Assembly: GCA_018061265.1 (NCBI GenBank)
Contig: JAGOUM010000011.1
Span: forward strand, 1-63,464
DNA length: 63,464 nt
Reading direction: 5' to 3'
Source: Rhodoferax sp.
GTDB lineage: Bacteria; Pseudomonadota; Gammaproteobacteria; Burkholderiales; Burkholderiaceae_C
This document shows, piece by piece, positions 1 to 63,464 of the stretch (positions are counted from its first letter, which is position 1; each line of letters opens with the position of its first letter). A program made the position numbers and the translations under genes. The notes beneath the pieces were generated by a model that was not told where the DNA came from, made no database searches, and worked only from the letters and a program-made list of their open reading frames with translations.

Positions 1-2
1 CA

Positions 3-308
3 TCCGACTTGGTCATTCGTTACGGCGGTGAGGAGTTCCTGATCATTCTGGTCGACAGCGAAGGCTCTATGGCCGACCGGGTGGCCGAAAACATTCGCCT
101 GGCCGTAGAGAACCTCAAGGTTCAGGTTGCTGGCATTGTGATCCAGAAGACCATTTCTGTCGGTATTGCCGATTTTCCCAACGACAGTGAAACCTTCTGG
201 CAGGCCGTCAAATTCGCCGACGTGGCGCTCTACCAGGCCAAAGAGCAGGGGCGTAACCGGGTAGTGCGCTTTGATGCCGCCATGTGGTCTGACTCAAAGA
301 GTTACTGA
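3..308 (+). CDS. Diguanylate cyclase (GGDEF domain), C-terminal part
   Basis: The frame is open at the left edge, so only the last 101 residues are visible. They contain the active-site loop as GGEEF within VIRYGGEEFLII, followed by the SVGIADFP and FADVALYQAKEQGRNRV segments typical of the end of GGDEF domains. The protein should make cyclic di-GMP from two GTP; with GGEEF intact it is probably active. The sensory or anchoring N-terminus lies outside the window. It converges with pabBC, the stop codons being only 18 bases apart. Confidence 0.9.
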   Translation, partial: SDLVIRYGGEEFLIILVDSEGSMADRVAENIRLAVENLKVQVAGIVIQKTISVGIADFPNDSETFWQAVKFADVALYQAKEQGRNRVVRFDAAMWSDSKSY

Positions 309-326
309 GCCAACGCGGCTGGTCAG

Positions 327-2066
327 TCACTTCAGTCGTGCCGGTAGCCAGCCACGCAGGCTGTTGATAAAAGCGATACCCTGATTGCGTTGCAGGTCGG
401 CGCAGGTCAGCACCTTTTCGGTCAGCAGGCCTTGCGCCAGAGCCTGCGCCCTTCCCACTCCGGCCAGCAGCCCACAACGCGCCGAGGGTGTACACCATCG
501 TCCGTCGATCAGCAAGGCAATGTTGCCACGAGTGCATTCGGTCAGTTCGCCATCCGCATTAAAAAGCAAGGTGTCAAATACCTTGGGGTCGGTTGGCGCA
601 AACTGGGTGTAGTGGGCGCGCCGGGTCGTTTTGAAGCGGGTGAATTCGCTGTCAGAAGATCCAAATGATGTCGCAGCCAGTTGAATCAAAACCGGTGCTT
701 TGACCTGATCCAGCTCATCAGTCTCGACCGTTGCGACTCCAAGGGTGTCCAGCAGCAGGCGCACCCGGCATACCCGCGTGTTGTGCCGGGCGGCCCCTTG
801 CAACAGTAGGCGGATGTGCGCCTCGTCGAACGGGTAGTTGAAGTGGGCAGCGGCAGTAGCCAGGCGTTGCAGATGAAGATCGAGCCGCTGGTACACGCCG
901 TTCTCCAGCCGCAGTGTTTCCAGCAGATCAAACGGTGTGGCCGCGCGCACCAGGAACGCGCGCTTGTGTTGCCATTCCTGCCATTCGGCGTCAGCCCCGG
1001 CATCGGCGGTGATGCCGCTGCCAATACCGCACCGCAGTTGCTGACCCTTGGCAGTGACTGTGCGTATGGCCACATTGAATGTGGCGTGGCCACCGGGTCG
1101 CACCACACCAATCGCACCACAGTAGACGCCGCGAGCTTCGGTTTCCAGCGCGGTAATCATCTGCATTGCGCGGACCTTGGGTGCGCCGGTGATCGAGCCG
1201 CAGGGAAACAGCGCGGCAAACACGTCCGCGAGCGTGATGCCAACGCGGGTTTGCGCTGTGACGTCTGACACCATCTGATGCACGGTGGGCAAACTCTGAA
1301 CCTTGAACAGCGCCGGTACCTTGACCGTGAAGGGTTGGGCAATACGTGAAAGATCATTGCGCAGCAGGTCCACAATCATGACATTTTCGGAACGCTCCTT
1401 GGCTGATTCGGTCAACCCCAATGCCAGTGCTGCGTCCTGCTCCGGGGTGCGGCCACGCGCGGCGGTACCTTTCATGGGCCGTGTCAGGATGTGCTGGCCA
1501 TCCCAGTCAAAAAACAGCTCGGGCGAGACCGACAACACCTGCTCCGGGCCGGTGTCGATGTAAGCGGCATAGGCGTTGGGCTGGGCCAGTTGCAGGCGCT
1601 CAAACAGCGCCAGGCCACTGTCGGCTGCGGTGCTGGTCACCGGCGCGGTCAGGTTGAGCTGGTACAGGTCACCCGCCGCAATGGCGGCGTGGATCAGGGC
1701 CATGCAGGCGTCAAAGTCACTGCGGCTCAGGCTTTCATGCCACTGCCCCGCGCCGTCGGCGGGTACTGGCGCGCCGGAATGCAACACCTCGGGCCATGGC
1801 TGCGCGGATTCAAACACGCCAAACCAGGTCAATGGCCCGTCGGCGGCGTGGGTGCGCAGTGCAGCGTCAAATGCGCCCGCGGCCTCATAGCGCAGATAAC
1901 CAACGCACCAGTAACCCTGTTGTGCATAAGCATGCACCTGCTCCAGCACGGGGCGAACCTGTGCTGGCGTCTGCGCGACCAGGGTGTGCCGGGCAGAATG
2001 AAAAGCGCAGCGCAAAGGGGCACCACGGCTGTCCTGCGGGTCACAAAAATCAATCAGGATCTGCAT
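327..2066 (-). CDS. pabBC: Fused aminodeoxychorismate synthase component I / aminodeoxychorismate lyase
   Basis: This 579-residue protein joins two steps of 4-aminobenzoate synthesis for folate. Residues 1-370 are a chorismate-binding domain with MKGTAARG (about 198-205) and GSITGAPK (290-297), which aminates chorismate with ammonia from a PabA partner. Residues 376-579 are a PLP-dependent lyase fold related to PabC and branched-chain aminotransferases, which releases pyruvate to give pABA; ELTECTRGNIALL is its typical segment. No pabA is nearby. Such PabB-PabC fusions are common in betaproteobacteria. The start overlaps the end of the upstream ABC ATPase gene by 17 bases, so the two are probably cotranscribed and coupled. 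Anthranilate synthase component I is the main alternative, but the lyase fusion argues against it. Confidence 0.92.
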   Translation of the reverse strand: MQILIDFCDPQDSRGAPLRCAFHSARHTLVAQTPAQVRPVLEQVHAYAQQGYWCVGYLRYEAAGAFDAALRTHAADGPLTWFGVFESAQPWPEVLHSGAPVPADGAGQWHESLSRSDFDACMALIHAAIAAGDLYQLNLTAPVTSTAADSGLALFERLQLAQPNAYAAYIDTGPEQVLSVSPELFFDWDGQHILTRPMKGTAARGRTPEQDAALALGLTESAKERSENVMIVDLLRNDLSRIAQPFTVKVPALFKVQSLPTVHQMVSDVTAQTRVGITLADVFAALFPCGSITGAPKVRAMQMITALETEARGVYCGAIGVVRPGGHATFNVAIRTVTAKGQQLRCGIGSGITADAGADAEWQEWQHKRAFLVRAATPFDLLETLRLENGVYQRLDLHLQRLATAAAHFNYPFDEAHIRLLLQGAARHNTRVCRVRLLLDTLGVATVETDELDQVKAPVLIQLAATSFGSSDSEFTRFKTTRRAHYTQFAPTDPKVFDTLLFNADGELTECTRGNIALLIDGRWCTPSARCGLLAGVGRAQALAQGLLTEKVLTCADLQRNQGIAFINSLRGWLPARLK

Positions 2067-2712
2067 GGGCCATCAAGCCATCTGCGCTTAGGAGCAACAC
2101 TCGGTCGGCGCGCGCTGCCGCGGCTCGTGAATGGGTCACCAGCACCATTGCGGCGCCGTGGCTGCGGGTCTGCCCCACCAGCGCGTCCATGACACGCTCG
2201 GCGGTGCGCGGATCAAGGTTGCCGGTTGGCTCGTCGGCCAGCAGCAGTTTGGGGCGGTGTACCAGCGCCCGGGCAATCGCCACCCGTTGTAATTGCCCGC
2301 CACTGAGTTGCTGCGGCAAACGTTCACCCAGGCCATCCAGACCCACCTCGGCCAGTGCCGCCTGTACCCGCAAGTCATCCAGCTGGCCAAGCAACATCAG
2401 CGGCAAGGCCACGTTTTGTGTCACGCTCAAATGCGGCAGCACATGAAAGGCCTGGAACACAAAGCCGGTTTTTTCCCGCCGCAGGCGCGCCAGGGCGTCA
2501 TCGCTCAGGTGGCTCAGGTCTTGTCCGTCGAGCAGGACCTGGCCGTGGTTCCAGCTGTCCAGCCCAGCCATGCAATTGAGCAGGGTCGATTTACCGACAC
2601 CCGACTCACCGATGATGGCAACAAACTCACCCGGCTCAACCCGTAATGACACATGGTTGAACACCGGCACCTCACCGTAGCGCTTGCCCAGATCCTTGAC
2701 GATCAGGCTCAT
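2050..2712 (-). CDS. ABC transporter ATP-binding protein, LolD/YbbA-like
   Basis: This is a 220-residue single-domain ABC ATPase. It has Walker [10 protein letters not shown] (residues 35-43), the signature [15 protein letters not shown], Walker [13 protein letters not shown] and the switch His in LVTHS. The GNLD ending and short length fit the LolD/MacB/FtsE class, which works with FtsX-type permeases on lipoprotein release, export or division. No permease gene lies next to it, so its partner is elsewhere or missing. It overlaps miaA by 4 bases on one side and pabBC by 17 on the other, placing it in a tight miaA-ABC-pabBC operon. The family is clear; the transported substrate is unknown. Confidence 0.85.
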
Positions 2713-3737
2713 GGGAGGCGGTCGGTAAACTGTTGCGCCAGCGCCAACACCCGTTCAAGCGCATCCGGTGCGTCACAGGCAACGACCTGCCGGTCGGCCA
2801 TGCCGCGCAGCCAGGTGATCTGGCGTTTGGCCAGCTGTCGGGTGGCAAAAATGCCTTTGTCGCGCAGCTCGGCCAAGGCAAACTCACCGTCCAGACTGGC
2901 CCAAGCCTGGCGATAGCCGACACAACGCATGGCGGGCAGGTCGGGGTGCAGGTCACCCCGCGCGCGCAAGGCCCGGACTTCGTCAAGCAGACCGGCGGCA
3001 AGCATGGCATCAAAACGTTGGGCAATGCGCTGATGTAACCAGCTGCGGTCGGCTGGTTCCAATGAAATCAGGCAGCTGGGTGCTGCCATTGATTCTGAGT
3101 AAAATTGGCCTTCAGAGCTTACTGTATAAGCTTTGTTAGCTATGCTATTTGTACTATGAAAGCTGGCAATAGTGCGTCCGGAGATCCGGTACACCTCCAG
3201 CGCGCGGGCAATTCGTTGTGAATCCAGCGGCGCCAGTCTTGCTGCCGTGACCGGGTCCAACTGTGCCAGTTCGGCATGTAGCGCAGGCCAGCCCTTGTGT
3301 GCTGCCTCTTGCTCGATGGCATGTCGTACCTGGGCATCGGCACCCGGCATGTCATCGAGCCCGTCGCGCAGTGCCTTGAAGTACAGCATGGTGCCGCCAA
3401 CCAAAAGCGGGAGCCTGCCTCGCGCGCTGATCTCTGCCATCAGGCGATGGGCATCGCGCACAAATTCCGCCGCACTGTAGGCATTGAGCGGATCACGGAT
3501 GTTGATCAGGTGGTGCGGCACCAACGCCAGCTCGGCGCTGGTGGGTTTGGCCGTGCCAATGTCCATGCCACGGTAAACCAGGGCCGAGTCCACGCTGATG
3601 ATCTCAACCGGGTACCGCCGCGCAATGGCCAGCGCCGCCGCCGTTTTGCCTGCGGCGGTGGGACCTGCCAGTGCCAGATAGGCGGTCGGCGCCGCTGCTC
3701 TGTCAAGGGTCGATGGTGGTGGTGGCAACGATGTCAT
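2709..3737 (-). CDS. miaA: tRNA dimethylallyltransferase
   Basis: MiaA transfers a dimethylallyl group to N6 of A37 in tRNAs reading UNN codons, the first step to ms2i6A. The P-loop GPTAAGKT is at residues 25-32, followed by [18 protein letters not shown] and later [13 protein letters not shown] chose the ATG at 3737 because the upstream 14 residues of the longer frame look non-coding. About 342 residues are predicted. An AT-rich stretch encodes residues of roughly 192-215 ([13 protein letters not shown] and following); compared with the usual family sequence between SGR and the PADR motif this is an insertion of about 15 residues, matching a dispersed repeat. The substrate, dimethylallyl diphosphate, is linked to ispA and dxs at 46-49 kb. 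Confidence 0.94.
3091..3160. repeat. Dispersed AT-rich repeat, copy inside miaA
   Basis: On the plus strand the copy reads from AAAATTGGCCTTCAGAGC through AAGCTTTGTTAGCTATGC. It shares the GGCCTNNAGNGCTTA start and the TTAGCTATNC end with the copies in recC, recB, amiC and elsewhere. It is read in frame in miaA and supplies a linker insertion. Confidence 0.75.
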
Positions 3738-3819
3738 ATTGAGGCGGTCTTGTGCCCCCGATGTTACGCAGGCGGCCAAAGGTGGCGCTGATTTCAGGGC
3801 ATCGGCGCGGTCCTGGCGC

Positions 3820-5064
3820 TCAAAGGCGTTTGACCCCGCTTGACGCCAATGTGGTGCCGGGCTCGCCGTGGCGCTGCACCAGTGTCCAGGCCGAGCCAGA
3901 AATCAGCAGGCTCCAGAAGCCAACGCCCAGGGTCAGCGGCAGCACCGTGCCGTCCATGTGGCTGCCCAGCCAGCCACCCATGGCAAAAGCGCACAGCATC
4001 ATGACAAAGCCGTTCATGGCCGAGGCGGCACCTGCCGCCTGAGGAAACGGGCCGACAGCACCACTCTGGCCACACGGCTGATGAATGCCATGGCCGATCA
4101 TGAACAGCATTTGCGGCAGCATGATGCTCCACACGCTTACCCAGCCCAGCAGGCTAAAAACGGCCATCAGTCCCCCGCCGCTAAGTGACAGCACACCCGC
4201 ACGCGCCACACTGCGTCGCACACCGAGGTGGGCGATCCAGTTGCGACAGACAAAGGTGCCGCCAATGTAGGCCACCGAGTTGACAAACATCACCAGCCCG
4301 TATTGGGTTTTGGACAGCCCCAGCACACCGGTAAAAACAAAGGAGGACGCTGCCAGAAAGGTGAACAAACCACCGTACGAGGCAGCCGAAAGGGCCGAGA
4401 ACGCCCAAAACGTGGGGTTTCCCAGTATGTGGCGCCAGGTCGCCAGCAGAGTCGCACCTTGCAGGGCATGCGGGTTTTTCTGTTGCACCGTCTCTTCGAA
4501 CCTGAGCGCCACCACCGCCAGCGCCACAGCGCCAAAAACCGCCACCGCCAGCAAGGCAAAACGCCAGTTCAGCAGGTCGGTCAGTAAACCACCCAATGGG
4601 GCACTCATGCAGGCGATCAGCCCAAGACCCGTGAGGCCCTTGCTCATCACCCGTGCGCCCTGGGTCGGCGAGTACAAATCCCGCACGATGGCGCGCGCGC
4701 ACATCACACCCGCACCCATTGCCACACCCTGCACCACGCGCCAGACGATCAGCCACCCCATGCTGGGTGCCAGGGTACTGGCCACGGACGCCAGCACGTA
4801 AGCGACCAGCCCGATGAGCAGGACCGGGCGGCGGCCATATTTGTCGGACAGTGGCCCCCACACCAGTTGTGACAGGCCAAAAGCCAGCAGCAGCGCGGTG
4901 AGTGTCAGCTGCGCCTGTGCCATGGGTGCCGCCAGCTCGGCCGTGAGCACCGGCAGTGCGGGCAAATACAGGTCGGTGGTGACGGGTTGCAGACCCAGCA
5001 GCAGGGACAGAAGCAGCACGATCACGCCGGGCTGCATTGAAACAGAAGTGGGTTGGGAGGGCAT
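3820..5064 (-). CDS. MFS multidrug exporter, Bcr/CflA family
   Basis: This 414-residue inner-membrane protein has the 12-helix pattern of drug:H+ antiporters. The N-terminus has [20 protein letters not shown], typical of Bcr/CflA proteins. The loop between helices 2 and 3 carries [16 protein letters not shown], the MFS motif A, and [23 protein letters not shown] follows as in this family. The substrate cannot be told; relatives export bicyclomycin, chloramphenicol or similar drugs. The gene is monocistronic and diverges from the small membrane-protein gene at 5164. Confidence 0.87.
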
Positions 5065-5163
5065 GCTTTGAGCGTATCAGATCAGGGTTTGCATGGCACT
5101 TGCGGGCAAGCCAGAGGTTTTGAAGGTGACAATCTGTGCCTGTCTGAAGTGTGGGGAATTGTC

Positions 5164-5535
5164 ATGGCAATTGGTTGGTTAACGGTTTTGAAAATGGTGC
5201 CTTGGGGCGATGTCATTGAAAACGCGCCCAAAGTGGCGATCGGTGCCAAAAAACTTTGGGACAAGGTGGGCAAAAAAACTGCACCTGTTGAGGTGCTGCC
5301 GACAGTGGCGACACCGGTGCCGACTTTGGCGCAGTTGCAGTCGCAGGTGGCGGCTTTGCAATTGGCCACGGCCGAGCTGCATCAGCAGATGCTCGATTCC
5401 ACCGAGCTGATCAAGACTCTGGCTGAGCAAAACACCCAGCTGGTCCGCCGGGTAGAGTCCAATCGCAAGCGTTTGTTGTGGCTGGCCTTCTTGCTGCTGT
5501 GTCTGGTGGTGGTGATTTTGCTTCGAAACGGATAG
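5164..5535 (+). CDS. Small coiled-coil protein with C-terminal membrane anchor, function unknown
   Basis: I chose the ATG at 5164 because it follows a GGGGAA ribosome site; the frame extends upstream but without coding character. The 123 residues begin with a short hydrophobic and amphipathic segment (MAIGWLTVLKMVPWGDVIE), then a Pro/Val linker, a predicted coiled coil (about residues 55-95, LAQLQSQVAALQ to LVRRVESNR), and a single helix (LLWLAFLLLCLVVVILL) at the C-terminus. This suggests a tail-anchored inner-membrane protein with its coiled coil in the cytoplasm. It sits 54 bases upstream of recC, with a dispersed repeat in the gap. I do not recognise a named family. Confidence 0.7.
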   Translation: MAIGWLTVLKMVPWGDVIENAPKVAIGAKKLWDKVGKKTAPVEVLPTVATPVPTLAQLQSQVAALQLATAELHQQMLDSTELIKTLAEQNTQLVRRVESNRKRLLWLAFLLLCLVVVILLRNG

Positions 5536-5588
5536 CTATCTATATCGCCCAGGTATGCGCCAGAGCCTGTTTTTACACTCAAATTTTT
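5531..5588. repeat. Dispersed AT-rich repeat between the small membrane-protein gene and recC
   Basis: The plus strand starts GATAGCTATCTATATCGC and continues AGGTATGCGCCAGAGCC then TTTTTAC. Reversed, this gives the same CTCTGGCGCATACC to GATAGCTATC order as the recB copy. It fills almost the whole 54-base gap before recC. Confidence 0.75.
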
Positions 5589-5589
5589 C

Positions 5590-8500
5590 ATGATCAGCCC
5601 GATGGACGCGCGCCCGCCCAACGGTCTGATGGTGCTGCACGGCAACCGCCTTGAAGACCTGCGTGACCTGCTGGTCGACTACCTTCGTGTGCATCCGCTG
5701 GCACCGCTGCAGCCCGAGGTGATCCTGCTGCAAAGCAACGGCATGAAACACTGGCTGGAGCTGGCGCTGGCCGATGATGCCGCGCTGGGCATTTGTGGCG
5801 CCACCCGCATGGAGCTGCCCAGCAGCTACCTGTGGCAGATGTACCGGGCGGCGCTGGGCGCGCAGGCGGTGCCGGCCCACATGCCATTTGACAAGACTGC
5901 CCTGCTGTGGCGGTTGGTGCGTTTGCTGCCCACATTGTGTGAGACCGGCGCGGTGTACGCGCCCTTGAAGCGCTACCTCAGCGGTGACAACCAGGCGCGA
6001 AAACTTTACCAACTGGCACAACAGGTGGCCGACGTGCTGGATGGCTACCAAAGTTACCGCGCCGACTGGCTGGCCGACTGGGCGGTCGGGCAGGACCAGC
6101 TGTGCACCGAGCTGGGCGTGCCCGAACCCCTGGCACCAGAGCACAGCTGGCAGGCGCAACTGTGGCGTGATCTGCGCGCCGATGTGGGTACGGCGCTGGC
6201 CGACGCCTCGCGCGCCAGTGTCCATGAGCGGTTCATCGCGGCCATTGATCGGCTTGTTCACTCGCTTGATCAAGGCAATGCCCGGCCAGCCGGGCTGCCG
6301 CCGCGGCTGATTGTGTTTGGGATCTCCTCATTGTCGATGCAATCGGTGCAGGCGCTGGCGGCACTCGGGCAGGTTTGCCAGGTGCTGATGCTGGTGCAAA
6401 ACCCTTGTCGGTACTACTGGGGCGATATTGTGGAAGGCCATGCCCAGCTGCGACAGCAACTCCGGCGGCGACAGCCCGTTAAACCGAGCCCCGAGCGCAC
6501 CGGTGCCACCCACCCACTGCTGGCGTCATGGGGCAAGCAGGGGCGCGACTACCTGCATTTGCTCGACGGGTTCGACGCGCCCGAGTGTTACCGCAGGCAC
6601 TGGAGCCGGGTGGAGCTGTTTGTTGATCCGGCCACTCAGGCTGGCACCCAGCTGGCGCAATTGCAGTCGGACATCCTGAACCTGACGCCACCCCCGCCGT
6701 CACCGCAGGCACGGCCCAGCGATGGGTCACTCTGTTTTGTCACCTGTCACAACGCCCAGCGCGAGCTGGAGGTGCTGCACGACCGTCTGCTGGCCATGTT
6801 TGACGCCGATCTGGCCTTGCAGCCCCGCGAGGTCATGGTGATGGTGCCCGACATGCCTGCCTTTTTGCCGCACATTCATGCGGTGTTTGGCCGGTTTTCG
6901 CCGGGACAGTCGCGATTTATCCCGTATTCGGTGGCCGATACCAGTGTCCGCCAGAGCCCGCTGGTGCAGGCGCTGGAGCAATTGCTGCACCTGCCCCAGG
7001 CGCGTCTGACCTTGGCTGAGTGCCTGAGCCTGTTTGAAGTGGAGCCGGTACGCACGCGTTTTGGTTTGGACGAAGCCGCTGTGGCGCAAATCCAGGTCTG
7101 GCTGCAGGCCGCTGGGGTGCGCTGGGGGCTCGACGCAAACCATCGCCTGGCCTGGGGTCTGCCCGCCGGGGCGCAGGACCTGGCGCATAACACCTGGTCC
7201 TTTGGTCTGCGGCGACTGCTGCTGGGTTATGCCTTGGGCCCAGTCACCGATGCGGGTGGGGTCTTGGGTGGCGGCCTGTGGCAGGACACCCTGGCGCAGC
7301 CAGCCTTGAGTGGTCTGGACGCGCCGCTGGTTGGTGGTCTGCTGGACTGGCTCGATGCCACCGAGCAAAACCTGCAGGCGCTGCAGCCTGCGCAAACGCC
7401 GACTGAGTGGGGTCAGACCCTGCGAGCGCTGGTGGCACGTTTTTTTTCCAGCGCCGATGAGTCCGATGAACGTGCCATTGCCCGTTTGTTGCTGCCGCTC
7501 GATGAGTGGGAGCAAGCATGCGAGGCAGCGCAACTTGACACCCCGCTGCCGCTGGAGGTGGTGCGCGAACACTGGTTGTCACAACTCGCCGAGCCGGGGC
7601 TGCAGCAGCGGTTTTTTGGCGGTGGTGTGCAGTTTGGCACCTTGATGCCAATGCGCGCCATCCCGTTCAAGGTAATTGCCCTGCTCGGCATGAATGACGG
7701 TGCCTACCCGCGGGTGCAGGCGGCGCGTGACTTTGACCTGATGGCCAGCAGCTGGCGTGCCGGTGACCGTTCGCGTCGTGAGGACGACCGTTATCTGTTT
7801 CTCGAGGCGCTGCTGTCGGCCCGGCAAACGCTGTATGTGAGCTGGCAGGGTCACAGTGCGGCCGACAACAGCCCATGGCCACCCTCAGTGCTGGTGGCGC
7901 AGCTGCTCGACTGTGTCAACGCCTGCTGGAGCCCGCCACACCGGCCACAGGCGCAGCCGTTGCAGCCGTTCTCCAGTGCCTACTTTGAGGCGGGATCGGG
8001 GTTCTGCACCTATGCCAATGATTGGGAAAAAATTCGACCTCCAGCGCTTTCTGAGAAAGAGTTAGATGCTCTATATACAGAAGCAAAAACGATGCCGTCG
8101 GTGCTGACAAGTGTCTTGCCTCAGGCGCTCACACTCGATGATCTGCAGCGCCTGCTGCGCCAACCGGTCGAGGTGTTTTTTCGCCAGCGGCTGCAGGTTG
8201 AATTTGACAGTCTGGACGACCTGGAACTGGAAGACGAGCCTTTTGTGCTCCATCCGCTGCAACGCCATCAACTCGGTACCGCAATGTTGCAGGCCGGTGC
8301 CGATGCCCAGGCACTTGCAAGGCTAAACGCCGCCGGTGTGTTGCCGTTGGCCGGATTTGGCCGTCAAACCGCAGAGCGCTTGCTCGATCATGCACAGCTT
8401 GTCTGGCAAACCCAGGACCACTGGCTCAAGCAGTATCCACAGCAGATGGAGGCGCTGCCCATCGATCTATTGCTGGATGGTGGTGTCACGCTGCGCGGTG

Positions 8501-9063
8501 CGCTGACCGGACTGACCGCCACGGCCGACGCTGCAAGCACCTGCCTGCAACTTGCGGCACGCACCGGCAGTGTGTTCAACGGCCCGGCCGGGGCGCAGAC
8601 CGCACGCGCACACACGCTGGCGGGTTTGTGGGTTCGCCACCTGGCTGGCTGCGCCAGCGGACTGGTGCTGACCAGTGTACAAATGGGTGTTGACGGCCAG
8701 GTAGGTTTAGACCCGCTGCAGCCAACGGTTGCTCTGGCGATATTGAACCGGCTGGCCAGCGCCTACCTGGAGGCCTGGTCTGCGCCGCTGCCGGTGGCGT
8801 GTCAGGCGGCCTGGACTTATCTGTCGGTTGAGCAACAGAATCTCGCGCGGCAGGAGGTTGGCAAAACCCTCAAGGACCCGCACCAGGCGGCACGACTGGT
8901 GTTTGAGGGGGCACAAAGCGGGGGTGAGCGGGCGCAGTCGCCTTATCTGCAGCGTGTCTTTGTATCCTATGACGAACTGCAGGCGGGTCTGCCACACTGG
9001 GCGCAATGGCTCTATGGCGATCTGCTGGCTGCAATCAGCTTGTCGCAGCAGGTGGCGGCATGA
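5590..9063 (+). CDS. recC: Exodeoxyribonuclease V subunit gamma (RecC)
   Basis: This 1157-residue protein matches RecC in length and in landmarks such as LHGNRLEDLRDLLVDYL at the N-terminus, LQSNGMKHWLELALADD, FGISSLSMQSVQALAALG, LLGMNDGAYPR and the C-terminal PVEVFFRQRLQV region. RecC holds the RecBCD complex together, splits the DNA strands and scans for Chi. The start could be at 5590 or at the in-frame ATG at 5602. It overlaps recB by 4 bases (ATGA). A dispersed repeat is read in frame at about residues 813-833, in the linker before the C-terminal nuclease-like domain. Confidence 0.95.
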   Translation: MISPMDARPPNGLMVLHGNRLEDLRDLLVDYLRVHPLAPLQPEVILLQSNGMKHWLELALADDAALGICGATRMELPSSYLWQMYRAALGAQAVPAHMPFDKTALLWRLVRLLPTLCETGAVYAPLKRYLSGDNQARKLYQLAQQVADVLDGYQSYRADWLADWAVGQDQLCTELGVPEPLAPEHSWQAQLWRDLRADVGTALADASRASVHERFIAAIDRLVHSLDQGNARPAGLPPRLIVFGISSLSMQSVQALAALGQVCQVLMLVQNPCRYYWGDIVEGHAQLRQQLRRRQPVKPSPERTGATHPLLASWGKQGRDYLHLLDGFDAPECYRRHWSRVELFVDPATQAGTQLAQLQSDILNLTPPPPSPQARPSDGSLCFVTCHNAQRELEVLHDRLLAMFDADLALQPREVMVMVPDMPAFLPHIHAVFGRFSPGQSRFIPYSVADTSVRQSPLVQALEQLLHLPQARLTLAECLSLFEVEPVRTRFGLDEAAVAQIQVWLQAAGVRWGLDANHRLAWGLPAGAQDLAHNTWSFGLRRLLLGYALGPVTDAGGVLGGGLWQDTLAQPALSGLDAPLVGGLLDWLDATEQNLQALQPAQTPTEWGQTLRALVARFFSSADESDERAIARLLLPLDEWEQACEAAQLDTPLPLEVVREHWLSQLAEPGLQQRFFGGGVQFGTLMPMRAIPFKVIALLGMNDGAYPRVQAARDFDLMASSWRAGDRSRREDDRYLFLEALLSARQTLYVSWQGHSAADNSPWPPSVLVAQLLDCVNACWSPPHRPQAQPLQPFSSAYFEAGSGFCTYANDWEKIRPPALSEKELDALYTEAKTMPSVLTSVLPQALTLDDLQRLLRQPVEVFFRQRLQVEFDSLDDLELEDEPFVLHPLQRHQLGTAMLQAGADAQALARLNAAGVLPLAGFGRQTAERLLDHAQLVWQTQDHWLKQYPQQMEALPIDLLLDGGVTLRGALTGLTATADAASTCLQLAARTGSVFNGPAGAQTARAHTLAGLWVRHLAGCASGLVLTSVQMGVDGQVGLDPLQPTVALAILNRLASAYLEAWSAPLPVACQAAWTYLSVEQQNLARQEVGKTLKDPHQAARLVFEGAQSGGERAQSPYLQRVFVSYDELQAGLPHWAQWLYGDLLAAISLSQQVAA
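8028..8085. repeat. Dispersed AT-rich repeat, copy inside recC
   Basis: The plus strand reads AAAAATTCGACCTCCAGCGC, then TTTCTGAGAAAGAG, then ATGCTCTATATACAG. The CCTCCAGCGCTT start matches the amiC copy. It lies in a GC-rich gene yet is locally AT-rich, and it is translated as a polar linker (KIRPPALSEKELDALYTEAK). Confidence 0.75.
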
Positions 9064-12000
9064 CCCCACTAGCGCTGGAACCTCTGAGCTTGCCCTTGAG
9101 TGGCTTGCAGCTGATCGAAGCGTCGGCCGGTACCGGCAAAACCTACACCCTGGCGGCGCTGTATGTGCGGCTGGTGCTGGGCCACCCACCGGACGGCGGG
9201 CAACTCGGGCCGGGGCTGTTTCCCCCGCAGATTCTGGTGATGACCTTCACCGAGGCGGCCACCGCCGAGTTGCGTGAACGCATCCGCGAGCGCTTGGCAC
9301 AGGCGGCGCTTTTTTTTCAGAGCACCCGCCCGGACCTGGCAGATGATTTTCTGTTGTCACTGGGTCGACAAATTGACAGCGGGCAATGGCCGCTGTGTGC
9401 TTGGCGGCTCGATATGGCAGCGCAGTGGATGGACGATGCGGCGATCTTCACCATCCACGGCTGGAGCAGCCGGATGCTCAAGACACATGCGTTTGACAGC
9501 GCCAGCCTGTTCACCCAGGACCGGGTTCCCGACAGTGATCGGTTAAAACTGATCGCCACCCAGGACTATTGGCGTCAATGGTTTTATGCGCTCGATGCGG
9601 CGTCCGTGGGCGCACTGAAGGCAATCGGGGAGACACCACAGGCCCTGCTGGAGAAGCTGCAGGCGCGCTGGAGATTGGCCGATCGGGCACCGCAGGCTGA
9701 ACCAGTCGTGCCCGAGACGCCCGACGTGCTGGTGGCCCGCTGGACCCTGTGGCAACAACAGCGCCAGCCTCTCGAGGACCGGGCCCGCCAGGGCTGGACC
9801 GCGGCGATGGCCCAGACCGTGGCGGATGCTGCAGCTGCCAGGCTAATCAAGGGGTACCGTGCGGATTGGCTGGACGGCTGGGTAAGCCAGATGGCCGAGT
9901 GGCAGCGGGGCGCTGATATCAAGGCGGAAACACTGGCGCGCTTCAGCCGAGCCACGCTGGTGAGCAAAGGCTGGGTGGCGGCAGCCAACTGGCCGGCGCT
10001 GGCGGATATTGAAGCGTTTTATTCCCATTTGCTGACCGAGCCCGACCTGACCAGGTCCCTGCTGGACCATGCAGCGCTGGCCGTGGGCCGTGCTTACCAG
10101 CGTGCCAAGGCGCAGGCGGCGCAGTTTGATTTTTCGGATCTGTTGCAGAACCTGTATTGGGCCTGCCATGCGCCAGATGGGCGCCTCGCAGCGGCCATTG
10201 CTGCGCAGTACCCGGTGGCTTTGGTCGACGAGTTTCAGGATACCGACCCGTGGCAGTTCGGGGCACTGTGCAGAATTTACAGCATTGATCACAATAAAGA
10301 CAATGGCTTGGGGCCAATTTCTCCAGAAGATGGGCGTCCCGACACGGTCCAGGCAGCAGCACCAGCAACGGATTCGGTGGCAACCGGCCTGATCATGATC
10401 GGAGATCCCAAACAGGCCATTTACAGTTTCCGGGGTGCCGATCTGGCGACTTACCTGCAGGCACGGGCGCTGGCCAGCGGCATTTACACCCTGCCAGGAA
10501 ACTACCGCTCGACGCCCGGTCTGGTGGCGGCTGTCAGCCGGGTATTTGCGCAGGCCGAGGCACCCTTTGGCAGCGTGCCATTTGCGCCGGTGCTGGCTTG
10601 CAACCACAAGGTACAGCCGCTGCAGATCAACGGGCAGGATCAGGTCGCCATGACGGTGTGGCACTTGCCGTTTGCACAAACCCCCACCAAGGCGGATTTT
10701 TTGCGGGCGATGTCAGCGGTGTTTGCCAGCCAGATGGTGGGCATCTTGCAAAGCGCCGCTGCCCGCCCCGGTGACATGGCAGTGCTGGTGCGTGACTGGC
10801 GGGAAGCAGCGGCCATACGTGCCGCTTTGTCCGAACGGGGTGTCGGCAGCGTGTACCTGTCTGAGCGCAACAGCGTGTATGCCAGCCAGCAGGCAAGTGA
10901 TTTGTGGCGCATATTGCGCGCCGTGTCGCAACCGGGCAACAACCGTTTGCTGCGCGCTGCACTGGCGACGCCCAGTTGGGGCCTGAATTGGGCGGTGCTG
11001 GATCAACTGCTGGCCGATGAGGCCGCCTGGGATGCACAGGTTGAGCAGTTCCTGCAGTGGCAGCGGGTCTGGCAGGTGCAGGGGCTTTTGCCCATGCTGT
11101 ACCGCCTGTTGCACGACACCGGTCTTGCCGGCCGTCTGTTGCAGCAAAGTCAGGCGGGTGAACGCGCGCTGACCAACCTGTTGCACCTTGGGGAGTTGTT
11201 GCAGGTGGCCAGCCAGGAACTGCAGGGTGAGGGTGCGCTGATCCGTTACCTTGAGGCGCAATTGCGCCACCCGCTGGCCAGTGGAGACGCGGCGCAGTTG
11301 CGGCTGGAAAGTGATGCCGAGCTGGTGCAGGTGGTGACTGTGCACAAATCCAAGGGGCTGGAGTACCCGCTGGTGTTTCTGCCCTTTGTCTCGCAGTTCC
11401 GGGCTGAAGACAAGGACTCGGGGCGCCCGGATGATGAACGGCTGGCCGAAGACATCCGCCTTTTGTATGTCGCGCTCACCCGTGCCAGACAGGCCGTCTG
11501 GCTGGGGTTGGCACCGGTGCATGGTGACATGGATGGCCAGAATCCGCAGCCAAGGAGTGCTGTCTCGCGTCTGTTGGGGCGCCGTGAGGTGGGTGACCTG
11601 TGGCCACGCCTGCAGAGCTGGGTCTGCTCCGATGTGGCGGTGTTGACCGCGCCGCAACCCGCTGGCACCCCTTACCGTCCCACTGCAGGCAACCAATTCG
11701 ACCATCAGTCTGCCTGTCAGGCACAACGGCAACTGGCACAGCATTGGTGGAGCGCAAGTTTTAGCGCGCTCACACGGGGTCTGTCACACCAGGCGGCTGC
11801 CGGTCTAGCCAGTCTGCAGGACGAAAAGCTGGGTGACGCGCAGTGGGATGCTGCCAGGGTGGATGAGGCGGCCGCGGCGGGTCCCCAGAGCGACCCACTT
11901 CCTGATGCGGACTTGCTCAGCGTCGAGCCCGGCTACAACCTCTTTCCGGCGGGCAGCCAGGCTGGAACACTGTTGCATGATCTGCTGGAGTGGCAGGCGG

Positions 12001-12737
12001 TGCATGGCTGGCCTGCCGCTCATTCCAATGGGGAATCACAAAGTGATGCCGCAGGCGACACCAGCAGTCCCTCGACAGAGCTTGCGGCAGCATGGACAGA
12101 GTTGCTGGCCCGGCTTGGGAACAATCTGAACCTGACGCCCGAGCACAGCGAACTGCTGCAGCGCTGGATTTCTGAGGTTATTGGCTTAAATATGCCTCTA
12201 GCGCATACTGGTAAAAGGTTTATAGCTATTCAATTAAAGGCAATCAAGGCGGCAGACCTGTGGCCTGAAATGGCGTTTACCCTGCCGGTCAAGGCACTCG
12301 CCAGTCAGCGGCTTGACCGGTTGATGCATCAGCACCTTTGGCCCGGAAAGCCCCGCGCCGCGTTGCCACAACAGGCTATCCAGGGCATGTTGACAGGTTT
12401 TATGGACCTGGTGTTTTGCCACCAGGGGCGCTATTTTGTGCTTGACTACAAGTCCAACCGGCTGCCGGCTTACTCTGCCACCCAGATGCAGCATGCCATG
12501 CTGACGCATCGTTACGACCTGCAGGCTGCGCTGTATGTGCTGGCGCTGCACCGCCTGCTGCGCGCGCGACTGGGCTCGTCTTATGACTACGACATCCACG
12601 TGGGTGGTGCCCTGTACCTGTTTTTGCGCGGTGTTGACCAACCTGGTGGTGGGCTGTTGCAGATACAGCCACCGCGCGTGCTGATCCAGGCCATGGACGC
12701 TGCTTGTGCGGCAACACATGAGCAGGAGGCCGCGTGA
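9060..12737 (+). CDS. recB: Exodeoxyribonuclease V subunit beta (RecB helicase-nuclease)
   Basis: RecB is the 3'-5' helicase and the nuclease of RecBCD. The chosen ATG at 9060 overlaps the recC stop and puts Walker A ASAGTGKT at residues 21-28. Other superfamily 1 motifs follow: MTFTEAATAELRERI, VDEFQDTDPWQF, LIMIGDPKQAIYSFRGAD, VVTVHKSKGLEYPLVFLP and LYVALTRARQAVWLG. The C-terminal nuclease core is visible as GFMDLVF and LDYKSNR (Asp/Lys near residue 1130). There are 1225 residues. Two stretches look inserted: about residues 408-444 between FGALCRIY and the GDPKQAIY motif, and about 1040-1061 at a repeat copy in the linker before the nuclease domain. Confidence 0.95.
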   Translation: MTPLALEPLSLPLSGLQLIEASAGTGKTYTLAALYVRLVLGHPPDGGQLGPGLFPPQILVMTFTEAATAELRERIRERLAQAALFFQSTRPDLADDFLLSLGRQIDSGQWPLCAWRLDMAAQWMDDAAIFTIHGWSSRMLKTHAFDSASLFTQDRVPDSDRLKLIATQDYWRQWFYALDAASVGALKAIGETPQALLEKLQARWRLADRAPQAEPVVPETPDVLVARWTLWQQQRQPLEDRARQGWTAAMAQTVADAAAARLIKGYRADWLDGWVSQMAEWQRGADIKAETLARFSRATLVSKGWVAAANWPALADIEAFYSHLLTEPDLTRSLLDHAALAVGRAYQRAKAQAAQFDFSDLLQNLYWACHAPDGRLAAAIAAQYPVALVDEFQDTDPWQFGALCRIYSIDHNKDNGLGPISPEDGRPDTVQAAAPATDSVATGLIMIGDPKQAIYSFRGADLATYLQARALASGIYTLPGNYRSTPGLVAAVSRVFAQAEAPFGSVPFAPVLACNHKVQPLQINGQDQVAMTVWHLPFAQTPTKADFLRAMSAVFASQMVGILQSAAARPGDMAVLVRDWREAAAIRAALSERGVGSVYLSERNSVYASQQASDLWRILRAVSQPGNNRLLRAALATPSWGLNWAVLDQLLADEAAWDAQVEQFLQWQRVWQVQGLLPMLYRLLHDTGLAGRLLQQSQAGERALTNLLHLGELLQVASQELQGEGALIRYLEAQLRHPLASGDAAQLRLESDAELVQVVTVHKSKGLEYPLVFLPFVSQFRAEDKDSGRPDDERLAEDIRLLYVALTRARQAVWLGLAPVHGDMDGQNPQPRSAVSRLLGRREVGDLWPRLQSWVCSDVAVLTAPQPAGTPYRPTAGNQFDHQSACQAQRQLAQHWWSASFSALTRGLSHQAAAGLASLQDEKLGDAQWDAARVDEAAAAGPQSDPLPDADLLSVEPGYNLFPAGSQAGTLLHDLLEWQAVHGWPAAHSNGESQSDAAGDTSSPSTELAAAWTELLARLGNNLNLTPEHSELLQRWISEVIGLNMPLAHTGKRFIAIQLKAIKAADLWPEMAFTLPVKALASQRLDRLMHQHLWPGKPRAALPQQAIQGMLTGFMDLVFCHQGRYFVLDYKSNRLPAYSATQMQHAMLTHRYDLQAALYVLALHRLLRARLGSSYDYDIHVGGALYLFLRGVDQPGGGLLQIQPPRVLIQAMDAACAATHEQEAA
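10272..10325. repeat. Possible degenerate copy of the dispersed repeat inside recB
   Basis: An AT-rich patch (ATTGATCACAATAAAG then GGCTTGGGGCCAATTT) ends like the other copies in their reverse orientation. It falls in an insertion of about 37 residues that ordinary RecB proteins lack at this point. The match is weak over its first half. Confidence 0.35.
12178..12240. repeat. Dispersed AT-rich repeat, second copy inside recB
   Basis: This is one of the clearest copies: GCCTCTAGCGCATACTGGTA, then TTTATAGCTATTCAATTAAA. It is nearly the same as the tupA copy at the start and the EamA copy at the end. It is read in frame as a linker (VIGLNMPLAHTGKRF and on). Confidence 0.8.
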
Positions 12738-14605
12738 TGCAGTTGCCTGATCGGGCTGTTTTGGGCGGGCCGCTGCCGCTGAACGCGCTGGATCTTGCGT
12801 TTGCCCATTTTCTGCAGCAAACCCAGCCTAGCGACGATCCACGGCACGGTTGGCTGGCGGCACTGGTGAGTCATCAGTTTGGCCGTGGCCATGCCTGTCT
12901 GGACCTGGTGCAGTGGCAGCAACACGGTGTGCTGGCGCTGGGTTGGGATGCCGGTTTGCAGGGCCATTTGCCACCCGATCTGGTGCCCGCTGCCCAAAAA
13001 CTGCCCTGGGCGCAAGGTCCAAGCAGCCCTTTGGTACTGGACGGTTCGCGCCTGTATTTGCGCCGCAACTGGCAAGCCGAGCAAGACATTCGGGCCGCCA
13101 TCCTGGCGCGGCTGGCCGCGGATTGCCCGGTGCCTGCGACGCTGTCGACAGCGCTGGATGTGCTGTTTGGCCCTGGGCCAGCGCTTGGCAACACCTCCCC
13201 GGATTGGCAGAAAGTGGCCTGTGCGCTGGCAGCGCGGCGGTACTTCACCTTGATCACCGGCGGGCCTGGCACGGGCAAAACAAGCACTGTGGTGCGTTTG
13301 TTGGCGCTGTTGCAGTCACAGGCATTGGCCGACGCGCCGCACCGGCCACTGCGTATTGCCCTGGCAGCACCCACTGGCAAGGCCGCGGCACGTCTTGGTG
13401 CATCGATCGGCCAGGCGCTCGGGCATCTGCCAGCTTCAATGCAACAGCACATCCCGACCCAGGCGCGAACCTTGCACCGGCTGCTTCAGGTGCGCGCTGC
13501 CGTGCAGGCGGTGGCGGCACCGGTGCTGGCATTTGATCTGGTGGTGGTTGACGAGGCCTCGATGATTGACCTGGCGCTGATGGCGCGCCTGCTGGCGAGT
13601 GTGCCTACGTCTGCCCGCTTGATCCTGCTGGGCGATAAAGACCAATTGGCCTCGGTTGAGGCGGGTGCGGTGATGGGGCAACTGTGTGAAGAGGCAGCGG
13701 CGGGCGGCTACCAGGTCGCGACGCTGCAGTGGCTGCGCGAGGTGAGCGCGCAAGACGTCAGCGCCTGGGCTGGTGAGGGATCCGCCCTGGCGCAACAAAC
13801 GGTGATGTTGCGACATAGCCACCGTTTTGCAGCAGACAGTCTGATTGGGCAATGGGCGAACGCGGTGAATGAAGGTGCCCGCCAAACCGTGGCCAGCCTG
13901 TGGGCCGAGACGCCGACCTGGCAAGCGGGGGAGTTGGCCAGCGTGACCCGGCTGCAGCCCTGCGGTGGTGTGGATGCCCAAATGGCAGCACTGGTGCTGT
14001 CCGGCTGGCAACACTGGCTGGGCCTGCTGCAGACCCTGGCGGGTCAATCTTGCACCGAACCCCAAGCGCTGGACCTGCTGGCTGCGCTGGGGCGTTTTCA
14101 GGTGTTGTGCGCCCTGCGTGATGGCCCATGGGGTGTTGGCAGCATCAATCGCGCCATTGCCCGGGCACTGGGCTTGCCACCCGAAGGCTGGTTCGCCGGG
14201 CGACCGGTGATGCTGCTTCGCAACGACTACAACCTGGGGCTGATGAACGGCGATGTCGGCCTGTGTCTGCGCACGCCGCGCGGCCTGCGGGTGGCGTTTG
14301 CGCACTCCGCGCAAGATGATGGTTCGCTGGTGCGCTGGGTGTTGCCGAGTCGGCTGGATGCAGTGGAGACTGTATTTGCCATGACGGTCCACAAATCCCA
14401 GGGATCAGAATTTGACCATGTGGCACTGGTGCTGCCGGATCGCATCACACCGGTTTTGACACGCGAGCTGCTCTACACCGGTATTACCCGCGCCAAACAG
14501 CGCCTGACCCTGGTGGTGCCCCAAGCCGGCGTGTTACGCCAGGCGGCAGCACAGCGGACTTTGCGTACCGGTGGCCTGGCCATGTCGACCCTGTCACCCA
14601 CTTGA
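12737..14605 (+). CDS. recD: Exodeoxyribonuclease V subunit alpha (RecD helicase)
   Basis: RecD is the 5'-3' helicase of RecBCD. It has Walker A ITGGPGTGKT near residues 172-181, then LAAPTGKAAARL, VVDEASMIDLALMARLL, LLGDKDQLASVEAGAV and the C-terminal TVHKSQGSEFDHV and TGITRAKQRLTL motifs. I prefer the ATG at 12737, spaced 7 bases from AGGAGG, over the GTG at 12734; either way the start overlaps the recB stop. It has 622 residues, normal for the family. The tight recC-recB-recD order implies one transcript. Confidence 0.95.
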   Translation: MQLPDRAVLGGPLPLNALDLAFAHFLQQTQPSDDPRHGWLAALVSHQFGRGHACLDLVQWQQHGVLALGWDAGLQGHLPPDLVPAAQKLPWAQGPSSPLVLDGSRLYLRRNWQAEQDIRAAILARLAADCPVPATLSTALDVLFGPGPALGNTSPDWQKVACALAARRYFTLITGGPGTGKTSTVVRLLALLQSQALADAPHRPLRIALAAPTGKAAARLGASIGQALGHLPASMQQHIPTQARTLHRLLQVRAAVQAVAAPVLAFDLVVVDEASMIDLALMARLLASVPTSARLILLGDKDQLASVEAGAVMGQLCEEAAAGGYQVATLQWLREVSAQDVSAWAGEGSALAQQTVMLRHSHRFAADSLIGQWANAVNEGARQTVASLWAETPTWQAGELASVTRLQPCGGVDAQMAALVLSGWQHWLGLLQTLAGQSCTEPQALDLLAALGRFQVLCALRDGPWGVGSINRAIARALGLPPEGWFAGRPVMLLRNDYNLGLMNGDVGLCLRTPRGLRVAFAHSAQDDGSLVRWVLPSRLDAVETVFAMTVHKSQGSEFDHVALVLPDRITPVLTRELLYTGITRAKQRLTLVVPQAGVLRQAAAQRTLRTGGLAMSTLSPT

Positions 14606-14615
14606 GCGGATTTTT

Positions 14616-15725
14616 ATGAACAAAGTATTGCCTGGTTTGATCATTTTTCTGGGTCTTGTTGTCAGCCAGGTATCGGCGCAGACGGGTGGCGGGAGCTTTG
14701 CCAGCACCGTGCCGCTGGTCCGTCCAGACTCCGCCCAGTGGCAGGCGGGGGCCGGTTTTGACTTTGCCCTGGGCAAGAAGAAAAACCTGAAGCTGCGCCA
14801 GTCTGTCAGTGGCATCAGCTGTCTGTCGGGCAGCCAGGCGCAGCAGCTGTGTCTGCTGGTGTTTGACGAGGGTGTGCAGGCGCGCTACGCCACGCTGACC
14901 GATGGCCAGGTGCAGCCCGAGCGCGAGGTGCTGCAGTTTCCCGGGCTGACCGGTGAGCTGGATGCCGAGGGTGCCGCCACGGACGGGCGCTATGTTTACA
15001 TCACCGGGTCACACTCAGCCAAACGCAGCGATTGCGCCAGCAATCCTGACAGTCGCTACGTGATCCGGGCCCCCTTGAACGCCCAGCGAACCCGAGTCGA
15101 CGTGGCGGCGGCAGTCAGCACAGGCCAACTGTGGACGCTGTTGCTGGACCATCCTGAACTGCGAACACTGGTGGGAGAGAACAAATGCCTTGGCACCGAG
15201 CCTGCGCCCAAGGCGCCCCGGATGCGCGGACAGTACGGCCTCAATATTGAGGGGCTGGCCGTGCGTGACGGGCAACTCCATTTTGGCCTGCGCGGGCCGG
15301 TGCCCGGTGGGCAGGCCTTGGTTTTCTCAGTGCCAGCCGAACGGCTGTTTGCCACAGGCGTAGCCAATGCGGCGCCGACCCCGATTCAGCTTGCCCGCTT
15401 GGATCTGGGCGCGCAACGAGGTGTTCGCGACATGGTGGCGGTACAAGATGGCATTCTGCTGCTGGCCGGACCGGATGACGACGAACGCAACAAAGACGCG
15501 GGCTGGGTGGTGTTCTGGTGGGATGGGCGCACTGGCCAAGGTGCAACAGGCCTGCGACCCTTGGCTCGGCTGGACCTGAGCCAGGTAAAACTGCGCGACT
15601 GCGACAGCCACCCCAAACCAGAGGCCATGACGGTTTTGAGTGCAAACTCCACCAGCTATCGCCTGCTGGTGTTGTCTGACGGACTGTGTGATGGTGGCGC
15701 GCTGTCGTTCACCGTGCCGCGCTGA
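14616..15725 (+). CDS. Secreted DUF3616 protein
   Basis: The ATG at 14616 begins a clear signal peptide (MNKVLPGLIIFLGLVVSQVSA), so the 369-residue protein is exported. The rest has segments seen in DUF3616 proteins, such as DGRYVYITGSHSAKR, NIEGLAVRDGQLHFGLRGPV and VRDMVAVQDGILLLAGPDDD, suggesting a beta-propeller-like fold. No catalytic residues are evident and the function is unknown. It begins 10 bases after recD, so it may be read through from the recCBD transcript, and it converges with the acyltransferase gene 21 bases away. Confidence 0.75.
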   Translation: MNKVLPGLIIFLGLVVSQVSAQTGGGSFASTVPLVRPDSAQWQAGAGFDFALGKKKNLKLRQSVSGISCLSGSQAQQLCLLVFDEGVQARYATLTDGQVQPEREVLQFPGLTGELDAEGAATDGRYVYITGSHSAKRSDCASNPDSRYVIRAPLNAQRTRVDVAAAVSTGQLWTLLLDHPELRTLVGENKCLGTEPAPKAPRMRGQYGLNIEGLAVRDGQLHFGLRGPVPGGQALVFSVPAERLFATGVANAAPTPIQLARLDLGAQRGVRDMVAVQDGILLLAGPDDDERNKDAGWVVFWWDGRTGQGATGLRPLARLDLSQVKLRDCDSHPKPEAMTVLSANSTSYRLLVLSDGLCDGGALSFTVPR

Positions 15726-15746
15726 GCGACAGACTCACTGACGCGT

Positions 15747-17069
15747 TCAGGCCGCCATGGTCTGGGCCGCTTGCTGCAGTTGTTGCGCCAGGTCGGCCAC
15801 CAGCAGCGCGGCATTGGCCTCATTCAAGCGGGCTGCATCAAACCCGACGTTGAGGATGAGCCGACCCTGGTAGGTACTGGCTGCGGTAAACAGGGTCTGG
15901 TAAGGCATGGGACACAGCGCGAACGAAATGGATTCAACCGCCGGATCTTCCACAACCGCGTGGACCACCCCGATATTGCTGACCATGGTATTGGGCAAGG
16001 AGGCCAGCGATTTTTTCCGGAAAGTGTCCATTTGATCAGGCAGCACCGCAGCACCATTCAGACCAAACATGTGGTACAGCAGATGGCCCTCGCCGCGATT
16101 GACCTGTAGTCGGGTCTGCCGGGTCACTTCAGCGGCCAGTTGCCAGATATCGGTTTGAGGGTCAACCCGGAAGGTGTTGGAGATCAGCGAGGTGAAAAAA
16201 CCGGTCGGCGTGGTGGGCTGGGCGGGATCAAGGTGTTGGCGCAAGTCCACCGGGCACGACAGCAGAAACACCACTGGCTGACCATCGGGCTGAAGACTGA
16301 GTTGCGCCAGCAGTTGCGCGGCACACAGCACGCCGTGCACCGTGGTGTCATGCAGGCGTGCCTGCGTGATCAGCTGGTGTGTCAGGTCTGCAGAAAAGCC
16401 CTGGCGGATCAACCGCGGTCGCCGCTCGTTCGCCTCGGCGGCCAGCCAGGGCACAGGTGGCACCGCACCATGCCGCCGGTAGTCATTGATCAGTGTGTTT
16501 CGGAGTTGTTTGGCGGCCTCGGGTTGCTCAGCCCAGCGATAACACGCTGGAAAAACCTCGGTCATGGCTGGCAGGGCGGCTGTTTTTTCCGGCAATGGCG
16601 TGGCGCCGGACTCCGCCAGCAGCCGGAGCAGGCGGGCCAGCAGTTCGGTACCCGAGCGGCCATCGGCAATGGAATGGTGAAAACTCAGCGCCAGCACCGA
16701 GCGCTCGGGTGAGGCCACCTCAAGGTACAGGCAACGCATCAAGGGGGCGATGCCGGTGGCAAAAGGCTGTGAGAGTTCAGCCTCGATCCAGCGCTGCCAG
16801 TTGTCGCTGGTGCAAGCCTCGTACCGCAGCACAACGGGCTGGCTGGGTGCGGATTCGAAGCGCAGGCCGGTCTCCTGGGTCCAGCTGATGCTGGCCTGCA
16901 ACAGCTGATTTTCCTGCTGGATCAGGTCCAGCGCGGCCTGAATACGTGCAGGCTCCAGGTGTCCGAGACGTTCGGCAAACACCACAAAGTTCATACACGA
17001 GATGTGGTCCTGCAAAAAAAAGAAGGCTTCACCCGGGTCGAGCGCGCGCGGCAGACTCAGGCTTGGCAT
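15747..17069 (-). CDS. Condensation-type acyltransferase (HHxxxDG), coupled to gcvP
   Basis: The 440-residue product has the active-site motif HHSIADG at residues 131-137, the mark of the chloramphenicol acetyltransferase / NRPS condensation / PapA5 / WS-DGAT superfamily; the first His would be the base for acyl transfer to an alcohol or amine. The N-terminal LDPGEAFFFLQDHISCMNFVVF and the later DGQPVVFLLSCPVDLR and ANTMVSNIGVV-like segments fit stand-alone alcohol acyltransferases. I chose the ATG at 17069; it shares one base with the gcvP stop (TGATG), so it is translationally coupled to gcvP. Substrate and acyl donor are unknown. Confidence 0.7.
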   Translation of the reverse strand: MPSLSLPRALDPGEAFFFLQDHISCMNFVVFAERLGHLEPARIQAALDLIQQENQLLQASISWTQETGLRFESAPSQPVVLRYEACTSDNWQRWIEAELSQPFATGIAPLMRCLYLEVASPERSVLALSFHHSIADGRSGTELLARLLRLLAESGATPLPEKTAALPAMTEVFPACYRWAEQPEAAKQLRNTLINDYRRHGAVPPVPWLAAEANERRPRLIRQGFSADLTHQLITQARLHDTTVHGVLCAAQLLAQLSLQPDGQPVVFLLSCPVDLRQHLDPAQPTTPTGFFTSLISNTFRVDPQTDIWQLAAEVTRQTRLQVNRGEGHLLYHMFGLNGAAVLPDQMDTFRKKSLASLPNTMVSNIGVVHAVVEDPAVESISFALCPMPYQTLFTAASTYQGRLILNVGFDAARLNEANAALLVADLAQQLQQAAQTMAA

Positions 17070-20026
17070 CAGGCGCTGTCTCCCACTGGTACACAAGAGC
17101 AGAACAGGTTGCGGTCACCGTACACGTTGTCAATGCGTCCGACCGGTGGCCAATATTTGCCTGATTTCAGGCTGTCGACCGGAAAGGCGGCCAGCGCACG
17201 CGGGTAGGGCTTGTCCCAGGACTCGGCCAACAGGGTGGCAGCCGTGTGTGGCGCATTTTTCAGCGGGTTGTTGTCACGCGGCCAGACTCCCTGTTCAACC
17301 TGGGCAATTTCGCCACGGATGGCAATCATGGCGGCAATAAAGCGGTCCAGTTCGTCGAGTGTTTCGCTCTCTGTGGGCTCCACCATCAAGGTACCGGGCA
17401 CCGGAAAGCTCAGTGTCGGCGCGTGGAAACCATAGTCCATCAGCCGCTTGGTCACGTCTTCGGCCGAAATACCGTTGGCACCACCGGTGGCCTCTTTGAG
17501 AGGGCGCACATCCAGAATACATTCGTGCGCCACACGGCCCGGTTTGCCCTCTGCCGGCAGGCTGCTGTAAAGCGTGGGGAAAAACTCACCCAAACGGGCG
17601 CTGATGTAGTTGGCGCTCAGAATGGCCGTCTCGGTCGCGGCTTTGAGCCCGTCTGCGCCCATCATGCGGCAATACATCCAGCTGATCGGCAGCACTGCGG
17701 CATTGCCCAGGGGTGCGGCCGAAACTGCGCCCACCTGCGGTATGTTGGCGGTATCGGACTTGTCCGCCTGGCTGGCCAGCGTGCCGGTGGCATGACCAGG
17801 CAGGAAAGGCACCAGGTCGGCCACCACACACACCGGGCCAACGCCGGGGCCACCACCACCGTGCGGGATACAAAAGGTTTTGTGCAGGTTCAGGTGGCTC
17901 ACGTCGCCGCCAAACTCACCCGGTGCAGCCAGGCCCACCAGCGCATTCATGTTGGCACCGTCCACATAGACGCGCCCGCCGTGGCTGTGTACCAGCGCAC
18001 ACAGGTCCTTGACGTTGGTTTCGAACACGCCATGGGTGCTGGGGTAAGTGATCATCATGGCCGCCAGATTGGCGCTGTGCTGCTCACACTTGGCTTTCAG
18101 ATCGGCCATGTCCACGTTGCCCTGTGCGTCGCAGGCGGTCACCACCACCTTCATGCCCACCATGGTGGCGCTGGCCGGGTTGGTGCCGTGCGCGCTGCTC
18201 GGGATCAGGCAGATATTGCGGTGGCCCTGCCCGCGCGACTGGTGAAACGCGCGGATGGCCAGCATGCCGGCGTACTCACCCTGGCTGCCGGCATTGGGCT
18301 GCAGGCTGATGCCGGCATAACCCGTGGCCTGGCACAACCAGGCGCGCAATTGCGCGTCAAGTCCGGCGTAACCCTGGCGCTGATCAGCCGGTGCAAAAGG
18401 GTGAATGTGGGCAAACTCGGGCCAGGTGATGGGGATCATCTCACTGGTGGCGTTGAGCTTCATGGTGCAACTGCCCAGCGGAATCATGCTGCGGTCCAGC
18501 GCCAGATCAAAGTCGCTCAGGCGGCGGATGTAGCGCAGCATGCTGGTCTCAGAGTGGTGGCTGTTGAACACCGGATGGGTCAAGAAGGCACTGCTGCGGC
18601 GCAGCTCAGCCGGGATCAGCGGCTCAGTGGTGCCCTCAAAGTCCTCCACCTTCGGTACAGTTTGCCCCGGTTTGGCAAATAGCTGCCACAGCAGCGTAAT
18701 GTCGTCCCGGCTGGTGGTCTCATCAAGCGCGATACCCAGAAACCCGTCCCAGGCCTTTTGCAGGTTAACGCCAATATCCACGGCATTCTTCGCTATGCTT
18801 ATTGCATCTTCACCGGCACGCACCGAGAGCGTATCAAAGACTTGCAGGGTGTCACCATGGTGGCTCAGGGTGTAACCCATGGATTGCAACCCCTTGGCCA
18901 GAATGGCGGTGAAGGTGGCCACGCGCCGCGCAATTCGCGTCAAACCCAGCGGGCCGTGGTAGACGGCGTACATGCTGGCAATCACCGCCGGCAGCACTTG
19001 GGCGGTGCAGATATTGGAGGTGGCCTTTTCACGGCGGATGTGTTGCTCGCGGGTTTGTAGCGCCAGCCGGTAGGCCGGGTTGCCGTGTGCATCCACACTG
19101 ACGCCGACCAGTCGGCCGGGCATGGAGCGTTTGTATTCGTCACGACAGGCCATGTAGGCGGCGTGTGGGCCACCATTGCCCATGGGCATGCCAAAACGCT
19201 GGGTGCTGCCAATGGCAATGTCGGCACCCATCTCACCCGGTGGCACCAGCAGGGTCAGCGCCAGCAGGTCGGCGGCGACGATGAATGCCGCTTGCTTCGC
19301 GTGCGCCTGGGCAATGTCGGCGCGCAGGTCGGTGATGACACCACTGCCGCTGGGGTATTGGTCCAGCACGGCAAAGTAGTCTTTGCTGGCGAGCCAGTTG
19401 GCCCACTCTTGTGCGCTCATCGCCACCAGCACTTCGATGCCCAGCGGCTCGGCACGGGTCTGGATAACTTCGATGGTTTGCGGGTGGCAGTCACCACTGA
19501 TGATGAAGGTGTTGCTCTTGTTTTTGACACTGCGTTGCGCCAGCGTCATGGCCTCTGCCGCGGCCGTGGCTTCGTCGAGCATCGACGCATTGGCCATGGG
19601 CAGCGCGGTCAGGTCACAAATCATGGTCTGAAAATTGACCAGCGCCTCCATGCGGCCTTGGCTGATCTCCGCCTGGTAGGGTGTGTAGGCGGTGTACCAG
19701 GCCGGGTTCTCAAGAATGTTGCGCAAAATCACCCCCGGCGTGTGGGTGCCGTAGTAGCCTTGGCCGATGAAGCTCTTGAACACCTTGTTTTTTGCGGCGA
19801 TGGCCTTGAGTTCGGCCAGGGCTGCGGCCTCGGTGATGGCCGCAGGGATGTCCATGGCCCGGCTGCGGGTGATGGACGGTGGCACGATCTCATCCATTAG
19901 CGCCTGGCGCGATGGTGCCCCAACCGCCTCGAGCATCACCACTTCGTCAGCAGCGCTGATGCCAATGTGGCGGGCAATGAATTCAGACGGGTTTTCTAGC
20001 GATGTCAAGGTGGTGGTGGAAGACAT
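17069..20026 (-). CDS. gcvP: Glycine dehydrogenase (decarboxylating), P-protein
   Basis: The P-protein decarboxylates glycine with PLP and passes the aminomethyl group to lipoyl-GcvH. This is the long single-chain form (985 residues). The PLP lysine is in [16 protein letters not shown], near residue 713. The N-terminus has FIARHIGIS and the usual [17 protein letters not shown] chose the ATG at 20026; the longer frame would run into a 39-base palindrome and adds unrelated residues. It is last of the three gcv genes, 119 bases from gcvH, and is followed by a coupled acyltransferase gene. Confidence 0.96.
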
Positions 20027-20078
20027 GGTGTTCGGTGAGTTTGGAGTCAATGAATCAAACGCTGGTGCAGCAACGATC

Positions 20079-20117
20079 GGGTCAGAGCCCAATTCAGCAT
20101 GAATTGGGCTCTGACCC
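20079..20117. repeat. Perfect inverted repeat between gcvH and gcvP
   Basis: Two 17-base arms, GGGTCAGAGCCCAATTC and its exact complement, flank a 5-base loop AGCAT. As RNA this would be a very stable stem. There is no U-tract on either side, so it is not a standard terminator; it looks like a REP-type palindrome or an intercistronic mRNA-stability element. The GGGTCAGAGCCC arm is a sequence I have seen dispersed in other proteobacterial genomes. Confidence 0.85.
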
Positions 20118-20145
20118 CACTTTTGCGGGTCAAAGTTAAACTGAC

Positions 20146-20520
20146 TTAGTGCGCCTCAGCCGCAAATGCTGTGTAACTGGTCTCGTCCATCATGCCATCC
20201 AGCTCGGCCGGGTTGTCCAGCGTCATCCTGAAGAACCATCCTGCCCCAAGAGGATCGGAGTTGGCCAAAGAAGGGTCCGCGCGCAGTTCTTCGTTCACCT
20301 CGGTGACCGTGCCATTGGCGGGCATATACACATCTGCGGCGGCTTTGACCGACTCCACCACGGCGGCGGCGTCTTTGGCGGCGTAGGCCTTGCCGACTTC
20401 TGGCAGGTCAACAAACACCACATCGCCGAGTGCGTCCTGCGCATGGTGCGTGATACCCACGGTGGCGCTGTTGCCGTCAATGTTGATCCATTCATGGTCG
20501 GGGGTGTACTTAACAGTCAT
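20146..20520 (-). CDS. gcvH: Glycine cleavage system H protein
   Basis: GcvH carries the lipoyl group that shuttles the aminomethyl intermediate between P- and T-proteins. The 124 residues show [20 protein letters not shown] at the start and the lipoylation lysine in [13 protein letters not shown] (about residue 62). The length is normal. A ribosome site (GGAG) lies about 9 bases before the ATG at 20520. It is the middle gene of gcvT-gcvH-gcvP, 56 bases after gcvT. Confidence 0.97.
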
Positions 20521-20576
20521 GGGAAACTCCAGTCAAAAAAAGGTCAGTCAAAAAGAAAACGTCGATCGGGCAAAAA

Positions 20577-21722
20577 TCAACCGCGGTAATAATTGGTCGG
20601 CACAAAAGGCATGGCCACCACCTGCATCGGCACTGCCTTGCCGCGCACCATGGCGTTCACCGTGGTGCCCAGTGCCGCCAACTCGGGCGGCAGATAAGCC
20701 ATGGCGATGGGTTGGTCGATGGTGGGGCCAAGCAAACCGCTTGTGACTTCACCAATACGCTGGCCGCCTGCCTCCTGCAACTCGGTGTGCTCTCGCACCG
20801 GAACCCGTGCCAGCGCCATCAATCCAACACGTTTTCTGGCTGTAGCGCTTGTTCCGCCTGGGAGTTGCGCTAGTATTTTGGTTGCACCCGGGAAACCACC
20901 TGCACGCGCCCCTCCGGCCCGGCGCACCTTTTGAATGGCCCACGCCAAGCCGGCCTCGACCGGTGTGGTGGTGGTGTCGATGTCGTTGCCGTACAGAGGC
21001 AGACCGGCCTCGAGCCGCAGCGAGTTGCGTGCACCCAGACCGATGGGTTTGACTTCGGGTTGCGCCAGCAGTGCGTTGGCCAGTGCCAGCGCGTCACTGG
21101 CATGCACGGAGATCTCGAATCCGTCTTCCCCGGTATAGCCACTGCGGGTCAAAAACACCTCAATGGCCTGCGCTCCGGCCTGCACCTTGAAGTAATCCCC
21201 GGTCATGAATACCAGCTTTTCAACACCCGGCGCAAGGCGGGACAAGGCCGCCACCGCCTGCGGGCCCTGCAGGGCCAACAGGGCACGCTCGGGCATCGGG
21301 ATCACATCGCAGCGTTTGCCAATCCTTGCCTGGATATGGGCAATGTCACCGGCCTTGCAGGCACCATTGACGATCACAAAAAGGTCTGGCCCGCGGTTGA
21401 CAAACATCAGGTCGTCAATGATGCCTCCTTCATCGTTGAGCAGCAGTCCGTAACGCTGTTTGCCGACAGGCAGATCGATCACATCCACCGGCAGCAGTGA
21501 CTCCAGTGCTGCCGCCGCGTCGGGCCCGACCAGGCGCAGCTGGCCCATGTGTGAAACGTCAAACAGCCCGGCGGCCGTGCGGGTGTGTTTGTGTTCGGCC
21601 ATCAACCCCGCAGGGTATTGCACCGGCATCGAATAGCCGGCAAATGGCACCATCCGTGCGCCAAGCGCAATATGCAGGTCATTGAGGGGAACGTTCAACA
21701 GCGGTACGGCGGACTCGGACAT
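20577..21722 (-). CDS. gcvT: Aminomethyltransferase, T-protein
   Basis: GcvT releases ammonia from the aminomethyl-lipoyl group on GcvH and makes 5,10-methylene-tetrahydrofolate. Visible landmarks are MVPFAGYSMPVQY, LFDVSHMGQLRL, TRSGYTGEDGFEI and LGARNSLRLEAGLPLYGND. I set the start at the ATG at 21722, preceded by AGGAG; a longer open frame runs back into the glycine riboswitch and is not protein. The product has 381 residues. Near residues 281-297 a sequence resembling the dispersed repeat is translated. The gene leads the riboswitch-controlled gcv operon. Confidence 0.95.
   Translation of the reverse strand: MSESAVPLLNVPLNDLHIALGARMVPFAGYSMPVQYPAGLMAEHKHTRTAAGLFDVSHMGQLRLVGPDAAAALESLLPVDVIDLPVGKQRYGLLLNDEGGIIDDLMFVNRGPDLFVIVNGACKAGDIAHIQARIGKRCDVIPMPERALLALQGPQAVAALSRLAPGVEKLVFMTGDYFKVQAGAQAIEVFLTRSGYTGEDGFEISVHASDALALANALLAQPEVKPIGLGARNSLRLEAGLPLYGNDIDTTTTPVEAGLAWAIQKVRRAGGARAGGFPGATKILAQLPGGTSATARKRVGLMALARVPVREHTELQEAGGQRIGEVTSGLLGPTIDQPIAMAYLPPELAALGTTVNAMVRGKAVPMQVVAMPFVPTNYYRG
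20831..20881. repeat. Possible degenerate copy of the dispersed repeat inside gcvT
   Basis: GTTTTCTGGCTGTAGCGCTT and GCGCTAGTATTTTGG resemble the two arms of the repeat. The protein is hardly longer than normal here, so this may be chance or an old, eroded copy. Confidence 0.3.
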
Positions 21723-21790
21723 GGCGTCTCTCCTGGGGCAGACAAAATAAACCATGGCGAACCGGTTGGTGTCGCCATGGGCTGCCCCCG

Positions 21791-22030
21791 CTGTCCGCTT
21801 TACCTGAGAGATTCGCCGGGCCACATGCCAAAAGTGCGGATGTGTGCTGCGGGTTGCTCCTTCGGTGGGCTGCAGGCCGTGGTATACGGACGACAACCTC
21901 TCTCCAGTGGGGATCGTGTTGGTCTTGCAACCAGGCCACGTTTGTCAGTCCTTTTGCCTGAGCGTTCAAGCAACTGCAATCAGCCACTCTGCGCCTTCGG
22001 CGGTCTTCACAAGGAAGACTCTCTCCTGAC
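21791..22030 (-). ncRNA. Tandem glycine riboswitch controlling gcvT-gcvH-gcvP
   Basis: On the minus strand, aptamer 1 (22030 to 21941) opens with GGAGAGAGTC, contains GCCGAAGGCGCAGAG and ends with CTCAGGCAAAAGGACTGAC. Aptamer 2 (about 21909 to 21791) has GGAGAGAGGTT, CACCGAAGGAGCAACCC and TCTCAGGTAAAGCGGACAG. These are the conserved cores of the two glycine-binding aptamers, with a linker of about 30 bases. The gcvT start is about 68 bases further on. Glycine riboswitches of this kind usually turn gcv expression on when glycine is high. Confidence 0.95.
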
Positions 22031-22241
22031 CTAGAAATTCTATCCGTTTGTCTCGTGTCAATGCGCTAAATGCCAATCTTGAGAAAAACCAGTTTTTTGA
22101 GTTGTCAGACACTCAATCGACCAACATTGCATCGGGCGTCCGGGCAGGCTCTGACGTCCTTGCAAACAACTAAGCTTGGAACTTTCAGTTCTCTTGGATT
22201 CGCCGGAATGACCCGTTCTCGAGAACGACTGCAGGCGTGCC
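22031..22241. other. Intergenic region between etf-QO end and the gcv riboswitch
   Basis: No gene is seen. The gcv promoter should lie in 22035-22110 on the minus strand; a TTGACA hexamer at about 22064-22069 is a candidate -35 box, but no well-spaced -10 box is clear. CGTTCTCGAGAACG at 22214-22227 is a perfect 14-base palindrome just past the ETF-QO stop codon and could be an operator or a small hairpin. Confidence 0.5.
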
Positions 22242-23933
22242 CTACATCGCCGAATAGTTCGGCCCACCCCCACCCTCAGGCGTGACCCAGACGATGTTTT
22301 GTGTCGGGTCCTTGATGTCACAGGTCTTGCAGTGCACACAGTTGGCCGCGTTGATCTGCAAACGGTCGGTGTTGTCTTCGTTCTTGACAAACTCGTACAC
22401 ACCTGCCGGGCAGTAACGCGCCTCGGGTCCGGCGTATTTGGCCAGATTGACTTTGACCGGCACACTGGCGTCTTTGAGCGTCAGGTGTGCTGGCTGGTTC
22501 TCTTCATGGGCAGCACTGCTGATGAACACGCTGCTCAAGCGGTCAAAGGTCAGCTTGCCATCGGGCTTGGGGTACTCGATTGGCTGGCACTCGGCGGCAG
22601 GCTTGAGGTACTCATGATCGGCCTTGTCGCGCCGGATGGTCCAGGGCATGTTGCCACCCAGGCTGAACTGCTCGACGCCGTTCATCAGCGTGCCCACGCG
22701 CAGTCCGTACTTGAACCAGGCCTTGAAATTGCGTGACTTGTTGAGCTCGGTGTACAGCCAGCTCTCCCGGAAAGCCTCAGGGTAGGCGCTGAGCTCATCG
22801 AGTGCCCGCCCGGAGGTGACGGCAGTGTAGGCTGCCTCGGCGGCCAGCATGCCCGATTTGATGGCAGCGTGGCTGCCCTTGATGCGGCTGACGTTGAGGT
22901 AGCCCGCATCACAACCCACCAGCGCGCCACCCGGGAACACTGTTTTGGGCAGGGACATCAGACCACCGGCAGTGATGGCACGCGCACCGTAGGCGATTCT
23001 TTTTGCGCTGACTTCACCTTTTGAGTTTTCCAGGTACCAGCGGATGTTGGGGTGTGTCTTCCAGCGCTGGAACTCTTCAAACGGGCTCAGGTAGGGGTTG
23101 CTGTAATTGAGCCCGGTGATAAAGCCCATGGCAATTATGTTGTCTTCCATGTGGTACAGGAAAGAGCCACCGTAGGTCTTATCGTCCATTGGCCAGCCGG
23201 CAGTGTGGACCACCAGGCCGGGTTCATGGCGCGCTGGTTCCACTTCCCACACTTCCTTGATGCCGATGCCGTAACTCTGCGGGTCACAGCCTTCGTCGAG
23301 CTTGTATCTGGCAATCAGCTGTTTGCCCAGATGGCCGCGTGAGCCCTCGGCGAAGATGGTGTATTTGCCCAGCAACTCCATGCCGAGCTGGAAGTTGCCA
23401 CCGGGCTCACCATTTTTCTCGACGCCCATGTTGCCGGTGGCGACTCCGCGCACGGCCCCCGACTCGTTGTACAACACTTCGGCGGCAGTGAAGCCGGGGA
23501 AGATTTCGACACCAAGAGCTTCGGCTTGTTGTGCCAGCCACCGCGTCAGGGCACCCAGGCTGATGATGTAGTTGCCGTGGTTCTGACTGCACTTGGGCAA
23601 GATCAGATTGGGAGTGCGGTAACCGGTGGTTTCACTGAGAAACAGCATGGCTTCGGCAGTGACGGGCTGATTCAGTGGGGCACCGTCGGCCTTCCAGTTG
23701 GGCAACAGTTCTGTGAGTGATTGGGGGTCCAGCACGGCACCTGAGAGGATGTGGGCGCCGGGCTCGGAGCCTTTTTCCAGCACCACCACCGAGACCTCTT
23801 TGCCTTGTTCAGCCGCGAGTTGTTTCAGACGGATGGCAGTGGACAAACCCGCCGGGCCGCCGCCGACCACGACCACGTCGTATTCCATCGATTCACGCGG
23901 GCCAAACTGGGCCAGGATTTCATCGTTTGTCAT
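22242..23933 (-). CDS. Electron transfer flavoprotein-ubiquinone oxidoreductase
   Basis: This 563-residue protein passes electrons from ETF, reduced by acyl-CoA and other dehydrogenases, to ubiquinone at the membrane. The N-terminus has the FAD dinucleotide motif VVVVGGGPAGLSTAIRL with the start at ATG 23933 (MTNDEILAQF). The C-terminal 4Fe-4S cysteines are in YCPAGVYEF and NCVHCKTCDIKDPTQNI, followed by the usual VTPEGGGGPNYSAM ending. The etfAB genes are not in the window. It diverges from the SDR gene, with an inverted repeat in between. Confidence 0.96.
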   Translation of the reverse strand: MTNDEILAQFGPRESMEYDVVVVGGGPAGLSTAIRLKQLAAEQGKEVSVVVLEKGSEPGAHILSGAVLDPQSLTELLPNWKADGAPLNQPVTAEAMLFLSETTGYRTPNLILPKCSQNHGNYIISLGALTRWLAQQAEALGVEIFPGFTAAEVLYNESGAVRGVATGNMGVEKNGEPGGNFQLGMELLGKYTIFAEGSRGHLGKQLIARYKLDEGCDPQSYGIGIKEVWEVEPARHEPGLVVHTAGWPMDDKTYGGSFLYHMEDNIIAMGFITGLNYSNPYLSPFEEFQRWKTHPNIRWYLENSKGEVSAKRIAYGARAITAGGLMSLPKTVFPGGALVGCDAGYLNVSRIKGSHAAIKSGMLAAEAAYTAVTSGRALDELSAYPEAFRESWLYTELNKSRNFKAWFKYGLRVGTLMNGVEQFSLGGNMPWTIRRDKADHEYLKPAAECQPIEYPKPDGKLTFDRLSSVFISSAAHEENQPAHLTLKDASVPVKVNLAKYAGPEARYCPAGVYEFVKNEDNTDRLQINAANCVHCKTCDIKDPTQNIVWVTPEGGGGPNYSAM

Positions 23934-24021
23934 GGTGTTTCTCGCTTGATAATGGTTGGTGCAATCGACCCGGTGAACCGGCACAGAATTCTCACAGAGA
24001 AGCCATTTTAGGCGGGTGAAA

Positions 24022-24051
24022 TTGCTCATAATAGAACGGTCGTTCTATAAA
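24022..24051 (+). promoter_or_regulatory. Promoter with inverted-repeat operator before the SDR gene
   Basis: ATAGAACG-GT-CGTTCTAT (24031-24048) is an inverted repeat with 8-base arms, the shape of a TetR-family operator. It lies in the spacer of a candidate promoter, TTGCTC (24022-24027) and TATAAA (24046-24051), 18 bases apart. Binding there would block the SDR gene and perhaps the divergent ETF-QO gene. No TetR gene is in the window. Confidence 0.55.
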
Positions 24052-24066
24052 TTTGGAGATACAACA

Positions 24067-24849
24067 ATGGCCTACAACATCGATTTATCCGGCCGGGTGG
24101 CCTTCATCACCGGTGCCTCCAGTGGTTTGGGGGCCCAGTTTGCGCGCACACTCTCAAGTGCCGGTGCGGCCGTGGTGCTGGCCAGCCGACGGATTGAAAA
24201 GCTCAAGGACCTGCGGGCTCAAATTGACGGCGAGGGTGGCGACGCCCATGTGATCGAACTCGATGTCACTGACCATGACTCCATCAAGTCAGCGGTCGCC
24301 CATGCCGAAACCGAGGTTGGCTCGATCGACATTCTGGTCAATAACTCGGGCGTCAGCACCACCCAGCGACTGCAGGATGTGAGTGAGCGTGATTTTGATT
24401 TCATGTTTGATACCAATGTGCGTGGAGCCTTTTTTGTCGCGCAGGAAGTTGGCAAGCGTATGTTGGCGCGCGCGCAGGGCCTGGCACCCGGTGCGTTTAC
24501 CGGTGGGCGCATCGTCAACGTGGCCTCAATGGCGGGTTTGCGCGTCTTGCCCAAAATCGGCGTGTATGCGATGAGCAAAGCAGCCATGATTCAAATGACC
24601 AAGGCCATGGCACTGGAATGGGGCAAATTTGGTATCAACGTCAATGCCATCTGCCCGGGCTATATCGACACTGAAATCAACCACACCCACTGGCAGACCG
24701 AGCAGGGGCAAAAGCTGGTGCAGATGTTGCCGCGCAAACGCGTCGGTCATCCACAGGATCTGGACGCTTTGCTGGTCATGCTTTGCTCGGACCAGAGTCA
24801 CTTCATCAATGGAGCCGTGATTTCGGCCGATGACGGTTTTGGTGTCTAG
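24067..24849 (+). CDS. Short-chain dehydrogenase/reductase
   Basis: A classical SDR of 260 residues. The cofactor motif TGASSGLGAQFA is near residues 15-25, VNNSGVS in the middle, and the catalytic YAMSK later, with VASMAGLRVLPK before it. It likely oxidises or reduces a 3-hydroxyacyl-CoA or similar alcohol; its place opposite ETF-QO and next to a hotdog thioesterase and scoAB suggests fatty-acid or ketone-body metabolism, but the substrate is inferred. The ATG at 24067 is preceded by TTGGAG. The end overlaps the next gene by 20 bases. Confidence 0.88.
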   Translation: MAYNIDLSGRVAFITGASSGLGAQFARTLSSAGAAVVLASRRIEKLKDLRAQIDGEGGDAHVIELDVTDHDSIKSAVAHAETEVGSIDILVNNSGVSTTQRLQDVSERDFDFMFDTNVRGAFFVAQEVGKRMLARAQGLAPGAFTGGRIVNVASMAGLRVLPKIGVYAMSKAAMIQMTKAMALEWGKFGINVNAICPGYIDTEINHTHWQTEQGQKLVQMLPRKRVGHPQDLDALLVMLCSDQSHFINGAVISADDGFGV

Positions 24850-25774
24850 CGCTTCGGCTCACACCAGCCGCAATCTTGGAGTAGGGGTCGCTGCAGGTTT
24901 GGCGGCGGGTGCCTTGTGGGGCATGGTTTTTGTGGTGCCACGCATGACGCCTGGCCTGTCGTCTGTGGATCTGACCGCTGGCCGGTTTGTCAGCTATGGC
25001 GCGATGGCCGCACTGGTGATGGCCCTCACCTGGCGTAGCCATCAATGGCCCACGCTGAGTCAGGCCTTGAGTGCCCTGGGCATGAGTCTGCTGGGGGCCA
25101 CAGGTTATTACCTTTTGCTGGCACATGCCATCAGTGCCGCAGGCTCCGAAGTACCCACCTTGATCATTGGCACCATTCCGATCTGGGTCATGCTGCTGGG
25201 CAAACCGCTGGGTCTGAAGTGGGCGGCACTATTGCCCGGCCTGCTGCTGACAGCGGCGGGCCTGGGTTTGATGATGCAGCAGTCATTGACGCGTCTGAGC
25301 GACGCACCAATGGTGGGGCACGATTTCTGGTGGGGGGTATTGATGGCGGTGGGGGCCATGATCAGCTGGACTGCCTTTGCGCTCTTGAATGCGGCCTGGC
25401 TCAATCGGCATCCGCAGGTAAGTGCCACGGAGTGGAGTAACTGGCTTGGCATCGCCACCGGCCTGGGTGCCCTGGCTCTGTGGGTGTTGATGGGTTCAGA
25501 GTCAAAAGTGCTTCTAGCGCTGGATGGTAAATGGCTGATAGCTATTGCATGTGTAGCAACAGGCATTGGCTCCGGATGGGCAGCGAGCATCCTCTGGAAT
25601 GTGGCCAGCCAGCGCTTGAGTGTCAGCCTGTGTGGTCAGCTCATTGTCAGTGAGACTTTGTTTGGCCTGTTTTACTCGTTTGCCTGGGATGGTCAATGGC
25701 CGACTCTGTCGCAATGGTTGGCCGCGCTGCTGTTTACCTTGGGCATACTGGCGTCTGTCCAGGCGCACCGCTAA
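24830..25774 (+). CDS. DMT-superfamily permease (EamA domains)
   Basis: A 314-residue inner-membrane protein with about ten hydrophobic helices in two EamA halves (GVAAGLAAGALWGMVFVVPRM at the start; ASILWNVASQRLSVSLCGQLIVSE in the second half). Such proteins export amino acids or other small metabolites; the substrate is unknown. The only suitable start is the ATG at 24830 inside the SDR gene, implying coupling. A repeat copy is read in frame at about residues 225-242 in a loop between the two halves (SESKVLLALDGKWLIAI). Confidence 0.82.
   Translation: MTVLVSSASAHTSRNLGVGVAAGLAAGALWGMVFVVPRMTPGLSSVDLTAGRFVSYGAMAALVMALTWRSHQWPTLSQALSALGMSLLGATGYYLLLAHAISAAGSEVPTLIIGTIPIWVMLLGKPLGLKWAALLPGLLLTAAGLGLMMQQSLTRLSDAPMVGHDFWWGVLMAVGAMISWTAFALLNAAWLNRHPQVSATEWSNWLGIATGLGALALWVLMGSESKVLLALDGKWLIAIACVATGIGSGWAASILWNVASQRLSVSLCGQLIVSETLFGLFYSFAWDGQWPTLSQWLAALLFTLGILASVQAHR
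25502..25555. repeat. Dispersed AT-rich repeat, copy inside the EamA gene
   Basis: The plus strand reads AAAAGTGCTTCTAGCGCTGG then GGTAAATGGCTGATAGCTAT. It is a close match to the amiC and dxs-leader copies. Part of the copy encodes the beginning of a membrane helix. Confidence 0.75.
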
Positions 25775-25807
25775 ACGCGCCGGTCCGCAGAAAATCAGAA
25801 AGTCAGC

Positions 25808-26227
25808 ATGAAATTTGAGATCCCTGAAACAAAAAAACTGGTGTTCGAGTCTCTCATCCCGATCCGTTGGGGTGATATGGACGCGATGGGGCACGTCAAC
25901 AACACGACGTATTTCAGGTACCTGGAGACCATTCGCATCGACTGGTTGCGCAGCATTGGCGGCATGCCCAACCCTCTGGGGGAGGGCCCGGTGATCGTCA
26001 ATGCGTTTTGCAACTTTTACAAACAGCTTGAATACCCCGGCGAGGTGCTGGTCAAGATGTACACCAGTCACCCGGCGCGCACCACCTTCGAGACCTGGGG
26101 CACGATGGCCCTGCCGGACTCACCCGAGTTGATTTACGCCGCAGGCGGAGCAACCACCATTTGGGTCGATTTCCCGAAGCAAAAAGCCATCGAGCTGCCG
26201 CAGTGGATGCGCAGCATCGTCAGCTGA
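25808..26227 (+). CDS. Acyl-CoA thioesterase, hotdog fold
   Basis: The 139 residues match the 4-hydroxybenzoyl-CoA thioesterase / YbgC-like family: IRWGDMDAMGHVNNTTYFRYLETIRIDWL holds the conserved Asp, His and Asn of the active site. The enzyme should hydrolyse a short or aromatic acyl-CoA in the cytoplasm. It follows the EamA gene by 33 bases and may belong to the SDR transcript. The exact acyl substrate is not known. Confidence 0.85.
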   Translation: MKFEIPETKKLVFESLIPIRWGDMDAMGHVNNTTYFRYLETIRIDWLRSIGGMPNPLGEGPVIVNAFCNFYKQLEYPGEVLVKMYTSHPARTTFETWGTMALPDSPELIYAAGGATTIWVDFPKQKAIELPQWMRSIVS

Positions 26228-26235
26228 ATGTAGCT

Positions 26236-26709
26236 TCAGCCGATAAAGTGCCCGCTGGCAATCAGGCGATCCACTTCGGCCTCGGCAGCCAGCCAGTCAT
26301 TGACCGGATCACCCAGCGTGAAGCCACGGCGTTCGGCAAGGTAGAAGGCCGCGACGGCAACGTAATGGTTGCGTTGCTCGGTGCTCAGTGCTGGTTTTGG
26401 TGCGGTCGAGGGCTTGAGCGGTGTCTGGGACGCCGGGATTTTTTTTGCTGCAGGTTTTTTGGCGGCCGCTTTGGCGGGGGTGGGCACCTTGGCAGGCGCT
26501 GGAGCTGGCACGGGTTTTTCAGTGACCGCTTCAGGTTTGGCCACTGCCGTTGCGGGCATGGGTGCGAAGGTGGTCTTGATTGCCGGCTTGGTCACCGGGG
26601 TTTTTGCAGCAGCAGTTTTGGCTGTTGTGGTTTTCACGGCTGCTGTTTTTTTGGGCGCTGCGCTGTCAGCTGCTGCCGTTTTGCTCGGGGCTTTGGTAGT
26701 GGTGACCAT
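26236..26709 (-). CDS. DUF2934 protein with lysine/alanine-rich histone H1-like tail
   Basis: The start is the ATG at 26709, preceded by AGGAG. The first ~110 of 157 residues are built from Lys, Ala, Pro and Thr (KKTAAVKTTTAKTAAAK, PAKAAAKKPAAKK), like the tails of bacterial H1-type DNA-binding proteins. The last ~45 residues (YVAVAAFYLAERRGFTLGDP and WLAAEAEVDRLI) match DUF2934, a short helical domain. A DNA- or polymer-granule-binding role is possible but inferred from composition alone. It converges with the thioesterase gene, 8 bases away. Confidence 0.75.
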   Translation of the reverse strand: MVTTTKAPSKTAAADSAAPKKTAAVKTTTAKTAAAKTPVTKPAIKTTFAPMPATAVAKPEAVTEKPVPAPAPAKVPTPAKAAAKKPAAKKIPASQTPLKPSTAPKPALSTEQRNHYVAVAAFYLAERRGFTLGDPVNDWLAAEAEVDRLIASGHFIG

Positions 26710-27046
26710 GGCGTCTCTCCTGGGGTTAAAAGTAAGGATAAAGTAAGTTGATTGTGAGGTGCCGGAATCGTTTTGACTTTGATACAGGTCATGAAACGAC
26801 TCAGCAAATCCCGTGCCAGGCACTGATGTCGCGTTTGGACCCCAGTGACAATGACCAGTTGCTGGTCTTGGACAGATGTATTTTCGCATGCTTGGTACTC
26901 CCCCGGTTTCCAGACGGTTACCTGCGGCATCAGCCTTTAGCCGCACTCAACTCAACAAAGCGCAGCAAAAGCTTTTGGGGTGCAGGAAAAACCTTGGTGA
27001 AACTAGTATGCTCTGCGCCAGATTTACTTTGTATGGAGAACATGGC
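26710..27046. other. Intergenic region between the DUF2934 gene and scoA
   Basis: This 337-base divergent region holds no convincing gene. It must contain promoters for both neighbours. GACCAG-TTG-CTGGTC around 26850-26865 is a short inverted repeat. The stretch next to the DUF2934 start is identical over 19 bases to the gcvT start region. I see no clear sigma-70 pair. Confidence 0.4.
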
Positions 27047-27754
27047 GTGAACAAGATATACCCCGATGCCACAGCCGCGCTGGCGGGCATGGTGCGTGAC
27101 GGCCAGTTGCTGGCGGTTGGCGGCTTTGGTCTGTGTGGTATTCCCGAGGCCCTGATCGACGCCTTAAGGGATTCAGGTGTCAAGAATCTGACGGTGATCT
27201 CCAACAATGCCGGTGTGGACGGCTTTGGGTTGGGCAAGCTGCTGGAAACGCGGCAAATCAAGAAAATGATCTCCAGCTACGTGGGTGAAAACAAGGAGTT
27301 TGAACGCCAGTACCTGGCGGGTGAGCTCGAATTGGAATTTACCCCGCAAGGCACGCTGGCCGAAAAGCTGCGCGCCGGTGGTGCGGGCATTCCGGCGTTT
27401 TATGTCAAGACCGGCGTAGGTACATTGGTTGCCGAAGGCAAGGAGAACCGCATATTTGACGGCCACGCCTATATTCTTGAGCATTCGCTGGTGCCCGATG
27501 TGTCCTTGGTCAAAGCCTGGAAAGCCGACAAAAGTGGCAACCTGCTGTTCAGGCGTACGGCGCGTAACTTCAACCCAGCGGTGGCAATGGCCGGTAAGTT
27601 CACTGTGGTGGAGGTCGAGGAAATTGTCGAGACCGGCAGCTTTGACCCTGATTCGGTGCATCTGCCAGGCATTTACGTCAACCGCCTTGTGTGTAATGCC
27701 ACGCCAGAGAAACGCATCGAAAAACGCACCATCACCCCGAAAGCAGGAGTTTGA
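27047..27754 (+). CDS. scoA: 3-oxoacid CoA-transferase subunit A
   Basis: ScoA and ScoB move CoA from succinyl-CoA to acetoacetate, for ketone-body or 3-oxoacid use. ScoA has [16 protein letters not shown] near the N-terminus and [16 protein letters not shown] use the GTG at 27047, preceded by GGAG, which gives 235 residues, the normal length; the longer frame adds about 57 residues unlike the family. The gene is 3 bases from scoB. Nearby ETF-QO, SDR and thioesterase genes fit acyl-CoA metabolism. Confidence 0.93.
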
Positions 27755-27757
27755 ACC

Positions 27758-28396
27758 ATGGCATGGACACACGACGAGATGGCGGCACTGGCAGCCAAGG
27801 AATTGCAGGACGGTTTTTATGTCAATCTGGGTATTGGTTTGCCCACGCTGGTGGCCAATTTTGTGCCCGAAGACATTGAAGTCTGGTTGCAAAGCGAAAA
27901 CGGCATGTTGGGCATCGGCCCGTTTCCCACCGAGGACGAGGTGGATGCCGACCTGATCAACGCCGGCAAACAAACCGTCACCACATTGCCTGGCTCAAGC
28001 ATTTTTGGCAGCCACGACAGTTTTGCCATGATTCGGGGCGGCAAGATTAACCTGAGCATTCTGGGTGCCATGCAGGTCAGCGAACGTGGCGACTTGGCGA
28101 ACTGGATGATTCCGGGCAAGATGGTCAAGGGCATGGGTGGTGCCATGGATCTGGTGGGTGGCGTGCGCAGCGTGGTGGTGCTGATGGAGCATGTGGCCAG
28201 GAAGAAAGACGGCACGATTGATCTCAAGATACTGCCGCACTGCACGTTGCCGCTGACGGGTGCTGGTGTGGTTGACCGCATCATCACCGATCTGGCCGTG
28301 ATGGATATCACGCCGCATGGCATCAAGGTGGTGCAACTGGCACCGGGCGTGACGATGCAGGAGCTACAAAGCAAGACCGGGGTGGCGCTGCACTGA
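27758..28396 (+). CDS. scoB: 3-oxoacid CoA-transferase subunit B
   Basis: This 212-residue partner of ScoA carries the catalytic glutamate in [11 protein letters not shown] (about residue 48), which forms the enzyme-CoA thioester. [15 protein letters not shown] and [20 protein letters not shown] are also typical. AGGAG sits before the ATG. It converges with the MATE gene, 21 bases away, without an obvious terminator. Confidence 0.94.
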
Positions 28397-28417
28397 GGAC
28401 CGTCTGCTCGAGGGAAC

Positions 28418-29833
28418 TCAGGTGGTCATGCCAGGCAGCCGTGACCGCGTGACGCTGCGCAGCAACACCACCAGCCCGAGCGCCGCAATGGTCAGACCCA
28501 CCACCAGCGCGATCCAGAAACCCTGCGCACCCATCGGCGCAGACGGTGCCCAGCCCAGCCATGCCGGAGCGACGCCGAGTGCGTAGCCTAGCGGCAAAGA
28601 AAACACCCAGAATGCGGTGAGATGGATCACCATGGGTGAGCGGGTCACCTTGTAACCCCGAATGGCGCAACTGGTCACCACCTGGGTGGCGTCTGACAGC
28701 TGGAACAGCGCGGCCAGAAACAGCAGCTGCGCGGCCAGTGCAATCACTGCGGCATCGTCGGTATAGGCACGTGCGATGGGCGTTGCCATAGCACCGATCA
28801 GCACTGCCGAAAGAACGGCAAACGCCAGACCCAGAGCAACCCCGACCCAGGCCTGAAAACGCGCCTGTACCACCTCACCGGCACCAAGAGAATGTCCCAC
28901 TCGCGTCAACAGCGCCAGGCCCAGGCTCAATGGCACCATAAAAACCAGTGAGGTGAAGTTCAGCGCAATCTGGTGCGCCGCCACCTCGGTGCTGCCAAAC
29001 TCGGCGACCAAAAGCGCGATCAGGCTGAAGGCGCTGCTCTCGGCAAAATAGGTGACGCCAATCGGCAAACCCAGTTTGAGCAGCGGCTTGATCTGCGCCC
29101 AGTCGGGTGCCTCGTAGTGGCCAAACGGCCAGGTACTGCGATAACTGGGGGCGTGGTGCATCCAGGCAATCAACGCCACCAGGTTGAAGGCCACAGTGGC
29201 CAGCGTGGCCCAGGCGCAGCCCAGTCCGCCGAGTTTTGGAAAACCCAACAGGCCAAACACCAGCAGGCTGTTGACCACAATGTTGAGCAGCAGAGACAGA
29301 ATCGCGATCACCATCAAGGGTTTGGTCTGGTTGATGCTGGTGCTGTAACCGTACAAAACTCGGTAACAGGCAAACAAAGGCATCGACAGGCTGGTGACGT
29401 GTGTGAAGTCAATCGCCAGTTCCCGCACCCGGGGTTCCAGCGTCATGTGGTCAAAAACAAGCGCGGTCCAGTTGGCCAGCAATGCCGCCATCAGACCCAG
29501 ACCGAATGCTTTCCAGAGTGCCTGGCGCACCACCGGTGGCACCTGTGACAACTCTCCCGCACCAACATGGTGTGCCACGGTCGGGTTGACCGACATCATC
29601 ACCCCCATCAGCGTGATGATCAGCATGTTCCAGATGGACACCCCCAAGGACACACCTGCCAGATCTTGCGCCGAGGCATGGCCAGCCATACCCACATCCA
29701 CCACCGCCATGCCCACCGTGGCCAGCTGACCAATCAGCATGGGCCACGCCAGTTGCCAAAGTGCGCGCAGTTCAGCGGCCAACCGCTGGCGTTGAGCCGG
29801 GTACTGAATCAGGGATTTGAAGGGACGAAGCAA
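28418..29833 (-). CDS. MATE family efflux transporter
   Basis: A 471-residue, 12-helix protein with MATE features: LAWPMLIGQLATVGMAVVDVGMAGHA in helix 1, and EVAAHQIALNFTSLVFMVPLSLGLALLTRVGHSLGAGE in the second half. It should export cationic drugs or metabolites using Na+ or H+. The only start fitting the length is a TTG at 29833 with no good ribosome site, so the true start is uncertain by some residues. It appears monocistronic. Confidence 0.88.
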   Translation of the reverse strand: MLRPFKSLIQYPAQRQRLAAELRALWQLAWPMLIGQLATVGMAVVDVGMAGHASAQDLAGVSLGVSIWNMLIITLMGVMMSVNPTVAHHVGAGELSQVPPVVRQALWKAFGLGLMAALLANWTALVFDHMTLEPRVRELAIDFTHVTSLSMPLFACYRVLYGYSTSINQTKPLMVIAILSLLLNIVVNSLLVFGLLGFPKLGGLGCAWATLATVAFNLVALIAWMHHAPSYRSTWPFGHYEAPDWAQIKPLLKLGLPIGVTYFAESSAFSLIALLVAEFGSTEVAAHQIALNFTSLVFMVPLSLGLALLTRVGHSLGAGEVVQARFQAWVGVALGLAFAVLSAVLIGAMATPIARAYTDDAAVIALAAQLLFLAALFQLSDATQVVTSCAIRGYKVTRSPMVIHLTAFWVFSLPLGYALGVAPAWLGWAPSAPMGAQGFWIALVVGLTIAALGLVVLLRSVTRSRLPGMTT

Positions 29834-29951
29834 GTTGATTGGGCGCTGGCGGCAAAGCGTGGATTATCTTGCGCCAACTGGCGACGTACCAGAACTTGAA
29901 CCAGTCTGGCACTTATGGATGGCACGATGGCAGGGCATCGTGCCCCAAAAC

Positions 29952-30296
29952 TCAAAACTCTATTTCGAGATCATCTTCGCAAAAATCGAATTTTGCTGGT
30001 TTGGCCTCGCTGCCATCGGCAAAAACGGCCTTGACCCATTGCACACAGGCTTCGTTGTTGGTGCTTTTGTCCCAGACCAGTTTGGTGGTTGCACCCGGCT
30101 GAATGCCTCGGCCAATATTGAACTGGCCCCAGGACTTGCGGTTTTCCGATACCAGTATCTTGGTGATCCGGCTGTCGGTGGAATTGTGCACATCAAAAGA
30201 AAAATCGCTGGCATGGGCGTTACCAACCACTGCGGTGCTGCTCAAAAGCGCAGCGACGCCCAACATCGAGGCGTTGAGAAAATGCTTGAAAGACAT
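29952..30296 (-). CDS. Small secreted protein of unknown function
   Basis: The ATG at 30296 gives 114 residues with a signal peptide ending near VVGNAHA-S. The mature part has FDVHNSTDSRITKILVS, GRGIQPGATTKLVWDKS and two cysteines (EACVQW, FDFCEDD) that could form a disulfide, and ends in an acidic tail. It is probably periplasmic. I do not recognise a named family, though the pattern resembles small exported proteins common in this bacterial group. Single gene between mutL and the MATE gene. Confidence 0.72.
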   Translation of the reverse strand: MSFKHFLNASMLGVAALLSSTAVVGNAHASDFSFDVHNSTDSRITKILVSENRKSWGQFNIGRGIQPGATTKLVWDKSTNNEACVQWVKAVFADGSEAKPAKFDFCEDDLEIEF

Positions 30297-30420
30297 GAAC
30301 TGCGATCCTGTTACGAGTTGTGTTAAAAAAATTATGCTGACGCACAAAATTCTAGCTTTGCGGTGTGATCAACATCTGAAATTTTGACAAATATCAAACG
30401 AGCTTGCTGCGGCACCACAT

Positions 30421-32346
30421 TCAGCGGCCACGCAGGAACAGCGCATCGAGTTCCCGCATGTCAATTTGCCGCCAGGTCGGTCGGCCATGGTTACATTGGT
30501 CGCTGCGCTCGGTGGCTTCCATCTGGCGCAGCAGGGCATTCATTTCTTCCAGCGTCAGGCGGCGGTTAGCGCGCACCGCACCATGGCAGGCCATGCTGGC
30601 CAGCAAATCATGGTGGGCGCGCTGGATGACCGTGCTGGCATCATGCTGACTGAGTTCAGCCAAAACCCCTCGTGCCAATTCAACCGCATCACCCCGGGCC
30701 AAAGCACTTGGCACTGACCGCACAGCCAGGCTTCGGGCCGAAAAAACCGTGACCTCAAGCCCCAGGGTGTGCAAGGTGTCGCTGTGTGTCTCGGCGGTAC
30801 TGACCTCCAGCGGTGTTGCCGCAAAACTCGCCGGAATCAGCAGTGGCTGACACGGCAGTGTCGGGCTGACAACGGTTGAAGCCTGGTCAGCCCATTGGGT
30901 CTTTAACTGCTCATACACAATACGTTCGTGGGCCGCATGCATGTCGACCAGCACCAGTCCGTGCTGGTTCTCCGCCAGAATGTACACACCGTGCAATTGC
31001 GCCAAGGCACGTCCCAGGGGCCAGATGCTGTTGACCTGCCCATTGGTCGACAGGGCAGGAGGGGACGCTGTGGGCTGTAGTTCCGGCAGTGGCGCTGGCC
31101 CAGGTTCACCCCACAATACAGCCAGATCATGAACCTGATGGCCCATACGGCTATCAAAACTAATAGCAAACTGTTGCTGTGGATATTGGGCTAATGCCAC
31201 ATTTTCTACAAAATCTTGGTTTGCTGGTGCCCCAGGCTGGGAAGGCCTGGTTTGCTGGCCCAAGATCTCTGCGGGTAGCTGGCCAACACGGGGTTGAGCA
31301 AGAGCCGCTTCAATGGCGTGGCGAACGGCCTGATGCACTTCACGGCTGTCCCGAAAACGCACCTCGATCTTGGTTGGGTGCACATTCACATCCACGCGGG
31401 TGGGATCCACATCAATGTACAAGGCATAAACCGGCTGGCGCTGCCCGTGCAACACGTCCTCGTAGGCGGATCTAGCCGCATGGGTGATGACCTTGTCACG
31501 GACAAAACGGCCATTCACATAACAGAACTGTTGGTCGGCTCTGGCGCGTGCTGCATCGGGCAAACCGGCGCGCCCCCACACACGGATGGCAGGTGTGGCG
31601 TGCAGGCCGAGTTGGGTCTGGCTCGCGTGGTCGACCCAGACCGATTGCGCAACAAAATCGTTTCCCAATACATCGGCCAGCCGCTGCTCCAGCGCTGGCA
31701 GGCTGCCTGGCTCACCACAGCGGCGCCACTGCTCAATCAGCTTGCCCTCGTGCCAAACTGCGAACCCGACATTCGGGCGTACCAATGCGTGCCGCCTGAC
31801 CGCCTCCACACAATGGGCGAGCTCGGTCGCGTCGGTCTTGAGGAACTTGCGGCGGGCCGGCGTGCTGAAAAACAGTTCTTTCACCTCAACCGTGGTGCCC
31901 ACCGCGCGGGCGACTGGTGTCAGCTCACCGGTCTGGCCCACCAACAATATAGCGTTCTGCTGGCCGTTGACCCTTGACGCAATGCTGCAGTCGGCGATGG
32001 CGTTGATGGCAGCCAGCGCCTCGCCACGAAAACCCATGGTGGTGACCGACTCCAGTTCATTCAGACTGGCGATCTTGCTGGTGGCATGACGTTTGAGTGC
32101 CAAAGGCAACTCGGGTGGTTCGATGCCGGTACCGTTGTCCTCCACACTGATCAGCCGCACTCCGCCAGCAAGAAGCCGAACGGTGATGTGTGTGGCCTCG
32201 GCATCCAGCGCGTTATCAAGCAGTTCACGCACCACGGAGGCGGGGCGTTCCACCACCTCACCGGCGGCAATCTGGCTGATGAGTTCATCGGGAAGCTCCC
32301 GAATGGGGCGGTGACGGATTGGGTTGGTGCTCGGGGTATTACTCAC
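30421..32346 (-). CDS. mutL: DNA mismatch repair protein MutL (endonuclease type)
   Basis: MutL couples mismatch recognition by MutS to strand removal. The GHKL ATPase domain shows ISQIAAGEVVERPASVVRE, DNGTGI and GFRGEAL. The C-terminal domain carries DMHAAHERIVYE (about residues 467-478), a version of the DQHAxxExxxxE nicking motif, with ACHGAVRA and CNHGRPTW further on. This fits a lineage lacking MutH. There are 641 residues. A repeat-like stretch encodes about residues 380-399 of the linker between the two domains. Confidence 0.95.
   Translation of the reverse strand: MSNTPSTNPIRHRPIRELPDELISQIAAGEVVERPASVVRELLDNALDAEATHITVRLLAGGVRLISVEDNGTGIEPPELPLALKRHATSKIASLNELESVTTMGFRGEALAAINAIADCSIASRVNGQQNAILLVGQTGELTPVARAVGTTVEVKELFFSTPARRKFLKTDATELAHCVEAVRRHALVRPNVGFAVWHEGKLIEQWRRCGEPGSLPALEQRLADVLGNDFVAQSVWVDHASQTQLGLHATPAIRVWGRAGLPDAARARADQQFCYVNGRFVRDKVITHAARSAYEDVLHGQRQPVYALYIDVDPTRVDVNVHPTKIEVRFRDSREVHQAVRHAIEAALAQPRVGQLPAEILGQQTRPSQPGAPANQDFVENVALAQYPQQQFAISFDSRMGHQVHDLAVLWGEPGPAPLPELQPTASPPALSTNGQVNSIWPLGRALAQLHGVYILAENQHGLVLVDMHAAHERIVYEQLKTQWADQASTVVSPTLPCQPLLIPASFAATPLEVSTAETHSDTLHTLGLEVTVFSARSLAVRSVPSALARGDAVELARGVLAELSQHDASTVIQRAHHDLLASMACHGAVRANRRLTLEEMNALLRQMEATERSDQCNHGRPTWRQIDMRELDALFLRGR
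31150..31208. repeat. Dispersed repeat, degenerate copy inside mutL
   Basis: The plus strand reads CTATCAAAACTAATAGCAAA, GATATTGGGCTAATGCC and ATTTTCTAC, the reverse orientation of the consensus with more mismatches than other copies. It codes for part of the interdomain linker, where insertion is tolerated. Confidence 0.55.
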
Positions 32347-32417
32347 CCGGGCATTTTAGGAGCCGCTGCCTTCAAGCCCTCTTGTGCCGCCCAGACGTCT
32401 GCGTACGCAGGCTCGCA

Positions 32418-33374
32418 CTATAAGCCGTTGACGGTTTCGTTGTAGTCCGAGATGCCTTCCCAAATATCCCAGGCAGCGAACGCCATCGGTACACCGACCT
32501 TGGCGATCCCGGCCAGGCGTGCAGCGCGGCCGGCCTGATTGGCAACCTGCTGCTGGGTGGCAACCTGTGAGGTCGCACGGCCAACGATGTTGCGGGCTTT
32601 GGCGATCTGTGCCTTGCGCAGGCCTTCCTGCGACAGGCGCTGTGAGAATTTGCGAATTTCTCCCTCGGCCGACCGGATGATCTGCTCGGCCCGGCCCTGT
32701 TGCGCCAGGGCGCGGACCTGCCGGGCACCCGCGGCACCGCCCAACAGCTCACTGCTGGCGGCTTTGCCAACCTCGATGCCAACCGCCTTGGCGGCAGAGC
32801 CTTGCTCCCAGCTTTTGATCAGCGAGCAGGTCGAGCTGTAACCCAGCGAGACACCACTGCAAATCAGTGCACCGGCGGGTGCAAGCACGATGGCACCAGT
32901 TGCGCCGAGCACCGCCACGCCAACCGTGCCCGCCAGTTTGATCCGCGCCAGGTCGGTAATGGCCTGTTTGAGTTCGCCTGCCACCATCAGGTTGATGTCG
33001 CTGGCGTCCTGGAAAAGCGAATTCACGGCGTCGCGTGCGTAGTCTCTGATCTTCAGCATTTCAGTGACATATTTGTTGGCCACGACTGGGCCTTGCTCAT
33101 TGAGCTTGCGCAACCAGACCATCAGGTATTGTTCATGAAACTTGTCGGTGGTCTGCTGGATCTGGGTGTTGGTCGACTGACGTACCTCAACCACCCCCGG
33201 GGGAGTTTTCCAGAACAACACGCTGTACATCGCGTTCATGACGCCACTGTCGCGGTGGGTCACCCACTCGATCTGCGTGTGTTGCTGAAACGAGACGGCC
33301 AGCGCCACTGACCTGAAAAAACGACTGACCATATTCAGGTCGTAACAAATGGCGGGAATGGCAGGTGCGTTCAT
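32418..33374 (-). CDS. Orphan helical protein with hydrophobic glycine-rich segments, function unknown
   Basis: The 318 residues start at a strong ribosome site (AGGAG) and ATG at 33374. After a mostly polar N-terminal part (about 1-145) comes a Gly/Ala/Val-rich hydrophobic stretch (about 148-180, TVGVAVLGATGAIVLAPAG and on), then a Gly/Ala zipper (ASSELLGGAAGA), a long charged helix with coiled-coil character (about 215-275) and a second hydrophobic patch at the C-terminus (AKVGVPMAFAAWDIWEG). There is no signal peptide. The layout recalls membrane-inserting effectors, but no immunity or secretion gene is adjacent. No family recognised. Confidence 0.65.
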   Translation of the reverse strand: MNAPAIPAICYDLNMVSRFFRSVALAVSFQQHTQIEWVTHRDSGVMNAMYSVLFWKTPPGVVEVRQSTNTQIQQTTDKFHEQYLMVWLRKLNEQGPVVANKYVTEMLKIRDYARDAVNSLFQDASDINLMVAGELKQAITDLARIKLAGTVGVAVLGATGAIVLAPAGALICSGVSLGYSSTCSLIKSWEQGSAAKAVGIEVGKAASSELLGGAAGARQVRALAQQGRAEQIIRSAEGEIRKFSQRLSQEGLRKAQIAKARNIVGRATSQVATQQQVANQAGRAARLAGIAKVGVPMAFAAWDIWEGISDYNETVNGL

Positions 33375-33462
33375 GGTGGGTGTCTCCTGGTTTCCACGTC
33401 AATTTTGCGGCATTGCGGGCCGCAGATCAATAGTCCTGATCCACCATGGATAATGCGCGCCC

Positions 33463-34122
33463 ATGGATATTGTGCTGACTCTTGTTGATTTTGTACTCCA
33501 CGTCGACAAACACTTGGAGCTGTTTGTGCAGAACTATGGCACCTGGGTGTATGCGCTGCTGTTTCTGATCATTTTTGTGGAAACCGGTGTGGTGGTGATG
33601 CCGTTTTTGCCCGGCGACTCGCTGCTCTTTGTGGTGGGTGCCATGTGTGGCGTGGGCCTGATGAGTTATCCGCTGTCGGTTGGCCTGCTGCTGGCGGCGG
33701 CCATTCTGGGCAACCAGTGCAACTACACCATTGGCCGTTATTTTGGCCCCAAGGTGTTTGGCTGGGAAAACTCGCGCTGGTTCAACAAAAAAGCCTTTGA
33801 CCAGGCCCATGCGTTTTACGAAAAGTATGGCGGCATCACCATTGTGGCGGCGCGCTTTATGCCGTTTTTGCGTACCTTTGCGCCGTTTGTGGCCGGTGTG
33901 GCGCAAATGACGCGCAGCAAATTCACCTTTTTTGATGTGACTGGTGGCACGCTGTGGGTGGGCGGCATCATCACGGCAGGGTACTTTTTTGGCAACATCC
34001 CGTGGGTCAAGTTACATCTGGACAAAATCATCTGGGCAATGATTCTGGTGCCTGGTCTGCTGGTTTTGCTGGGGGCCTGGAAGAGTCGCCGCAAATCGGC
34101 GGTATCGTCTATATCTTCTTAA
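33463..34122 (+). CDS. DedA family membrane protein
   Basis: The 219 residues match the DedA/SNARE-associated (VTT) family: FVETGVVVMPFLPGDSLLFVVGAM, YTIGRYFGPKVFG, and ARFMPFLRTFAPFVAGVAQM with the conserved Arg. These proteins act in undecaprenyl phosphate or phospholipid flipping and membrane homeostasis. The last few residues and the stop codon fall in a sequence resembling the dispersed repeat. It is monocistronic and converges with the ROK gene. Confidence 0.92.
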   Translation: MDIVLTLVDFVLHVDKHLELFVQNYGTWVYALLFLIIFVETGVVVMPFLPGDSLLFVVGAMCGVGLMSYPLSVGLLLAAAILGNQCNYTIGRYFGPKVFGWENSRWFNKKAFDQAHAFYEKYGGITIVAARFMPFLRTFAPFVAGVAQMTRSKFTFFDVTGGTLWVGGIITAGYFFGNIPWVKLHLDKIIWAMILVPGLLVLLGAWKSRRKSAVSSISS

Positions 34123-34148
34123 AAAGATGAGCTAGAAGTCAAGTTCAG
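34106..34148. repeat. Possible degenerate repeat copy at the dedA 3' end
   Basis: GTCTATATCTTCTTAAAAAG and GAGCTAGAAGTCAAG match the reverse orientation of the consensus (GACTTCTAGC to ATATAGAC). If real, it provides the last codons and stop of the dedA gene. Confidence 0.4.
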
Positions 34149-34181
34149 ACAAGCGCGAAAGGCATAATTTCCTTGAAAAAC

Positions 34182-35423
34182 TCAGGCACCGACTTTCAAG
34201 AATAAATCCTGATCTGGCGCAAAGTTGGCGTGTAAAGGCATCAGCGCACCACCCAGTGCTCGCGCATCCGGGCCCACCGTGCCGGCAATCACGTTGGCCG
34301 GCCACAGGCCCTCCCAGTTGTATTGCTGCAGCGCTGTCTGGGTGGCTTCGATCAGGCGTGCCAGCAAGTCGCGGCTGAACGAGCCGTCGATCACCACCGC
34401 GTCGATGTCCAGAAAAGCCGTGCCACTGACCACGGTGTGTGCCAGTGCATTGGCAGCGTGGACAATCCAGGCCAGCGTTTCGTCCACATGCGGTGCTTGC
34501 AGGGCGCGTGCATCGTAGGCGGCATGAGGGTCCAGCGCCAGGGCGCTCAGGCGGTGCTCAAGTTCCCACAGTGAGGCATGGCTGATCAACTGATCCGGCG
34601 GCGTTGGCTCGGTGCTTGCCCGGCCTGCCAGCCGCATCGGCAGCGAAGCCACGGCACCGGCGTTGCCGTGTAAACCACCATGCAGATGCGAGTTAATCAC
34701 CAGACCACCGCCCACAAAGGTGTCGACAAACAAATACAAAAAGTTTTTCAGGTCTCGCCCGCGCCCCAATACCAGCTCTGCCACACAGGCGGCTGAGGTG
34801 TCCTTGGCAAAGGTCACTGGCACTTCGGTCATGTCCTGCACCTGGGCCCGCAGGTCAATCTGGTTCCAGTCTTGTGACTGCTCTTGCGACAAGCCCAGCA
34901 TGCGATGCCAGCCGCCCAGCTGGAAGGGTGCCGCCACGCCGACACCCACCAGACGATCACGCAGTGGACCCAGCGCCTCGCGCAGCCTATTCATCTGATC
35001 GGCAACGGTGGGCAGTAGCGTTTGGGTGTCCGGAAAGACATAGTCCAGGCTGTGGCGCTGGCGCACCTGACCGGTAAAGTCTACCAGCAGCCAGTCCGCG
35101 CTGCGTCGGCCAATCTTGATGCCGATTGCGAAAGCACCGTCAGGATTGAGCGCCAGCGGAATCGACGGCTGACCAATGCGGCCGCGCACGGGACTCTGCT
35201 TGACGATCAATTGGTCTTCCTCGAGGCGGGTGGTGATCAGCCCGATGGTCTGTGCCGTCAGACCGGTCAAACGGGCCAACTCGGCTTTGGGCAAACTGCC
35301 GTTGAGGCGGATGGCCTGCAAAACGACCCGTTCGTTGAACTGGCGCATGCCCACATGGTTTGAGCCGCGCGGGCGCAACAGTGACGGAGGCTCGTCCTGG
35401 AGGGCTTGCTTTGCAGGTGTCAT
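34182..35423 (-). CDS. ROK family transcriptional regulator of the sugar operon
   Basis: The 413 residues have an N-terminal winged helix (about 25-75: LNGSLPKAELARLTGLTAQTIGLITTRLEEDQLI) and a ROK sugar-sensing domain (VGVGVAAPF, FLYLFVDTFVGGGLVIN, VIDGSFSRDLLARL). It is the last gene of the ABC operon, overlapping the mutarotase gene by 4 bases (ATGA), and so probably represses the divergent promoter at 38.9 kb until sugar binds. The usual Cys-rich zinc motif (CxCGxxGC) of ROK proteins is absent after GNAGAVASLPM, which is unusual. Confidence 0.87.
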   Translation of the reverse strand: MTPAKQALQDEPPSLLRPRGSNHVGMRQFNERVVLQAIRLNGSLPKAELARLTGLTAQTIGLITTRLEEDQLIVKQSPVRGRIGQPSIPLALNPDGAFAIGIKIGRRSADWLLVDFTGQVRQRHSLDYVFPDTQTLLPTVADQMNRLREALGPLRDRLVGVGVAAPFQLGGWHRMLGLSQEQSQDWNQIDLRAQVQDMTEVPVTFAKDTSAACVAELVLGRGRDLKNFLYLFVDTFVGGGLVINSHLHGGLHGNAGAVASLPMRLAGRASTEPTPPDQLISHASLWELEHRLSALALDPHAAYDARALQAPHVDETLAWIVHAANALAHTVVSGTAFLDIDAVVIDGSFSRDLLARLIEATQTALQQYNWEGLWPANVIAGTVGPDARALGGALMPLHANFAPDQDLFLKVGA

Positions 35424-35872
35424 GGGCGCAGAGTTTCGCCGATAACACCTTTGCGCAAAATAAAGTTGCCAAAAGGCTGCATTTCCCCCGTCAACACGAT
35501 GGCGTACGCTGAACGCGCGCGCTCGTAAAACGCAAAACGTTCGATCGGTTCCACACTTTGGTCAGCCACAAGCTGGGGGGTGAGTGCTTCGATCACTTCG
35601 CGTTGCATGGCTGAGCGGTAGTCAGACGCCTCGCCACTCACCGCCATAAAACCGGCCGGATGTGCCACGTCGGTGGCCAGGGGCAACAGTGATGTGACGG
35701 CACACACGGTTTGCAGCATTGAGCTGCCCGGCAAGCGGATCACTGGCTTGCCGGCGGCAATACGCATCGCGGTGAAGTTGGCGTCGGCCAGCACCAGCGC
35801 ATCGTCATGCCCCATTTCCATCATGATCTTGAGCAGATCCGGGGTCAGCAGGGCGTTGATTCCTTTGAGCAT
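35420..35872 (-). CDS. FucU/RbsD family sugar mutarotase
   Basis: This 150-residue protein matches the RbsD/FucU family: MLKGINALLTPDLLKIMMEMGHDDALVLADANF, with the conserved His and Asp residues. Family members interconvert sugar anomers so that import and phosphorylation are not limited by mutarotation. It lies 9 bases after the ABC ATPase gene and overlaps the ROK gene. The residues do not tell ribose from fucose or fructose. Confidence 0.9.
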   Translation of the reverse strand: MLKGINALLTPDLLKIMMEMGHDDALVLADANFTAMRIAAGKPVIRLPGSSMLQTVCAVTSLLPLATDVAHPAGFMAVSGEASDYRSAMQREVIEALTPQLVADQSVEPIERFAFYERARSAYAIVLTGEMQPFGNFILRKGVIGETLRP

Positions 35873-35881
35873 AGGTGTCTC

Positions 35882-36679
35882 TCAGGCCAGCATTTCTGCG
35901 GGCAACTCTTCCACGGACTTTGCGCCTGTCATCACCGCCACCGTGTCGCTCATACTGATCTTTTTCGGGTTGACCACGGCGGCACGTTTGCCCAACCGGG
36001 CGATGTGGATGCGGTCGGCCACTTCAAACACATGAGGCATGTTGTGGCTGATCAGGATCACCGGCAGGCCCTTGTCGCGCACCCGGCGGATGAGTTCCAG
36101 CACCATATTGCCTTCCTTGACGCCCAGGGCGGCTGTGGGTTCGTCCATGATCACCACATGCTGTGCAAAGGCGGCAGCCCGCGCCACTGCCACACACTGG
36201 CGCTGGCCTCCTGACAAGGTTTCGACCGCCTGCGTCATGGAACGGATGCCGACTTTGAGGTCGTTCATGCGGGTGATGCTTTCTTCAAGCATTTTTTTCT
36301 TGTCGATCATTTGCAGCACACTGCCAAGAAAACCGGATCGACGGATTTCACGCCCAAGAAACAGATTCTCTGCAATCGTCATCGCGGGTGCAACCGCCAG
36401 ATCCTGGTACACGGTCTCGATGCCGGCGCGGCGGGCATCAATCGGGCTTTTGAAGTGCACCCGCTGTCCATCGAGGTAAATTTCACCGGCATCCGGAATG
36501 CTTGCGCCCGCCAGACACTTGATCAATGAGGACTTGCCGGCACCGTTGTCACCAATCACGGCCAGGATTTCACCAGCACGCAACTCAAAATCAGCGCCGT
36601 CCAGAGCGGTCACCTGGCCAAAACGCTTGACCAGGCCTTTGGCCTGAATCACCAGAGGAGTATTGGAAGAGATGCTCAT
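35882..36679 (-). CDS. Sugar ABC transporter ATP-binding protein
   Basis: A single-domain ATPase of 265 residues with Walker A GDNGAGKSS, signature LSGGQRQ and Walker B VVIMDEPTAALG. Ribose-type ATPases such as RbsA are double; the single-domain form fits FrcA-like transporters for fructose, mannose or ribose. It starts one base after the permease stop codon and clearly belongs to the same transcript. Confidence 0.9.
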   Translation of the reverse strand: MSISSNTPLVIQAKGLVKRFGQVTALDGADFELRAGEILAVIGDNGAGKSSLIKCLAGASIPDAGEIYLDGQRVHFKSPIDARRAGIETVYQDLAVAPAMTIAENLFLGREIRRSGFLGSVLQMIDKKKMLEESITRMNDLKVGIRSMTQAVETLSGGQRQCVAVARAAAFAQHVVIMDEPTAALGVKEGNMVLELIRRVRDKGLPVILISHNMPHVFEVADRIHIARLGKRAAVVNPKKISMSDTVAVMTGAKSVEELPAEMLA

Positions 36680-36680
36680 T

Positions 36681-37640
36681 TCAGCGGACTCCTTTGCGTG
36701 ACATCTGGTCGGTGGCCACCGCCAGAATCACCAGAATACCGGTGACCAGAATCTGGTACACCGACGAGACACCCATCAAGGTCAGACCGTTGCGGAACAC
36801 CCCCACTATCATGGCACCCACCAGTGTGCCCAAAATGATGCCGCGTCCACCAAACAGGCTGGTGCCGCCCAGCACCACGGCGGTGATGGCGTCCAGGTTT
36901 TCGGTTTGTCCGGCATTCGGGTCACCGGCACCAATACGCGCCACACTCAGCAGCGAGGCCAGGCCGTAAAACACACCTGCCAATACATACACGCCCAGCA
37001 GGACCTTATCGGTCGAAATCCCGGTCAGGCGAGTTGCCTCGGGGCTGTTGCCGACCGCATAAATGTGGCGGCCGGGTGCGGTTTCACGCAGAAACAACCA
37101 GGTCAGCAGGTACAGTGCCAGCATCAGCACCACGCCGTAAAGAATATTGGTTTGCCCGATGCGAAAAGAGTTGCTCAGCCAGGTCATGCCTTCGGACACC
37201 TCGGTCACGGTTTGTGAGCCCGAGTACAGTTGGGTGATGGCAAACGCAATATTGAGCGTGCCCAAGGTGACGATGAAGGGTGGCAACTTGGCTTTGGTGA
37301 CCAGCAGGCCATTGACCAAGCCAAACAGTGCCGTGGCACCAATGCCAAGGGCAATCGCCACCGGGGCCGACAAGCCATAGTCCGCTGCCATTTTGGTCAT
37401 GACGATGCTGCCCAGCGCCATGATCATGCCGCACGACAGGTCAATACCGGCGGTCAGAATCACCAGCGTCTGGCCGATGGCAATCGTGCCCACCACCATC
37501 ACCTGCTGCATGATCAGCGAGAAATTCTGCAACGACATGAAGCGTTCGTTCTGCGTGGCAAAGAACAGGCAGGCCAGCAGCAAGGCAATGAACGGCCCCA
37601 GCGTACCCATGGGGGGAAGTTTGTCCAGGAGGGATTTCAT
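36681..37640 (-). CDS. Sugar ABC transporter permease
   Basis: I choose the ATG at 37640 (MKSLLDKLPPMG), giving 319 residues with eight to ten helices of the ribose/fructose permease family. Conserved parts are VVGTIAIGQTLVILTAGIDLSCGMIMALGS and AIGNSPEATRLTGISTDKVLLGVYVLAG. It forms the inner-membrane channel for the adjacent binding protein and ATPase. A long hairpin separates it from the binding-protein gene upstream. Confidence 0.9.
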   Translation of the reverse strand: MKSLLDKLPPMGTLGPFIALLLACLFFATQNERFMSLQNFSLIMQQVMVVGTIAIGQTLVILTAGIDLSCGMIMALGSIVMTKMAADYGLSAPVAIALGIGATALFGLVNGLLVTKAKLPPFIVTLGTLNIAFAITQLYSGSQTVTEVSEGMTWLSNSFRIGQTNILYGVVLMLALYLLTWLFLRETAPGRHIYAVGNSPEATRLTGISTDKVLLGVYVLAGVFYGLASLLSVARIGAGDPNAGQTENLDAITAVVLGGTSLFGGRGIILGTLVGAMIVGVFRNGLTLMGVSSVYQILVTGILVILAVATDQMSRKGVR

Positions 37641-37755
37641 GGCGAGGATGGCGTTGAAGGTTGAGGAAATCTCATTGCCCCACTTTTTGGCATGTTCGGG
37701 GGCAGTGTGGCAGCGCCAGTCGGCCACTGCCCTGTCTTTTAGACTGTTTTTCTAA

Positions 37756-37806
37756 CTGCCTGACCGGCCTGACACAAGCTCACGTCGTGTCTCGCCCGGC
37801 AGGCAG
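37756..37806 (-). promoter_or_regulatory. Intercistronic hairpin between binding-protein and permease genes
   Basis: CTGCCTGACCGG (37756-37767) pairs with CCGGCAGGCAG (37796-37806) with one bulged base; inside, GACAC pairs with GTGTC. On the minus-strand mRNA it follows the binding-protein stop and is followed by A-rich, not U-rich, sequence, so it is not a terminator. Such hairpins often stabilise the upstream message and make binding protein more abundant than permease. Confidence 0.7.
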
Positions 37807-37818
37807 GCATGTGGGTGA

Positions 37819-38817
37819 TTACTTGTTGCCCCAGCACAGATCCATGCCGGTCTTGACGTCCTTACTGTCCACGCCGGCAATCGCCTTGCCTGCAATCAGC
37901 GTCACGCCGGTGTCGGTGTAGCCGCTGACTTTTTTGCCGGTCTTGGCGTATTCAACACCTGCGGCCACACCCATGGCGGCCATACGCAGCGGGTATTGCT
38001 GGCTGGTCGCAGTGATCACACCGGCACCCACGTCCTTGACACCGGCGCAGCCACCGTCCACCGACACGATGACCACGTTCTTTTCTTTGCCAGCGGCCTT
38101 CAGTGCCTTGTAAGCGCCTGCAGCAGCAGGTTCATTGATGGTGTAGACCAGATTGATCTCAGGGTTCTTTTGCAGGCAATTTTCCATGCCGGTCTGGCCC
38201 TTGGCGGCATCACCAAAGCTGTCAGCCATACACACCACACCAGCGGCCTTGCCACCGAGCTCGTTGCTCTTGGCGTCCGGGGCGGTCAGGCCGAAACCTT
38301 TCAGGAAACCGTTGTGGCGCTGGGCACCCACCGGGTGGCCAGGGAACAGGTCAAGCGTTGCGATCACGGCTTTTTTTCCGCCCAATGCGGCTTTGGCATA
38401 CTGGCCAATCAGTACACCTGCTTTGTAGTTGTCGGTGGCAAACAGCGCATCCACCGCGGATGCAGGGTCGGTCGGGCTGTCCAGCGCAATCACCTGTACG
38501 CCCTGGGCCTGGGCTTTCTTGATGGCCGGGATGATGGCTTTTGCATCGCTGGGGGTGATCATGATCGTTTTGGCACCTGCGGCGACCATGTTTTCGATGG
38601 CGGTGACTTGACCGGCGTTGTCACCATCGGTCTTGCCAGCAGCCGAAAGCAACTTGGCACCCAGCTTTTTGGCTTCTGCATCTGCGCCTTCTTTCATCTT
38701 GACAAAGAAGGGGTTGGACTCGGTCTTGGTGATCAGACCAATCACCGGCTCAGCGGCGAAGGCCGCGCTGGTGGCCAGGGACAGGGTGCTCAACAGCAGG
38801 GTGGTGGACAGTTTCAT
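37819..38817 (-). CDS. Sugar ABC transporter periplasmic binding protein
   Basis: The ATG at 38817 opens a signal peptide (MKLSTTLLLSTLSLATSAAFA) cleaved before AEPVIGLI. The 332-residue protein belongs to the ribose/galactose-type periplasmic binding family; TKTESNPFFVKMKEGADAEA, MITPSDAKAIIPAIKKAQA and VIALDSPTDP are typical, and closest in feel to FrcB-type fructose/mannose/ribose binders. GAGGA before the ATG is a strong ribosome site. First gene of the operon. Confidence 0.9.
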   Translation of the reverse strand: MKLSTTLLLSTLSLATSAAFAAEPVIGLITKTESNPFFVKMKEGADAEAKKLGAKLLSAAGKTDGDNAGQVTAIENMVAAGAKTIMITPSDAKAIIPAIKKAQAQGVQVIALDSPTDPASAVDALFATDNYKAGVLIGQYAKAALGGKKAVIATLDLFPGHPVGAQRHNGFLKGFGLTAPDAKSNELGGKAAGVVCMADSFGDAAKGQTGMENCLQKNPEINLVYTINEPAAAGAYKALKAAGKEKNVVIVSVDGGCAGVKDVGAGVITATSQQYPLRMAAMGVAAGVEYAKTGKKVSGYTDTGVTLIAGKAIAGVDSKDVKTGMDLCWGNK

Positions 38818-38904
38818 GGTTTTCCTCAAGAGTATGGCCTTGCGGCCGGGTGGTGTGTGTCGCGTCATGTGTGTGGGATTCCCTTGTGCTTCGGGTAATT
38901 CCGC

Positions 38905-38933
38905 TTGTTCATTCGGCGTAGCTGAACTATAGT
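38905..38933 (+). promoter_or_regulatory. Promoter of the PfkB kinase gene
   Basis: TTGTTC (38905-38910) and TATAGT (38928-38933) are 17 bases apart. The -10 box lies within the 8-base palindrome ACTATAGT and so overlaps the -10 box of the divergent operon promoter. Confidence 0.6.
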
Positions 38934-38955
38934 CCTGTCGTAGTTAATAAATCAA
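38926..38955 (-). promoter_or_regulatory. Promoter of the sugar ABC operon
   Basis: On the minus strand TTGATT (38955-38950) and TATAGT (38931-38926) are 18 bases apart. TAGTTA occurs twice nearby (38941-38946 and 38963-38968), 22 bases apart or about two helical turns, and could be part of the ROK operator. Confidence 0.5.
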
Positions 38956-38967
38956 GTTGTTTTAGTT

Positions 38968-39978
38968 ATGGAAAACCCTAATATGTCAGAAATAGTTTGT
39001 TCAGCTCAGGTGGCGACTGCGGGCGAGGCGCTGATTGATTTGATTGCTGGCGCCGATGGACGGTTTGAGCCCTGTCTGGGTGGGGCGGTCTATAACCTGA
39101 CCCGGGCATTGGCGCGACAGGGCATTGAGACCCTCTACCTCAACCCCTTGTCCAGAGACCGGTTTGGCCGCCAGCTCGCTGCAGGTTTGTTACAGGATGG
39201 TGTTCATCTGGCGGTGCCAACGCCGGTGCAGGAGGTGACCTCGCTGGCGGTTGTTAATCTGGACAACACCGGCCGCCCTGACTATGCGTTTTACCGCCAA
39301 GGGGTGGCTGATCGAGCGACCAGCGCCAGCGCCTTGACGCAGGCCTGCCGGCCGGTTGAAACACTTTCGGTGGTCTGTACCGGTGCCCTGGCCCTGTCCC
39401 CAGACGACGGCGAAACCTATCTGCCTTGGCTGGCGGCACAGCGCCAGGCCGGGCGCAGTGTGGTGGTGGATGCCAACTTACGCCCCTCGGTGATGCCCAA
39501 TCTGGACCTGTATCGGCGGCATGTGTTGACCGTCTTGCAATATGCCGATGTGATCAAAGCCAGTGATGAGGATCTGGCCTGCCTGATGGTGCCGGGGGGC
39601 GACGCAATTGCTCAGGCGCGCCATGTGCTGCAAAATAGCCGGGCAAGTCTGCTGGCGTTGACGCTGGGTGCCCAGGGTGCGGCTTTGTTGACGCGCCATG
39701 GGCAAATTGTCCGCGCGGGTGAAGTCCAGCCAATACCGGTGGTGGACACCGTCGGTGCGGGGGACTGCTTTTTGGCGGGCCTGGTTGTGGCGATGGTGGA
39801 ACACCGCTTGCCCACCGATTGGGGTTCAAATGGGGTTGCGGTCGAGGTTGCCAAGGACCTGCTTTGCAATGCAATTGCCAGCGCCAGCCTGTGTGTCATG
39901 CAACGTGGCTGTGTTCCACCAACGCGTGCACACGTCAAGGCGCGCCTGCTTCAGGTCCCCATGCACTGCAGCGTTTGA
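38968..39978 (+). CDS. PfkB-family sugar kinase (probable fructokinase)
   Basis: The 336 residues have the PfkB signature DTVGAGDCFLAGLV with the catalytic Asp (about residue 261) and a GGAVYNLTRALARQG segment near the N-terminus. It should phosphorylate the sugar brought in by the divergent ABC system. The gene is divergent from the binding-protein gene and shares its promoter region. The start may be at 38968 or the in-frame ATG at 38983. Ribokinase or another hexokinase role cannot be excluded. Confidence 0.87.
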   Translation: MENPNMSEIVCSAQVATAGEALIDLIAGADGRFEPCLGGAVYNLTRALARQGIETLYLNPLSRDRFGRQLAAGLLQDGVHLAVPTPVQEVTSLAVVNLDNTGRPDYAFYRQGVADRATSASALTQACRPVETLSVVCTGALALSPDDGETYLPWLAAQRQAGRSVVVDANLRPSVMPNLDLYRRHVLTVLQYADVIKASDEDLACLMVPGGDAIAQARHVLQNSRASLLALTLGAQGAALLTRHGQIVRAGEVQPIPVVDTVGAGDCFLAGLVVAMVEHRLPTDWGSNGVAVEVAKDLLCNAIASASLCVMQRGCVPPTRAHVKARLLQVPMHCSV

Positions 39979-39995
39979 ACCACCTTGGCCGAAGA

Positions 39996-40931
39996 TCACG
40001 CAGGGGATTGGTAAATGCTGGCAAATGCCACAAGCGCTTGAACCAGCCCTTGCCGCAGCGGGTGGGGTGTGGCCATTTCAGGCAGCAGCAGCGAAACCTT
40101 GAAAGGGATACGTGCGGCAAGTGGCCGCACCACCAGATCCGGCCCCGCCATCGCGTGGGCCGTCAGCGGGTTAACAATGGCAATACCCAACCCCTGGCGC
40201 ACCATGGCGCAGACCGCCACGGCGCTGCCGGTTTCCAGACAGTTGTTGCGGGCAACACCAGCGGCCTCAAATAGCTGGTCGATGAGTGTGCGATAGGGAT
40301 CATCGTGGGCCAGGCTGATAAAACGCTCGTTGGCAAAATCCTGCAGCTGGAGTTCCTGCCTGCGGCCCAATACGTGCTCGGCCGGCAAGACAGCCACTTC
40401 ATTCACTTCCAGCAACGTGGTCAGTGCGACACCCACCGGAGCTTGTGTTGTTTCACCAAGACCGATGTCAAAGCGCTGTTCACTCATGGCCTGCTCGAGC
40501 CAGGGTGACTCCATTGGAAAGACGCTGACCGCAGCCTGGGGTACCTGGCGCGTCAGACGTGCCAGCGCGCCGGGCAACATGGCCTGTGCCAAGGCAGGCA
40601 GGCAGGCGACGCGCAAACGCCCGCTGGTCGCGGTGCGCAACTCCACCGCGCGTGCAGCAATCTGCTCCAGTGCCACAAACGAGCGTTCGACCTCCTGCAT
40701 CAGGGCAAGCGCCTGCATCGTGGGTCGAAGTCGGCCCCGAACCCGATCAAACAAATTGAATCCCAGCAGTTGCTCCAGTCGGGCAAGTTCCCGGCTCAGT
40801 GTGGGCTGGCTTGATTGGGTGACCTCGGCCGCCCGACCGAGATTGCCCTGAAGCATGATGGCGCGAAACATGCTCAGTTGCCGGTGTGTCAGTTTGGGTG
40901 AGCTGACACCAGAAGATGTCGATTTTTTCAT
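39996..40931 (-). CDS. lysR: LysR-family regulator next to lysA
   Basis: A 311-residue LysR-type protein: helix-turn-helix at about residues 18-75 (LSMFRAIMLQGNLGRAAEVTQSSQPTLSRELARLEQLLGF) and a C-terminal effector-binding domain. It lies divergent to a diaminopimelate decarboxylase gene with 80 bases between, the same arrangement as lysR-lysA in enteric bacteria, where LysR activates lysA in response to diaminopimelate. The symbol rests on this arrangement. Confidence 0.82.
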   Translation of the reverse strand: MKKSTSSGVSSPKLTHRQLSMFRAIMLQGNLGRAAEVTQSSQPTLSRELARLEQLLGFNLFDRVRGRLRPTMQALALMQEVERSFVALEQIAARAVELRTATSGRLRVACLPALAQAMLPGALARLTRQVPQAAVSVFPMESPWLEQAMSEQRFDIGLGETTQAPVGVALTTLLEVNEVAVLPAEHVLGRRQELQLQDFANERFISLAHDDPYRTLIDQLFEAAGVARNNCLETGSAVAVCAMVRQGLGIAIVNPLTAHAMAGPDLVVRPLAARIPFKVSLLLPEMATPHPLRQGLVQALVAFASIYQSPA

Positions 40932-40943
40932 CTGATCACTATA

Positions 40944-40953
40944 TCAATATTGA
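40944..40953. promoter_or_regulatory. Candidate LysR binding site
   Basis: TCAATATTGA is a perfect 10-base palindrome in an AT-rich patch just upstream of the lysR start and about 60 bases before lysA. It fits the A/T-rich dyads bound by LysR-type proteins. Confidence 0.4.
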
Positions 40954-41011
40954 ATTGAACAGCAAACTAAATGGCATTGATTGAATGGTTGTTGGCAGGC
41001 ATCATCCCGGC

Positions 41012-42262
41012 ATGAATCCAATCCCCTACACCACGCTGGCCGAGTTGGCCAAGACCCACGGTACCCCGTTGTGGGTGTATGACGCAGCCACCATCGAGCG
41101 CCAAGTGGCCGCGCTGCGCCCGTTTGATGTGATTCGTTATGCACAGAAGGCGAATTCCAATACCCACATCCTGCGGCTGATGCGCCGCGCCGGGGTGCTG
41201 GTGGATGCGGTGTCGCTGGGTGAGATCGAGCGTGCACTGGCAGCCGGTTACACCCCTGGCGTGCATGACGGCCACGCCGAAATTGTGTTTACTGCCGATC
41301 TGCTCGACCGCGCCACCTTGGCGCGCGTGGCAGAGTTGGGTGTGCCGGTGAACTGCGGCTCGATCGACATGCTCGACCAGCTGGGTGCGGCCAGCCCCGG
41401 CCACCCGGTGTGGCTGCGCATCAACCCCGGCTTTGGCCATGGCCACAGTAACAAGACCAACACCGGCGGTGAACACAGCAAGCATGGCATCTGGCACAGC
41501 GATTTGCCGCTGGCGTGCCAACGGGTGCGCGATAACCGGTTGAACCTGGTGGGCCTGCACATGCACATCGGCTCCGGAGTGGACTACACGCACCTGCAAG
41601 AGGTGTGTGGTGCCATGGTCACTCTGGTGCAAACCGCCCAGGCGCAGGGCATGGATGTGCAGGCGATATCGGCAGGTGGCGGCTTGTCGATCCCGTACCA
41701 GGTGGGGGAGGCTTCCATCGATGTGGCGCACTACTTCAGCCTGTGGGACGGTGCCCGTCAGCAAATTGCCGAGCGGCTGGGCCACCCGGTCAAACTGGAG
41801 ATTGAGCCGGGTCGATACCTGGTGGCTGAAAGTGGCGTGCTGTTGACCGAGGTGCGCGCCAGCAAACGTATGGGTGCGAACACCTTTGTCATGGTGGATG
41901 CCGGTTTCAGTGACCTGATGCGCCCCAGCATGTACGGCAGCTTTCACGGCATGGCGTTGATCCATGCAGACGGCTCGCCGGTTACTGGCGATGCTCAGCC
42001 CACAGTTGTGGGCGGCCCGCTGTGTGAATCGGGCGACGTGTTCACCCAAGGCGAGGGTGGCGTGGTGCAACAGCGCCCGCTACCTGCCGCGAAGGTGGAC
42101 GACTTGCTGGTATTGCACGACACCGGTGCCTACGGCGCTTCGATGTCGTCCAACTACAACACACGCCCGCTGATTGCCGAGGTGTTGGTTGAGGCTGGCC
42201 GCCCGCAGCTGATCCGACGCCGTCAGACGGTCGCTGAATTGTTGGCGTTGGAAGCCGTTTGA
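41012..42262 (+). CDS. lysA: Diaminopimelate decarboxylase
   Basis: LysA removes CO2 from meso-diaminopimelate to give lysine. The 416 residues show the PLP lysine in YAQKANSN (about residue 47), GLHMHIGSG, ISAGGGLSIPY, IEPGRYLVAESG and the C-terminal CESGDVF and YGASMSSNYN motifs. The ATG at 41012 fits the family start. It is a group IV PLP decarboxylase; other members act on ornithine or arginine, but the sequence and the lysR neighbour favour LysA. Confidence 0.93.
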   Translation: MNPIPYTTLAELAKTHGTPLWVYDAATIERQVAALRPFDVIRYAQKANSNTHILRLMRRAGVLVDAVSLGEIERALAAGYTPGVHDGHAEIVFTADLLDRATLARVAELGVPVNCGSIDMLDQLGAASPGHPVWLRINPGFGHGHSNKTNTGGEHSKHGIWHSDLPLACQRVRDNRLNLVGLHMHIGSGVDYTHLQEVCGAMVTLVQTAQAQGMDVQAISAGGGLSIPYQVGEASIDVAHYFSLWDGARQQIAERLGHPVKLEIEPGRYLVAESGVLLTEVRASKRMGANTFVMVDAGFSDLMRPSMYGSFHGMALIHADGSPVTGDAQPTVVGGPLCESGDVFTQGEGGVVQQRPLPAAKVDDLLVLHDTGAYGASMSSNYNTRPLIAEVLVEAGRPQLIRRRQTVAELLALEAV

Positions 42263-42306
42263 GCGTGGTGAACAACTGCCATCAATTGGCTCGCCTGAGG
42301 CGTTAT

Positions 42307-42780
42307 TTATCTTTTGTCGACAATGGCCAGTCGACTCAAGCCGGCTTCAACGATGGCTTGTGAGCTCTTGCTCGGAAATGAAACCGTGATGGTTTTATTG
42401 ATGGCTTTGGCTTCGACTGCCGCCAACATGCCAATTTCGGACTGGGTATCCACCACCACCACGCGCAAACCCTTGAAGTTAAAACCCTGTGTTGGTCCCA
42501 TGCGCATCTTTGGGTTGTCCAGCATCTTCTGGTAGTCCGAGAAATCAGCCAGAGGTGACATCGTCACCATTCGCGGGCCGATGTGCGGCGCCGCCGGGTT
42601 GACGAAGCTGGCTTGCAATTTGCTGCCGTCCTTCTCGATCTCGTGGAACTTGAGGCCGTCGATGCTGGTGGCACTCATCCAGCTTTTAAACTGTGCTTCG
42701 CTCATATCGCCTGCCATGACCAGGTTTGACACGGCAAGCAGACTCAGTGTCAACAAACGTTTGAGTTTCAAGATAAACAC
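42307..42780 (-). CDS. Secreted protein of unknown function
   Basis: The 157-residue product begins at a GTG (42780) and has a signal peptide ending near SNLVMAG. The mature part (about 135 residues) has no cysteines and a mixed alpha/beta pattern (MSEAQFKSWMSATSIDGLKF; FNFKGLRVVVVDTQSEIGM). It converges with lysA, 44 bases apart. I do not recognise the family. Confidence 0.65.
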   Translation of the reverse strand: MFILKLKRLLTLSLLAVSNLVMAGDMSEAQFKSWMSATSIDGLKFHEIEKDGSKLQASFVNPAAPHIGPRMVTMSPLADFSDYQKMLDNPKMRMGPTQGFNFKGLRVVVVDTQSEIGMLAAVEAKAINKTITVSFPSKSSQAIVEAGLSRLAIVDKR

Positions 42781-42859
42781 CTTTCATCGTTCAAAGAAAA
42801 TTCTGTCCAGATTCAGGCAATCCGCCCGCTGTACTCAATTTCGACCGCGATTTTTGGGC

Positions 42860-43717
42860 TCAGCCTTTCGCCACCGGCCGTCCCGGGTCACTGCACCATT
42901 CGCTCCAGCTGCCAGCATAGAGACGGCGACGCCCCAATCCGGCAAGTTCCATGGCAAGCACATTGGGCACAGCGCTCACCCCGCTGCCGCAGTGGTGCAC
43001 CACCGTCGCCGGGTCACGTCCGGACAGCAGGGTTTCAAATTCAAGCCGCAGTTGTGCTGCCGGTTTAAAGCAGCCGTCGGAGCCCAGGTTATCGGGAAAA
43101 GGTCGGTTCAGGGCGCCCGGAATATGCCCGGCGACCGGATCAATCGGTTCGACTTCGCCGAGGTAGCGCGGTCGGGCACGGGCATCAACCACGGTCTGAC
43201 CTGGGCGGCCCAACTGTCTGATGATCTCGTCTGTCGTCACCCATTCGATCCTGGCTGGTGTCAGGGCAAAGTTGGATGGTGAGAGTGCCGGGCCGATACC
43301 ACTTTCAACGGTGCCGCCTGCTGCAACCCAGGCTTGCCAGCCGCCGTCAAGTACCGCCACTGCCTCATGGCCGGCCCACTTGAGCATCCACCAAAGGCGG
43401 CCAGCGTAGTTCACGCCCTGACGGTCGTAGACCACGGCCTGCATGTCGGCTCTGAATCCGACACGGCTCAACCATGCGGCAAAGGTCTCCCGCGCAGGCA
43501 GCGGGTGACGGCCAGCACAGACTGCGGTGTCACCTGCATGGGCACACAAATGGTGGTCCAGATTGGCGCGCACGGCCCCGGCAATATGGTGTTGCAGGTA
43601 TTGCTCGTCGCCTGCGGCGGGTTGCATCAGTTCGAAACTGCAGTCAAACACCATCAGTGGCTGGCCGCTGGCGCGCAGCGCCTGAAATTGGGGGACGTTG
43701 ATCAGGGTGGGGTACAT
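42860..43717 (-). CDS. sseA: 3-Mercaptopyruvate/thiosulfate sulfurtransferase
   Basis: Two rhodanese domains are present in 285 residues. The active cysteine is in VVHHCGSGVSAVPN (about residue 240); the CGSGV loop is the form seen in mercaptopyruvate-type enzymes (CG[S/T]GV) rather than CRxGxR of classic rhodaneses. It transfers sulfane sulfur to thiols or cyanide. AAGGA precedes the ATG. It follows the DMT-exporter gene by 9 bases, so they probably form one transcript. Confidence 0.88.
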   Translation of the reverse strand: MYPTLINVPQFQALRASGQPLMVFDCSFELMQPAAGDEQYLQHHIAGAVRANLDHHLCAHAGDTAVCAGRHPLPARETFAAWLSRVGFRADMQAVVYDRQGVNYAGRLWWMLKWAGHEAVAVLDGGWQAWVAAGGTVESGIGPALSPSNFALTPARIEWVTTDEIIRQLGRPGQTVVDARARPRYLGEVEPIDPVAGHIPGALNRPFPDNLGSDGCFKPAAQLRLEFETLLSGRDPATVVHHCGSGVSAVPNVLAMELAGLGRRRLYAGSWSEWCSDPGRPVAKG

Positions 43718-43726
43718 GGGTTTTCC

Positions 43727-44614
43727 TTAATGCTCTTCGGCGGGTGTATCGGGTAGCGCGCGCGTGCGAAGTGCCGTGGCAGCAATGCCGCTGCAGATGA
43801 TGACAACCATCCCAACCCATTCGATGGGTTCAATGTGATCATCAAACAACCACAGACTGTACAGCGCGGCAAACACGATGCCGGCATATTGAAGATTGGC
43901 CACCAGCAGCGTGGCACCCCGGCTGAACGCACGTGTCATGCACCACTGACCCAGCGATGCAAGCACACCGATGGGAATCAACCAGGCCGCCGCTTGCCAA
44001 CTCACCGACGACCACGGGGTGAAGCCGGTCAGCAACACACCCACCAGGCCGGTGAGCGCGGTGCCAACTGAAAAATAGAACACCGTGCGACCCTCTGGTT
44101 CACCAATTTTGCCCAGCGCGGTGACCTGCAGGTAGGCCATTGACGCGCCCAGCCCCGACAGCAGGCCGATCAGCCCAGCAAACAGCTGATTTTGGTCAAG
44201 CGTCGGGCGCAGCATCATCACCACGCCGGCAAACCCGGCCAACACCGTGGCCATCAGCGGTCCCTGGCGGGTGGATTTGCCGTAGAGCAAAGCGCCGCCC
44301 ACCACAAAAGCCGCTACCCAGACGCCACTCATGTAATTGAGCGTCATGGCCGTGGCCAGGGGCAGGTGCGAGATGGCATAAAACCAGCTGGAAAGCGAGA
44401 ACACCCCGATGGCTGTACGCCAGGCATGCATCCACGGCACGGGTGTTGCCAACGGAGTACCCCTGGCGCGCATCACGCTTGCCATAAACACCACGCTGAC
44501 CAGGCCACGGTAAAACACCAGCTCAAGCAAGCCAAAGCTGCCTGAGGCGACCTTGATGCCCACCGCCATCGTGGCAAAAAGGAAAGCCGCCATCACCATC
44601 CAGAGTGCTTGCAT
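43727..44614 (-). CDS. DMT-superfamily permease (EamA domains)
   Basis: A 295-residue, ten-helix membrane protein of the EamA type: MQALWMVMAAFLFATMAVGIKVAS at the start, FYAISHLPLATAMTLNYMSGVW mid-way and AYLQVTALGKIGEPEGRTVFYFSVG. Some relatives export amino acids or S-adenosylmethionine-related compounds. The adjacent sulfurtransferase gene might hint at a sulfur compound, but this is only context. Its promoter is likely at 44631-44659. Confidence 0.83.
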   Translation of the reverse strand: MQALWMVMAAFLFATMAVGIKVASGSFGLLELVFYRGLVSVVFMASVMRARGTPLATPVPWMHAWRTAIGVFSLSSWFYAISHLPLATAMTLNYMSGVWVAAFVVGGALLYGKSTRQGPLMATVLAGFAGVVMMLRPTLDQNQLFAGLIGLLSGLGASMAYLQVTALGKIGEPEGRTVFYFSVGTALTGLVGVLLTGFTPWSSVSWQAAAWLIPIGVLASLGQWCMTRAFSRGATLLVANLQYAGIVFAALYSLWLFDDHIEPIEWVGMVVIICSGIAATALRTRALPDTPAEEH

Positions 44615-44630
44615 GTTCAGGATTACTTAA

Positions 44631-44659
44631 TAAATATGGCTCTATCGCAATACAGTAAA
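44631..44659 (-). promoter_or_regulatory. Promoter of the EamA-sseA pair
   Basis: In the AT-rich gap, on the minus strand, TTTACT (44659-44654) and TATTTA (44636-44631) are 17 bases apart, with the ATG at 44614 just downstream, giving a short leader. Confidence 0.45.
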
Positions 44660-44690
44660 CACTTTTCTGCTACAGATAATATCGTATCAA

Positions 44691-45824
44691 TTACTCCGCC
44701 ATCTGCTTTTGGTACCAGGCGTGAAAGTGCTGCATGCCATCTTCCATGGGGCTTTGGTACGGTCCAATCTGGTTCTCTCCACGCGCAAACAGGGCTTTGC
44801 GTCCGGCATCCATTCGTTCGCCAATTTCATCGTCTTCGATACAGGTTTCCATATAGGCCGCCTGTTGTGATTCGACAAACTCGCGCTCAAACGCCTGAAT
44901 CTCTTCCGGATAGTAAAACTCGACCATATTGAGTGTTTTGTCCACACCCATCGGGTGCAGGGTCGACACGGTCAACACATGCGGATACCACTCGATCATG
45001 ATGTGTGGGTAGTAGGTGAGCCAGACCGCTCCACGTTCTGGCATCTGGCCGTGGCGGTACTTCAGTAGTGCCTGGTGCCAGCGCCGGTAGACCGCGGACC
45101 CGGGCCGGCCAAACGCTTTCGATACACCGACGGTTTGCACGGAATAGTGCTGGCCAAACTCCCACTTCAGGTCATCACAGCTCACGAAATGGCCCAGCCC
45201 CGGGTGAAACGGGGCCACATGGTAGTCCTCAAGATAGACCTCGATGAAGGTCTTCCAGTTGTAGTTGCATTGGTGCAACTCGACCTTGTCGAGCACGTAA
45301 CCCGAGAAGTCCAATGTGGTGCGTTCATCCAGTCCTGCAAGGTTCTGCGCCACGGGGCCAGCGGTGGCACCCTCTGCGGCCTCGAACAACAGGCCGTTCC
45401 AGCTCTGCAGCGGATAGTTGCGCAGGTTGAGACAAGGGTCCTGAGGAAAGTGCGGCGCGCCGATCAGCGTGCCAGCTGTCTGTGCACCGTTGGTCGCGTA
45501 GGTCCAACGGTGGATCGGGCAGACAATATTGCCCCCTGTCGTGTCCAGCGACCCTCGTCCTTTCAGCATCATTGCCTGGCGGTGTCGACAGACATTGGAC
45601 ACCAGTTCAATCCCCCGCTGGGTGTGCACCAACACACGACCACCCAGTTCCTGTGCCAGGACATGATAGTCCCCCAGATTGGGAACACTTTGGGCGTGGC
45701 CCACATACCGTGGTCCTCGCTCGAACAGGATTTTTAACTCGCGCTGGTACAGCGCTGGATCAAAGTAACTTGAAACTGGTAGTTGGCCTGCGGCCTGCTG
45801 CAGTTGAAGACTTAAATCAGACAT
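44691..45824 (-). CDS. Rieske non-haem iron oxygenase, alpha subunit
   Basis: The 377 residues have a Rieske centre (C79, H81, C102, H105 in NVCRHRQAM and VCPIHRWTYA) and a catalytic iron site in NWKTFIEVYLEDYHVAPFH (H202, H207, nearby Asp). It hydroxylates an aromatic or quaternary-amine-type substrate using a separate reductase, which is not in the window. The gene stands alone, with an unusual hairpin-rich leader. Substrate unknown. Confidence 0.88.
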   Translation of the reverse strand: MSDLSLQLQQAAGQLPVSSYFDPALYQRELKILFERGPRYVGHAQSVPNLGDYHVLAQELGGRVLVHTQRGIELVSNVCRHRQAMMLKGRGSLDTTGGNIVCPIHRWTYATNGAQTAGTLIGAPHFPQDPCLNLRNYPLQSWNGLLFEAAEGATAGPVAQNLAGLDERTTLDFSGYVLDKVELHQCNYNWKTFIEVYLEDYHVAPFHPGLGHFVSCDDLKWEFGQHYSVQTVGVSKAFGRPGSAVYRRWHQALLKYRHGQMPERGAVWLTYYPHIMIEWYPHVLTVSTLHPMGVDKTLNMVEFYYPEEIQAFEREFVESQQAAYMETCIEDDEIGERMDAGRKALFARGENQIGPYQSPMEDGMQHFHAWYQKQMAE

Positions 45825-45843
45825 GGGTGACCTGACCTAAAGA

Positions 45844-45897
45844 CTCCCCACAGGGAGATGCACAGAAAGTGCAGTAAAAAAAGCCAGCCGGAGCTGG
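45844..45897 (-). promoter_or_regulatory. Three hairpins, one terminator-like, in the Rieske gene leader
   Basis: In mRNA order: CCAGC-TCCG-GCTGG (45897-45884) followed by C and seven U residues, then TGCAC-TTTCT-GTGCA (45873-45859), then CTCCC-TGTG-GGGAG (45857-45844), the last ending 20 bases from the ATG. The first looks like an intrinsic terminator ahead of the gene it precedes. It may be an attenuator, or end a short RNA or antisense transcript from the xseB side. Confidence 0.55.
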
Positions 45898-45989
45898 AAC
45901 AGAAAACCGGCGAATTGTACATAGACCATCGGCAGCGGCTGCTTCGGCCATGTTCACAACGTTTGGACACGCCGACTTGCGCTATTGTT

Positions 45990-46017
45990 TTGAGTCTTCG
46001 CCGCGAACGCCTAAAAT
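45990..46017 (+). promoter_or_regulatory. Promoter of xseB-ispA-dxs
   Basis: TTGAGT (45990-45995) and TAAAAT (46012-46017) are 16 bases apart and about 34 bases before the xseB start codon. Confidence 0.55.
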
Positions 46018-46050
46018 CGGGCGCTTTCCACTCTGATCAAATGTATCCAT

Positions 46051-46287
46051 ATGGCGACAGCTTCCAAGAACGCTGCAGCGGCAAGCACCAGTTACGAGGC
46101 TGATCTACAGGAACTGGAGCGTTTGGTGGATAAGCTGGAATCGGGTGATCTACCGCTTCAAGACCTGCTGACCCGATACCAGCGGGGTGCCGAATTGCTG
46201 GGCGCTTGCCGTCGCCGCCTGGAAGCGGTGGAACAGCAGGTCAAAGTGCTGGATCAAGGTGTCCTGAAACCATGGTCTGCTGAATAG
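46051..46287 (+). CDS. xseB: Exodeoxyribonuclease VII small subunit
   Basis: The 78 residues match Xse[51 protein letters not shown], a helical hairpin that packs on XseA to form the single-strand exonuclease. Length is normal. It leads the xseB-ispA-dxs operon, 6 bases before ispA; the xseA gene is elsewhere. Confidence 0.95.
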
Positions 46288-46293
46288 GCAAGC

Positions 46294-47301
46294 ATGCTGC
46301 CGGAGTTTGATTTCAAAACCTGGATGCCGCAGCAGCTGGCATGGGTGGAGAGTGCGCTGTCTGACTGGGTCAGCGTTTCCAGTCAAACAGGGGCCGACCA
46401 TCATGCCCCGGCGGATCTGGTCGAAGCCATGCGTTATGCGGTGCTGGATGGCGGCAAACGCCTGCGTCCCTTGCTGGTGCTGGCGGCTTTCCAGGCGGTC
46501 AGCCTCGGTTCACATGCCCAACTGGCAGCGGACATGGAAGACTTTGGCGAGTTGGCCCGCCGTGGTGGCTTGTCTCACGAAGATGACGATGCCGACCTTC
46601 CTGAAGCGGCCCTGCGCACCGCCTGTGCGGTAGAGCTGATCCATGCCTACTCTCTGGTTCATGACGACATGCCCTGCATGGACAATGATGTGTTGCGCCG
46701 TGGCAAGCCGACGGTGCACGTCCAGTACGGCGAGGCCACCGCCTTGCTGGCGGGTGATGCCTTGCAGGCGCTGGCGTTTGAATTGCTCACCCCTGACGAG
46801 CTGGTGATGCCAGCGGTGCAGCAGGCGCGTTTATGCCGACTGTTGTCGCGCGCTGCCGGTTGCGCGGGCATGGCAGGCGGTCAGGCGATTGATCTGGCCA
46901 GTGTTGGCCGTCGCTTGACTGAAGAGCAGTTGCGCCAGATGCACCGGCTCAAGACCGGTGCGCTGTTGCGCGCCAGTGTGGTGATGGGTGCTGTCTGTGG
47001 TGGGGCCAGCAGTGCCTCGCTGGCCGCCTTGCATGATTATGGCGAGGCACTTGGACTGGCGTTTCAAGTGGTGGACGATATTCTGGATGTGACGGCGGAT
47101 TCAAGCACGCTGGGAAAAACCGCTGGCAAAGACGCCGACAATGACAAGCCGACGTATGTGTCATTGATGGGACTGGAGCATGCCGCCACCTTGGCGCAGG
47201 AACTACTCGCGCAGGCGCTGGCGGCCTTGCAGCGCAGTGACCTGGCTGACACCCGGGCCTTGCGTGCACTGGCGGTGATGGTGGTGGAACGTGACAATTG
47301 A
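46294..47301 (+). CDS. ispA: Farnesyl diphosphate synthase
   Basis: IspA condenses dimethylallyl and isopentenyl diphosphates to geranyl and farnesyl diphosphate. The two aspartate motifs are DDMPCMDND (about residue 123) and DDILD (about 262); GGKRLRPLLVLAA is near the N-terminus. At 335 residues it is longer than E. coli IspA (299); an acidic stretch of about 27 residues (residues 75-102, AADMEDFGELARRGG and HEDDDADLPE) before AVELIHAYS accounts for most of this. It is followed by dxs. Confidence 0.93.
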   Translation: MLPEFDFKTWMPQQLAWVESALSDWVSVSSQTGADHHAPADLVEAMRYAVLDGGKRLRPLLVLAAFQAVSLGSHAQLAADMEDFGELARRGGLSHEDDDADLPEAALRTACAVELIHAYSLVHDDMPCMDNDVLRRGKPTVHVQYGEATALLAGDALQALAFELLTPDELVMPAVQQARLCRLLSRAAGCAGMAGGQAIDLASVGRRLTEEQLRQMHRLKTGALLRASVVMGAVCGGASSASLAALHDYGEALGLAFQVVDDILDVTADSSTLGKTAGKDADNDKPTYVSLMGLEHAATLAQELLAQALAALQRSDLADTRALRALAVMVVERDN

Positions 47302-47317
47302 GCCAACATTGAAGTTG

Positions 47318-47381
47318 GGGTATTTTTTTGCCTCCAGCCCAGTGTTGATAGGCTCTGATAGCTATAAAAAGTAAATATTAT
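47318..47381. repeat. Dispersed AT-rich repeat between ispA and dxs
   Basis: The plus strand reads TTTTTTTGCCTCCAGCCC then TAGGCTCTGATAGCTATAAA. It fills nearly the whole gap and ends at the dxs start codon, so the dxs ribosome-binding region lies in the repeat. Confidence 0.75.
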
Positions 47382-49272
47382 GCTGATGAACATTCCGTAT
47401 CCTCTGCTGCAAGGTATTCATGGCCCGGCAGATTTGCGGCGACTTGCGCGCAACCAGCTCGAGGCCCTTTCGACCGAGTTGAGGGCCTACCTGCTCGACA
47501 GTGTGGCCAAAACCGGTGGCCACCTGAGCTCCAACCTGGGCACCGTGGAACTCACGGTGGCGCTCCACTATGTGTTCAATACCCCGTATGACCGTGTGGT
47601 GTGGGACGTGGGCCACCAGACCTACCCACACAAGATCCTGACAGGGCGGCGCGAACGCATGAGCAGCTTGCGCCAGTTGGGCGGGCTCAGCGGTTTCCCG
47701 CAACGGGGTGAAAGCGAGTTTGACGCTTTTGGTACAGCCCACTCCAGCACGTCCATCTCGGCGGCTCTGGGAATGGCGATGGCGTCCAAACTCAAGGGCG
47801 AAGAGCGCCAGGCGATCGCCGTGATCGGTGATGGCGCCATGACGGCGGGCATGGCGTTTGAAGCACTCAACAACGCCGGGGTGGCCGACTGCAACCTGCT
47901 GGTCATCCTGAACGACAACGACATGTCGATCAGCCCGCCTGTGGGGGCGCTTAACCGGTACCTTGCCAAACTGCTGAGTGGCCAGTTTTACACCACCGCC
48001 AAAAGTGCAGGCAAGTCCGTGCTCAAAGGTGCACCGCCTCTTTTTGAGCTGGCCAAGCGCTTTGAAGAGTCGGCCATGGGCATCGTCAAACCGATCACGC
48101 TGTTTGAAAAGTTCGGCTTTAACTATGTGGGGCCAATCGATGGCCATGATGTTGAAACCCTGGTCAGCGTGCTGGAGAATATTCGTCATCTCAAGGGGCC
48201 GCAGTTCTTACATGTGGTGACCAAAAAAGGGCAGGGCTACAAGTTGGCCGAGGTGGATCCGGTGGCCTACCATGGCCCGGGCAAGTTTGATCCGGCTGTG
48301 GGTTTGCAGAAATCCAGTGCCCAGGCCCTGCCCACATTCACCCAGGTGTTTGGTGACTGGCTGTGTGATATGGGTGCAGCGGATGATCGGCTGGTTGGTA
48401 TTACCCCGGCGATGCGTGAAGGCTCGGGTATGGTCGAATTCGAGAAGCGTTTTCCCAAGCGCTTCTTTGATGTTGGCATTGCTGAACAACATGCCGTCAC
48501 ATTTGCCGCAGGCCTGGCCTGTGAGGGCATGAAGCCGGTGGTGGCCATTTATTCAACCTTTTTGCAGCGTGCCTACGACCAGTTGATTCACGACGTGGCG
48601 ATACAGAACTTGCCGGTGGTGTTTGCACTGGACCGCGCCGGTCTGGTGGGTGCCGATGGGGCTACTCACGCCGGCGCCTACGACATCGCCTACCTGCGCT
48701 GCATCCCGAACATCAGCGTGGCCTGCCCGGCTGACGAGAACGAGTGTCGCCAATTGCTGTGTACTGCCTTCGCGCAGAACAGTCCGGTGGCGGTACGTTA
48801 TCCGCGGGGTGTCGGTGCGGGTGTGCCGGTGCAAAGTACGCTGGACGCCTTGCCATTTGGCAAAGGTGAGATCCGTCGTACCGGCAACCGTCTGGCCATT
48901 CTGGTTTTTGGTACTCTGCTGCAGCAGGCGCTGCTGGCGGCGCAGGCGCTTGACGCCACCGTGGTCAATATGCGCTGGGCCAAACCGTTGGACGAGTCCC
49001 TGCTGCTGCAAGTGGCCAGGGATCATTCGGTTCTGGTCACCCTTGAAGAGGGTGCCGTGATGGGCGGGGCAGGCAGTGCCGTGCTTGAGTCCCTGGGCCG
49101 GGGCGGCTGGTCCAGGCCAGTGCTTCAGTTGGGTCTGCGGGACGAATTTGTCGAACATGGCGACCCGGCCAAGCTGCTGTCTTTGCAAGGGCTTGACGCC
49201 AATGGCATAGAAGCCAGCGTCCGGGTCTACCTGGCGACGCCAGAAGTTGTCAAAAATCTGCACAACTATTGA
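47380..49272 (+). CDS. dxs: 1-deoxy-D-xylulose-5-phosphate synthase
   Basis: Dxs joins pyruvate and glyceraldehyde 3-phosphate in the first step of the MEP pathway, using thiamine diphosphate. The 630 residues show [21 protein letters not shown], the TPP motif [18 protein letters not shown], and [16 protein letters not shown] with the catalytic Glu. The start may be at 47380 or 47386. There is no strong ribosome site, since the leader is a repeat copy. Together with ispA it supplies isoprenoid precursors. Confidence 0.96.
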
Positions 49273-49420
49273 TCTAACCCCGTACTGTTGACCCCGGCGC
49301 AAGGGAAAACCCGCGAATGTCGGCGAATTGATGTTCCTAAAATGGCGCTCGACTCTTTCGGCGACATGTGTTTGTTGTGACCGTGTGTCAAAGTGTTCTT
49401 ACATCTACAGGAGTATTTCG

Positions 49421-50503
49421 ATGGATCGTCGTTCTATTATCAAAAACGCAGGTATCGCAGGTGTGCTGGCTGCTGGCGTTGCTCCCGCAGTACACGCCCA
49501 GGCGGCGGTACGCTGGCGTCTGGCATCGAGCTTTCCAAAGTCGCTCGACACCATTTACGGCGCAGCCGAAGTGATGGCCAAGGCCGTCAAGGCCATGTCC
49601 GGTGGCAAGTTCGAGATATCAGTTCACGCCGGTGGTGAACTGGTGCCACCCTTTGGTGTGGTGGACGGCGTGCAGAACGGCACGGTCGAAATCACCCATA
49701 CGGTACCCTACTATTTTTACGGCAAAAACCCGGCGTTTGCCATTGGCTCGGCGATTCCATTTGGCATGAATGCGCGCCAGATGACGGCCTGGATGATGCA
49801 TGGCAATGGCCGCAAGCTGATGAATGAGCTCTATGCGGGCTACGGCATGACCAGTTTTGCCGGCGGCAACACGGGCGTGCAGATGGGTGGCTGGTACCGC
49901 AAGCAGATCAAGTCCATTGCCGATTTCAAAGGTATGAAGATGCGTCTTGGTGGTGGCTTGGTCGGCGAGGTGATGCAGGGCATCGGTGCGGTGCCGCAAA
50001 GTATTCCTGGTGGCGAGGTTTACCAGGCGCTGGAAAAAGGCACCATCGATGCTGCCGAATGGGTCGGTCCTTATGACGACCAGAAACTTGGCTTTAACAA
50101 GGTGGCACCGTTTTACTACTATCCGGGCTGGTGGGAAGGCGGCCCCGAAGTGGACTTCTTTGTTAACCAGAAGGCCATGGACAGCCTTTCGGCAGAAAAC
50201 AAGGCCATCCTCGAGACCGCCTGCGCCATGGCGGCGACCGACATGCTGGCCAAGTACGATGCGTTTAACCCGAACGCCTTGAAACAGCTGGTCGCGGCCA
50301 AGACCAAGGTCCTGCCTTTCCCCAATGACGTCCTTGAAGCCTCGTTCAAGTCGGCGATGGCGGTGTTTGAGGCCAACAACGCCAAGAGCCCCGAGTGGAA
50401 GAAAATTTACGCCGATTTCCGCAACTTCCAGCGTGACCAGGTGCTGTGGTTCCGCTTTGCGGAAAGCAAGTTCGACGCGTTCATGGCCACCCGCAAGCTC
50501 TGA
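49421..50503 (+). CDS. TRAP transporter substrate-binding protein (TakP-like)
   Basis: The ATG at 49421, after CAGGAG, starts a 360-residue protein with a signal sequence carrying a twin-arginine-like motif (MDRRSIIKNAGIAGVLAAG) and cleavage near VHAQA. The body fits the DctP family: WRLASSFPKSLDTIYGAAE, GGEVYQALEKGTIDAAEWVGPYDD and PGWWEGGPEVDFFVN. This subgroup includes TakP, which binds 2-oxoacids; that ligand is inferred. The permease genes are convergent on the other strand. Confidence 0.9.
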   Translation: MDRRSIIKNAGIAGVLAAGVAPAVHAQAAVRWRLASSFPKSLDTIYGAAEVMAKAVKAMSGGKFEISVHAGGELVPPFGVVDGVQNGTVEITHTVPYYFYGKNPAFAIGSAIPFGMNARQMTAWMMHGNGRKLMNELYAGYGMTSFAGGNTGVQMGGWYRKQIKSIADFKGMKMRLGGGLVGEVMQGIGAVPQSIPGGEVYQALEKGTIDAAEWVGPYDDQKLGFNKVAPFYYYPGWWEGGPEVDFFVNQKAMDSLSAENKAILETACAMAATDMLAKYDAFNPNALKQLVAAKTKVLPFPNDVLEASFKSAMAVFEANNAKSPEWKKIYADFRNFQRDQVLWFRFAESKFDAFMATRKL

Positions 50504-50524
50504 TCGGCACAGTCGCTTGACTGC

Positions 50525-50552
50525 AAAAAGCCCCGCATTGCGGGGCTTTTTT
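50525..50552. terminator. Bidirectional intrinsic terminator
   Basis: AAAAAGCCCCGC-ATT-GCGGGGCTTTTTT: a GC-rich stem with A-tract on the left and T-tract on the right, so it can stop transcripts from both the binding-protein gene and the convergent permease genes. Confidence 0.92.
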
Positions 50553-50601
50553 ATGGCTCACTGCGGGTCACGCAGTGGACCGGAGTGTCGGAACTGTTGC
50601 G

Positions 50602-52401
50602 CTACTTTTTCTTCATGGCTTCTTCCATGGCCTTCATCGGGTCGTCCTCTGCGGCCGCGTCCTGTCCACCGGTCGGCACCACTGGCGCTTCACTAGTGGC
50701 GTCGGACGCTGCATCTTGCGGCGGGGTGGCAGCATCAGGTTCCAGTTCAGACGGCGGCATGCTGAGCATCATCTCGGCACCCACTTTGTCCAGATCCACG
50801 GCCTCTTTTTTATCCAGACCACTTGACACAATACCCGGGAAGGCAATGATCAGACCCACCATGATGATCTGGATGATCACAAAGGGCACAGCGCCCCAGT
50901 AGATTTGCATGGTGGTCACGGGCTGAATCAGCTTCTTGGTCAGCCGGTCGGTATAGGCCCGGCCCGGTGCCACGCTGCGCAGGTAAAACAGCGCAAAACC
51001 GAATGGCGGGTGCATGAACGAGGTTTGCATGTTCACACCCAGCAAGACGCCAAACCAGATCAAATCGATGCCGATTTTTTCAGCCACCGGGGCCAACAGC
51101 GGCACCACAATAAATGCCAGTTCAAAGAAGTCCAGGAAAAACGCCAGGATAAAAATCAACACGTTAACCACAATCAGAAAGCCCAGTTGGCCACCAGGTA
51201 CCGAGGTCAGCAGGTGTTCCACCCATCTGGAGCCGTCCACGCCCTGAAACACCAGGCTGAACACGGTGGAACCCACCAGAATAAACACCACAAAACTGGA
51301 CAGCTTGGTGGTGGAGGTCAGCGCCTGTTTCAGCAACGAAAAGCTCAGGCGCTTGCGACTGAAGGCCATCAGCATGGCACCCATGGCGCCCATGGCACCC
51401 CCTTCAGTGGGCGTGGCCACGCCAAGAAATATCGTACCCAGGACCAAAAAAATCAGCAAAAGTGGTGGAATCAGTACAAACGTGACCCGCTCGGCCATGC
51501 GCGACAACAGCCCGGCACGTGTCACCTTGTTGATCACGGCGATCAGGAACGCCAGCACCACACCGGCACACAAAGAGACCACAATGGTTTCGTCCTTGGC
51601 CACCAGCGTCACTTCCTCACCCTTGAAGTAGCTCAGCACCTGGGCATAGTGTTCGCCCAGAAAAATCGCCGAACCGGCACTCAGCGCCGTCAAAACACCC
51701 AGCGATGGCAAACCACTGCTGCCGTTGTCCTCACGGATGGTGCGGGCTTCAGCCGGCAAGGCCGGGACCCAGCTGGGTTTGATGAAGGTGATCAGCAACA
51801 CGTAACCAAAGTACATGGTCGTCAGGACAAAACCTGGAATAAACGCACCTTTGTACATTTCGCCCACACTGCGTCCCAGCTGGTCGGCCAGAATGATCAG
51901 CACCAGCGATGGCGGAATGATCTGTGCCAGCGTGCCCGAGGCTGCAATCACGCCGGTCGCAATGCGCCGGTCATAGCCGTAGCGCAGCATGATGGGCAGC
52001 GAGATCAGTCCCATTGAAATGACGGATGCGGCCACCACGCCAGTGGTCGCGGCCAGCAGCGCACCCACAAAAATCACTGCAAACGCCAGACCACCACGCA
52101 GTGGACCAAAAAGCTGGCCAATGGTGTCAAGCAGGTCTTCTGCCATCCCGCTTCGCTCCAGAATCAAGCCCATTAGCGTGAAAAACGGGATCGCCAGCAG
52201 CGTGTCGTTTTGCATGATGCCAAAGATTCGCAGGGGCAAGGCCTGCAGCAGCGCCTCGGGCAGCAGGCCCAGTTCGACGCCGACAAAGCCAAAGAACAGG
52301 CCACATGCCCCCAGGCTGAACGCCACCGGGAAACCCATCAGTAAGAAAACGACAAGCCCCATGAACATGATGGGGGCAATGTTGTGTGCAAGAAATTCCA
52401 T
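50602..52401 (-). CDS. TRAP transporter large permease
   Basis: The ATG at 52401 (MEFLAHNIAPIMF) gives 599 residues with about 12 helices of the DctM family (LLAIPFFTLMGLILERSGMAEDLL, GTLAQIIPPSLVLIILAD, MHPPFGFALFYLRSVAP). It is of the long type, with an extra cytoplasmic region about residues 220-300. The last ~75 residues are a Pro/Ala/acidic tail (PPSELEPDAATPPQDAASD and on) ending in KAMEEAMKKK, not part of the usual permease. It lies 25 bases after dctQ. Confidence 0.9.
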   Translation of the reverse strand: MEFLAHNIAPIMFMGLVVFLLMGFPVAFSLGACGLFFGFVGVELGLLPEALLQALPLRIFGIMQNDTLLAIPFFTLMGLILERSGMAEDLLDTIGQLFGPLRGGLAFAVIFVGALLAATTGVVAASVISMGLISLPIMLRYGYDRRIATGVIAASGTLAQIIPPSLVLIILADQLGRSVGEMYKGAFIPGFVLTTMYFGYVLLITFIKPSWVPALPAEARTIREDNGSSGLPSLGVLTALSAGSAIFLGEHYAQVLSYFKGEEVTLVAKDETIVVSLCAGVVLAFLIAVINKVTRAGLLSRMAERVTFVLIPPLLLIFLVLGTIFLGVATPTEGGAMGAMGAMLMAFSRKRLSFSLLKQALTSTTKLSSFVVFILVGSTVFSLVFQGVDGSRWVEHLLTSVPGGQLGFLIVVNVLIFILAFFLDFFELAFIVVPLLAPVAEKIGIDLIWFGVLLGVNMQTSFMHPPFGFALFYLRSVAPGRAYTDRLTKKLIQPVTTMQIYWGAVPFVIIQIIMVGLIIAFPGIVSSGLDKKEAVDLDKVGAEMMLSMPPSELEPDAATPPQDAASDATSEAPVVPTGGQDAAAEDDPMKAMEEAMKKK

Positions 52402-52426
52402 GTCAGTCTCCGGGCTGCTGTGGGTT

Positions 52427-53035
52427 TTAGGCCGCTTTGGTTTGTGCGGCTTTTTCTTCAGCCAGTTTCTGGATGGCCTCGGCCAGTTCTTCTTCGGCCG
52501 TCTTGCCCACCGGCTTTTCAGTCGGGTCCTCAATCAGACCCCTCAAAAAGGCCAGACGCTTGATCAGCTCCGACACGCCTTGTAACCACAGAAGGCCAAA
52601 ACCCAGTGGCATCATCAGGTAGACCGGCCAACGGATCAGGCCGCCGGCGTTACCCGACAACTCGCCGCTGGCGTAGCCCTTGAGGAAAAAGGGCAGGCTG
52701 AACCAGACAATGGCGCTGCAAAACGGCAGCAGAAAAAAGGTGAAGCCAAACACATCAATCCAGGTTTGGGTGCGCTTCTTGAAGCGGCTGTAGACGACGT
52801 CAATCTTGACGTGTTCGCCGTTGAGCAAGGTGTAGGCAGAGGCCAGCAAAAAGGTGGCTGCAAACAGGTACCACTGGACCTCCAGAAAGGCGTTGGAGCC
52901 AATATTCAATGCCTTGCGCACCACCGCATTGATGGCACTGATCACCGCGGAGGCGAGGATCAGCCAGATCACATGTTTGCCAATAAAGCGGTTGAGTGCG
53001 TCAATGGCGCCAGATATTTTTAGTAGTGTTTGCAT
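52427..53035 (-). CDS. TRAP transporter small permease
   Basis: The ATG at 53035 after TTGGAG gives 202 residues with four helices of the DctQ family (VIWLILASAVISAINAVVRKA; EVQWYLFAATFLLASAYTLL). It partners the large permease for Na+-driven uptake of an organic acid. A C-terminal Lys/Glu/Ala-rich helix of about 35 residues (TAEEELAEAIQKLAEEKAAQ) is extra. First gene of the pair. Confidence 0.88.
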   Translation of the reverse strand: MQTLLKISGAIDALNRFIGKHVIWLILASAVISAINAVVRKALNIGSNAFLEVQWYLFAATFLLASAYTLLNGEHVKIDVVYSRFKKRTQTWIDVFGFTFFLLPFCSAIVWFSLPFFLKGYASGELSGNAGGLIRWPVYLMMPLGFGLLWLQGVSELIKRLAFLRGLIEDPTEKPVGKTAEEELAEAIQKLAEEKAAQTKAA

Positions 53036-53055
53036 GTTGTCTCCAACTCCAAAGT

Positions 53056-53098
53056 GGTCAATGACCGCTGCTGGCGGCTCTCGATGACTGGTCAATGA
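53056..53098. promoter_or_regulatory. Repeated GGTCAATGA sequence before dctQ
   Basis: GGTCAATGACC (53056-53066), an inverted repeat, and a second GGTCAATGA (53090-53098) lie 34 bases apart in the dctQ leader. They could be operator half-sites; no regulator gene is adjacent except the ModE-like one. Confidence 0.35.
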
Positions 53099-53209
53099 AG
53101 CGCGCAGTTTAGCGGGTTCGCCTGGAAGACCGGCTTGAATAGTTTGACTGAGGCCCGTGAAAATTCTGCTGCCACCGTTTGAAGAGGAAGGCGACAGGCC
53201 GCGGGCACC

Positions 53210-54358
53210 TTATTGGTGCGTACCGGAGGTTTTTTGGTGACGGTAATCCCACCACGGCAAGACCTGGCGCATCGAGCGCACATGGCCGCTGTGTTGCGCC
53301 TGATAGCCGGCAATACCTGACAAGGTGTCAAGCCACTGGGCGCTTTGTAATAACCGGCGCAGATGCGCCACCCCGGGTTGATCGAGCGCCGATTTCAGAC
53401 ACACCAGGTGGTAGTGCTCCTGCGCCAGCGGCACAAAGTCCAGCCCGGCCTGCTTTGCAGCGGCAGCAATGCCAAGTCCTGCATCACACTGCCCTGCGGC
53501 CACTGCTTGGGCGACTGCGGCGTGGGAAGGCTCGGTGTGGTGGTAACCATTCAACTGGTCGGGGTTCAGGTTTTGCTGCGCCATCAGCTCATCAAGAACC
53601 ACGCGGGTGCCGCTGCCCAGACTGCGGTTGGCAAAACGCGCATCGTGGCGGACCAGGTCGGATAGGCTGTGCAAAGCCAGCGGGTTTTGGCGCGGCACCA
53701 TCAGACCCTGGGTGCGTGCGGCAAAGCCGATGATCTTGTGCAGTCCGGGGCGAAGCAGGGGCTTGTAAGTGCGCTCGGTCAATGTTTTTTTCCCACTGCT
53801 TTGTAGGGTATGGAAGCCCGCCATCACACAGCGGCCTTCATTAAGTGCACGTATGGCGTCGACGCTGCCAGTGAAGCGAATGTCGAGATGCAGGCTTGTG
53901 GTCGGCAGATTCAATGCGCCAGAGACAGGTGAGGGTGTGGATTGCAATGCAAATTCACGCAGCGCGGTGAGTGCGTCGTCGTGGCTGGCATACAGGGTCA
54001 GGACCTGCACCGTGTCGTCGAAGGCCTGGGCGTAGCTGCGCTCGAGTTCACCACGCAGTGCCTCGATTTGGGCACCCAGACGTGCCTGGGCTTGGCGCTC
54101 CGCCCACATCAGCTTATTGCCAAAGCCACTCAGCCGCGCGTTCTGCCCCTTCTCCCAAACCAGCAGTTCGTTGCCCAGTTCCTGTTCCCAGCGTTTGAGT
54201 TCACCCCAGACATGGCGGTAGCTTAGGCCCAGCATGCGTGCACCGCCCGAAATCGAACCTTGGTTGCTGACGGCCTGCAACAGGTCGATCAGTGGATTGC
54301 GCAATACGGCAGGACTGCTGTCGCGCGAGAGTGAGTAATGGAGTTGAAGCCTATGCAC
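53210..54358 (-). CDS. ModE-like regulator with periplasmic-binding-type effector domain
   Basis: The 382 residues start at a GTG (54358). The N-terminal ~90 residues resemble the ModE winged helix (AVSNQGSISGGARMLGLSYRHVWGELKRWEQELG). The rest resembles a molybdate/tungstate-type binding-protein domain (RFANRSLGSGTRVVLDELMAQ; GQCDAGLGIAAAAKQAGLDFVPLAQEHYHLV). This architecture is known in regulators of molybdate or tungstate genes. It is divergent from tupBCA, 66 bases away, and likely controls it. Confidence 0.85.
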   Translation of the reverse strand: MHRLQLHYSLSRDSSPAVLRNPLIDLLQAVSNQGSISGGARMLGLSYRHVWGELKRWEQELGNELLVWEKGQNARLSGFGNKLMWAERQAQARLGAQIEALRGELERSYAQAFDDTVQVLTLYASHDDALTALREFALQSTPSPVSGALNLPTTSLHLDIRFTGSVDAIRALNEGRCVMAGFHTLQSSGKKTLTERTYKPLLRPGLHKIIGFAARTQGLMVPRQNPLALHSLSDLVRHDARFANRSLGSGTRVVLDELMAQQNLNPDQLNGYHHTEPSHAAVAQAVAAGQCDAGLGIAAAAKQAGLDFVPLAQEHYHLVCLKSALDQPGVAHLRRLLQSAQWLDTLSGIAGYQAQHSGHVRSMRQVLPWWDYRHQKTSGTHQ

Positions 54359-54424
54359 GGGGGTTCATATCGTCAGGATTTGATTCGGTGGCTACGATAC
54401 CGCAACTTCTTCACCCCACCTGCC

Positions 54425-55168
54425 ATGAGCACTTTTGTCGACAGTGTGGACACCGCGCTGCACCTGATCACTTCCCTCGATGCTGACCTGATGACCATCG
54501 TCGGCAGGTCCCTGTCGGTCAGTGCCACCGCCTGTGTGTTGGCCTGCAGCCTGGGTCTGCTGTTGGGCGCCTGGCTTGGTGTGGCACGGTTTGTCGGGCG
54601 CAGTGTGTTGTTGACCTTGCTCAACACCATGCTGGCGGTGCCTTCGGTGGTGGTCGGGCTGGTGATTTACCTGTTGTTGTCGCGCAGCGGGCCGCTGGGT
54701 TTTCTCGGCTGGCTGTTCAGTTTTAAGGCCATGGTGGTGGCGCAGACATTGCTGGTGCTACCGGTCGCCACGGCATTGACGCGCCAAGCCATCGAGGATG
54801 CGGAGAACCTGCATGGGGAGCAGCTGCAGTCCCTTGGCGCTTCGCCGCTGATGCGCAGCCTGTTGTTGGCCTGGGATGAACGTTATGCCTTGCTGACGGT
54901 GGTGATTGCGTCATTCGGTCGAGCGATTTCCGAGGTCGGCGCGGTGATGATTGTTGGCGGCAATGTGGATGGTTTTACCCGTGTCATGACCACGGCGATT
55001 GCGCTCGAGACCTCCAAGGGTGACCTACCACTGGCGCTGGGACTGGGAATCGTGCTGCTGTCAGTGGTCTTGGTACTCAACATGCTGATCACCCTGTTGA
55101 GCCGCTGGCGGGTGGCGCACGAGGCGACCAGTCTTTCGGCCCCTGCGCAGGTCACGGTCGTGGTCTGA
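54425..55168 (+). CDS. tupB: Tungstate ABC transporter permease
   Basis: The ATG at 54425 yields 247 residues with about six helices and the binding-protein-dependent permease signature around LHGEQLQSLGASPLMRSLLLAWDERYALLTVVIASFGRAISEVGAVMIVGG. The combination with TupA- and TupC-like genes supports tungstate import. It precedes tupC by 6 bases. Molybdate is the main alternative substrate. Confidence 0.87.
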   Translation: MSTFVDSVDTALHLITSLDADLMTIVGRSLSVSATACVLACSLGLLLGAWLGVARFVGRSVLLTLLNTMLAVPSVVVGLVIYLLLSRSGPLGFLGWLFSFKAMVVAQTLLVLPVATALTRQAIEDAENLHGEQLQSLGASPLMRSLLLAWDERYALLTVVIASFGRAISEVGAVMIVGGNVDGFTRVMTTAIALETSKGDLPLALGLGIVLLSVVLVLNMLITLLSRWRVAHEATSLSAPAQVTVVV

Positions 55169-55174
55169 CCCACC

Positions 55175-55900
55175 ATGCCCATGCAGCCCGTGTTTGATTT
55201 GAATGATGTTGACGTGCGATTTGGTCCGGCGCAACTCGGTGTGAAGGCGCTCTGCGGGATCAATCTGCGTATTTTTCCAGGCGAGCGTGTGGCCTTGGTC
55301 GGCTCAAACGGTTGTGGCAAAAGCACCTTGTTGCGGGTGTTGCACCGGCTGATTTCACCAACCGCGGGCCGTATGTCCGTAGCGCCGACTGCCAGCCAGG
55401 CCATGTTGTTTCAACGTCCGCATCTGCTGCGCTTGACGGTGCAAGCCAATGTGGCGCTGGGTTTATGGCTGCGCGGGGTGGCTTGGGCACAGGCCACGAC
55501 CAAGGCGCTGGCAGCGTTGCATCGGGTCGGGCTGGGCGACCTGGCCAATCGAAATGGGCGCAAGCTGTCTGGCGGGCAGCAACAGCGTGTGGCCATGGCA
55601 AGAGCCTGGGCGCAGGAGCCACAGGTCCTGCTGCTCGATGAGCCCACCGCCAGCCTGGACCCTCACGCCAAGCGCGAGATTGAGGCCTTGATCGAGAGCT
55701 TTGCACAACAAAACAGCGCCGCCACGCTGATCTTTGCCAGCCACAACCTCGGGCAGGTGAAACGCCTGGCCAGTCGGGTGATCTACCTGGAACAAGGGCA
55801 AGTTCTGGCTGACTTGCCGGTGCACGATTTTTTTTCCGGGCCGTTGCTGCAAGCCAACTATCCGGCCGCCTATTTTTTTGTCAAAGGAGAAACCCTGTGA
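55175..55900 (+). CDS. tupC: Tungstate ABC transporter ATP-binding protein
   Basis: The 241 residues carry Walker A GSNGCGKST, signature LSGGQQQRVAMARAW and Walker B VLLLDEPTASLD, with the switch His in FASHNLGQ. There is no C-terminal molybdate-binding MOP domain, as expected for TupC rather than ModC. It overlaps the tupA start by 4 bases (GTGA). Confidence 0.88.
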   Translation: MPMQPVFDLNDVDVRFGPAQLGVKALCGINLRIFPGERVALVGSNGCGKSTLLRVLHRLISPTAGRMSVAPTASQAMLFQRPHLLRLTVQANVALGLWLRGVAWAQATTKALAALHRVGLGDLANRNGRKLSGGQQQRVAMARAWAQEPQVLLLDEPTASLDPHAKREIEALIESFAQQNSAATLIFASHNLGQVKRLASRVIYLEQGQVLADLPVHDFFSGPLLQANYPAAYFFVKGETL

Positions 55901-56763
55901 AAACCATGTCAACGATCGGTAATTTCAAGTCTTTTTTACCTCTAGCGCATACCCGGTATGTGTTTGGTGCTATTGGTGTTGCATTAATTTGTGGTGCCTC
56001 TCTTGGCGTCAGTGCGCAGGTGATCACCGTGGCATCAACCACTTCGACGGAGCAGTCGGGTCTGTTTTCTTATTTGTTGCCCGAATTCAAGAAAGCCAGC
56101 GGCATCGATGTCAAGGTGGTTGCGGTGGGCACGGGCCAAGCCATTGACATGGGACGCCGGGGCGACGCAGACGTGATGCTGGTGCACGACAAAGTGGCCG
56201 AGGAAAAAGTGGTGGCCGAGGGGTTTGCCGTCAAACGTTTTGACGTCATGTACAACGACTTTGTGCTGATCGGCCCCAAGAGCGATCCGGCGAAGACCAA
56301 GGGGAATGACATCGTTGATGCCCTGAAAAAGCTTGCCGCAGGCAACACCGAGTTCATTTCGCGCGGCGACAAGAGCGGAACCCACGCGGCTGAGCTGCGT
56401 TACTGGAAGATGGCAGACCTGACCGACAAGATGGGCAGTGGTTATAAATCCTGCGGCTGTGGCATGGGGCCCGCGCTGAACATGGCTGCCAGCTCGGGAG
56501 CGTATGTGCTGGCTGATCGTGGCACCTGGCTCAATTTTAAAAACCGGGCCGAGCTGGCGATTCTGGTGGAAGGGGATCAACGCCTGTTCAACCAGTACGG
56601 TGTGATGTTGGTCAACCCGGCCAAACACGCCCATGTCAAGGCCGTTGGAGGCCAGAAGTTTGTTGACTGGCTGATCTCCGCGCCGGGTCAAACGGTGATT
56701 GCGAACTACAAAATTGGTGGTGAGTCGCTGTTTTTTCCGAATGCCGGCGCTGCTGGCAATTAA
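55897..56763 (+). CDS. tupA: Tungstate-binding periplasmic protein
   Basis: TupA binds tungstate in the periplasm; the N-terminal mature part has VASTTSTEQSGLFSYLLPEF, close to the TTTS-type oxyanion motif of TupA. SRGDKSGTHAAELRYWK and GSGYKSCGCGMGPALNMAA are also family segments. The start may be the GTG at 55897 or the ATG at 55906. The 288 residues include a long signal region, residues 10-31 of which come from a dispersed-repeat copy; cleavage probably follows GASLGVSAQ. Confidence 0.88.
   Translation: MKTMSTIGNFKSFLPLAHTRYVFGAIGVALICGASLGVSAQVITVASTTSTEQSGLFSYLLPEFKKASGIDVKVVAVGTGQAIDMGRRGDADVMLVHDKVAEEKVVAEGFAVKRFDVMYNDFVLIGPKSDPAKTKGNDIVDALKKLAAGNTEFISRGDKSGTHAAELRYWKMADLTDKMGSGYKSCGCGMGPALNMAASSGAYVLADRGTWLNFKNRAELAILVEGDQRLFNQYGVMLVNPAKHAHVKAVGGQKFVDWLISAPGQTVIANYKIGGESLFFPNAGAAGN
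55930..55990. repeat. Dispersed AT-rich repeat in the tupA signal region
   Basis: TTTTTTACCTCTAGCGCATA, then GTTTGGTGCTATTGGTGTTG. The first half matches the recB copy closely. It codes for the part just before and within the hydrophobic core of the signal peptide. Confidence 0.7.
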
Positions 56764-56895
56764 TGATGCGTCGTGCCTGTAGTCACTGCAAGTGCCGACG
56801 CGGCTGTCAACCCGCAGCCAAAAAAAGTCCTGGGGAGGTCATCCACCGGGGTTGACCAGCGACTGATAATGTGGATCTGACTCAGGAGTTAAACC

Positions 56896-57576
56896 ATGTC
56901 AAACCCTCCCAAAGTGGCTGTTCTACTCTCCGGTTGTGGCTATCTTGATGGTGCCGAAGTGCGGGAAGCCGTGTTGACCCTGCTGGCGCTGGACCAACAC
57001 GGTGCGCAGGCTCAGTGTATTGCGCCCAACGCCAACCAGTTTCATGTTGTCAACCACGTCACGGGCGAAGCAGTGCCGGGTGCCCAGCGCAATATGCTCG
57101 AAGAGGCCAGTCGCATTTCACGCATGGGCAAATGCCTTGATCTTGCGCAGGCCAGGGCGCAGGACTTTGATGCCTTGCTGATGCCCGGCGGCTACGGGGT
57201 GGCCAAAAACCACTGTACGTTTGCGTTCAATGGGCCGCAGGCTGAGGTGCGGCCCGATGTGGCAGCGTTCCTGGGTGATTTTTTTGCTGCAGGCAAGCCC
57301 ATTGGAGCGATCTGTATCGCCCCGGCGCTGGTGGCACTGGCCTTGCATGGCAGGCACGACAGTGCCACCCTGACCCTTGGCAATGATGCGGGTGTGGCCG
57401 CCGCGATGGCCGAGCTTGGCCAGCACCACCAAAACACACCCAACTCGCGCGACATCGTGATTGATGAAGCACACAAATTGGTCACCACGCCTGCCTATAT
57501 GTTTGACGATGCGCGTCTGGGTGATGTGTTTGTGGGTATCGAACGCTGTGTTGCCGAGGTTCTCAAACGGGTTTAG
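56896..57576 (+). CDS. elbB: Isoprenoid biosynthesis glyoxalase ElbB
   Basis: The 226 residues match ElbB, a DJ-1/PfpI-like protein: VAVLLSGCGYLDGAEVREAVLTLLAL, MPGGYGVAKNHCTFAF and GKPIGAICIAPAL with the nucleophilic Cys. ElbB has weak glyoxalase activity and a name from effects on isoprenoids; its physiological role is unclear. TCAGGAG precedes the ATG. It is followed by a kinase gene 9 bases on. Confidence 0.92.
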   Translation: MSNPPKVAVLLSGCGYLDGAEVREAVLTLLALDQHGAQAQCIAPNANQFHVVNHVTGEAVPGAQRNMLEEASRISRMGKCLDLAQARAQDFDALLMPGGYGVAKNHCTFAFNGPQAEVRPDVAAFLGDFFAAGKPIGAICIAPALVALALHGRHDSATLTLGNDAGVAAAMAELGQHHQNTPNSRDIVIDEAHKLVTTPAYMFDDARLGDVFVGIERCVAEVLKRV

Positions 57577-57585
57577 CTCCTGAGC

Positions 57586-58230
57586 ATGAACATGCCTGCA
57601 GTTGCGCAAATGGTGTTGCCAGAACGATGCGTTTCGCGCGTGGTTTCCTTGCTGGAATCCGGGCGGCGGCACATTCTGGGTATTGTGGCGCCGCCCGGGG
57701 CTGGCAAGTCCACCCTTGCCCAGGCGCTGGCGGCGCATTACCCGGGGCAGGTGCAGGTGGTGCCGATGGACGGATTTCACCTGGCCAACAGCGAATTGTT
57801 GCGGCTGGGTCGCAGCGGACGCAAAGGCGCGCCCGACACGTTTGACGCCGCGGGCTACGCCAGTCTGTTGCGTCGCATCCAGCAGCAAAGTGAGCGAGAA
57901 ACCGTCTATGCGCCCGATTTCAGGCGCGATCTGGAGGAGGCAGTGGCAGGTGCCATCGCCGTGTTGCCCGACACCCGATTGATCGTGACTGAGGGCAATT
58001 ACCTGCTGCTCGACGATTCCTCCTGGCGGGGTGTGCGTGAACAGCTCGACGAAGTCTGGTACCTGGACGTCGATGAGGCGCTACGCCATCAGCGCCTGCT
58101 GGCGCGCCATATCCATTTTGGTCGCAGCCGCGAACGTGCCTTGAGCTGGATTGCCAGCACCGACGAGCCCAATGCGGTGCGTATCGCCAGCACCCGCCAC
58201 AAAGCCGACCTGTGTGTACCCTGGTCCTGA
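57586..58230 (+). CDS. P-loop kinase of the uridine/pantothenate kinase type
   Basis: The 214 residues have a P-loop in GIVAPPGAGKSTLAQALA (about residue 36), VVPMDGFHLANSELLRLGR with a substrate-side Asp, and RLIVTEGNYLLLDD. This is the nucleoside/nucleotide kinase family that includes PanK- and FrcK-like proteins. The substrate is not clear; a sugar such as fructose or a nucleoside is possible. It shares a transcript with elbB. Confidence 0.8.
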   Translation: MNMPAVAQMVLPERCVSRVVSLLESGRRHILGIVAPPGAGKSTLAQALAAHYPGQVQVVPMDGFHLANSELLRLGRSGRKGAPDTFDAAGYASLLRRIQQQSERETVYAPDFRRDLEEAVAGAIAVLPDTRLIVTEGNYLLLDDSSWRGVREQLDEVWYLDVDEALRHQRLLARHIHFGRSRERALSWIASTDEPNAVRIASTRHKADLCVPWS

Positions 58231-58245
58231 GGCGTTGGTGACCGC

Positions 58246-59685
58246 TTAGAGGCTGCGGCTGCGCGCAAGTGGTGGATTTTTGGCAAAGTAGCGCTCGATG
58301 CCGCGCATCAGCGCATCAGCCAGCTGCTCCTGATAGGCATCACTGTTGAGTTTGATCTCTTCCTCGGGGTTGCTGATAAACGCGGCCTCCACCAGCACGC
58401 TGGGGATGTCCGGTGCCTTGAGCACGGCAAACGATGCCTGCTCCACCCGTGGTTTGTGTAATTTGCCGACGCGGCGGATCTCGCTGAGCATGTTGCCACC
58501 GAGTTGCAGGCTGTCCTTGATCTGTGCGGTGGTGCTCATATCGAGCAGGGCGCGCTTGACCTGGGCATCACGCACTTTGACGTTGACGCCGCCAATCAGG
58601 TCGGCCTTGTTCTCCTTGTCGGCCATCCAGCGTGCTGCTGCACTGGATGCGCCGCCCTGACTCAGCGCGAACACACTGGCACCTTGCGGATTCGGGGTGA
58701 AAAAAGCGTCTGCATGCAGGCTGATGAACAGGTCCGCCTTGACTTTGCGCGCTTTGGCGACCCGTGTATGCAAGGGGACAAAGTAGTCTGCGTCTCGGGT
58801 CAGGAAGGCACGCATGGCGTTGCCGTTGCTGGACGTGGCGTTGATACGCTCACGCAAGCGGTGCGCCAAACGCAGCACCACATCTTTTTCATAGGTGCCC
58901 GCCGGGCCAATGGCACCAGGATCTTCGCCACCATGGCCCGGATCGAGTGCAATGATGATCAGCCGGTCGGTGGCGCTGTCGGTCGCTGCTACGGGGGGAG
59001 CGGGGCTTGCACTTACTATGTCTTTTTGTCCTCCAGCGCTTTTCGGTAAATGGTTTTTAGCTATGTTTTCAGAAGTATTGAGATCACCACCTCCTGGAGT
59101 CGACGGCGAACCAGGCGGCTTGGTGCTGTTGGGTCCGGCTGTTTTTGCGATCAGCTCACCCAATGGGTCATGGTCATTGGCAGCCTTGGCTGGCCCCGCC
59201 AGACCCGGTTGGTCTGGGGCAGTTGCGGCGTCTTTCAGACGTTCGGCAATCAAGCCTTCCAGCGGGTCCTGGACTTGTGTCGGGTAGAGGTCAAACACCA
59301 GCCGATGGCGGTACGCGGCAACCGGCGTCAGGCTGAACACCTGGGGTGCCACTGGCTGTTTCAGGTCGACCACCAGGCGCACCACACCTGGTGCAAACTG
59401 CCCCACCCGAATGCCGTTGATCGTTGGGTCACTTGGGCCAACCTTGGCAACCAGTTCTTTCAGCGCGGCATTGAGTTCGATGCCAATCACATCCACCGCC
59501 AGTCGGGGTGGACTCGGCACAAAACTCTGGGTAAAACTCAGCGACGCGTCCGATTCAATGGTCACGCGGGAGTAGTCCACTGCTGGCCACACCCGCACCG
59601 CCAGTATGGTGGCACCCCAGGCGAGTTCCTGGCCACCCAGCAGCAGCACCAGGGTTCCACCTTGCAGCAAGGTGCGCCGTTTCAT
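58246..59685 (-). CDS. amiC: N-acetylmuramoyl-L-alanine amidase
   Basis: The 479-residue protein splits daughter-cell murein in the periplasm. It has an N-terminal signal sequence (LLQGGTLVLLLGGQELAWG), an AMIN domain for septal targeting (about 30-130), and an Amidase_3 domain from about 240: ALDPGHGGEDPGAIGPAGTYEKD with zinc His and Glu, FISLHADAF, and VLVEAAFISNPEEE near the end. Residues about 201-222 in the linker come from a repeat copy (LNTSENIAKNHLPKSAGGQK). Confidence 0.92.
   Translation of the reverse strand: MKRRTLLQGGTLVLLLGGQELAWGATILAVRVWPAVDYSRVTIESDASLSFTQSFVPSPPRLAVDVIGIELNAALKELVAKVGPSDPTINGIRVGQFAPGVVRLVVDLKQPVAPQVFSLTPVAAYRHRLVFDLYPTQVQDPLEGLIAERLKDAATAPDQPGLAGPAKAANDHDPLGELIAKTAGPNSTKPPGSPSTPGGGDLNTSENIAKNHLPKSAGGQKDIVSASPAPPVAATDSATDRLIIIALDPGHGGEDPGAIGPAGTYEKDVVLRLAHRLRERINATSSNGNAMRAFLTRDADYFVPLHTRVAKARKVKADLFISLHADAFFTPNPQGASVFALSQGGASSAAARWMADKENKADLIGGVNVKVRDAQVKRALLDMSTTAQIKDSLQLGGNMLSEIRRVGKLHKPRVEQASFAVLKAPDIPSVLVEAAFISNPEEEIKLNSDAYQEQLADALMRGIERYFAKNPPLARSRSL
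59019..59082. repeat. Dispersed AT-rich repeat, copy inside amiC
   Basis: The plus strand reads CTTTTTGTCCTCCAGCGCTT, then CGGTAAATGGTTTTTAGCTA. It is among the best copies and is translated in the amiC linker between AMIN and amidase domains. Confidence 0.8.
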
Positions 59686-60179
59686 GCCGCTTCTGTGGCG
59701 GCCGCCAGCAGGTGTTGCCCGGTTTCACTGTGGGCGCTGAATTCAACCCGGCGCTGACCGTCCTCGGTGACCAGCAGATGCAGCGTCAGGTCCGGCGTGG
59801 GTAGGCAGCCCGCTGCCTTGTCGGGCCACTCAACCAGTTTCAGGCCAGAGCTGGCAAAAATATCCCGAAATCCTGCGTCTTCCCACTCCTGTGGGTCGTT
59901 AAAACGGTAAAAATCAAAGTGCCACACCGCCTGATCCGGCAAGGTGTAGGGCTCAACCACCGCATAGGTCGGGCTTTTGATGCGCCCGCTGACGCCCATC
60001 GCTCGCAGCAAATGACGCACCAACGTGGTTTTTCCTGCCCCCAGATCGCCATGCAGCGCAATGAACGCGTTGCGCAGTGCAGGCTGTACGGCCAGGCGTG
60101 CGGCAAAAGCCTGTGTCGCCAGTTCGTCAGGCCACAGCACGGTTTCTACAATCGGCGCGTGAATAACATCTTGGGCCAT
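59682..60179 (-). CDS. tsaE: tRNA threonylcarbamoyladenosine biosynthesis ATPase
   Basis: TsaE is the small ATPase of the t6A37 tRNA-modification complex. The 165 residues have the P-loop HGDLGAGKTTLVRHLL (about 40-55), KSPTYAVVEPY and HFDFYRFNDPQEWEDAG, all typical. The ATG at 60179 is chosen. Its end overlaps the amiC start by 4 bases, as often seen for tsaE-amiC. It diverges from queG with only 9 bases between the starts. Confidence 0.94.
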   Translation of the reverse strand: MAQDVIHAPIVETVLWPDELATQAFAARLAVQPALRNAFIALHGDLGAGKTTLVRHLLRAMGVSGRIKSPTYAVVEPYTLPDQAVWHFDFYRFNDPQEWEDAGFRDIFASSGLKLVEWPDKAAGCLPTPDLTLHLLVTEDGQRRVEFSAHSETGQHLLAAATEAA

Positions 60180-60188
60180 GATGAGGGC

Positions 60189-61259
60189 GTGGAATGGGTC
60201 TCCAGAATTCAGGACTGGGGGCAAACGCTGGGATTCTCTCAAATTGCCGTGGCCGATGTGGACTTGTCTACCGCAGAGGCCGGATTATCCGCGTGGCTGG
60301 CGCAGGGTTTTCAGGGCGACATGCACTACATGGCCTTGCACGGTATGAAACGCGCCCGCCCGTCTGAACTGCTGCCCGGCACGCTCAGCGTGATCACGGC
60401 CCGAATGGATTACCTGCCTTTGGCGACCCCTGATGACTGGCCCGATCTTGAGTTGGCGCGCCTGCAACGGCCAACGGAGGCCATCATCTCCCTGTATGCC
60501 CGGGGGCGGGACTACCACAAGGTGCTGCGACATCGCCTGCAGGGTCTGGCGACCCGCATCAGTGCCGATTTGGGACCAATGGGTTTTCGGGTCTTTGCCG
60601 ACTCTGCACCGGTGCTGGAGGTTGAGCTGGCCACACGCAGCGGCCTGGGCTGGCGTGGCAAACACACGCTGGCGATTAACCGTGGTGCCGGTTCGATGTT
60701 TTTTCTTGGCGAGATTTTTGTCGATGTGGCCCTGCCACCAACACCGGCGCTAACCGATCATTGCGGCAGTTGCCAGGCGTGTATCGAGGTGTGTCCAACC
60801 CGGGCGATCGTGGCACCCTACCGGCTCGATGCCCGGCGCTGTATTTCGTACCTGACGATCGAGCATGCTGGTGCCATCCCGGAACCGCTTCGAATGTTGC
60901 TGGGCAACCGCATTTATGGTTGTGATGACTGCCAGCTGGTGTGTCCGTGGAACAAGTTTGCCCGCCGCAGCGACCTGCCCGACTTCGCTGCACGCGGCGA
61001 ACTGACGGGACAGGATTTAATCAGCCTTTGGACTTGGAGTGAACCCGACTTTCTGCGCCTGACCGAGGGCAGCCCGATTCGCCGTATCGGGTATGAGCGC
61101 TGGCTGCGTAATATCGCGGTGGCGCTGGGTAACGCCCTGTGCGCCAGCGTGGATGATGCAGTGGCGCGGGATATCCGGCAAGCACTGCAAACCCGGCGGC
61201 AGGACGCCAGTGTGCTGGTGCGGGAGCATGTGGCCTGGGCGCTTCAGCAGGGTGGTTAA
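60189..61259 (+). CDS. queG: Epoxyqueuosine reductase
   Basis: QueG reduces epoxyqueuosine to queuosine in tRNA, using a cobalamin and two 4Fe-4S clusters. The cluster cysteines are in CGSCQACIEVCPTRAI and CDDCQLVCPWN; KRARPSELLPGT and ARMDYLP are near the N-terminus. I use the GTG at 60189, giving 356 residues; a TTG at 60171 is an alternative. The longer open frame upstream is antisense to tsaE and is not protein. Confidence 0.92.
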   Translation: MEWVSRIQDWGQTLGFSQIAVADVDLSTAEAGLSAWLAQGFQGDMHYMALHGMKRARPSELLPGTLSVITARMDYLPLATPDDWPDLELARLQRPTEAIISLYARGRDYHKVLRHRLQGLATRISADLGPMGFRVFADSAPVLEVELATRSGLGWRGKHTLAINRGAGSMFFLGEIFVDVALPPTPALTDHCGSCQACIEVCPTRAIVAPYRLDARRCISYLTIEHAGAIPEPLRMLLGNRIYGCDDCQLVCPWNKFARRSDLPDFAARGELTGQDLISLWTWSEPDFLRLTEGSPIRRIGYERWLRNIAVALGNALCASVDDAVARDIRQALQTRRQDASVLVREHVAWALQQGG

Positions 61260-61374
61260 GCGCCGACGACGACGAGCCGCGAGCCGGTATGGCGTGCCAT
61301 ACCTGCTTACTACAATGTGCGATTGCCGGGGTGTTCACCCTCTGCCAACCGCTCGTTCTACCCGATACACAGCC

Positions 61375-62481
61375 ATGCTGATCAATCACATCACTGTTGG
61401 TGAGGTCAAGACGCCTCTCAAGGTGCCGTTCAAGACTGCCCTGCGGCGGGTTGATGAAGTGCACGACCTGGTGCTGATGATCAGCACGGACACCGGACTC
61501 ACCGGCTATGGCTCGGCAGCTGCCACCGCCGTCATTACCGGTGATCTGATTGACTCCATGCGCGCCGGTCTGGATCTGCTGGCCCCCAAGTTGTTGGGAC
61601 GCCGTTTGCGCGATTTCAACACCCTGCTGCGCACCGTGCATCAAAGCCTGGTGCATCACAGCAGCCTCAAGGCCGCGCTGGAAATTGCGTTGTACGACCT
61701 GCGGGCACAAAGCATCGGTTTGCCGCTGTACCAGCTACTGGGCGGCGGTGAGCCGCAGATCAAGACCGACGTCACCATCAGCGTCAATTTGGCCGATGTC
61801 ATGGTGAAGGACGCGCTGCGCGCTGTGGCGGAAGGGTTTGATGCACTCAAGATCAAAGTGGGCGGGCAAACCTGGCGTGATGATGTCGAGAGTGTGCTGG
61901 CGATCCACCGAGCGGTGGGCCCCAACATCGCCTTGTATCTGGACGCCAATCAGGGCTGGGAGCCCAAGCAGGCGGTGCAGGTCATCCAGGCACTGGAAAA
62001 ATCGGGTGTGGTGCTGGAATTTGTCGAGCAGCCGGTCAAAGCTGCGGATCTGACCGGTCTGAAATTTGTCTGCGACAACACATTGACGCCGATTCTTGCG
62101 GACGAGGCGGTGTTCACTGTGGCCAATGCCTTGCACATTCTCAATACCCGTAGTGCAGATGTCATCAACATCAAGCTCATGAAAACGGCTGGCATCAGCG
62201 GTGCGCTTGAGGTCGCCAGCCTGACCCGGATGCACCACAAGACCTGCATGATGGGTTGTATGCTTGAAGGCGCCATCAGTGTGACTGCAGCCGCGCATGT
62301 GGCGGTGGCGTGTGATGACGTGGTGGCCTATGTTGACCTGGACGGGCCGCAACTCTGCAAGGGCAGTGCGGTCGAGGGGGGGATGCGTATGGCCGGACCC
62401 TGGATCCACTTGTCGGATGCCCCCGGGCTGGGTATCACGGCGGTGCATGGTCTGCTGAATGTGAAAGTCTATGATGTCTGA
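61375..62481 (+). CDS. Dipeptide epimerase (enolase superfamily)
   Basis: The ATG at 61375 gives 368 residues. The enolase-superfamily metal and acid/base residues appear in LKIKVGG (KxK), DANQGW, EQPVK, ADEAVF and NIKLMKTAGI, and the C-terminal YVDLDGP provides the DxD motif that marks dipeptide epimerases such as L-Ala-D/L-Glu epimerase. It probably acts on a murein-derived or other dipeptide. The next gene overlaps its end by 8 bases. Confidence 0.85.
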   Translation: MLINHITVGEVKTPLKVPFKTALRRVDEVHDLVLMISTDTGLTGYGSAAATAVITGDLIDSMRAGLDLLAPKLLGRRLRDFNTLLRTVHQSLVHHSSLKAALEIALYDLRAQSIGLPLYQLLGGGEPQIKTDVTISVNLADVMVKDALRAVAEGFDALKIKVGGQTWRDDVESVLAIHRAVGPNIALYLDANQGWEPKQAVQVIQALEKSGVVLEFVEQPVKAADLTGLKFVCDNTLTPILADEAVFTVANALHILNTRSADVINIKLMKTAGISGALEVASLTRMHHKTCMMGCMLEGAISVTAAAHVAVACDDVVAYVDLDGPQLCKGSAVEGGMRMAGPWIHLSDAPGLGITAVHGLLNVKVYDV

Positions 62482-63464
62482 AATCCGTCGTGAAGTTGCC
62501 GTTCCCGCGTACCCGATTAGCCAGCTGCGCATTCACCGCTTTGCTGCGCTGCAGCCCGGCCCGAGCTTGATCGTGCTGGGTGCGGTGCACGGCAACGAGA
62601 TTGCGGGCACGCGCGGTATCGAGCGGGTGCTGGCCGAGTTTGATGCTGGTGCCGTGCAATTGGTGCGCGGCAGCGTGACCTTTGTGCCGGTGACCAATCC
62701 GCTGGCCCACCAGCGTGTGCAACGCAACGGGGAGCGCAACCTCAACCGCAACCTGCGCCCGACCAGCCAGCCGCTAGACTATGAAGATCAGATTGCAAAC
62801 CTGCTCTGCCCCTTGCTGGAGGAGCATGACGTGCTATTGGATTTGCATTCTTTTCAAGCGCAGTCACAAGCCTTTGCGATGATCGGCCCGCCAGACAATT
62901 GCGGGCAGCTGGAGCCGTTTGCCCATGCGGCCCAAGAGCAGGCGCTGGCGCTGCGACTGGGCGTAGGTCGGGTGGTGGAAGGCTGGCTGTCCACCTACGC
63001 GGTGGGGGTGCAGCAACGCTTGGCGCGCACCCATCCGAGCGATCGCGCTGGCCTGCTCAGCACCGATCCGAGTTACGGCGTGGGCACCACCGAATACATG
63101 CGCAGCCAGGGTGGCTACGCCATCACGCTGGAGTGTGGTCAGCACGCCGATCCTGGGGCGCCGCAAGTGGCCTACCGGGCCATTCACAATGCCATGGCGC
63201 ACCTGGGTCTGGTTGACACACCCGACCCGCCGCCGTGCCTCGATCTTGAGTTTCTGCGTCTGGATCAGGTGGTGGACCGCTTTCACCCAGATGACCTCTT
63301 TGTGCAGCCCTGGGCCAGTTTTGACCCGGTGACCGCAGGCCAGCACGTTGCCACACGCCATGATGGAACCCCAGTGCTGGCAGCAAGTGACGGCTACATT
63401 GTGTTCCCCAACACCCAATCAACGCCCGGCAACGAGTGGTTCTACCTGGCGCACCACAGTTCGC
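62474..63464 (+). CDS. M14-type deacylase (succinylglutamate desuccinylase/aspartoacylase family), partial
   Basis: An open frame starts at ATG 62474 (or 62471), inside the end of the epimerase gene, and runs off the window with 330 residues visible and no stop. The zinc motif is seen as GAVHGNEIAGTRG (His and Glu) near residue 34-40 and VLLDLHSFQ (third His) near 118; an Arg/Asn-rich RNGERNLNRNLRP follows the usual pattern. It would cleave an acyl or peptide amide. Coupling with the epimerase suggests a shared substrate pathway. Confidence 0.83.
   Translation, partial: MSEIRREVAVPAYPISQLRIHRFAALQPGPSLIVLGAVHGNEIAGTRGIERVLAEFDAGAVQLVRGSVTFVPVTNPLAHQRVQRNGERNLNRNLRPTSQPLDYEDQIANLLCPLLEEHDVLLDLHSFQAQSQAFAMIGPPDNCGQLEPFAHAAQEQALALRLGVGRVVEGWLSTYAVGVQQRLARTHPSDRAGLLSTDPSYGVGTTEYMRSQGGYAITLECGQHADPGAPQVAYRAIHNAMAHLGLVDTPDPPPCLDLEFLRLDQVVDRFHPDDLFVQPWASFDPVTAGQHVATRHDGTPVLAASDGYIVFPNTQSTPGNEWFYLAHHSS

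Follow-up and report, generated by a model that had tools for sequence, protein, structure and literature searches.

Our analysis of a 63,464-nt stretch of a Rhodoferax sp. genome (the window; contig JAGOUM010000011.1) showed that copies of one ungapped motif of about 70 nt recur there, with 9 of 13 falling within genes: miaA, recC, recB (twice), eamA, mutL, tupA, amiC and a GCV_T protein gene. The copy in miaA (2709-3779, minus strand) occupies 3089..3161 on the minus strand (57.6 bits), a placement, codon for codon, that other genera share. The recC gene (5590-9063, plus strand) contains a copy at 8018..8090 (minus strand, 54.0 bits), at a site common to the congeners L044 and L045, and a further copy lies directly upstream of its ORF start at 5590 (5514..5586, plus strand, 42.1 bits). 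Two copies fall in recB (9006-12737, plus strand): a weak one at 10261..10333 (plus strand, 26.5 bits), in a region where congeners also have weak copies and the length of the stretch varies, and one at 12175..12247 (minus strand, 60.0 bits), which lies within the Pfam nuclease-domain match at a site occupied by the motif in 5 of the 11 congeneric RecBs compared. A weak copy at 20819..20891 (minus strand, 27.4 bits) is situated between two domains of the GCV_T protein gene (20577-21896, minus strand), and the EamA transporter gene (24830-25774, plus strand) carries one at 25491..25563 (minus strand, 48.1 bits). The mutL copy (31145..31217, plus strand, 36.8 bits; gene at 30421-32346, minus strand) separates the N-terminal from the C-terminal domain. 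Near the N-terminus of a solute-binding protein gene (55897-56763, plus strand), earlier called tupA, a copy at 55919..55991 (minus strand, 51.4 bits) falls in what, judged by eye, is the signal-peptide region, and occupies the same place in the congeners L281, L282, L284, L286 and L288 and in L292 from another genus. In the amidase gene amiC (58246-59685, minus strand), the linker region holds a copy at 59010..59082 (minus strand, 51.5 bits), likewise in place in the congeners L243, L244 and L246. Outside genes, copies lie between a VTT-domain gene (33463-34122) and a ROK gene (34182-35423), where the copy overlaps the end of the former (34110..34182, plus strand, 37.7 bits); in the spacer of an EamA gene and a Rieske oxygenase gene (44619..44691, minus strand, 42.1 bits); in that of a polyprenyl synthetase gene and dxs (47311..47383, minus strand, 43.6 bits); and, weakly, in a spacer at 62783..62855 (minus strand, 23.3 bits). 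The in-gene share of the window is high for the family, since other stretches examined have 25-44% of their copies inside genes.

The first-pass annotation had proposed a dispersed repeat family at 12 places, and this family is real: all 12 match the motif, and the copies at 44619-44691 and 62783-62855 are additions to its list. The weakest window copy scored 23.3 bits, as against a best of 14.5 across 40 Markov-1 shuffled windows. A sequence-only profile built from 10 copies (R1), run on the window with filters off, found six strong copies at 29-47 bits (3099, 8030, 12186, 25501, 55929 and 59020), one at 47326 (E = 0.026) and weak matches at 5518 (E 0.2), 34127 (E 1.7) and 31154 (E 9.3); the previously named 10272 and 20831 were absent from its matches. 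A 73-column matrix gave 10 window matches of at least 15 bits and none in one Markov-1 control, and after refinement on the own genome it recovered all 12 of the named places together with 44619-44691. The scores of the weak copies are inflated, because the refined matrix giving the final bit scores takes in all window matches and the first one was trained with 5 strong window copies among its set. The GC content of the eight best window matches was 0.33-0.47. Across the window's own genome R1 gave at least 149 matches at E <= 0.06, an underestimate because scoring covered no more than 150 of the 1549 candidates from the first look.

The motif extends over about 70 bp and joins an ATAGCT-type half to a GCGCTNGAG-type half at fixed spacing; the gap between the half-sites was 7 nt in 119 of 119 canonical copies under a pattern that allowed 4-10 nt. 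Runs of A/T flank both sides some two helical turns away from the centre, and one turn farther out weaker runs follow. These flanking runs flip between A and T and avoid TpA steps (12 observed vs 144 expected in the right run of the sampled genome G111). TpA was below expectation in both runs of all five sets and ApT was reduced too, so that the runs are mostly all-A or all-T. Left and right runs were not associated in G111 (p = 0.20) and weakly associated in Acidovorax-type loci (p = 0.019), and linkage within the motif was slightly above that of shuffles (G111, 26 of 1891 pairs vs about 4; Acidovorax-type loci, 47 pairs vs about 8). Dialects of the motif differ by genus. Over positions selected for at least 85% conservation, perfect copies outnumbered singly mismatched ones (G111, 132:81; G054, 25:18; G138, 22:8; own genome, 62:11), while over the best contiguous 9-mer (77:108, 22:18, 6:12 and 12:22, respectively) they did so only in G054. 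Hairpin pairing in the own genome was 0.532 vs 0.531 in shuffled copies, with 4 of 74 fully paired; in Acidovorax-type loci, most of them chosen by a perfect core, 143 of 212 copies were fully paired, slightly above shuffled.

The motif occurred about once per 6-7 kb in the own genome and once per 3-6 kb in three further genera that were sampled. Over-representation was strong, with reversed controls yielding 1 match in the own genome and 0 in the other four sets, but at one per 3.3-6.2 kb the density stays below the near one copy per kb expected of an uptake signal. In G111, 275 copies were found in 1.2 Mb at 18 bits, with 0 in the Markov and reversed controls; their strands were balanced (141 vs 134) and their spacing was even, with a variance/mean of 0.42 in 20-kb bins and 0.25 in 40-kb bins, an evenness that no more than 2 of 2000 random placements reached. 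Even spacing was not seen in 20-kb tiles of the own genome (variance/mean 0.89, n = 19), and G054, with 0 to 10 copies per tile, seems uneven. Three 20-kb tiles without any copy have an accessory appearance (three cases only): the start of G138, with patatin/iHKD and DUF932 genes; 20-40 kb of G000 C258, with secretion and LapD-like genes; and 40-60 kb of G054, with repeat-rich giant genes. The largest motif gaps in G111 coincided with masked sequence and with two genes of rpoB/rpoC size.

A link with Comamonadaceae, suggested at the first reading, was supported by a species-genome pattern search, in which 70 of 80 among the matches listed carry names of Comamonadaceae genera (Acidovorax, Simplicispira, Giesbergeria, Comamonas, Rhodoferax, Diaphorobacter and others) and the other ten broader labels. 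The motif was present in 21 of 100 genera of the family and undetected in 79. Canonical Acidovorax-type copies lie mostly in spacers, with 5 of 86 in genes, a count that excludes 33 copies close to the ends of loci; with looser copies included, 16 of 138 were inside genes. Divergent spacers contained 9 copies and convergent ones 32, and copies lay near gene ends at a short distance from stop codons. Orientation relative to genes was balanced both in tandem spacers (38 same, 43 opposite) and inside genes (7 same, 9 opposite). The bias in reading phase among copies inside genes (55 of 86) is what stop codons would lead one to expect. ComEC was present in all 20 genomes tested and is not diagnostic for an uptake signal, because 6 motif-free genomes among them have it equally.

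Comparison of homologues gave a mixed picture, clear at EamA and mostly clear at MiaA, which on balance suggests that unit insertion was not the rule. The EamA site spans 24 codons in all nine homologues, five with the motif and four without it. In MiaA, orthologues from other genera have the motif at identical codon positions, and their length mostly equals that of motif-less ones; the first-pass annotation had named such an outcome as one that would refute its reading. Among 72 site windows compared with a motif-less homologue, net length change was 0 in 21, +1 in 5 and near-unit (+23 to +28 codons) in 9, six of these being one RecB site against one genome, two AmiC and one a G054 gene; the remaining changes lay between those values or were negative. 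Flanking windows showed no net change in 98 of 143, so that motif sites change length more often than their flanks. The recB of G022 is without 69 nt that contain the motif, which looks like a deletion because the linker is retained in the motif-less RecBs of other congeners. Of three spacer copies tracked in Acidovorax and relatives, one was absent in 2 of 8 loci, along with about 107 nt. Pairwise identity among 276 G111 copies (part of the genome) averaged 0.53 and reached at most 0.83. The GC content at 4-fold sites of motif-bearing genes in five gene sets was 0.12-0.70 within the motif, values that rest on 6-19 codons each, vs 0.73-0.97 outside it; in the same region of motif-less homologues it was 0.75-1.00 for miaA, 0.69-0.93 for eamA and 0.43-0.84 for recB, with one motif-less recB (L048) AT-rich there too. 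Identity at synonymous third bases within the motif (365 of 593) hardly exceeded that outside it (11422 of 19487) and by itself is not evidence. A target-site duplication scan of 118 canonical copies revealed no consistent offset. When loci were searched all against all for empty sites, each of the 422 pairs obtained carried the motif, a result that proves little because most loci were chosen for having it.

Collectively, our findings make it probable that the repeats are a maintained, non-mobile, double-stranded recognition motif of part of the Comamonadaceae. An ungapped family, clade restriction, genus dialects, overlay of codons without length change at several sites and long retention at orthologous sites support this, as do the absence of recent copies, the absence of strand bias and the even spacing in G111. 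Copies may mainly originate and last through base changes and small indels in DNA that is already present and tolerates them (spacers, the ends of genes and linkers of proteins), and some protein would read the motif duplex. By analogy, we tentatively suggest, with confidence somewhat short of even, that the motif is an uptake-signal-like sequence for natural transformation. The candidate reader would then be the DNA-uptake machinery, and motif-bearing fragments would be preferentially taken up and recombined, so that the motif would be spread and preserved by drive, as others have argued for Pasteurellaceae and Neisseriaceae uptake sequences. Points against the uptake reading are a density below that of known uptake sequences, the much greater length of the motif, spacing that was significantly even in G111 alone, ComEC in motif-free genomes as well, and the length changes at motif sites.

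Several of these features would serve a binding site of a chromosome-organising or other DNA-binding protein just as well, a site acting in nucleoid architecture, segregation, replication or repair and kept by selection with no uptake link; we regard this as only slightly less probable than the uptake reading. The fixed half-site spacing, the two-sided A/T runs with TpA avoidance, the lack of strand bias and even spacing in G111, and the low number of divergent relative to convergent spacers fit such a site equally well. The uneven spacing in the own genome speaks against it, and a classical protein site would not usually be 70 bp long and occur hundreds of times in a genome. An old mobile palindrome of the REP/REPIN or MITE type, spread by copying long ago and now decaying at fixed sites, is unlikely. 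The mostly intergenic and often hairpin-like canonical Acidovorax-type copies and the few near-unit-length changes agree with it, and it looked good from Pfam counts, with a RAYT-type gene in 9 of 9 motif-rich vs 1 of 4 motif-free genomes. Its standing was lowered by a protein search, which found RAYT in 95 of 100 genera, in motif-free ones (75 of 79) as often as in motif-bearing ones (20 of 21), and by the flanks of RAYT loci: in 3 of 16 loci a motif copy lay no more than 1.5 kb from RAYT, about what its density predicts, and a different repeat (exact GGGGTCAGA) lay within that distance of 12 of 15 distinct RAYT genes. The lack of near-identical copies in G111, the low linkage, the codon overlay, the A/T flips and an own-genome pairing equal to shuffled also argue against former mobility.

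Selfish DNA that inserts peptides into proteins, like the Rickettsia palindromic elements, was the comparison drawn by the first-pass annotation. Such elements likewise occur as in-frame copies in unrelated proteins, several copies here lie in inter-domain linkers, and the 69 nt missing from the G022 recB and the 9 near-unit changes in 72 would fit insertion. We nevertheless consider this reading very improbable, given the unchanged length at EamA and mostly at MiaA, the homologous residues in their motif-less orthologues, the deletion-like appearance of the G022 recB and the absence of a maintained hairpin in the own genome. Compared by description, the present motif differs in showing no insertion at several sites and no own-genome hairpin. 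What stands of the earlier reading is one dispersed, AT-rich, frame-keeping family typical of Comamonadaceae. Peptide insertion as a rule does not, since the motif overlays existing codons at several sites, with unit-length changes at some; nor does the palindromic element, with no hairpin kept in the own genome and no recent copies in G111. An RNA-level element (terminator, attenuator or small RNA) would suit the position near gene ends with stop codons close by, and is hardly credible in view of the lack of orientation preference, in spacers and in genes, and of a conserved hairpin in the own genome.

How uptake sequences spread through genomes is debated, and a motif that has dialects, keeps its codon positions from one genus to another and went undetected in 79 of the 100 genera of its family would provide an independent case to test drive against selection. 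If the uptake reading is true, the odd peptides in the protein linkers of this clade would reflect a DNA-level constraint; if a chromosome protein reads the motif instead, the clade would have an undescribed genome-organising code. As of 2006, uptake sequences were recognised in two bacterial families only, according to PMC1626085. The motif could perhaps, on odds we would put slightly below even, represent a third, independently evolved class of self-recognition uptake signal in part of the Comamonadaceae: two-sided and about 70 bp long, with phased A/T runs, genus dialects and copies numbering in the hundreds in each genome, which transformation drive would have placed in spacers and in housekeeping genes and, within the window, in the repair genes recB, recC and mutL too.

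Known systems resemble the motif to different degrees. The BRE of Bordetella (75-91 bp, 69% GC, often tandem) are also small repeats, counted in Comamonadaceae too and with some copies inside coding sequence (PMC3110155); we rejected this identity on the AT-richness of the motif, a distinction based on the published description of BRE. REP/REPIN sequences with RAYT transposases, the subject of PMC3116915, PMC3686654 and PMC8049555, are similarly dispersed and mostly intergenic, and Acidovorax-type copies are partly palindromic, whereas the present motif lacks recent copies in G111, an own-genome hairpin and RAYT association. Parallels are found in the Pasteurellaceae uptake sequences, which likewise combine a core with A/T tracts spaced by about one turn, are not insertions by a gap test similar to the one that gave a mixed outcome here, are spaced more regularly than random, as the motif is in G111, prefer non-coding DNA with many coding copies, and are stable over the long term with clade-specific variants (PMC1626085). 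They differ in having a 9-bp core and two tracts, against about 70 bp with tracts on both sides here, and in density, roughly one per kb for known uptake sequences (PMC1626085) against a several times sparser one per 3-7 kb for the motif. Beyond the partial pairs of a 2017 survey (PMC5217627), our literature search found no account of the motif, though one may exist under another name. That survey reported GCTTAT(N)5AAGCG in Acidovorax ebreus TPSY (114 copies near gene ends, 107 intergenic, 44 convergent, 4 divergent) and ATAGCT(N)22CAAAAG in Polaromonas naphthalenivorans CJ2, labelled in the portion compared as "potential novel motifs" with no function, full extent, mutual relation or insertion test (PMC5217627). 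The Acidovorax ebreus pair equals the central part of the present motif letter for letter with equal spacing, and the Polaromonas pair, identical in its first half and two letters off in its second, is probably a dialect of it. Relative to these partial pairs (PMC5217627), what is added here is the full extent of the motif, a probable link between both pairs and an insertion test.

The dispersed repeats proved to be copies of one ungapped, AT-rich DNA motif of about 70 nt, carrying an ATAGCT-type half-core, a second half-core, and A/T runs on both sides. An exact-core pattern permitting 4-10 nt between the half-cores found a canonical copy in at least 119 stretches (80 of them listed) from a collection of species genomes, with a gap of 7 nt in 119/119. 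The aligned canonical copies formed a unit of about 70 nt with sharp edges, from positions -18 to +51 relative to the core, and together with copies from the window and its genome they aligned without gaps across 73 columns (60 rows). A matrix built on this alignment and refined for each set identified 14 copies in the window, including all 12 places named by the first-pass annotation; 74 in 462 kb of the window's genome (60 in the 399 kb outside the window); and, in three compared genomes, 276 in 1.2 Mb (G111), 61 in 200 kb (G054), and 34 in 200 kb (G138). Reversed-sequence controls at the identical threshold gave 1 match in the window's genome and 0 in the other sets. The genome-wide scan that the annotation had proposed, performed with a profile from 10 copies and 150 of 1549 candidates scored, returned at least 149 matches. 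Its description of AT-rich islands in GC-rich DNA was also borne out.

The proposal that the repeat inserts peptides, in the manner of Rickettsia palindromic elements, was not supported as a general rule. The EamA site comprised 24 codons in 9/9 homologues, of which five carried the motif and four lacked it, and the residues of the two groups were clearly homologous. Among the MiaA homologues compared (14 at ≥15 bits and 14 at <10 bits), the motif or its remnants occupied identical codons in orthologues from many genera, whereas motif-less orthologues had GC-rich codons and roughly equal length at the site. In the RecB comparison, recB of one genome (G022; locus L046) lacked 69 nt, including the motif, relative to a near relative (L043), and retention of the linker in other motif-less RecBs suggests a deletion in G022. 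Over window 5590-12737, recB was patchy, with strong matches in 14/40 relatives. A wider length-change test was modeled on a published gap test of Haemophilus sequences (described in the available text of PMC1626085). From 881 motif matches across all loci, in which overlapping loci were counted repeatedly, 234 in-gene candidates were obtained, 72 of which could be compared with a motif-less homologue sharing ≥45% identity beyond the site. These comparisons are non-independent since many represent orthologues at the same few sites (MiaA, RecB, RecC, AmiC, TupA, and EamA). The net change in length was zero for 21 of them and +1 for 5; 9/72 fell at +23 to +28, near one unit, and the remainder were intermediate or negative. 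Flanking control windows showed zero net change in 98/143, so motif sites vary more in length than their surroundings. These counts indicate that unit insertion is not the rule, although some gains or losses of an entire unit exist.

Copies were retained over long periods within one family. Each of the six strong in-gene window sites was shared with one or more genomes of the same or another genus, and three copies traced by eye in Acidovorax and relatives (20 genomes searched) were present in 19/19 loci with both flanks (two being one genome under two handles), 8/8, and 6/8 loci. Across five gene sets, 4-fold degenerate positions have kept an AT-rich composition within the motif, against GC-rich ones elsewhere in each gene. 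Of the 80 listed canonical stretches, 70 carry genus names that we take to belong to Comamonadaceae, and the other ten have broader labels; judging by the names of the motif-bearing genomes, the window's genome probably belongs to this family as well. At a strict threshold, and with scoring limited to 49 candidates in each genome, the motif occurred in at least 21/100 genera of the family, 12 of them with at least 30 matches; among 120 genomes across the order, it matched two, both from this family. A single 73-nt query, which would miss diverged copies, matched 0/50,697 phage records and three plasmid records, and the exact core was present in three viral contigs.

In the G111 distribution set (275 copies in 1.2 Mb), the strands were balanced (141 versus 134), and 69 copies lay within coding sequence as assigned by simple custom gene calls. 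Variance/mean of counts was 0.42, 0.25, 0.39, and 0.15 in 20-, 40-, 50-, and 100-kb bins, an evenness matched by at most 12/2000 random placements; it was not seen in tiles of the window's genome (0.89) or in G054. Motif-bearing spacers of Acidovorax-type loci were convergent in 32 cases and divergent in 9, in line with the 44 and 4 given for A. ebreus in PMC5217627. One motif-free stretch of lower GC (L383; G138:C1:1-20000), with patatin/iHKD and DUF932 genes, is perhaps a defense-type island.

RAYT, the transposase of REP/REPIN systems, was judged unlikely to mobilize the motif. Pfam matches occurred in 9/9 motif-rich and 1/4 motif-free genomes, with one in each motif-rich genome except G054, which had 20 (PF01797), several with equal scores and apparently a multiplied IS200/IS605-type element. 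A protein search with the RAYT of the window's genome detected it in 95/100 genera, equally often with the motif (20/21) and without (75/79); the motif lay within 1.5 kb in 3/16 loci of motif-bearing genomes, about the expectation from motif density. A repeat of its own seems to accompany this transposase, namely a distinct palindrome with GGGGTCAGA, found by hand count within 1.5 kb of 12/15 distinct RAYT genes; the 9-mers number 6 in 399 kb of the window's genome. At locus L323, such palindromes flank the RAYT match, at distances of about 40 nt on the near side and 100 nt beyond it, and look like this repeat; an inverted repeat at window 20070-20126, near the end of ORF 17069-20092, has similar GGGTCAGAGCCCAATTC-type arms. 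Presence of the RAYT-type gene (L227:1462-2157) in 95/100 genera, mostly as one match, suggests long vertical retention.

Nor did the copies resemble recent duplicates. Among the 276 in G111, pairwise identity reached at most 83% (mean, 53%); removal of similar rows affected none there, 2/74 in the window's genome, and 18/212 in the Acidovorax-type set, these 18 probably being mostly orthologues. Linkage among distant positions was slightly above shuffles. Flanking runs were mainly all-A or all-T, with TpA depleted in G111 (right run, 12 observed versus 144 expected; left run, 69 versus 198), a tendency shared by all five sets; left and right runs were independent in G111 (p = 0.20) and weakly associated in Acidovorax-type loci (p = 0.019). 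If one ancestral sequence were decaying, A would not be expected to give way to T within the runs with G and C kept out of them. The inner arms form a hairpin in Acidovorax-type copies; in the window's genome, their pairing was no better than shuffled.

Collectively, the constant spacing of the half-cores, the shape-type flanks, the balance between strands, and the vertical retention suggest that the duplex is recognized by a candidate protein, which would read the motif in double-stranded form. By analogy, this reader may be the DNA-uptake machinery of natural transformation, making the motif an uptake signal, a tentative reading to which we give somewhat less than an even chance; a binding site for a chromosome protein would account for duplex recognition as well and is, in our judgment, a little less probable. 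The uptake channel ComEC was found in 20/20 genomes tested but is not diagnostic. In G042, which has at least 13 strict motif matches, the ComEC domain lies in three pieces (G042:C1:1836740-1837544), through sequencing error or gene decay. In the available text of PMC5217627, the A. ebreus form and a P. naphthalenivorans motif, probably a form of the present one, appear among potential novel motifs without function; no further account was found in the literature searched. Among duplex-recognition systems, uptake signal sequences offer the closest resemblance. As described in the available text of PMC1626085, they have A/T runs about one turn apart, originate by substitution, are regularly spaced, prefer spacers but include many coding copies, and show long stability and clade variants. 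The motif likewise has A/T runs about a turn apart, clade variants, and long stability, and favors spacers yet has many coding copies; its spacing is regular in G111 but not in tiles of the window's genome or in G054, and a substitution origin would fit the 0 or +1 length change in 26/72 comparisons, against near-unit change in 9/72. Consensus strength gave a mixed picture: at positions selected for ≥85% conservation, perfect copies exceeded those with one mismatch (G111, 132 versus 81; G054, 25 versus 18; G138, 22 versus 8; window's genome, 62 versus 11), but across the best contiguous 9-mer this held in G054 alone (22 versus 18; G111, 77 versus 108; G138, 6 versus 12; window's genome, 12 versus 22). 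Unlike uptake signal sequences, the motif is sparser and longer.
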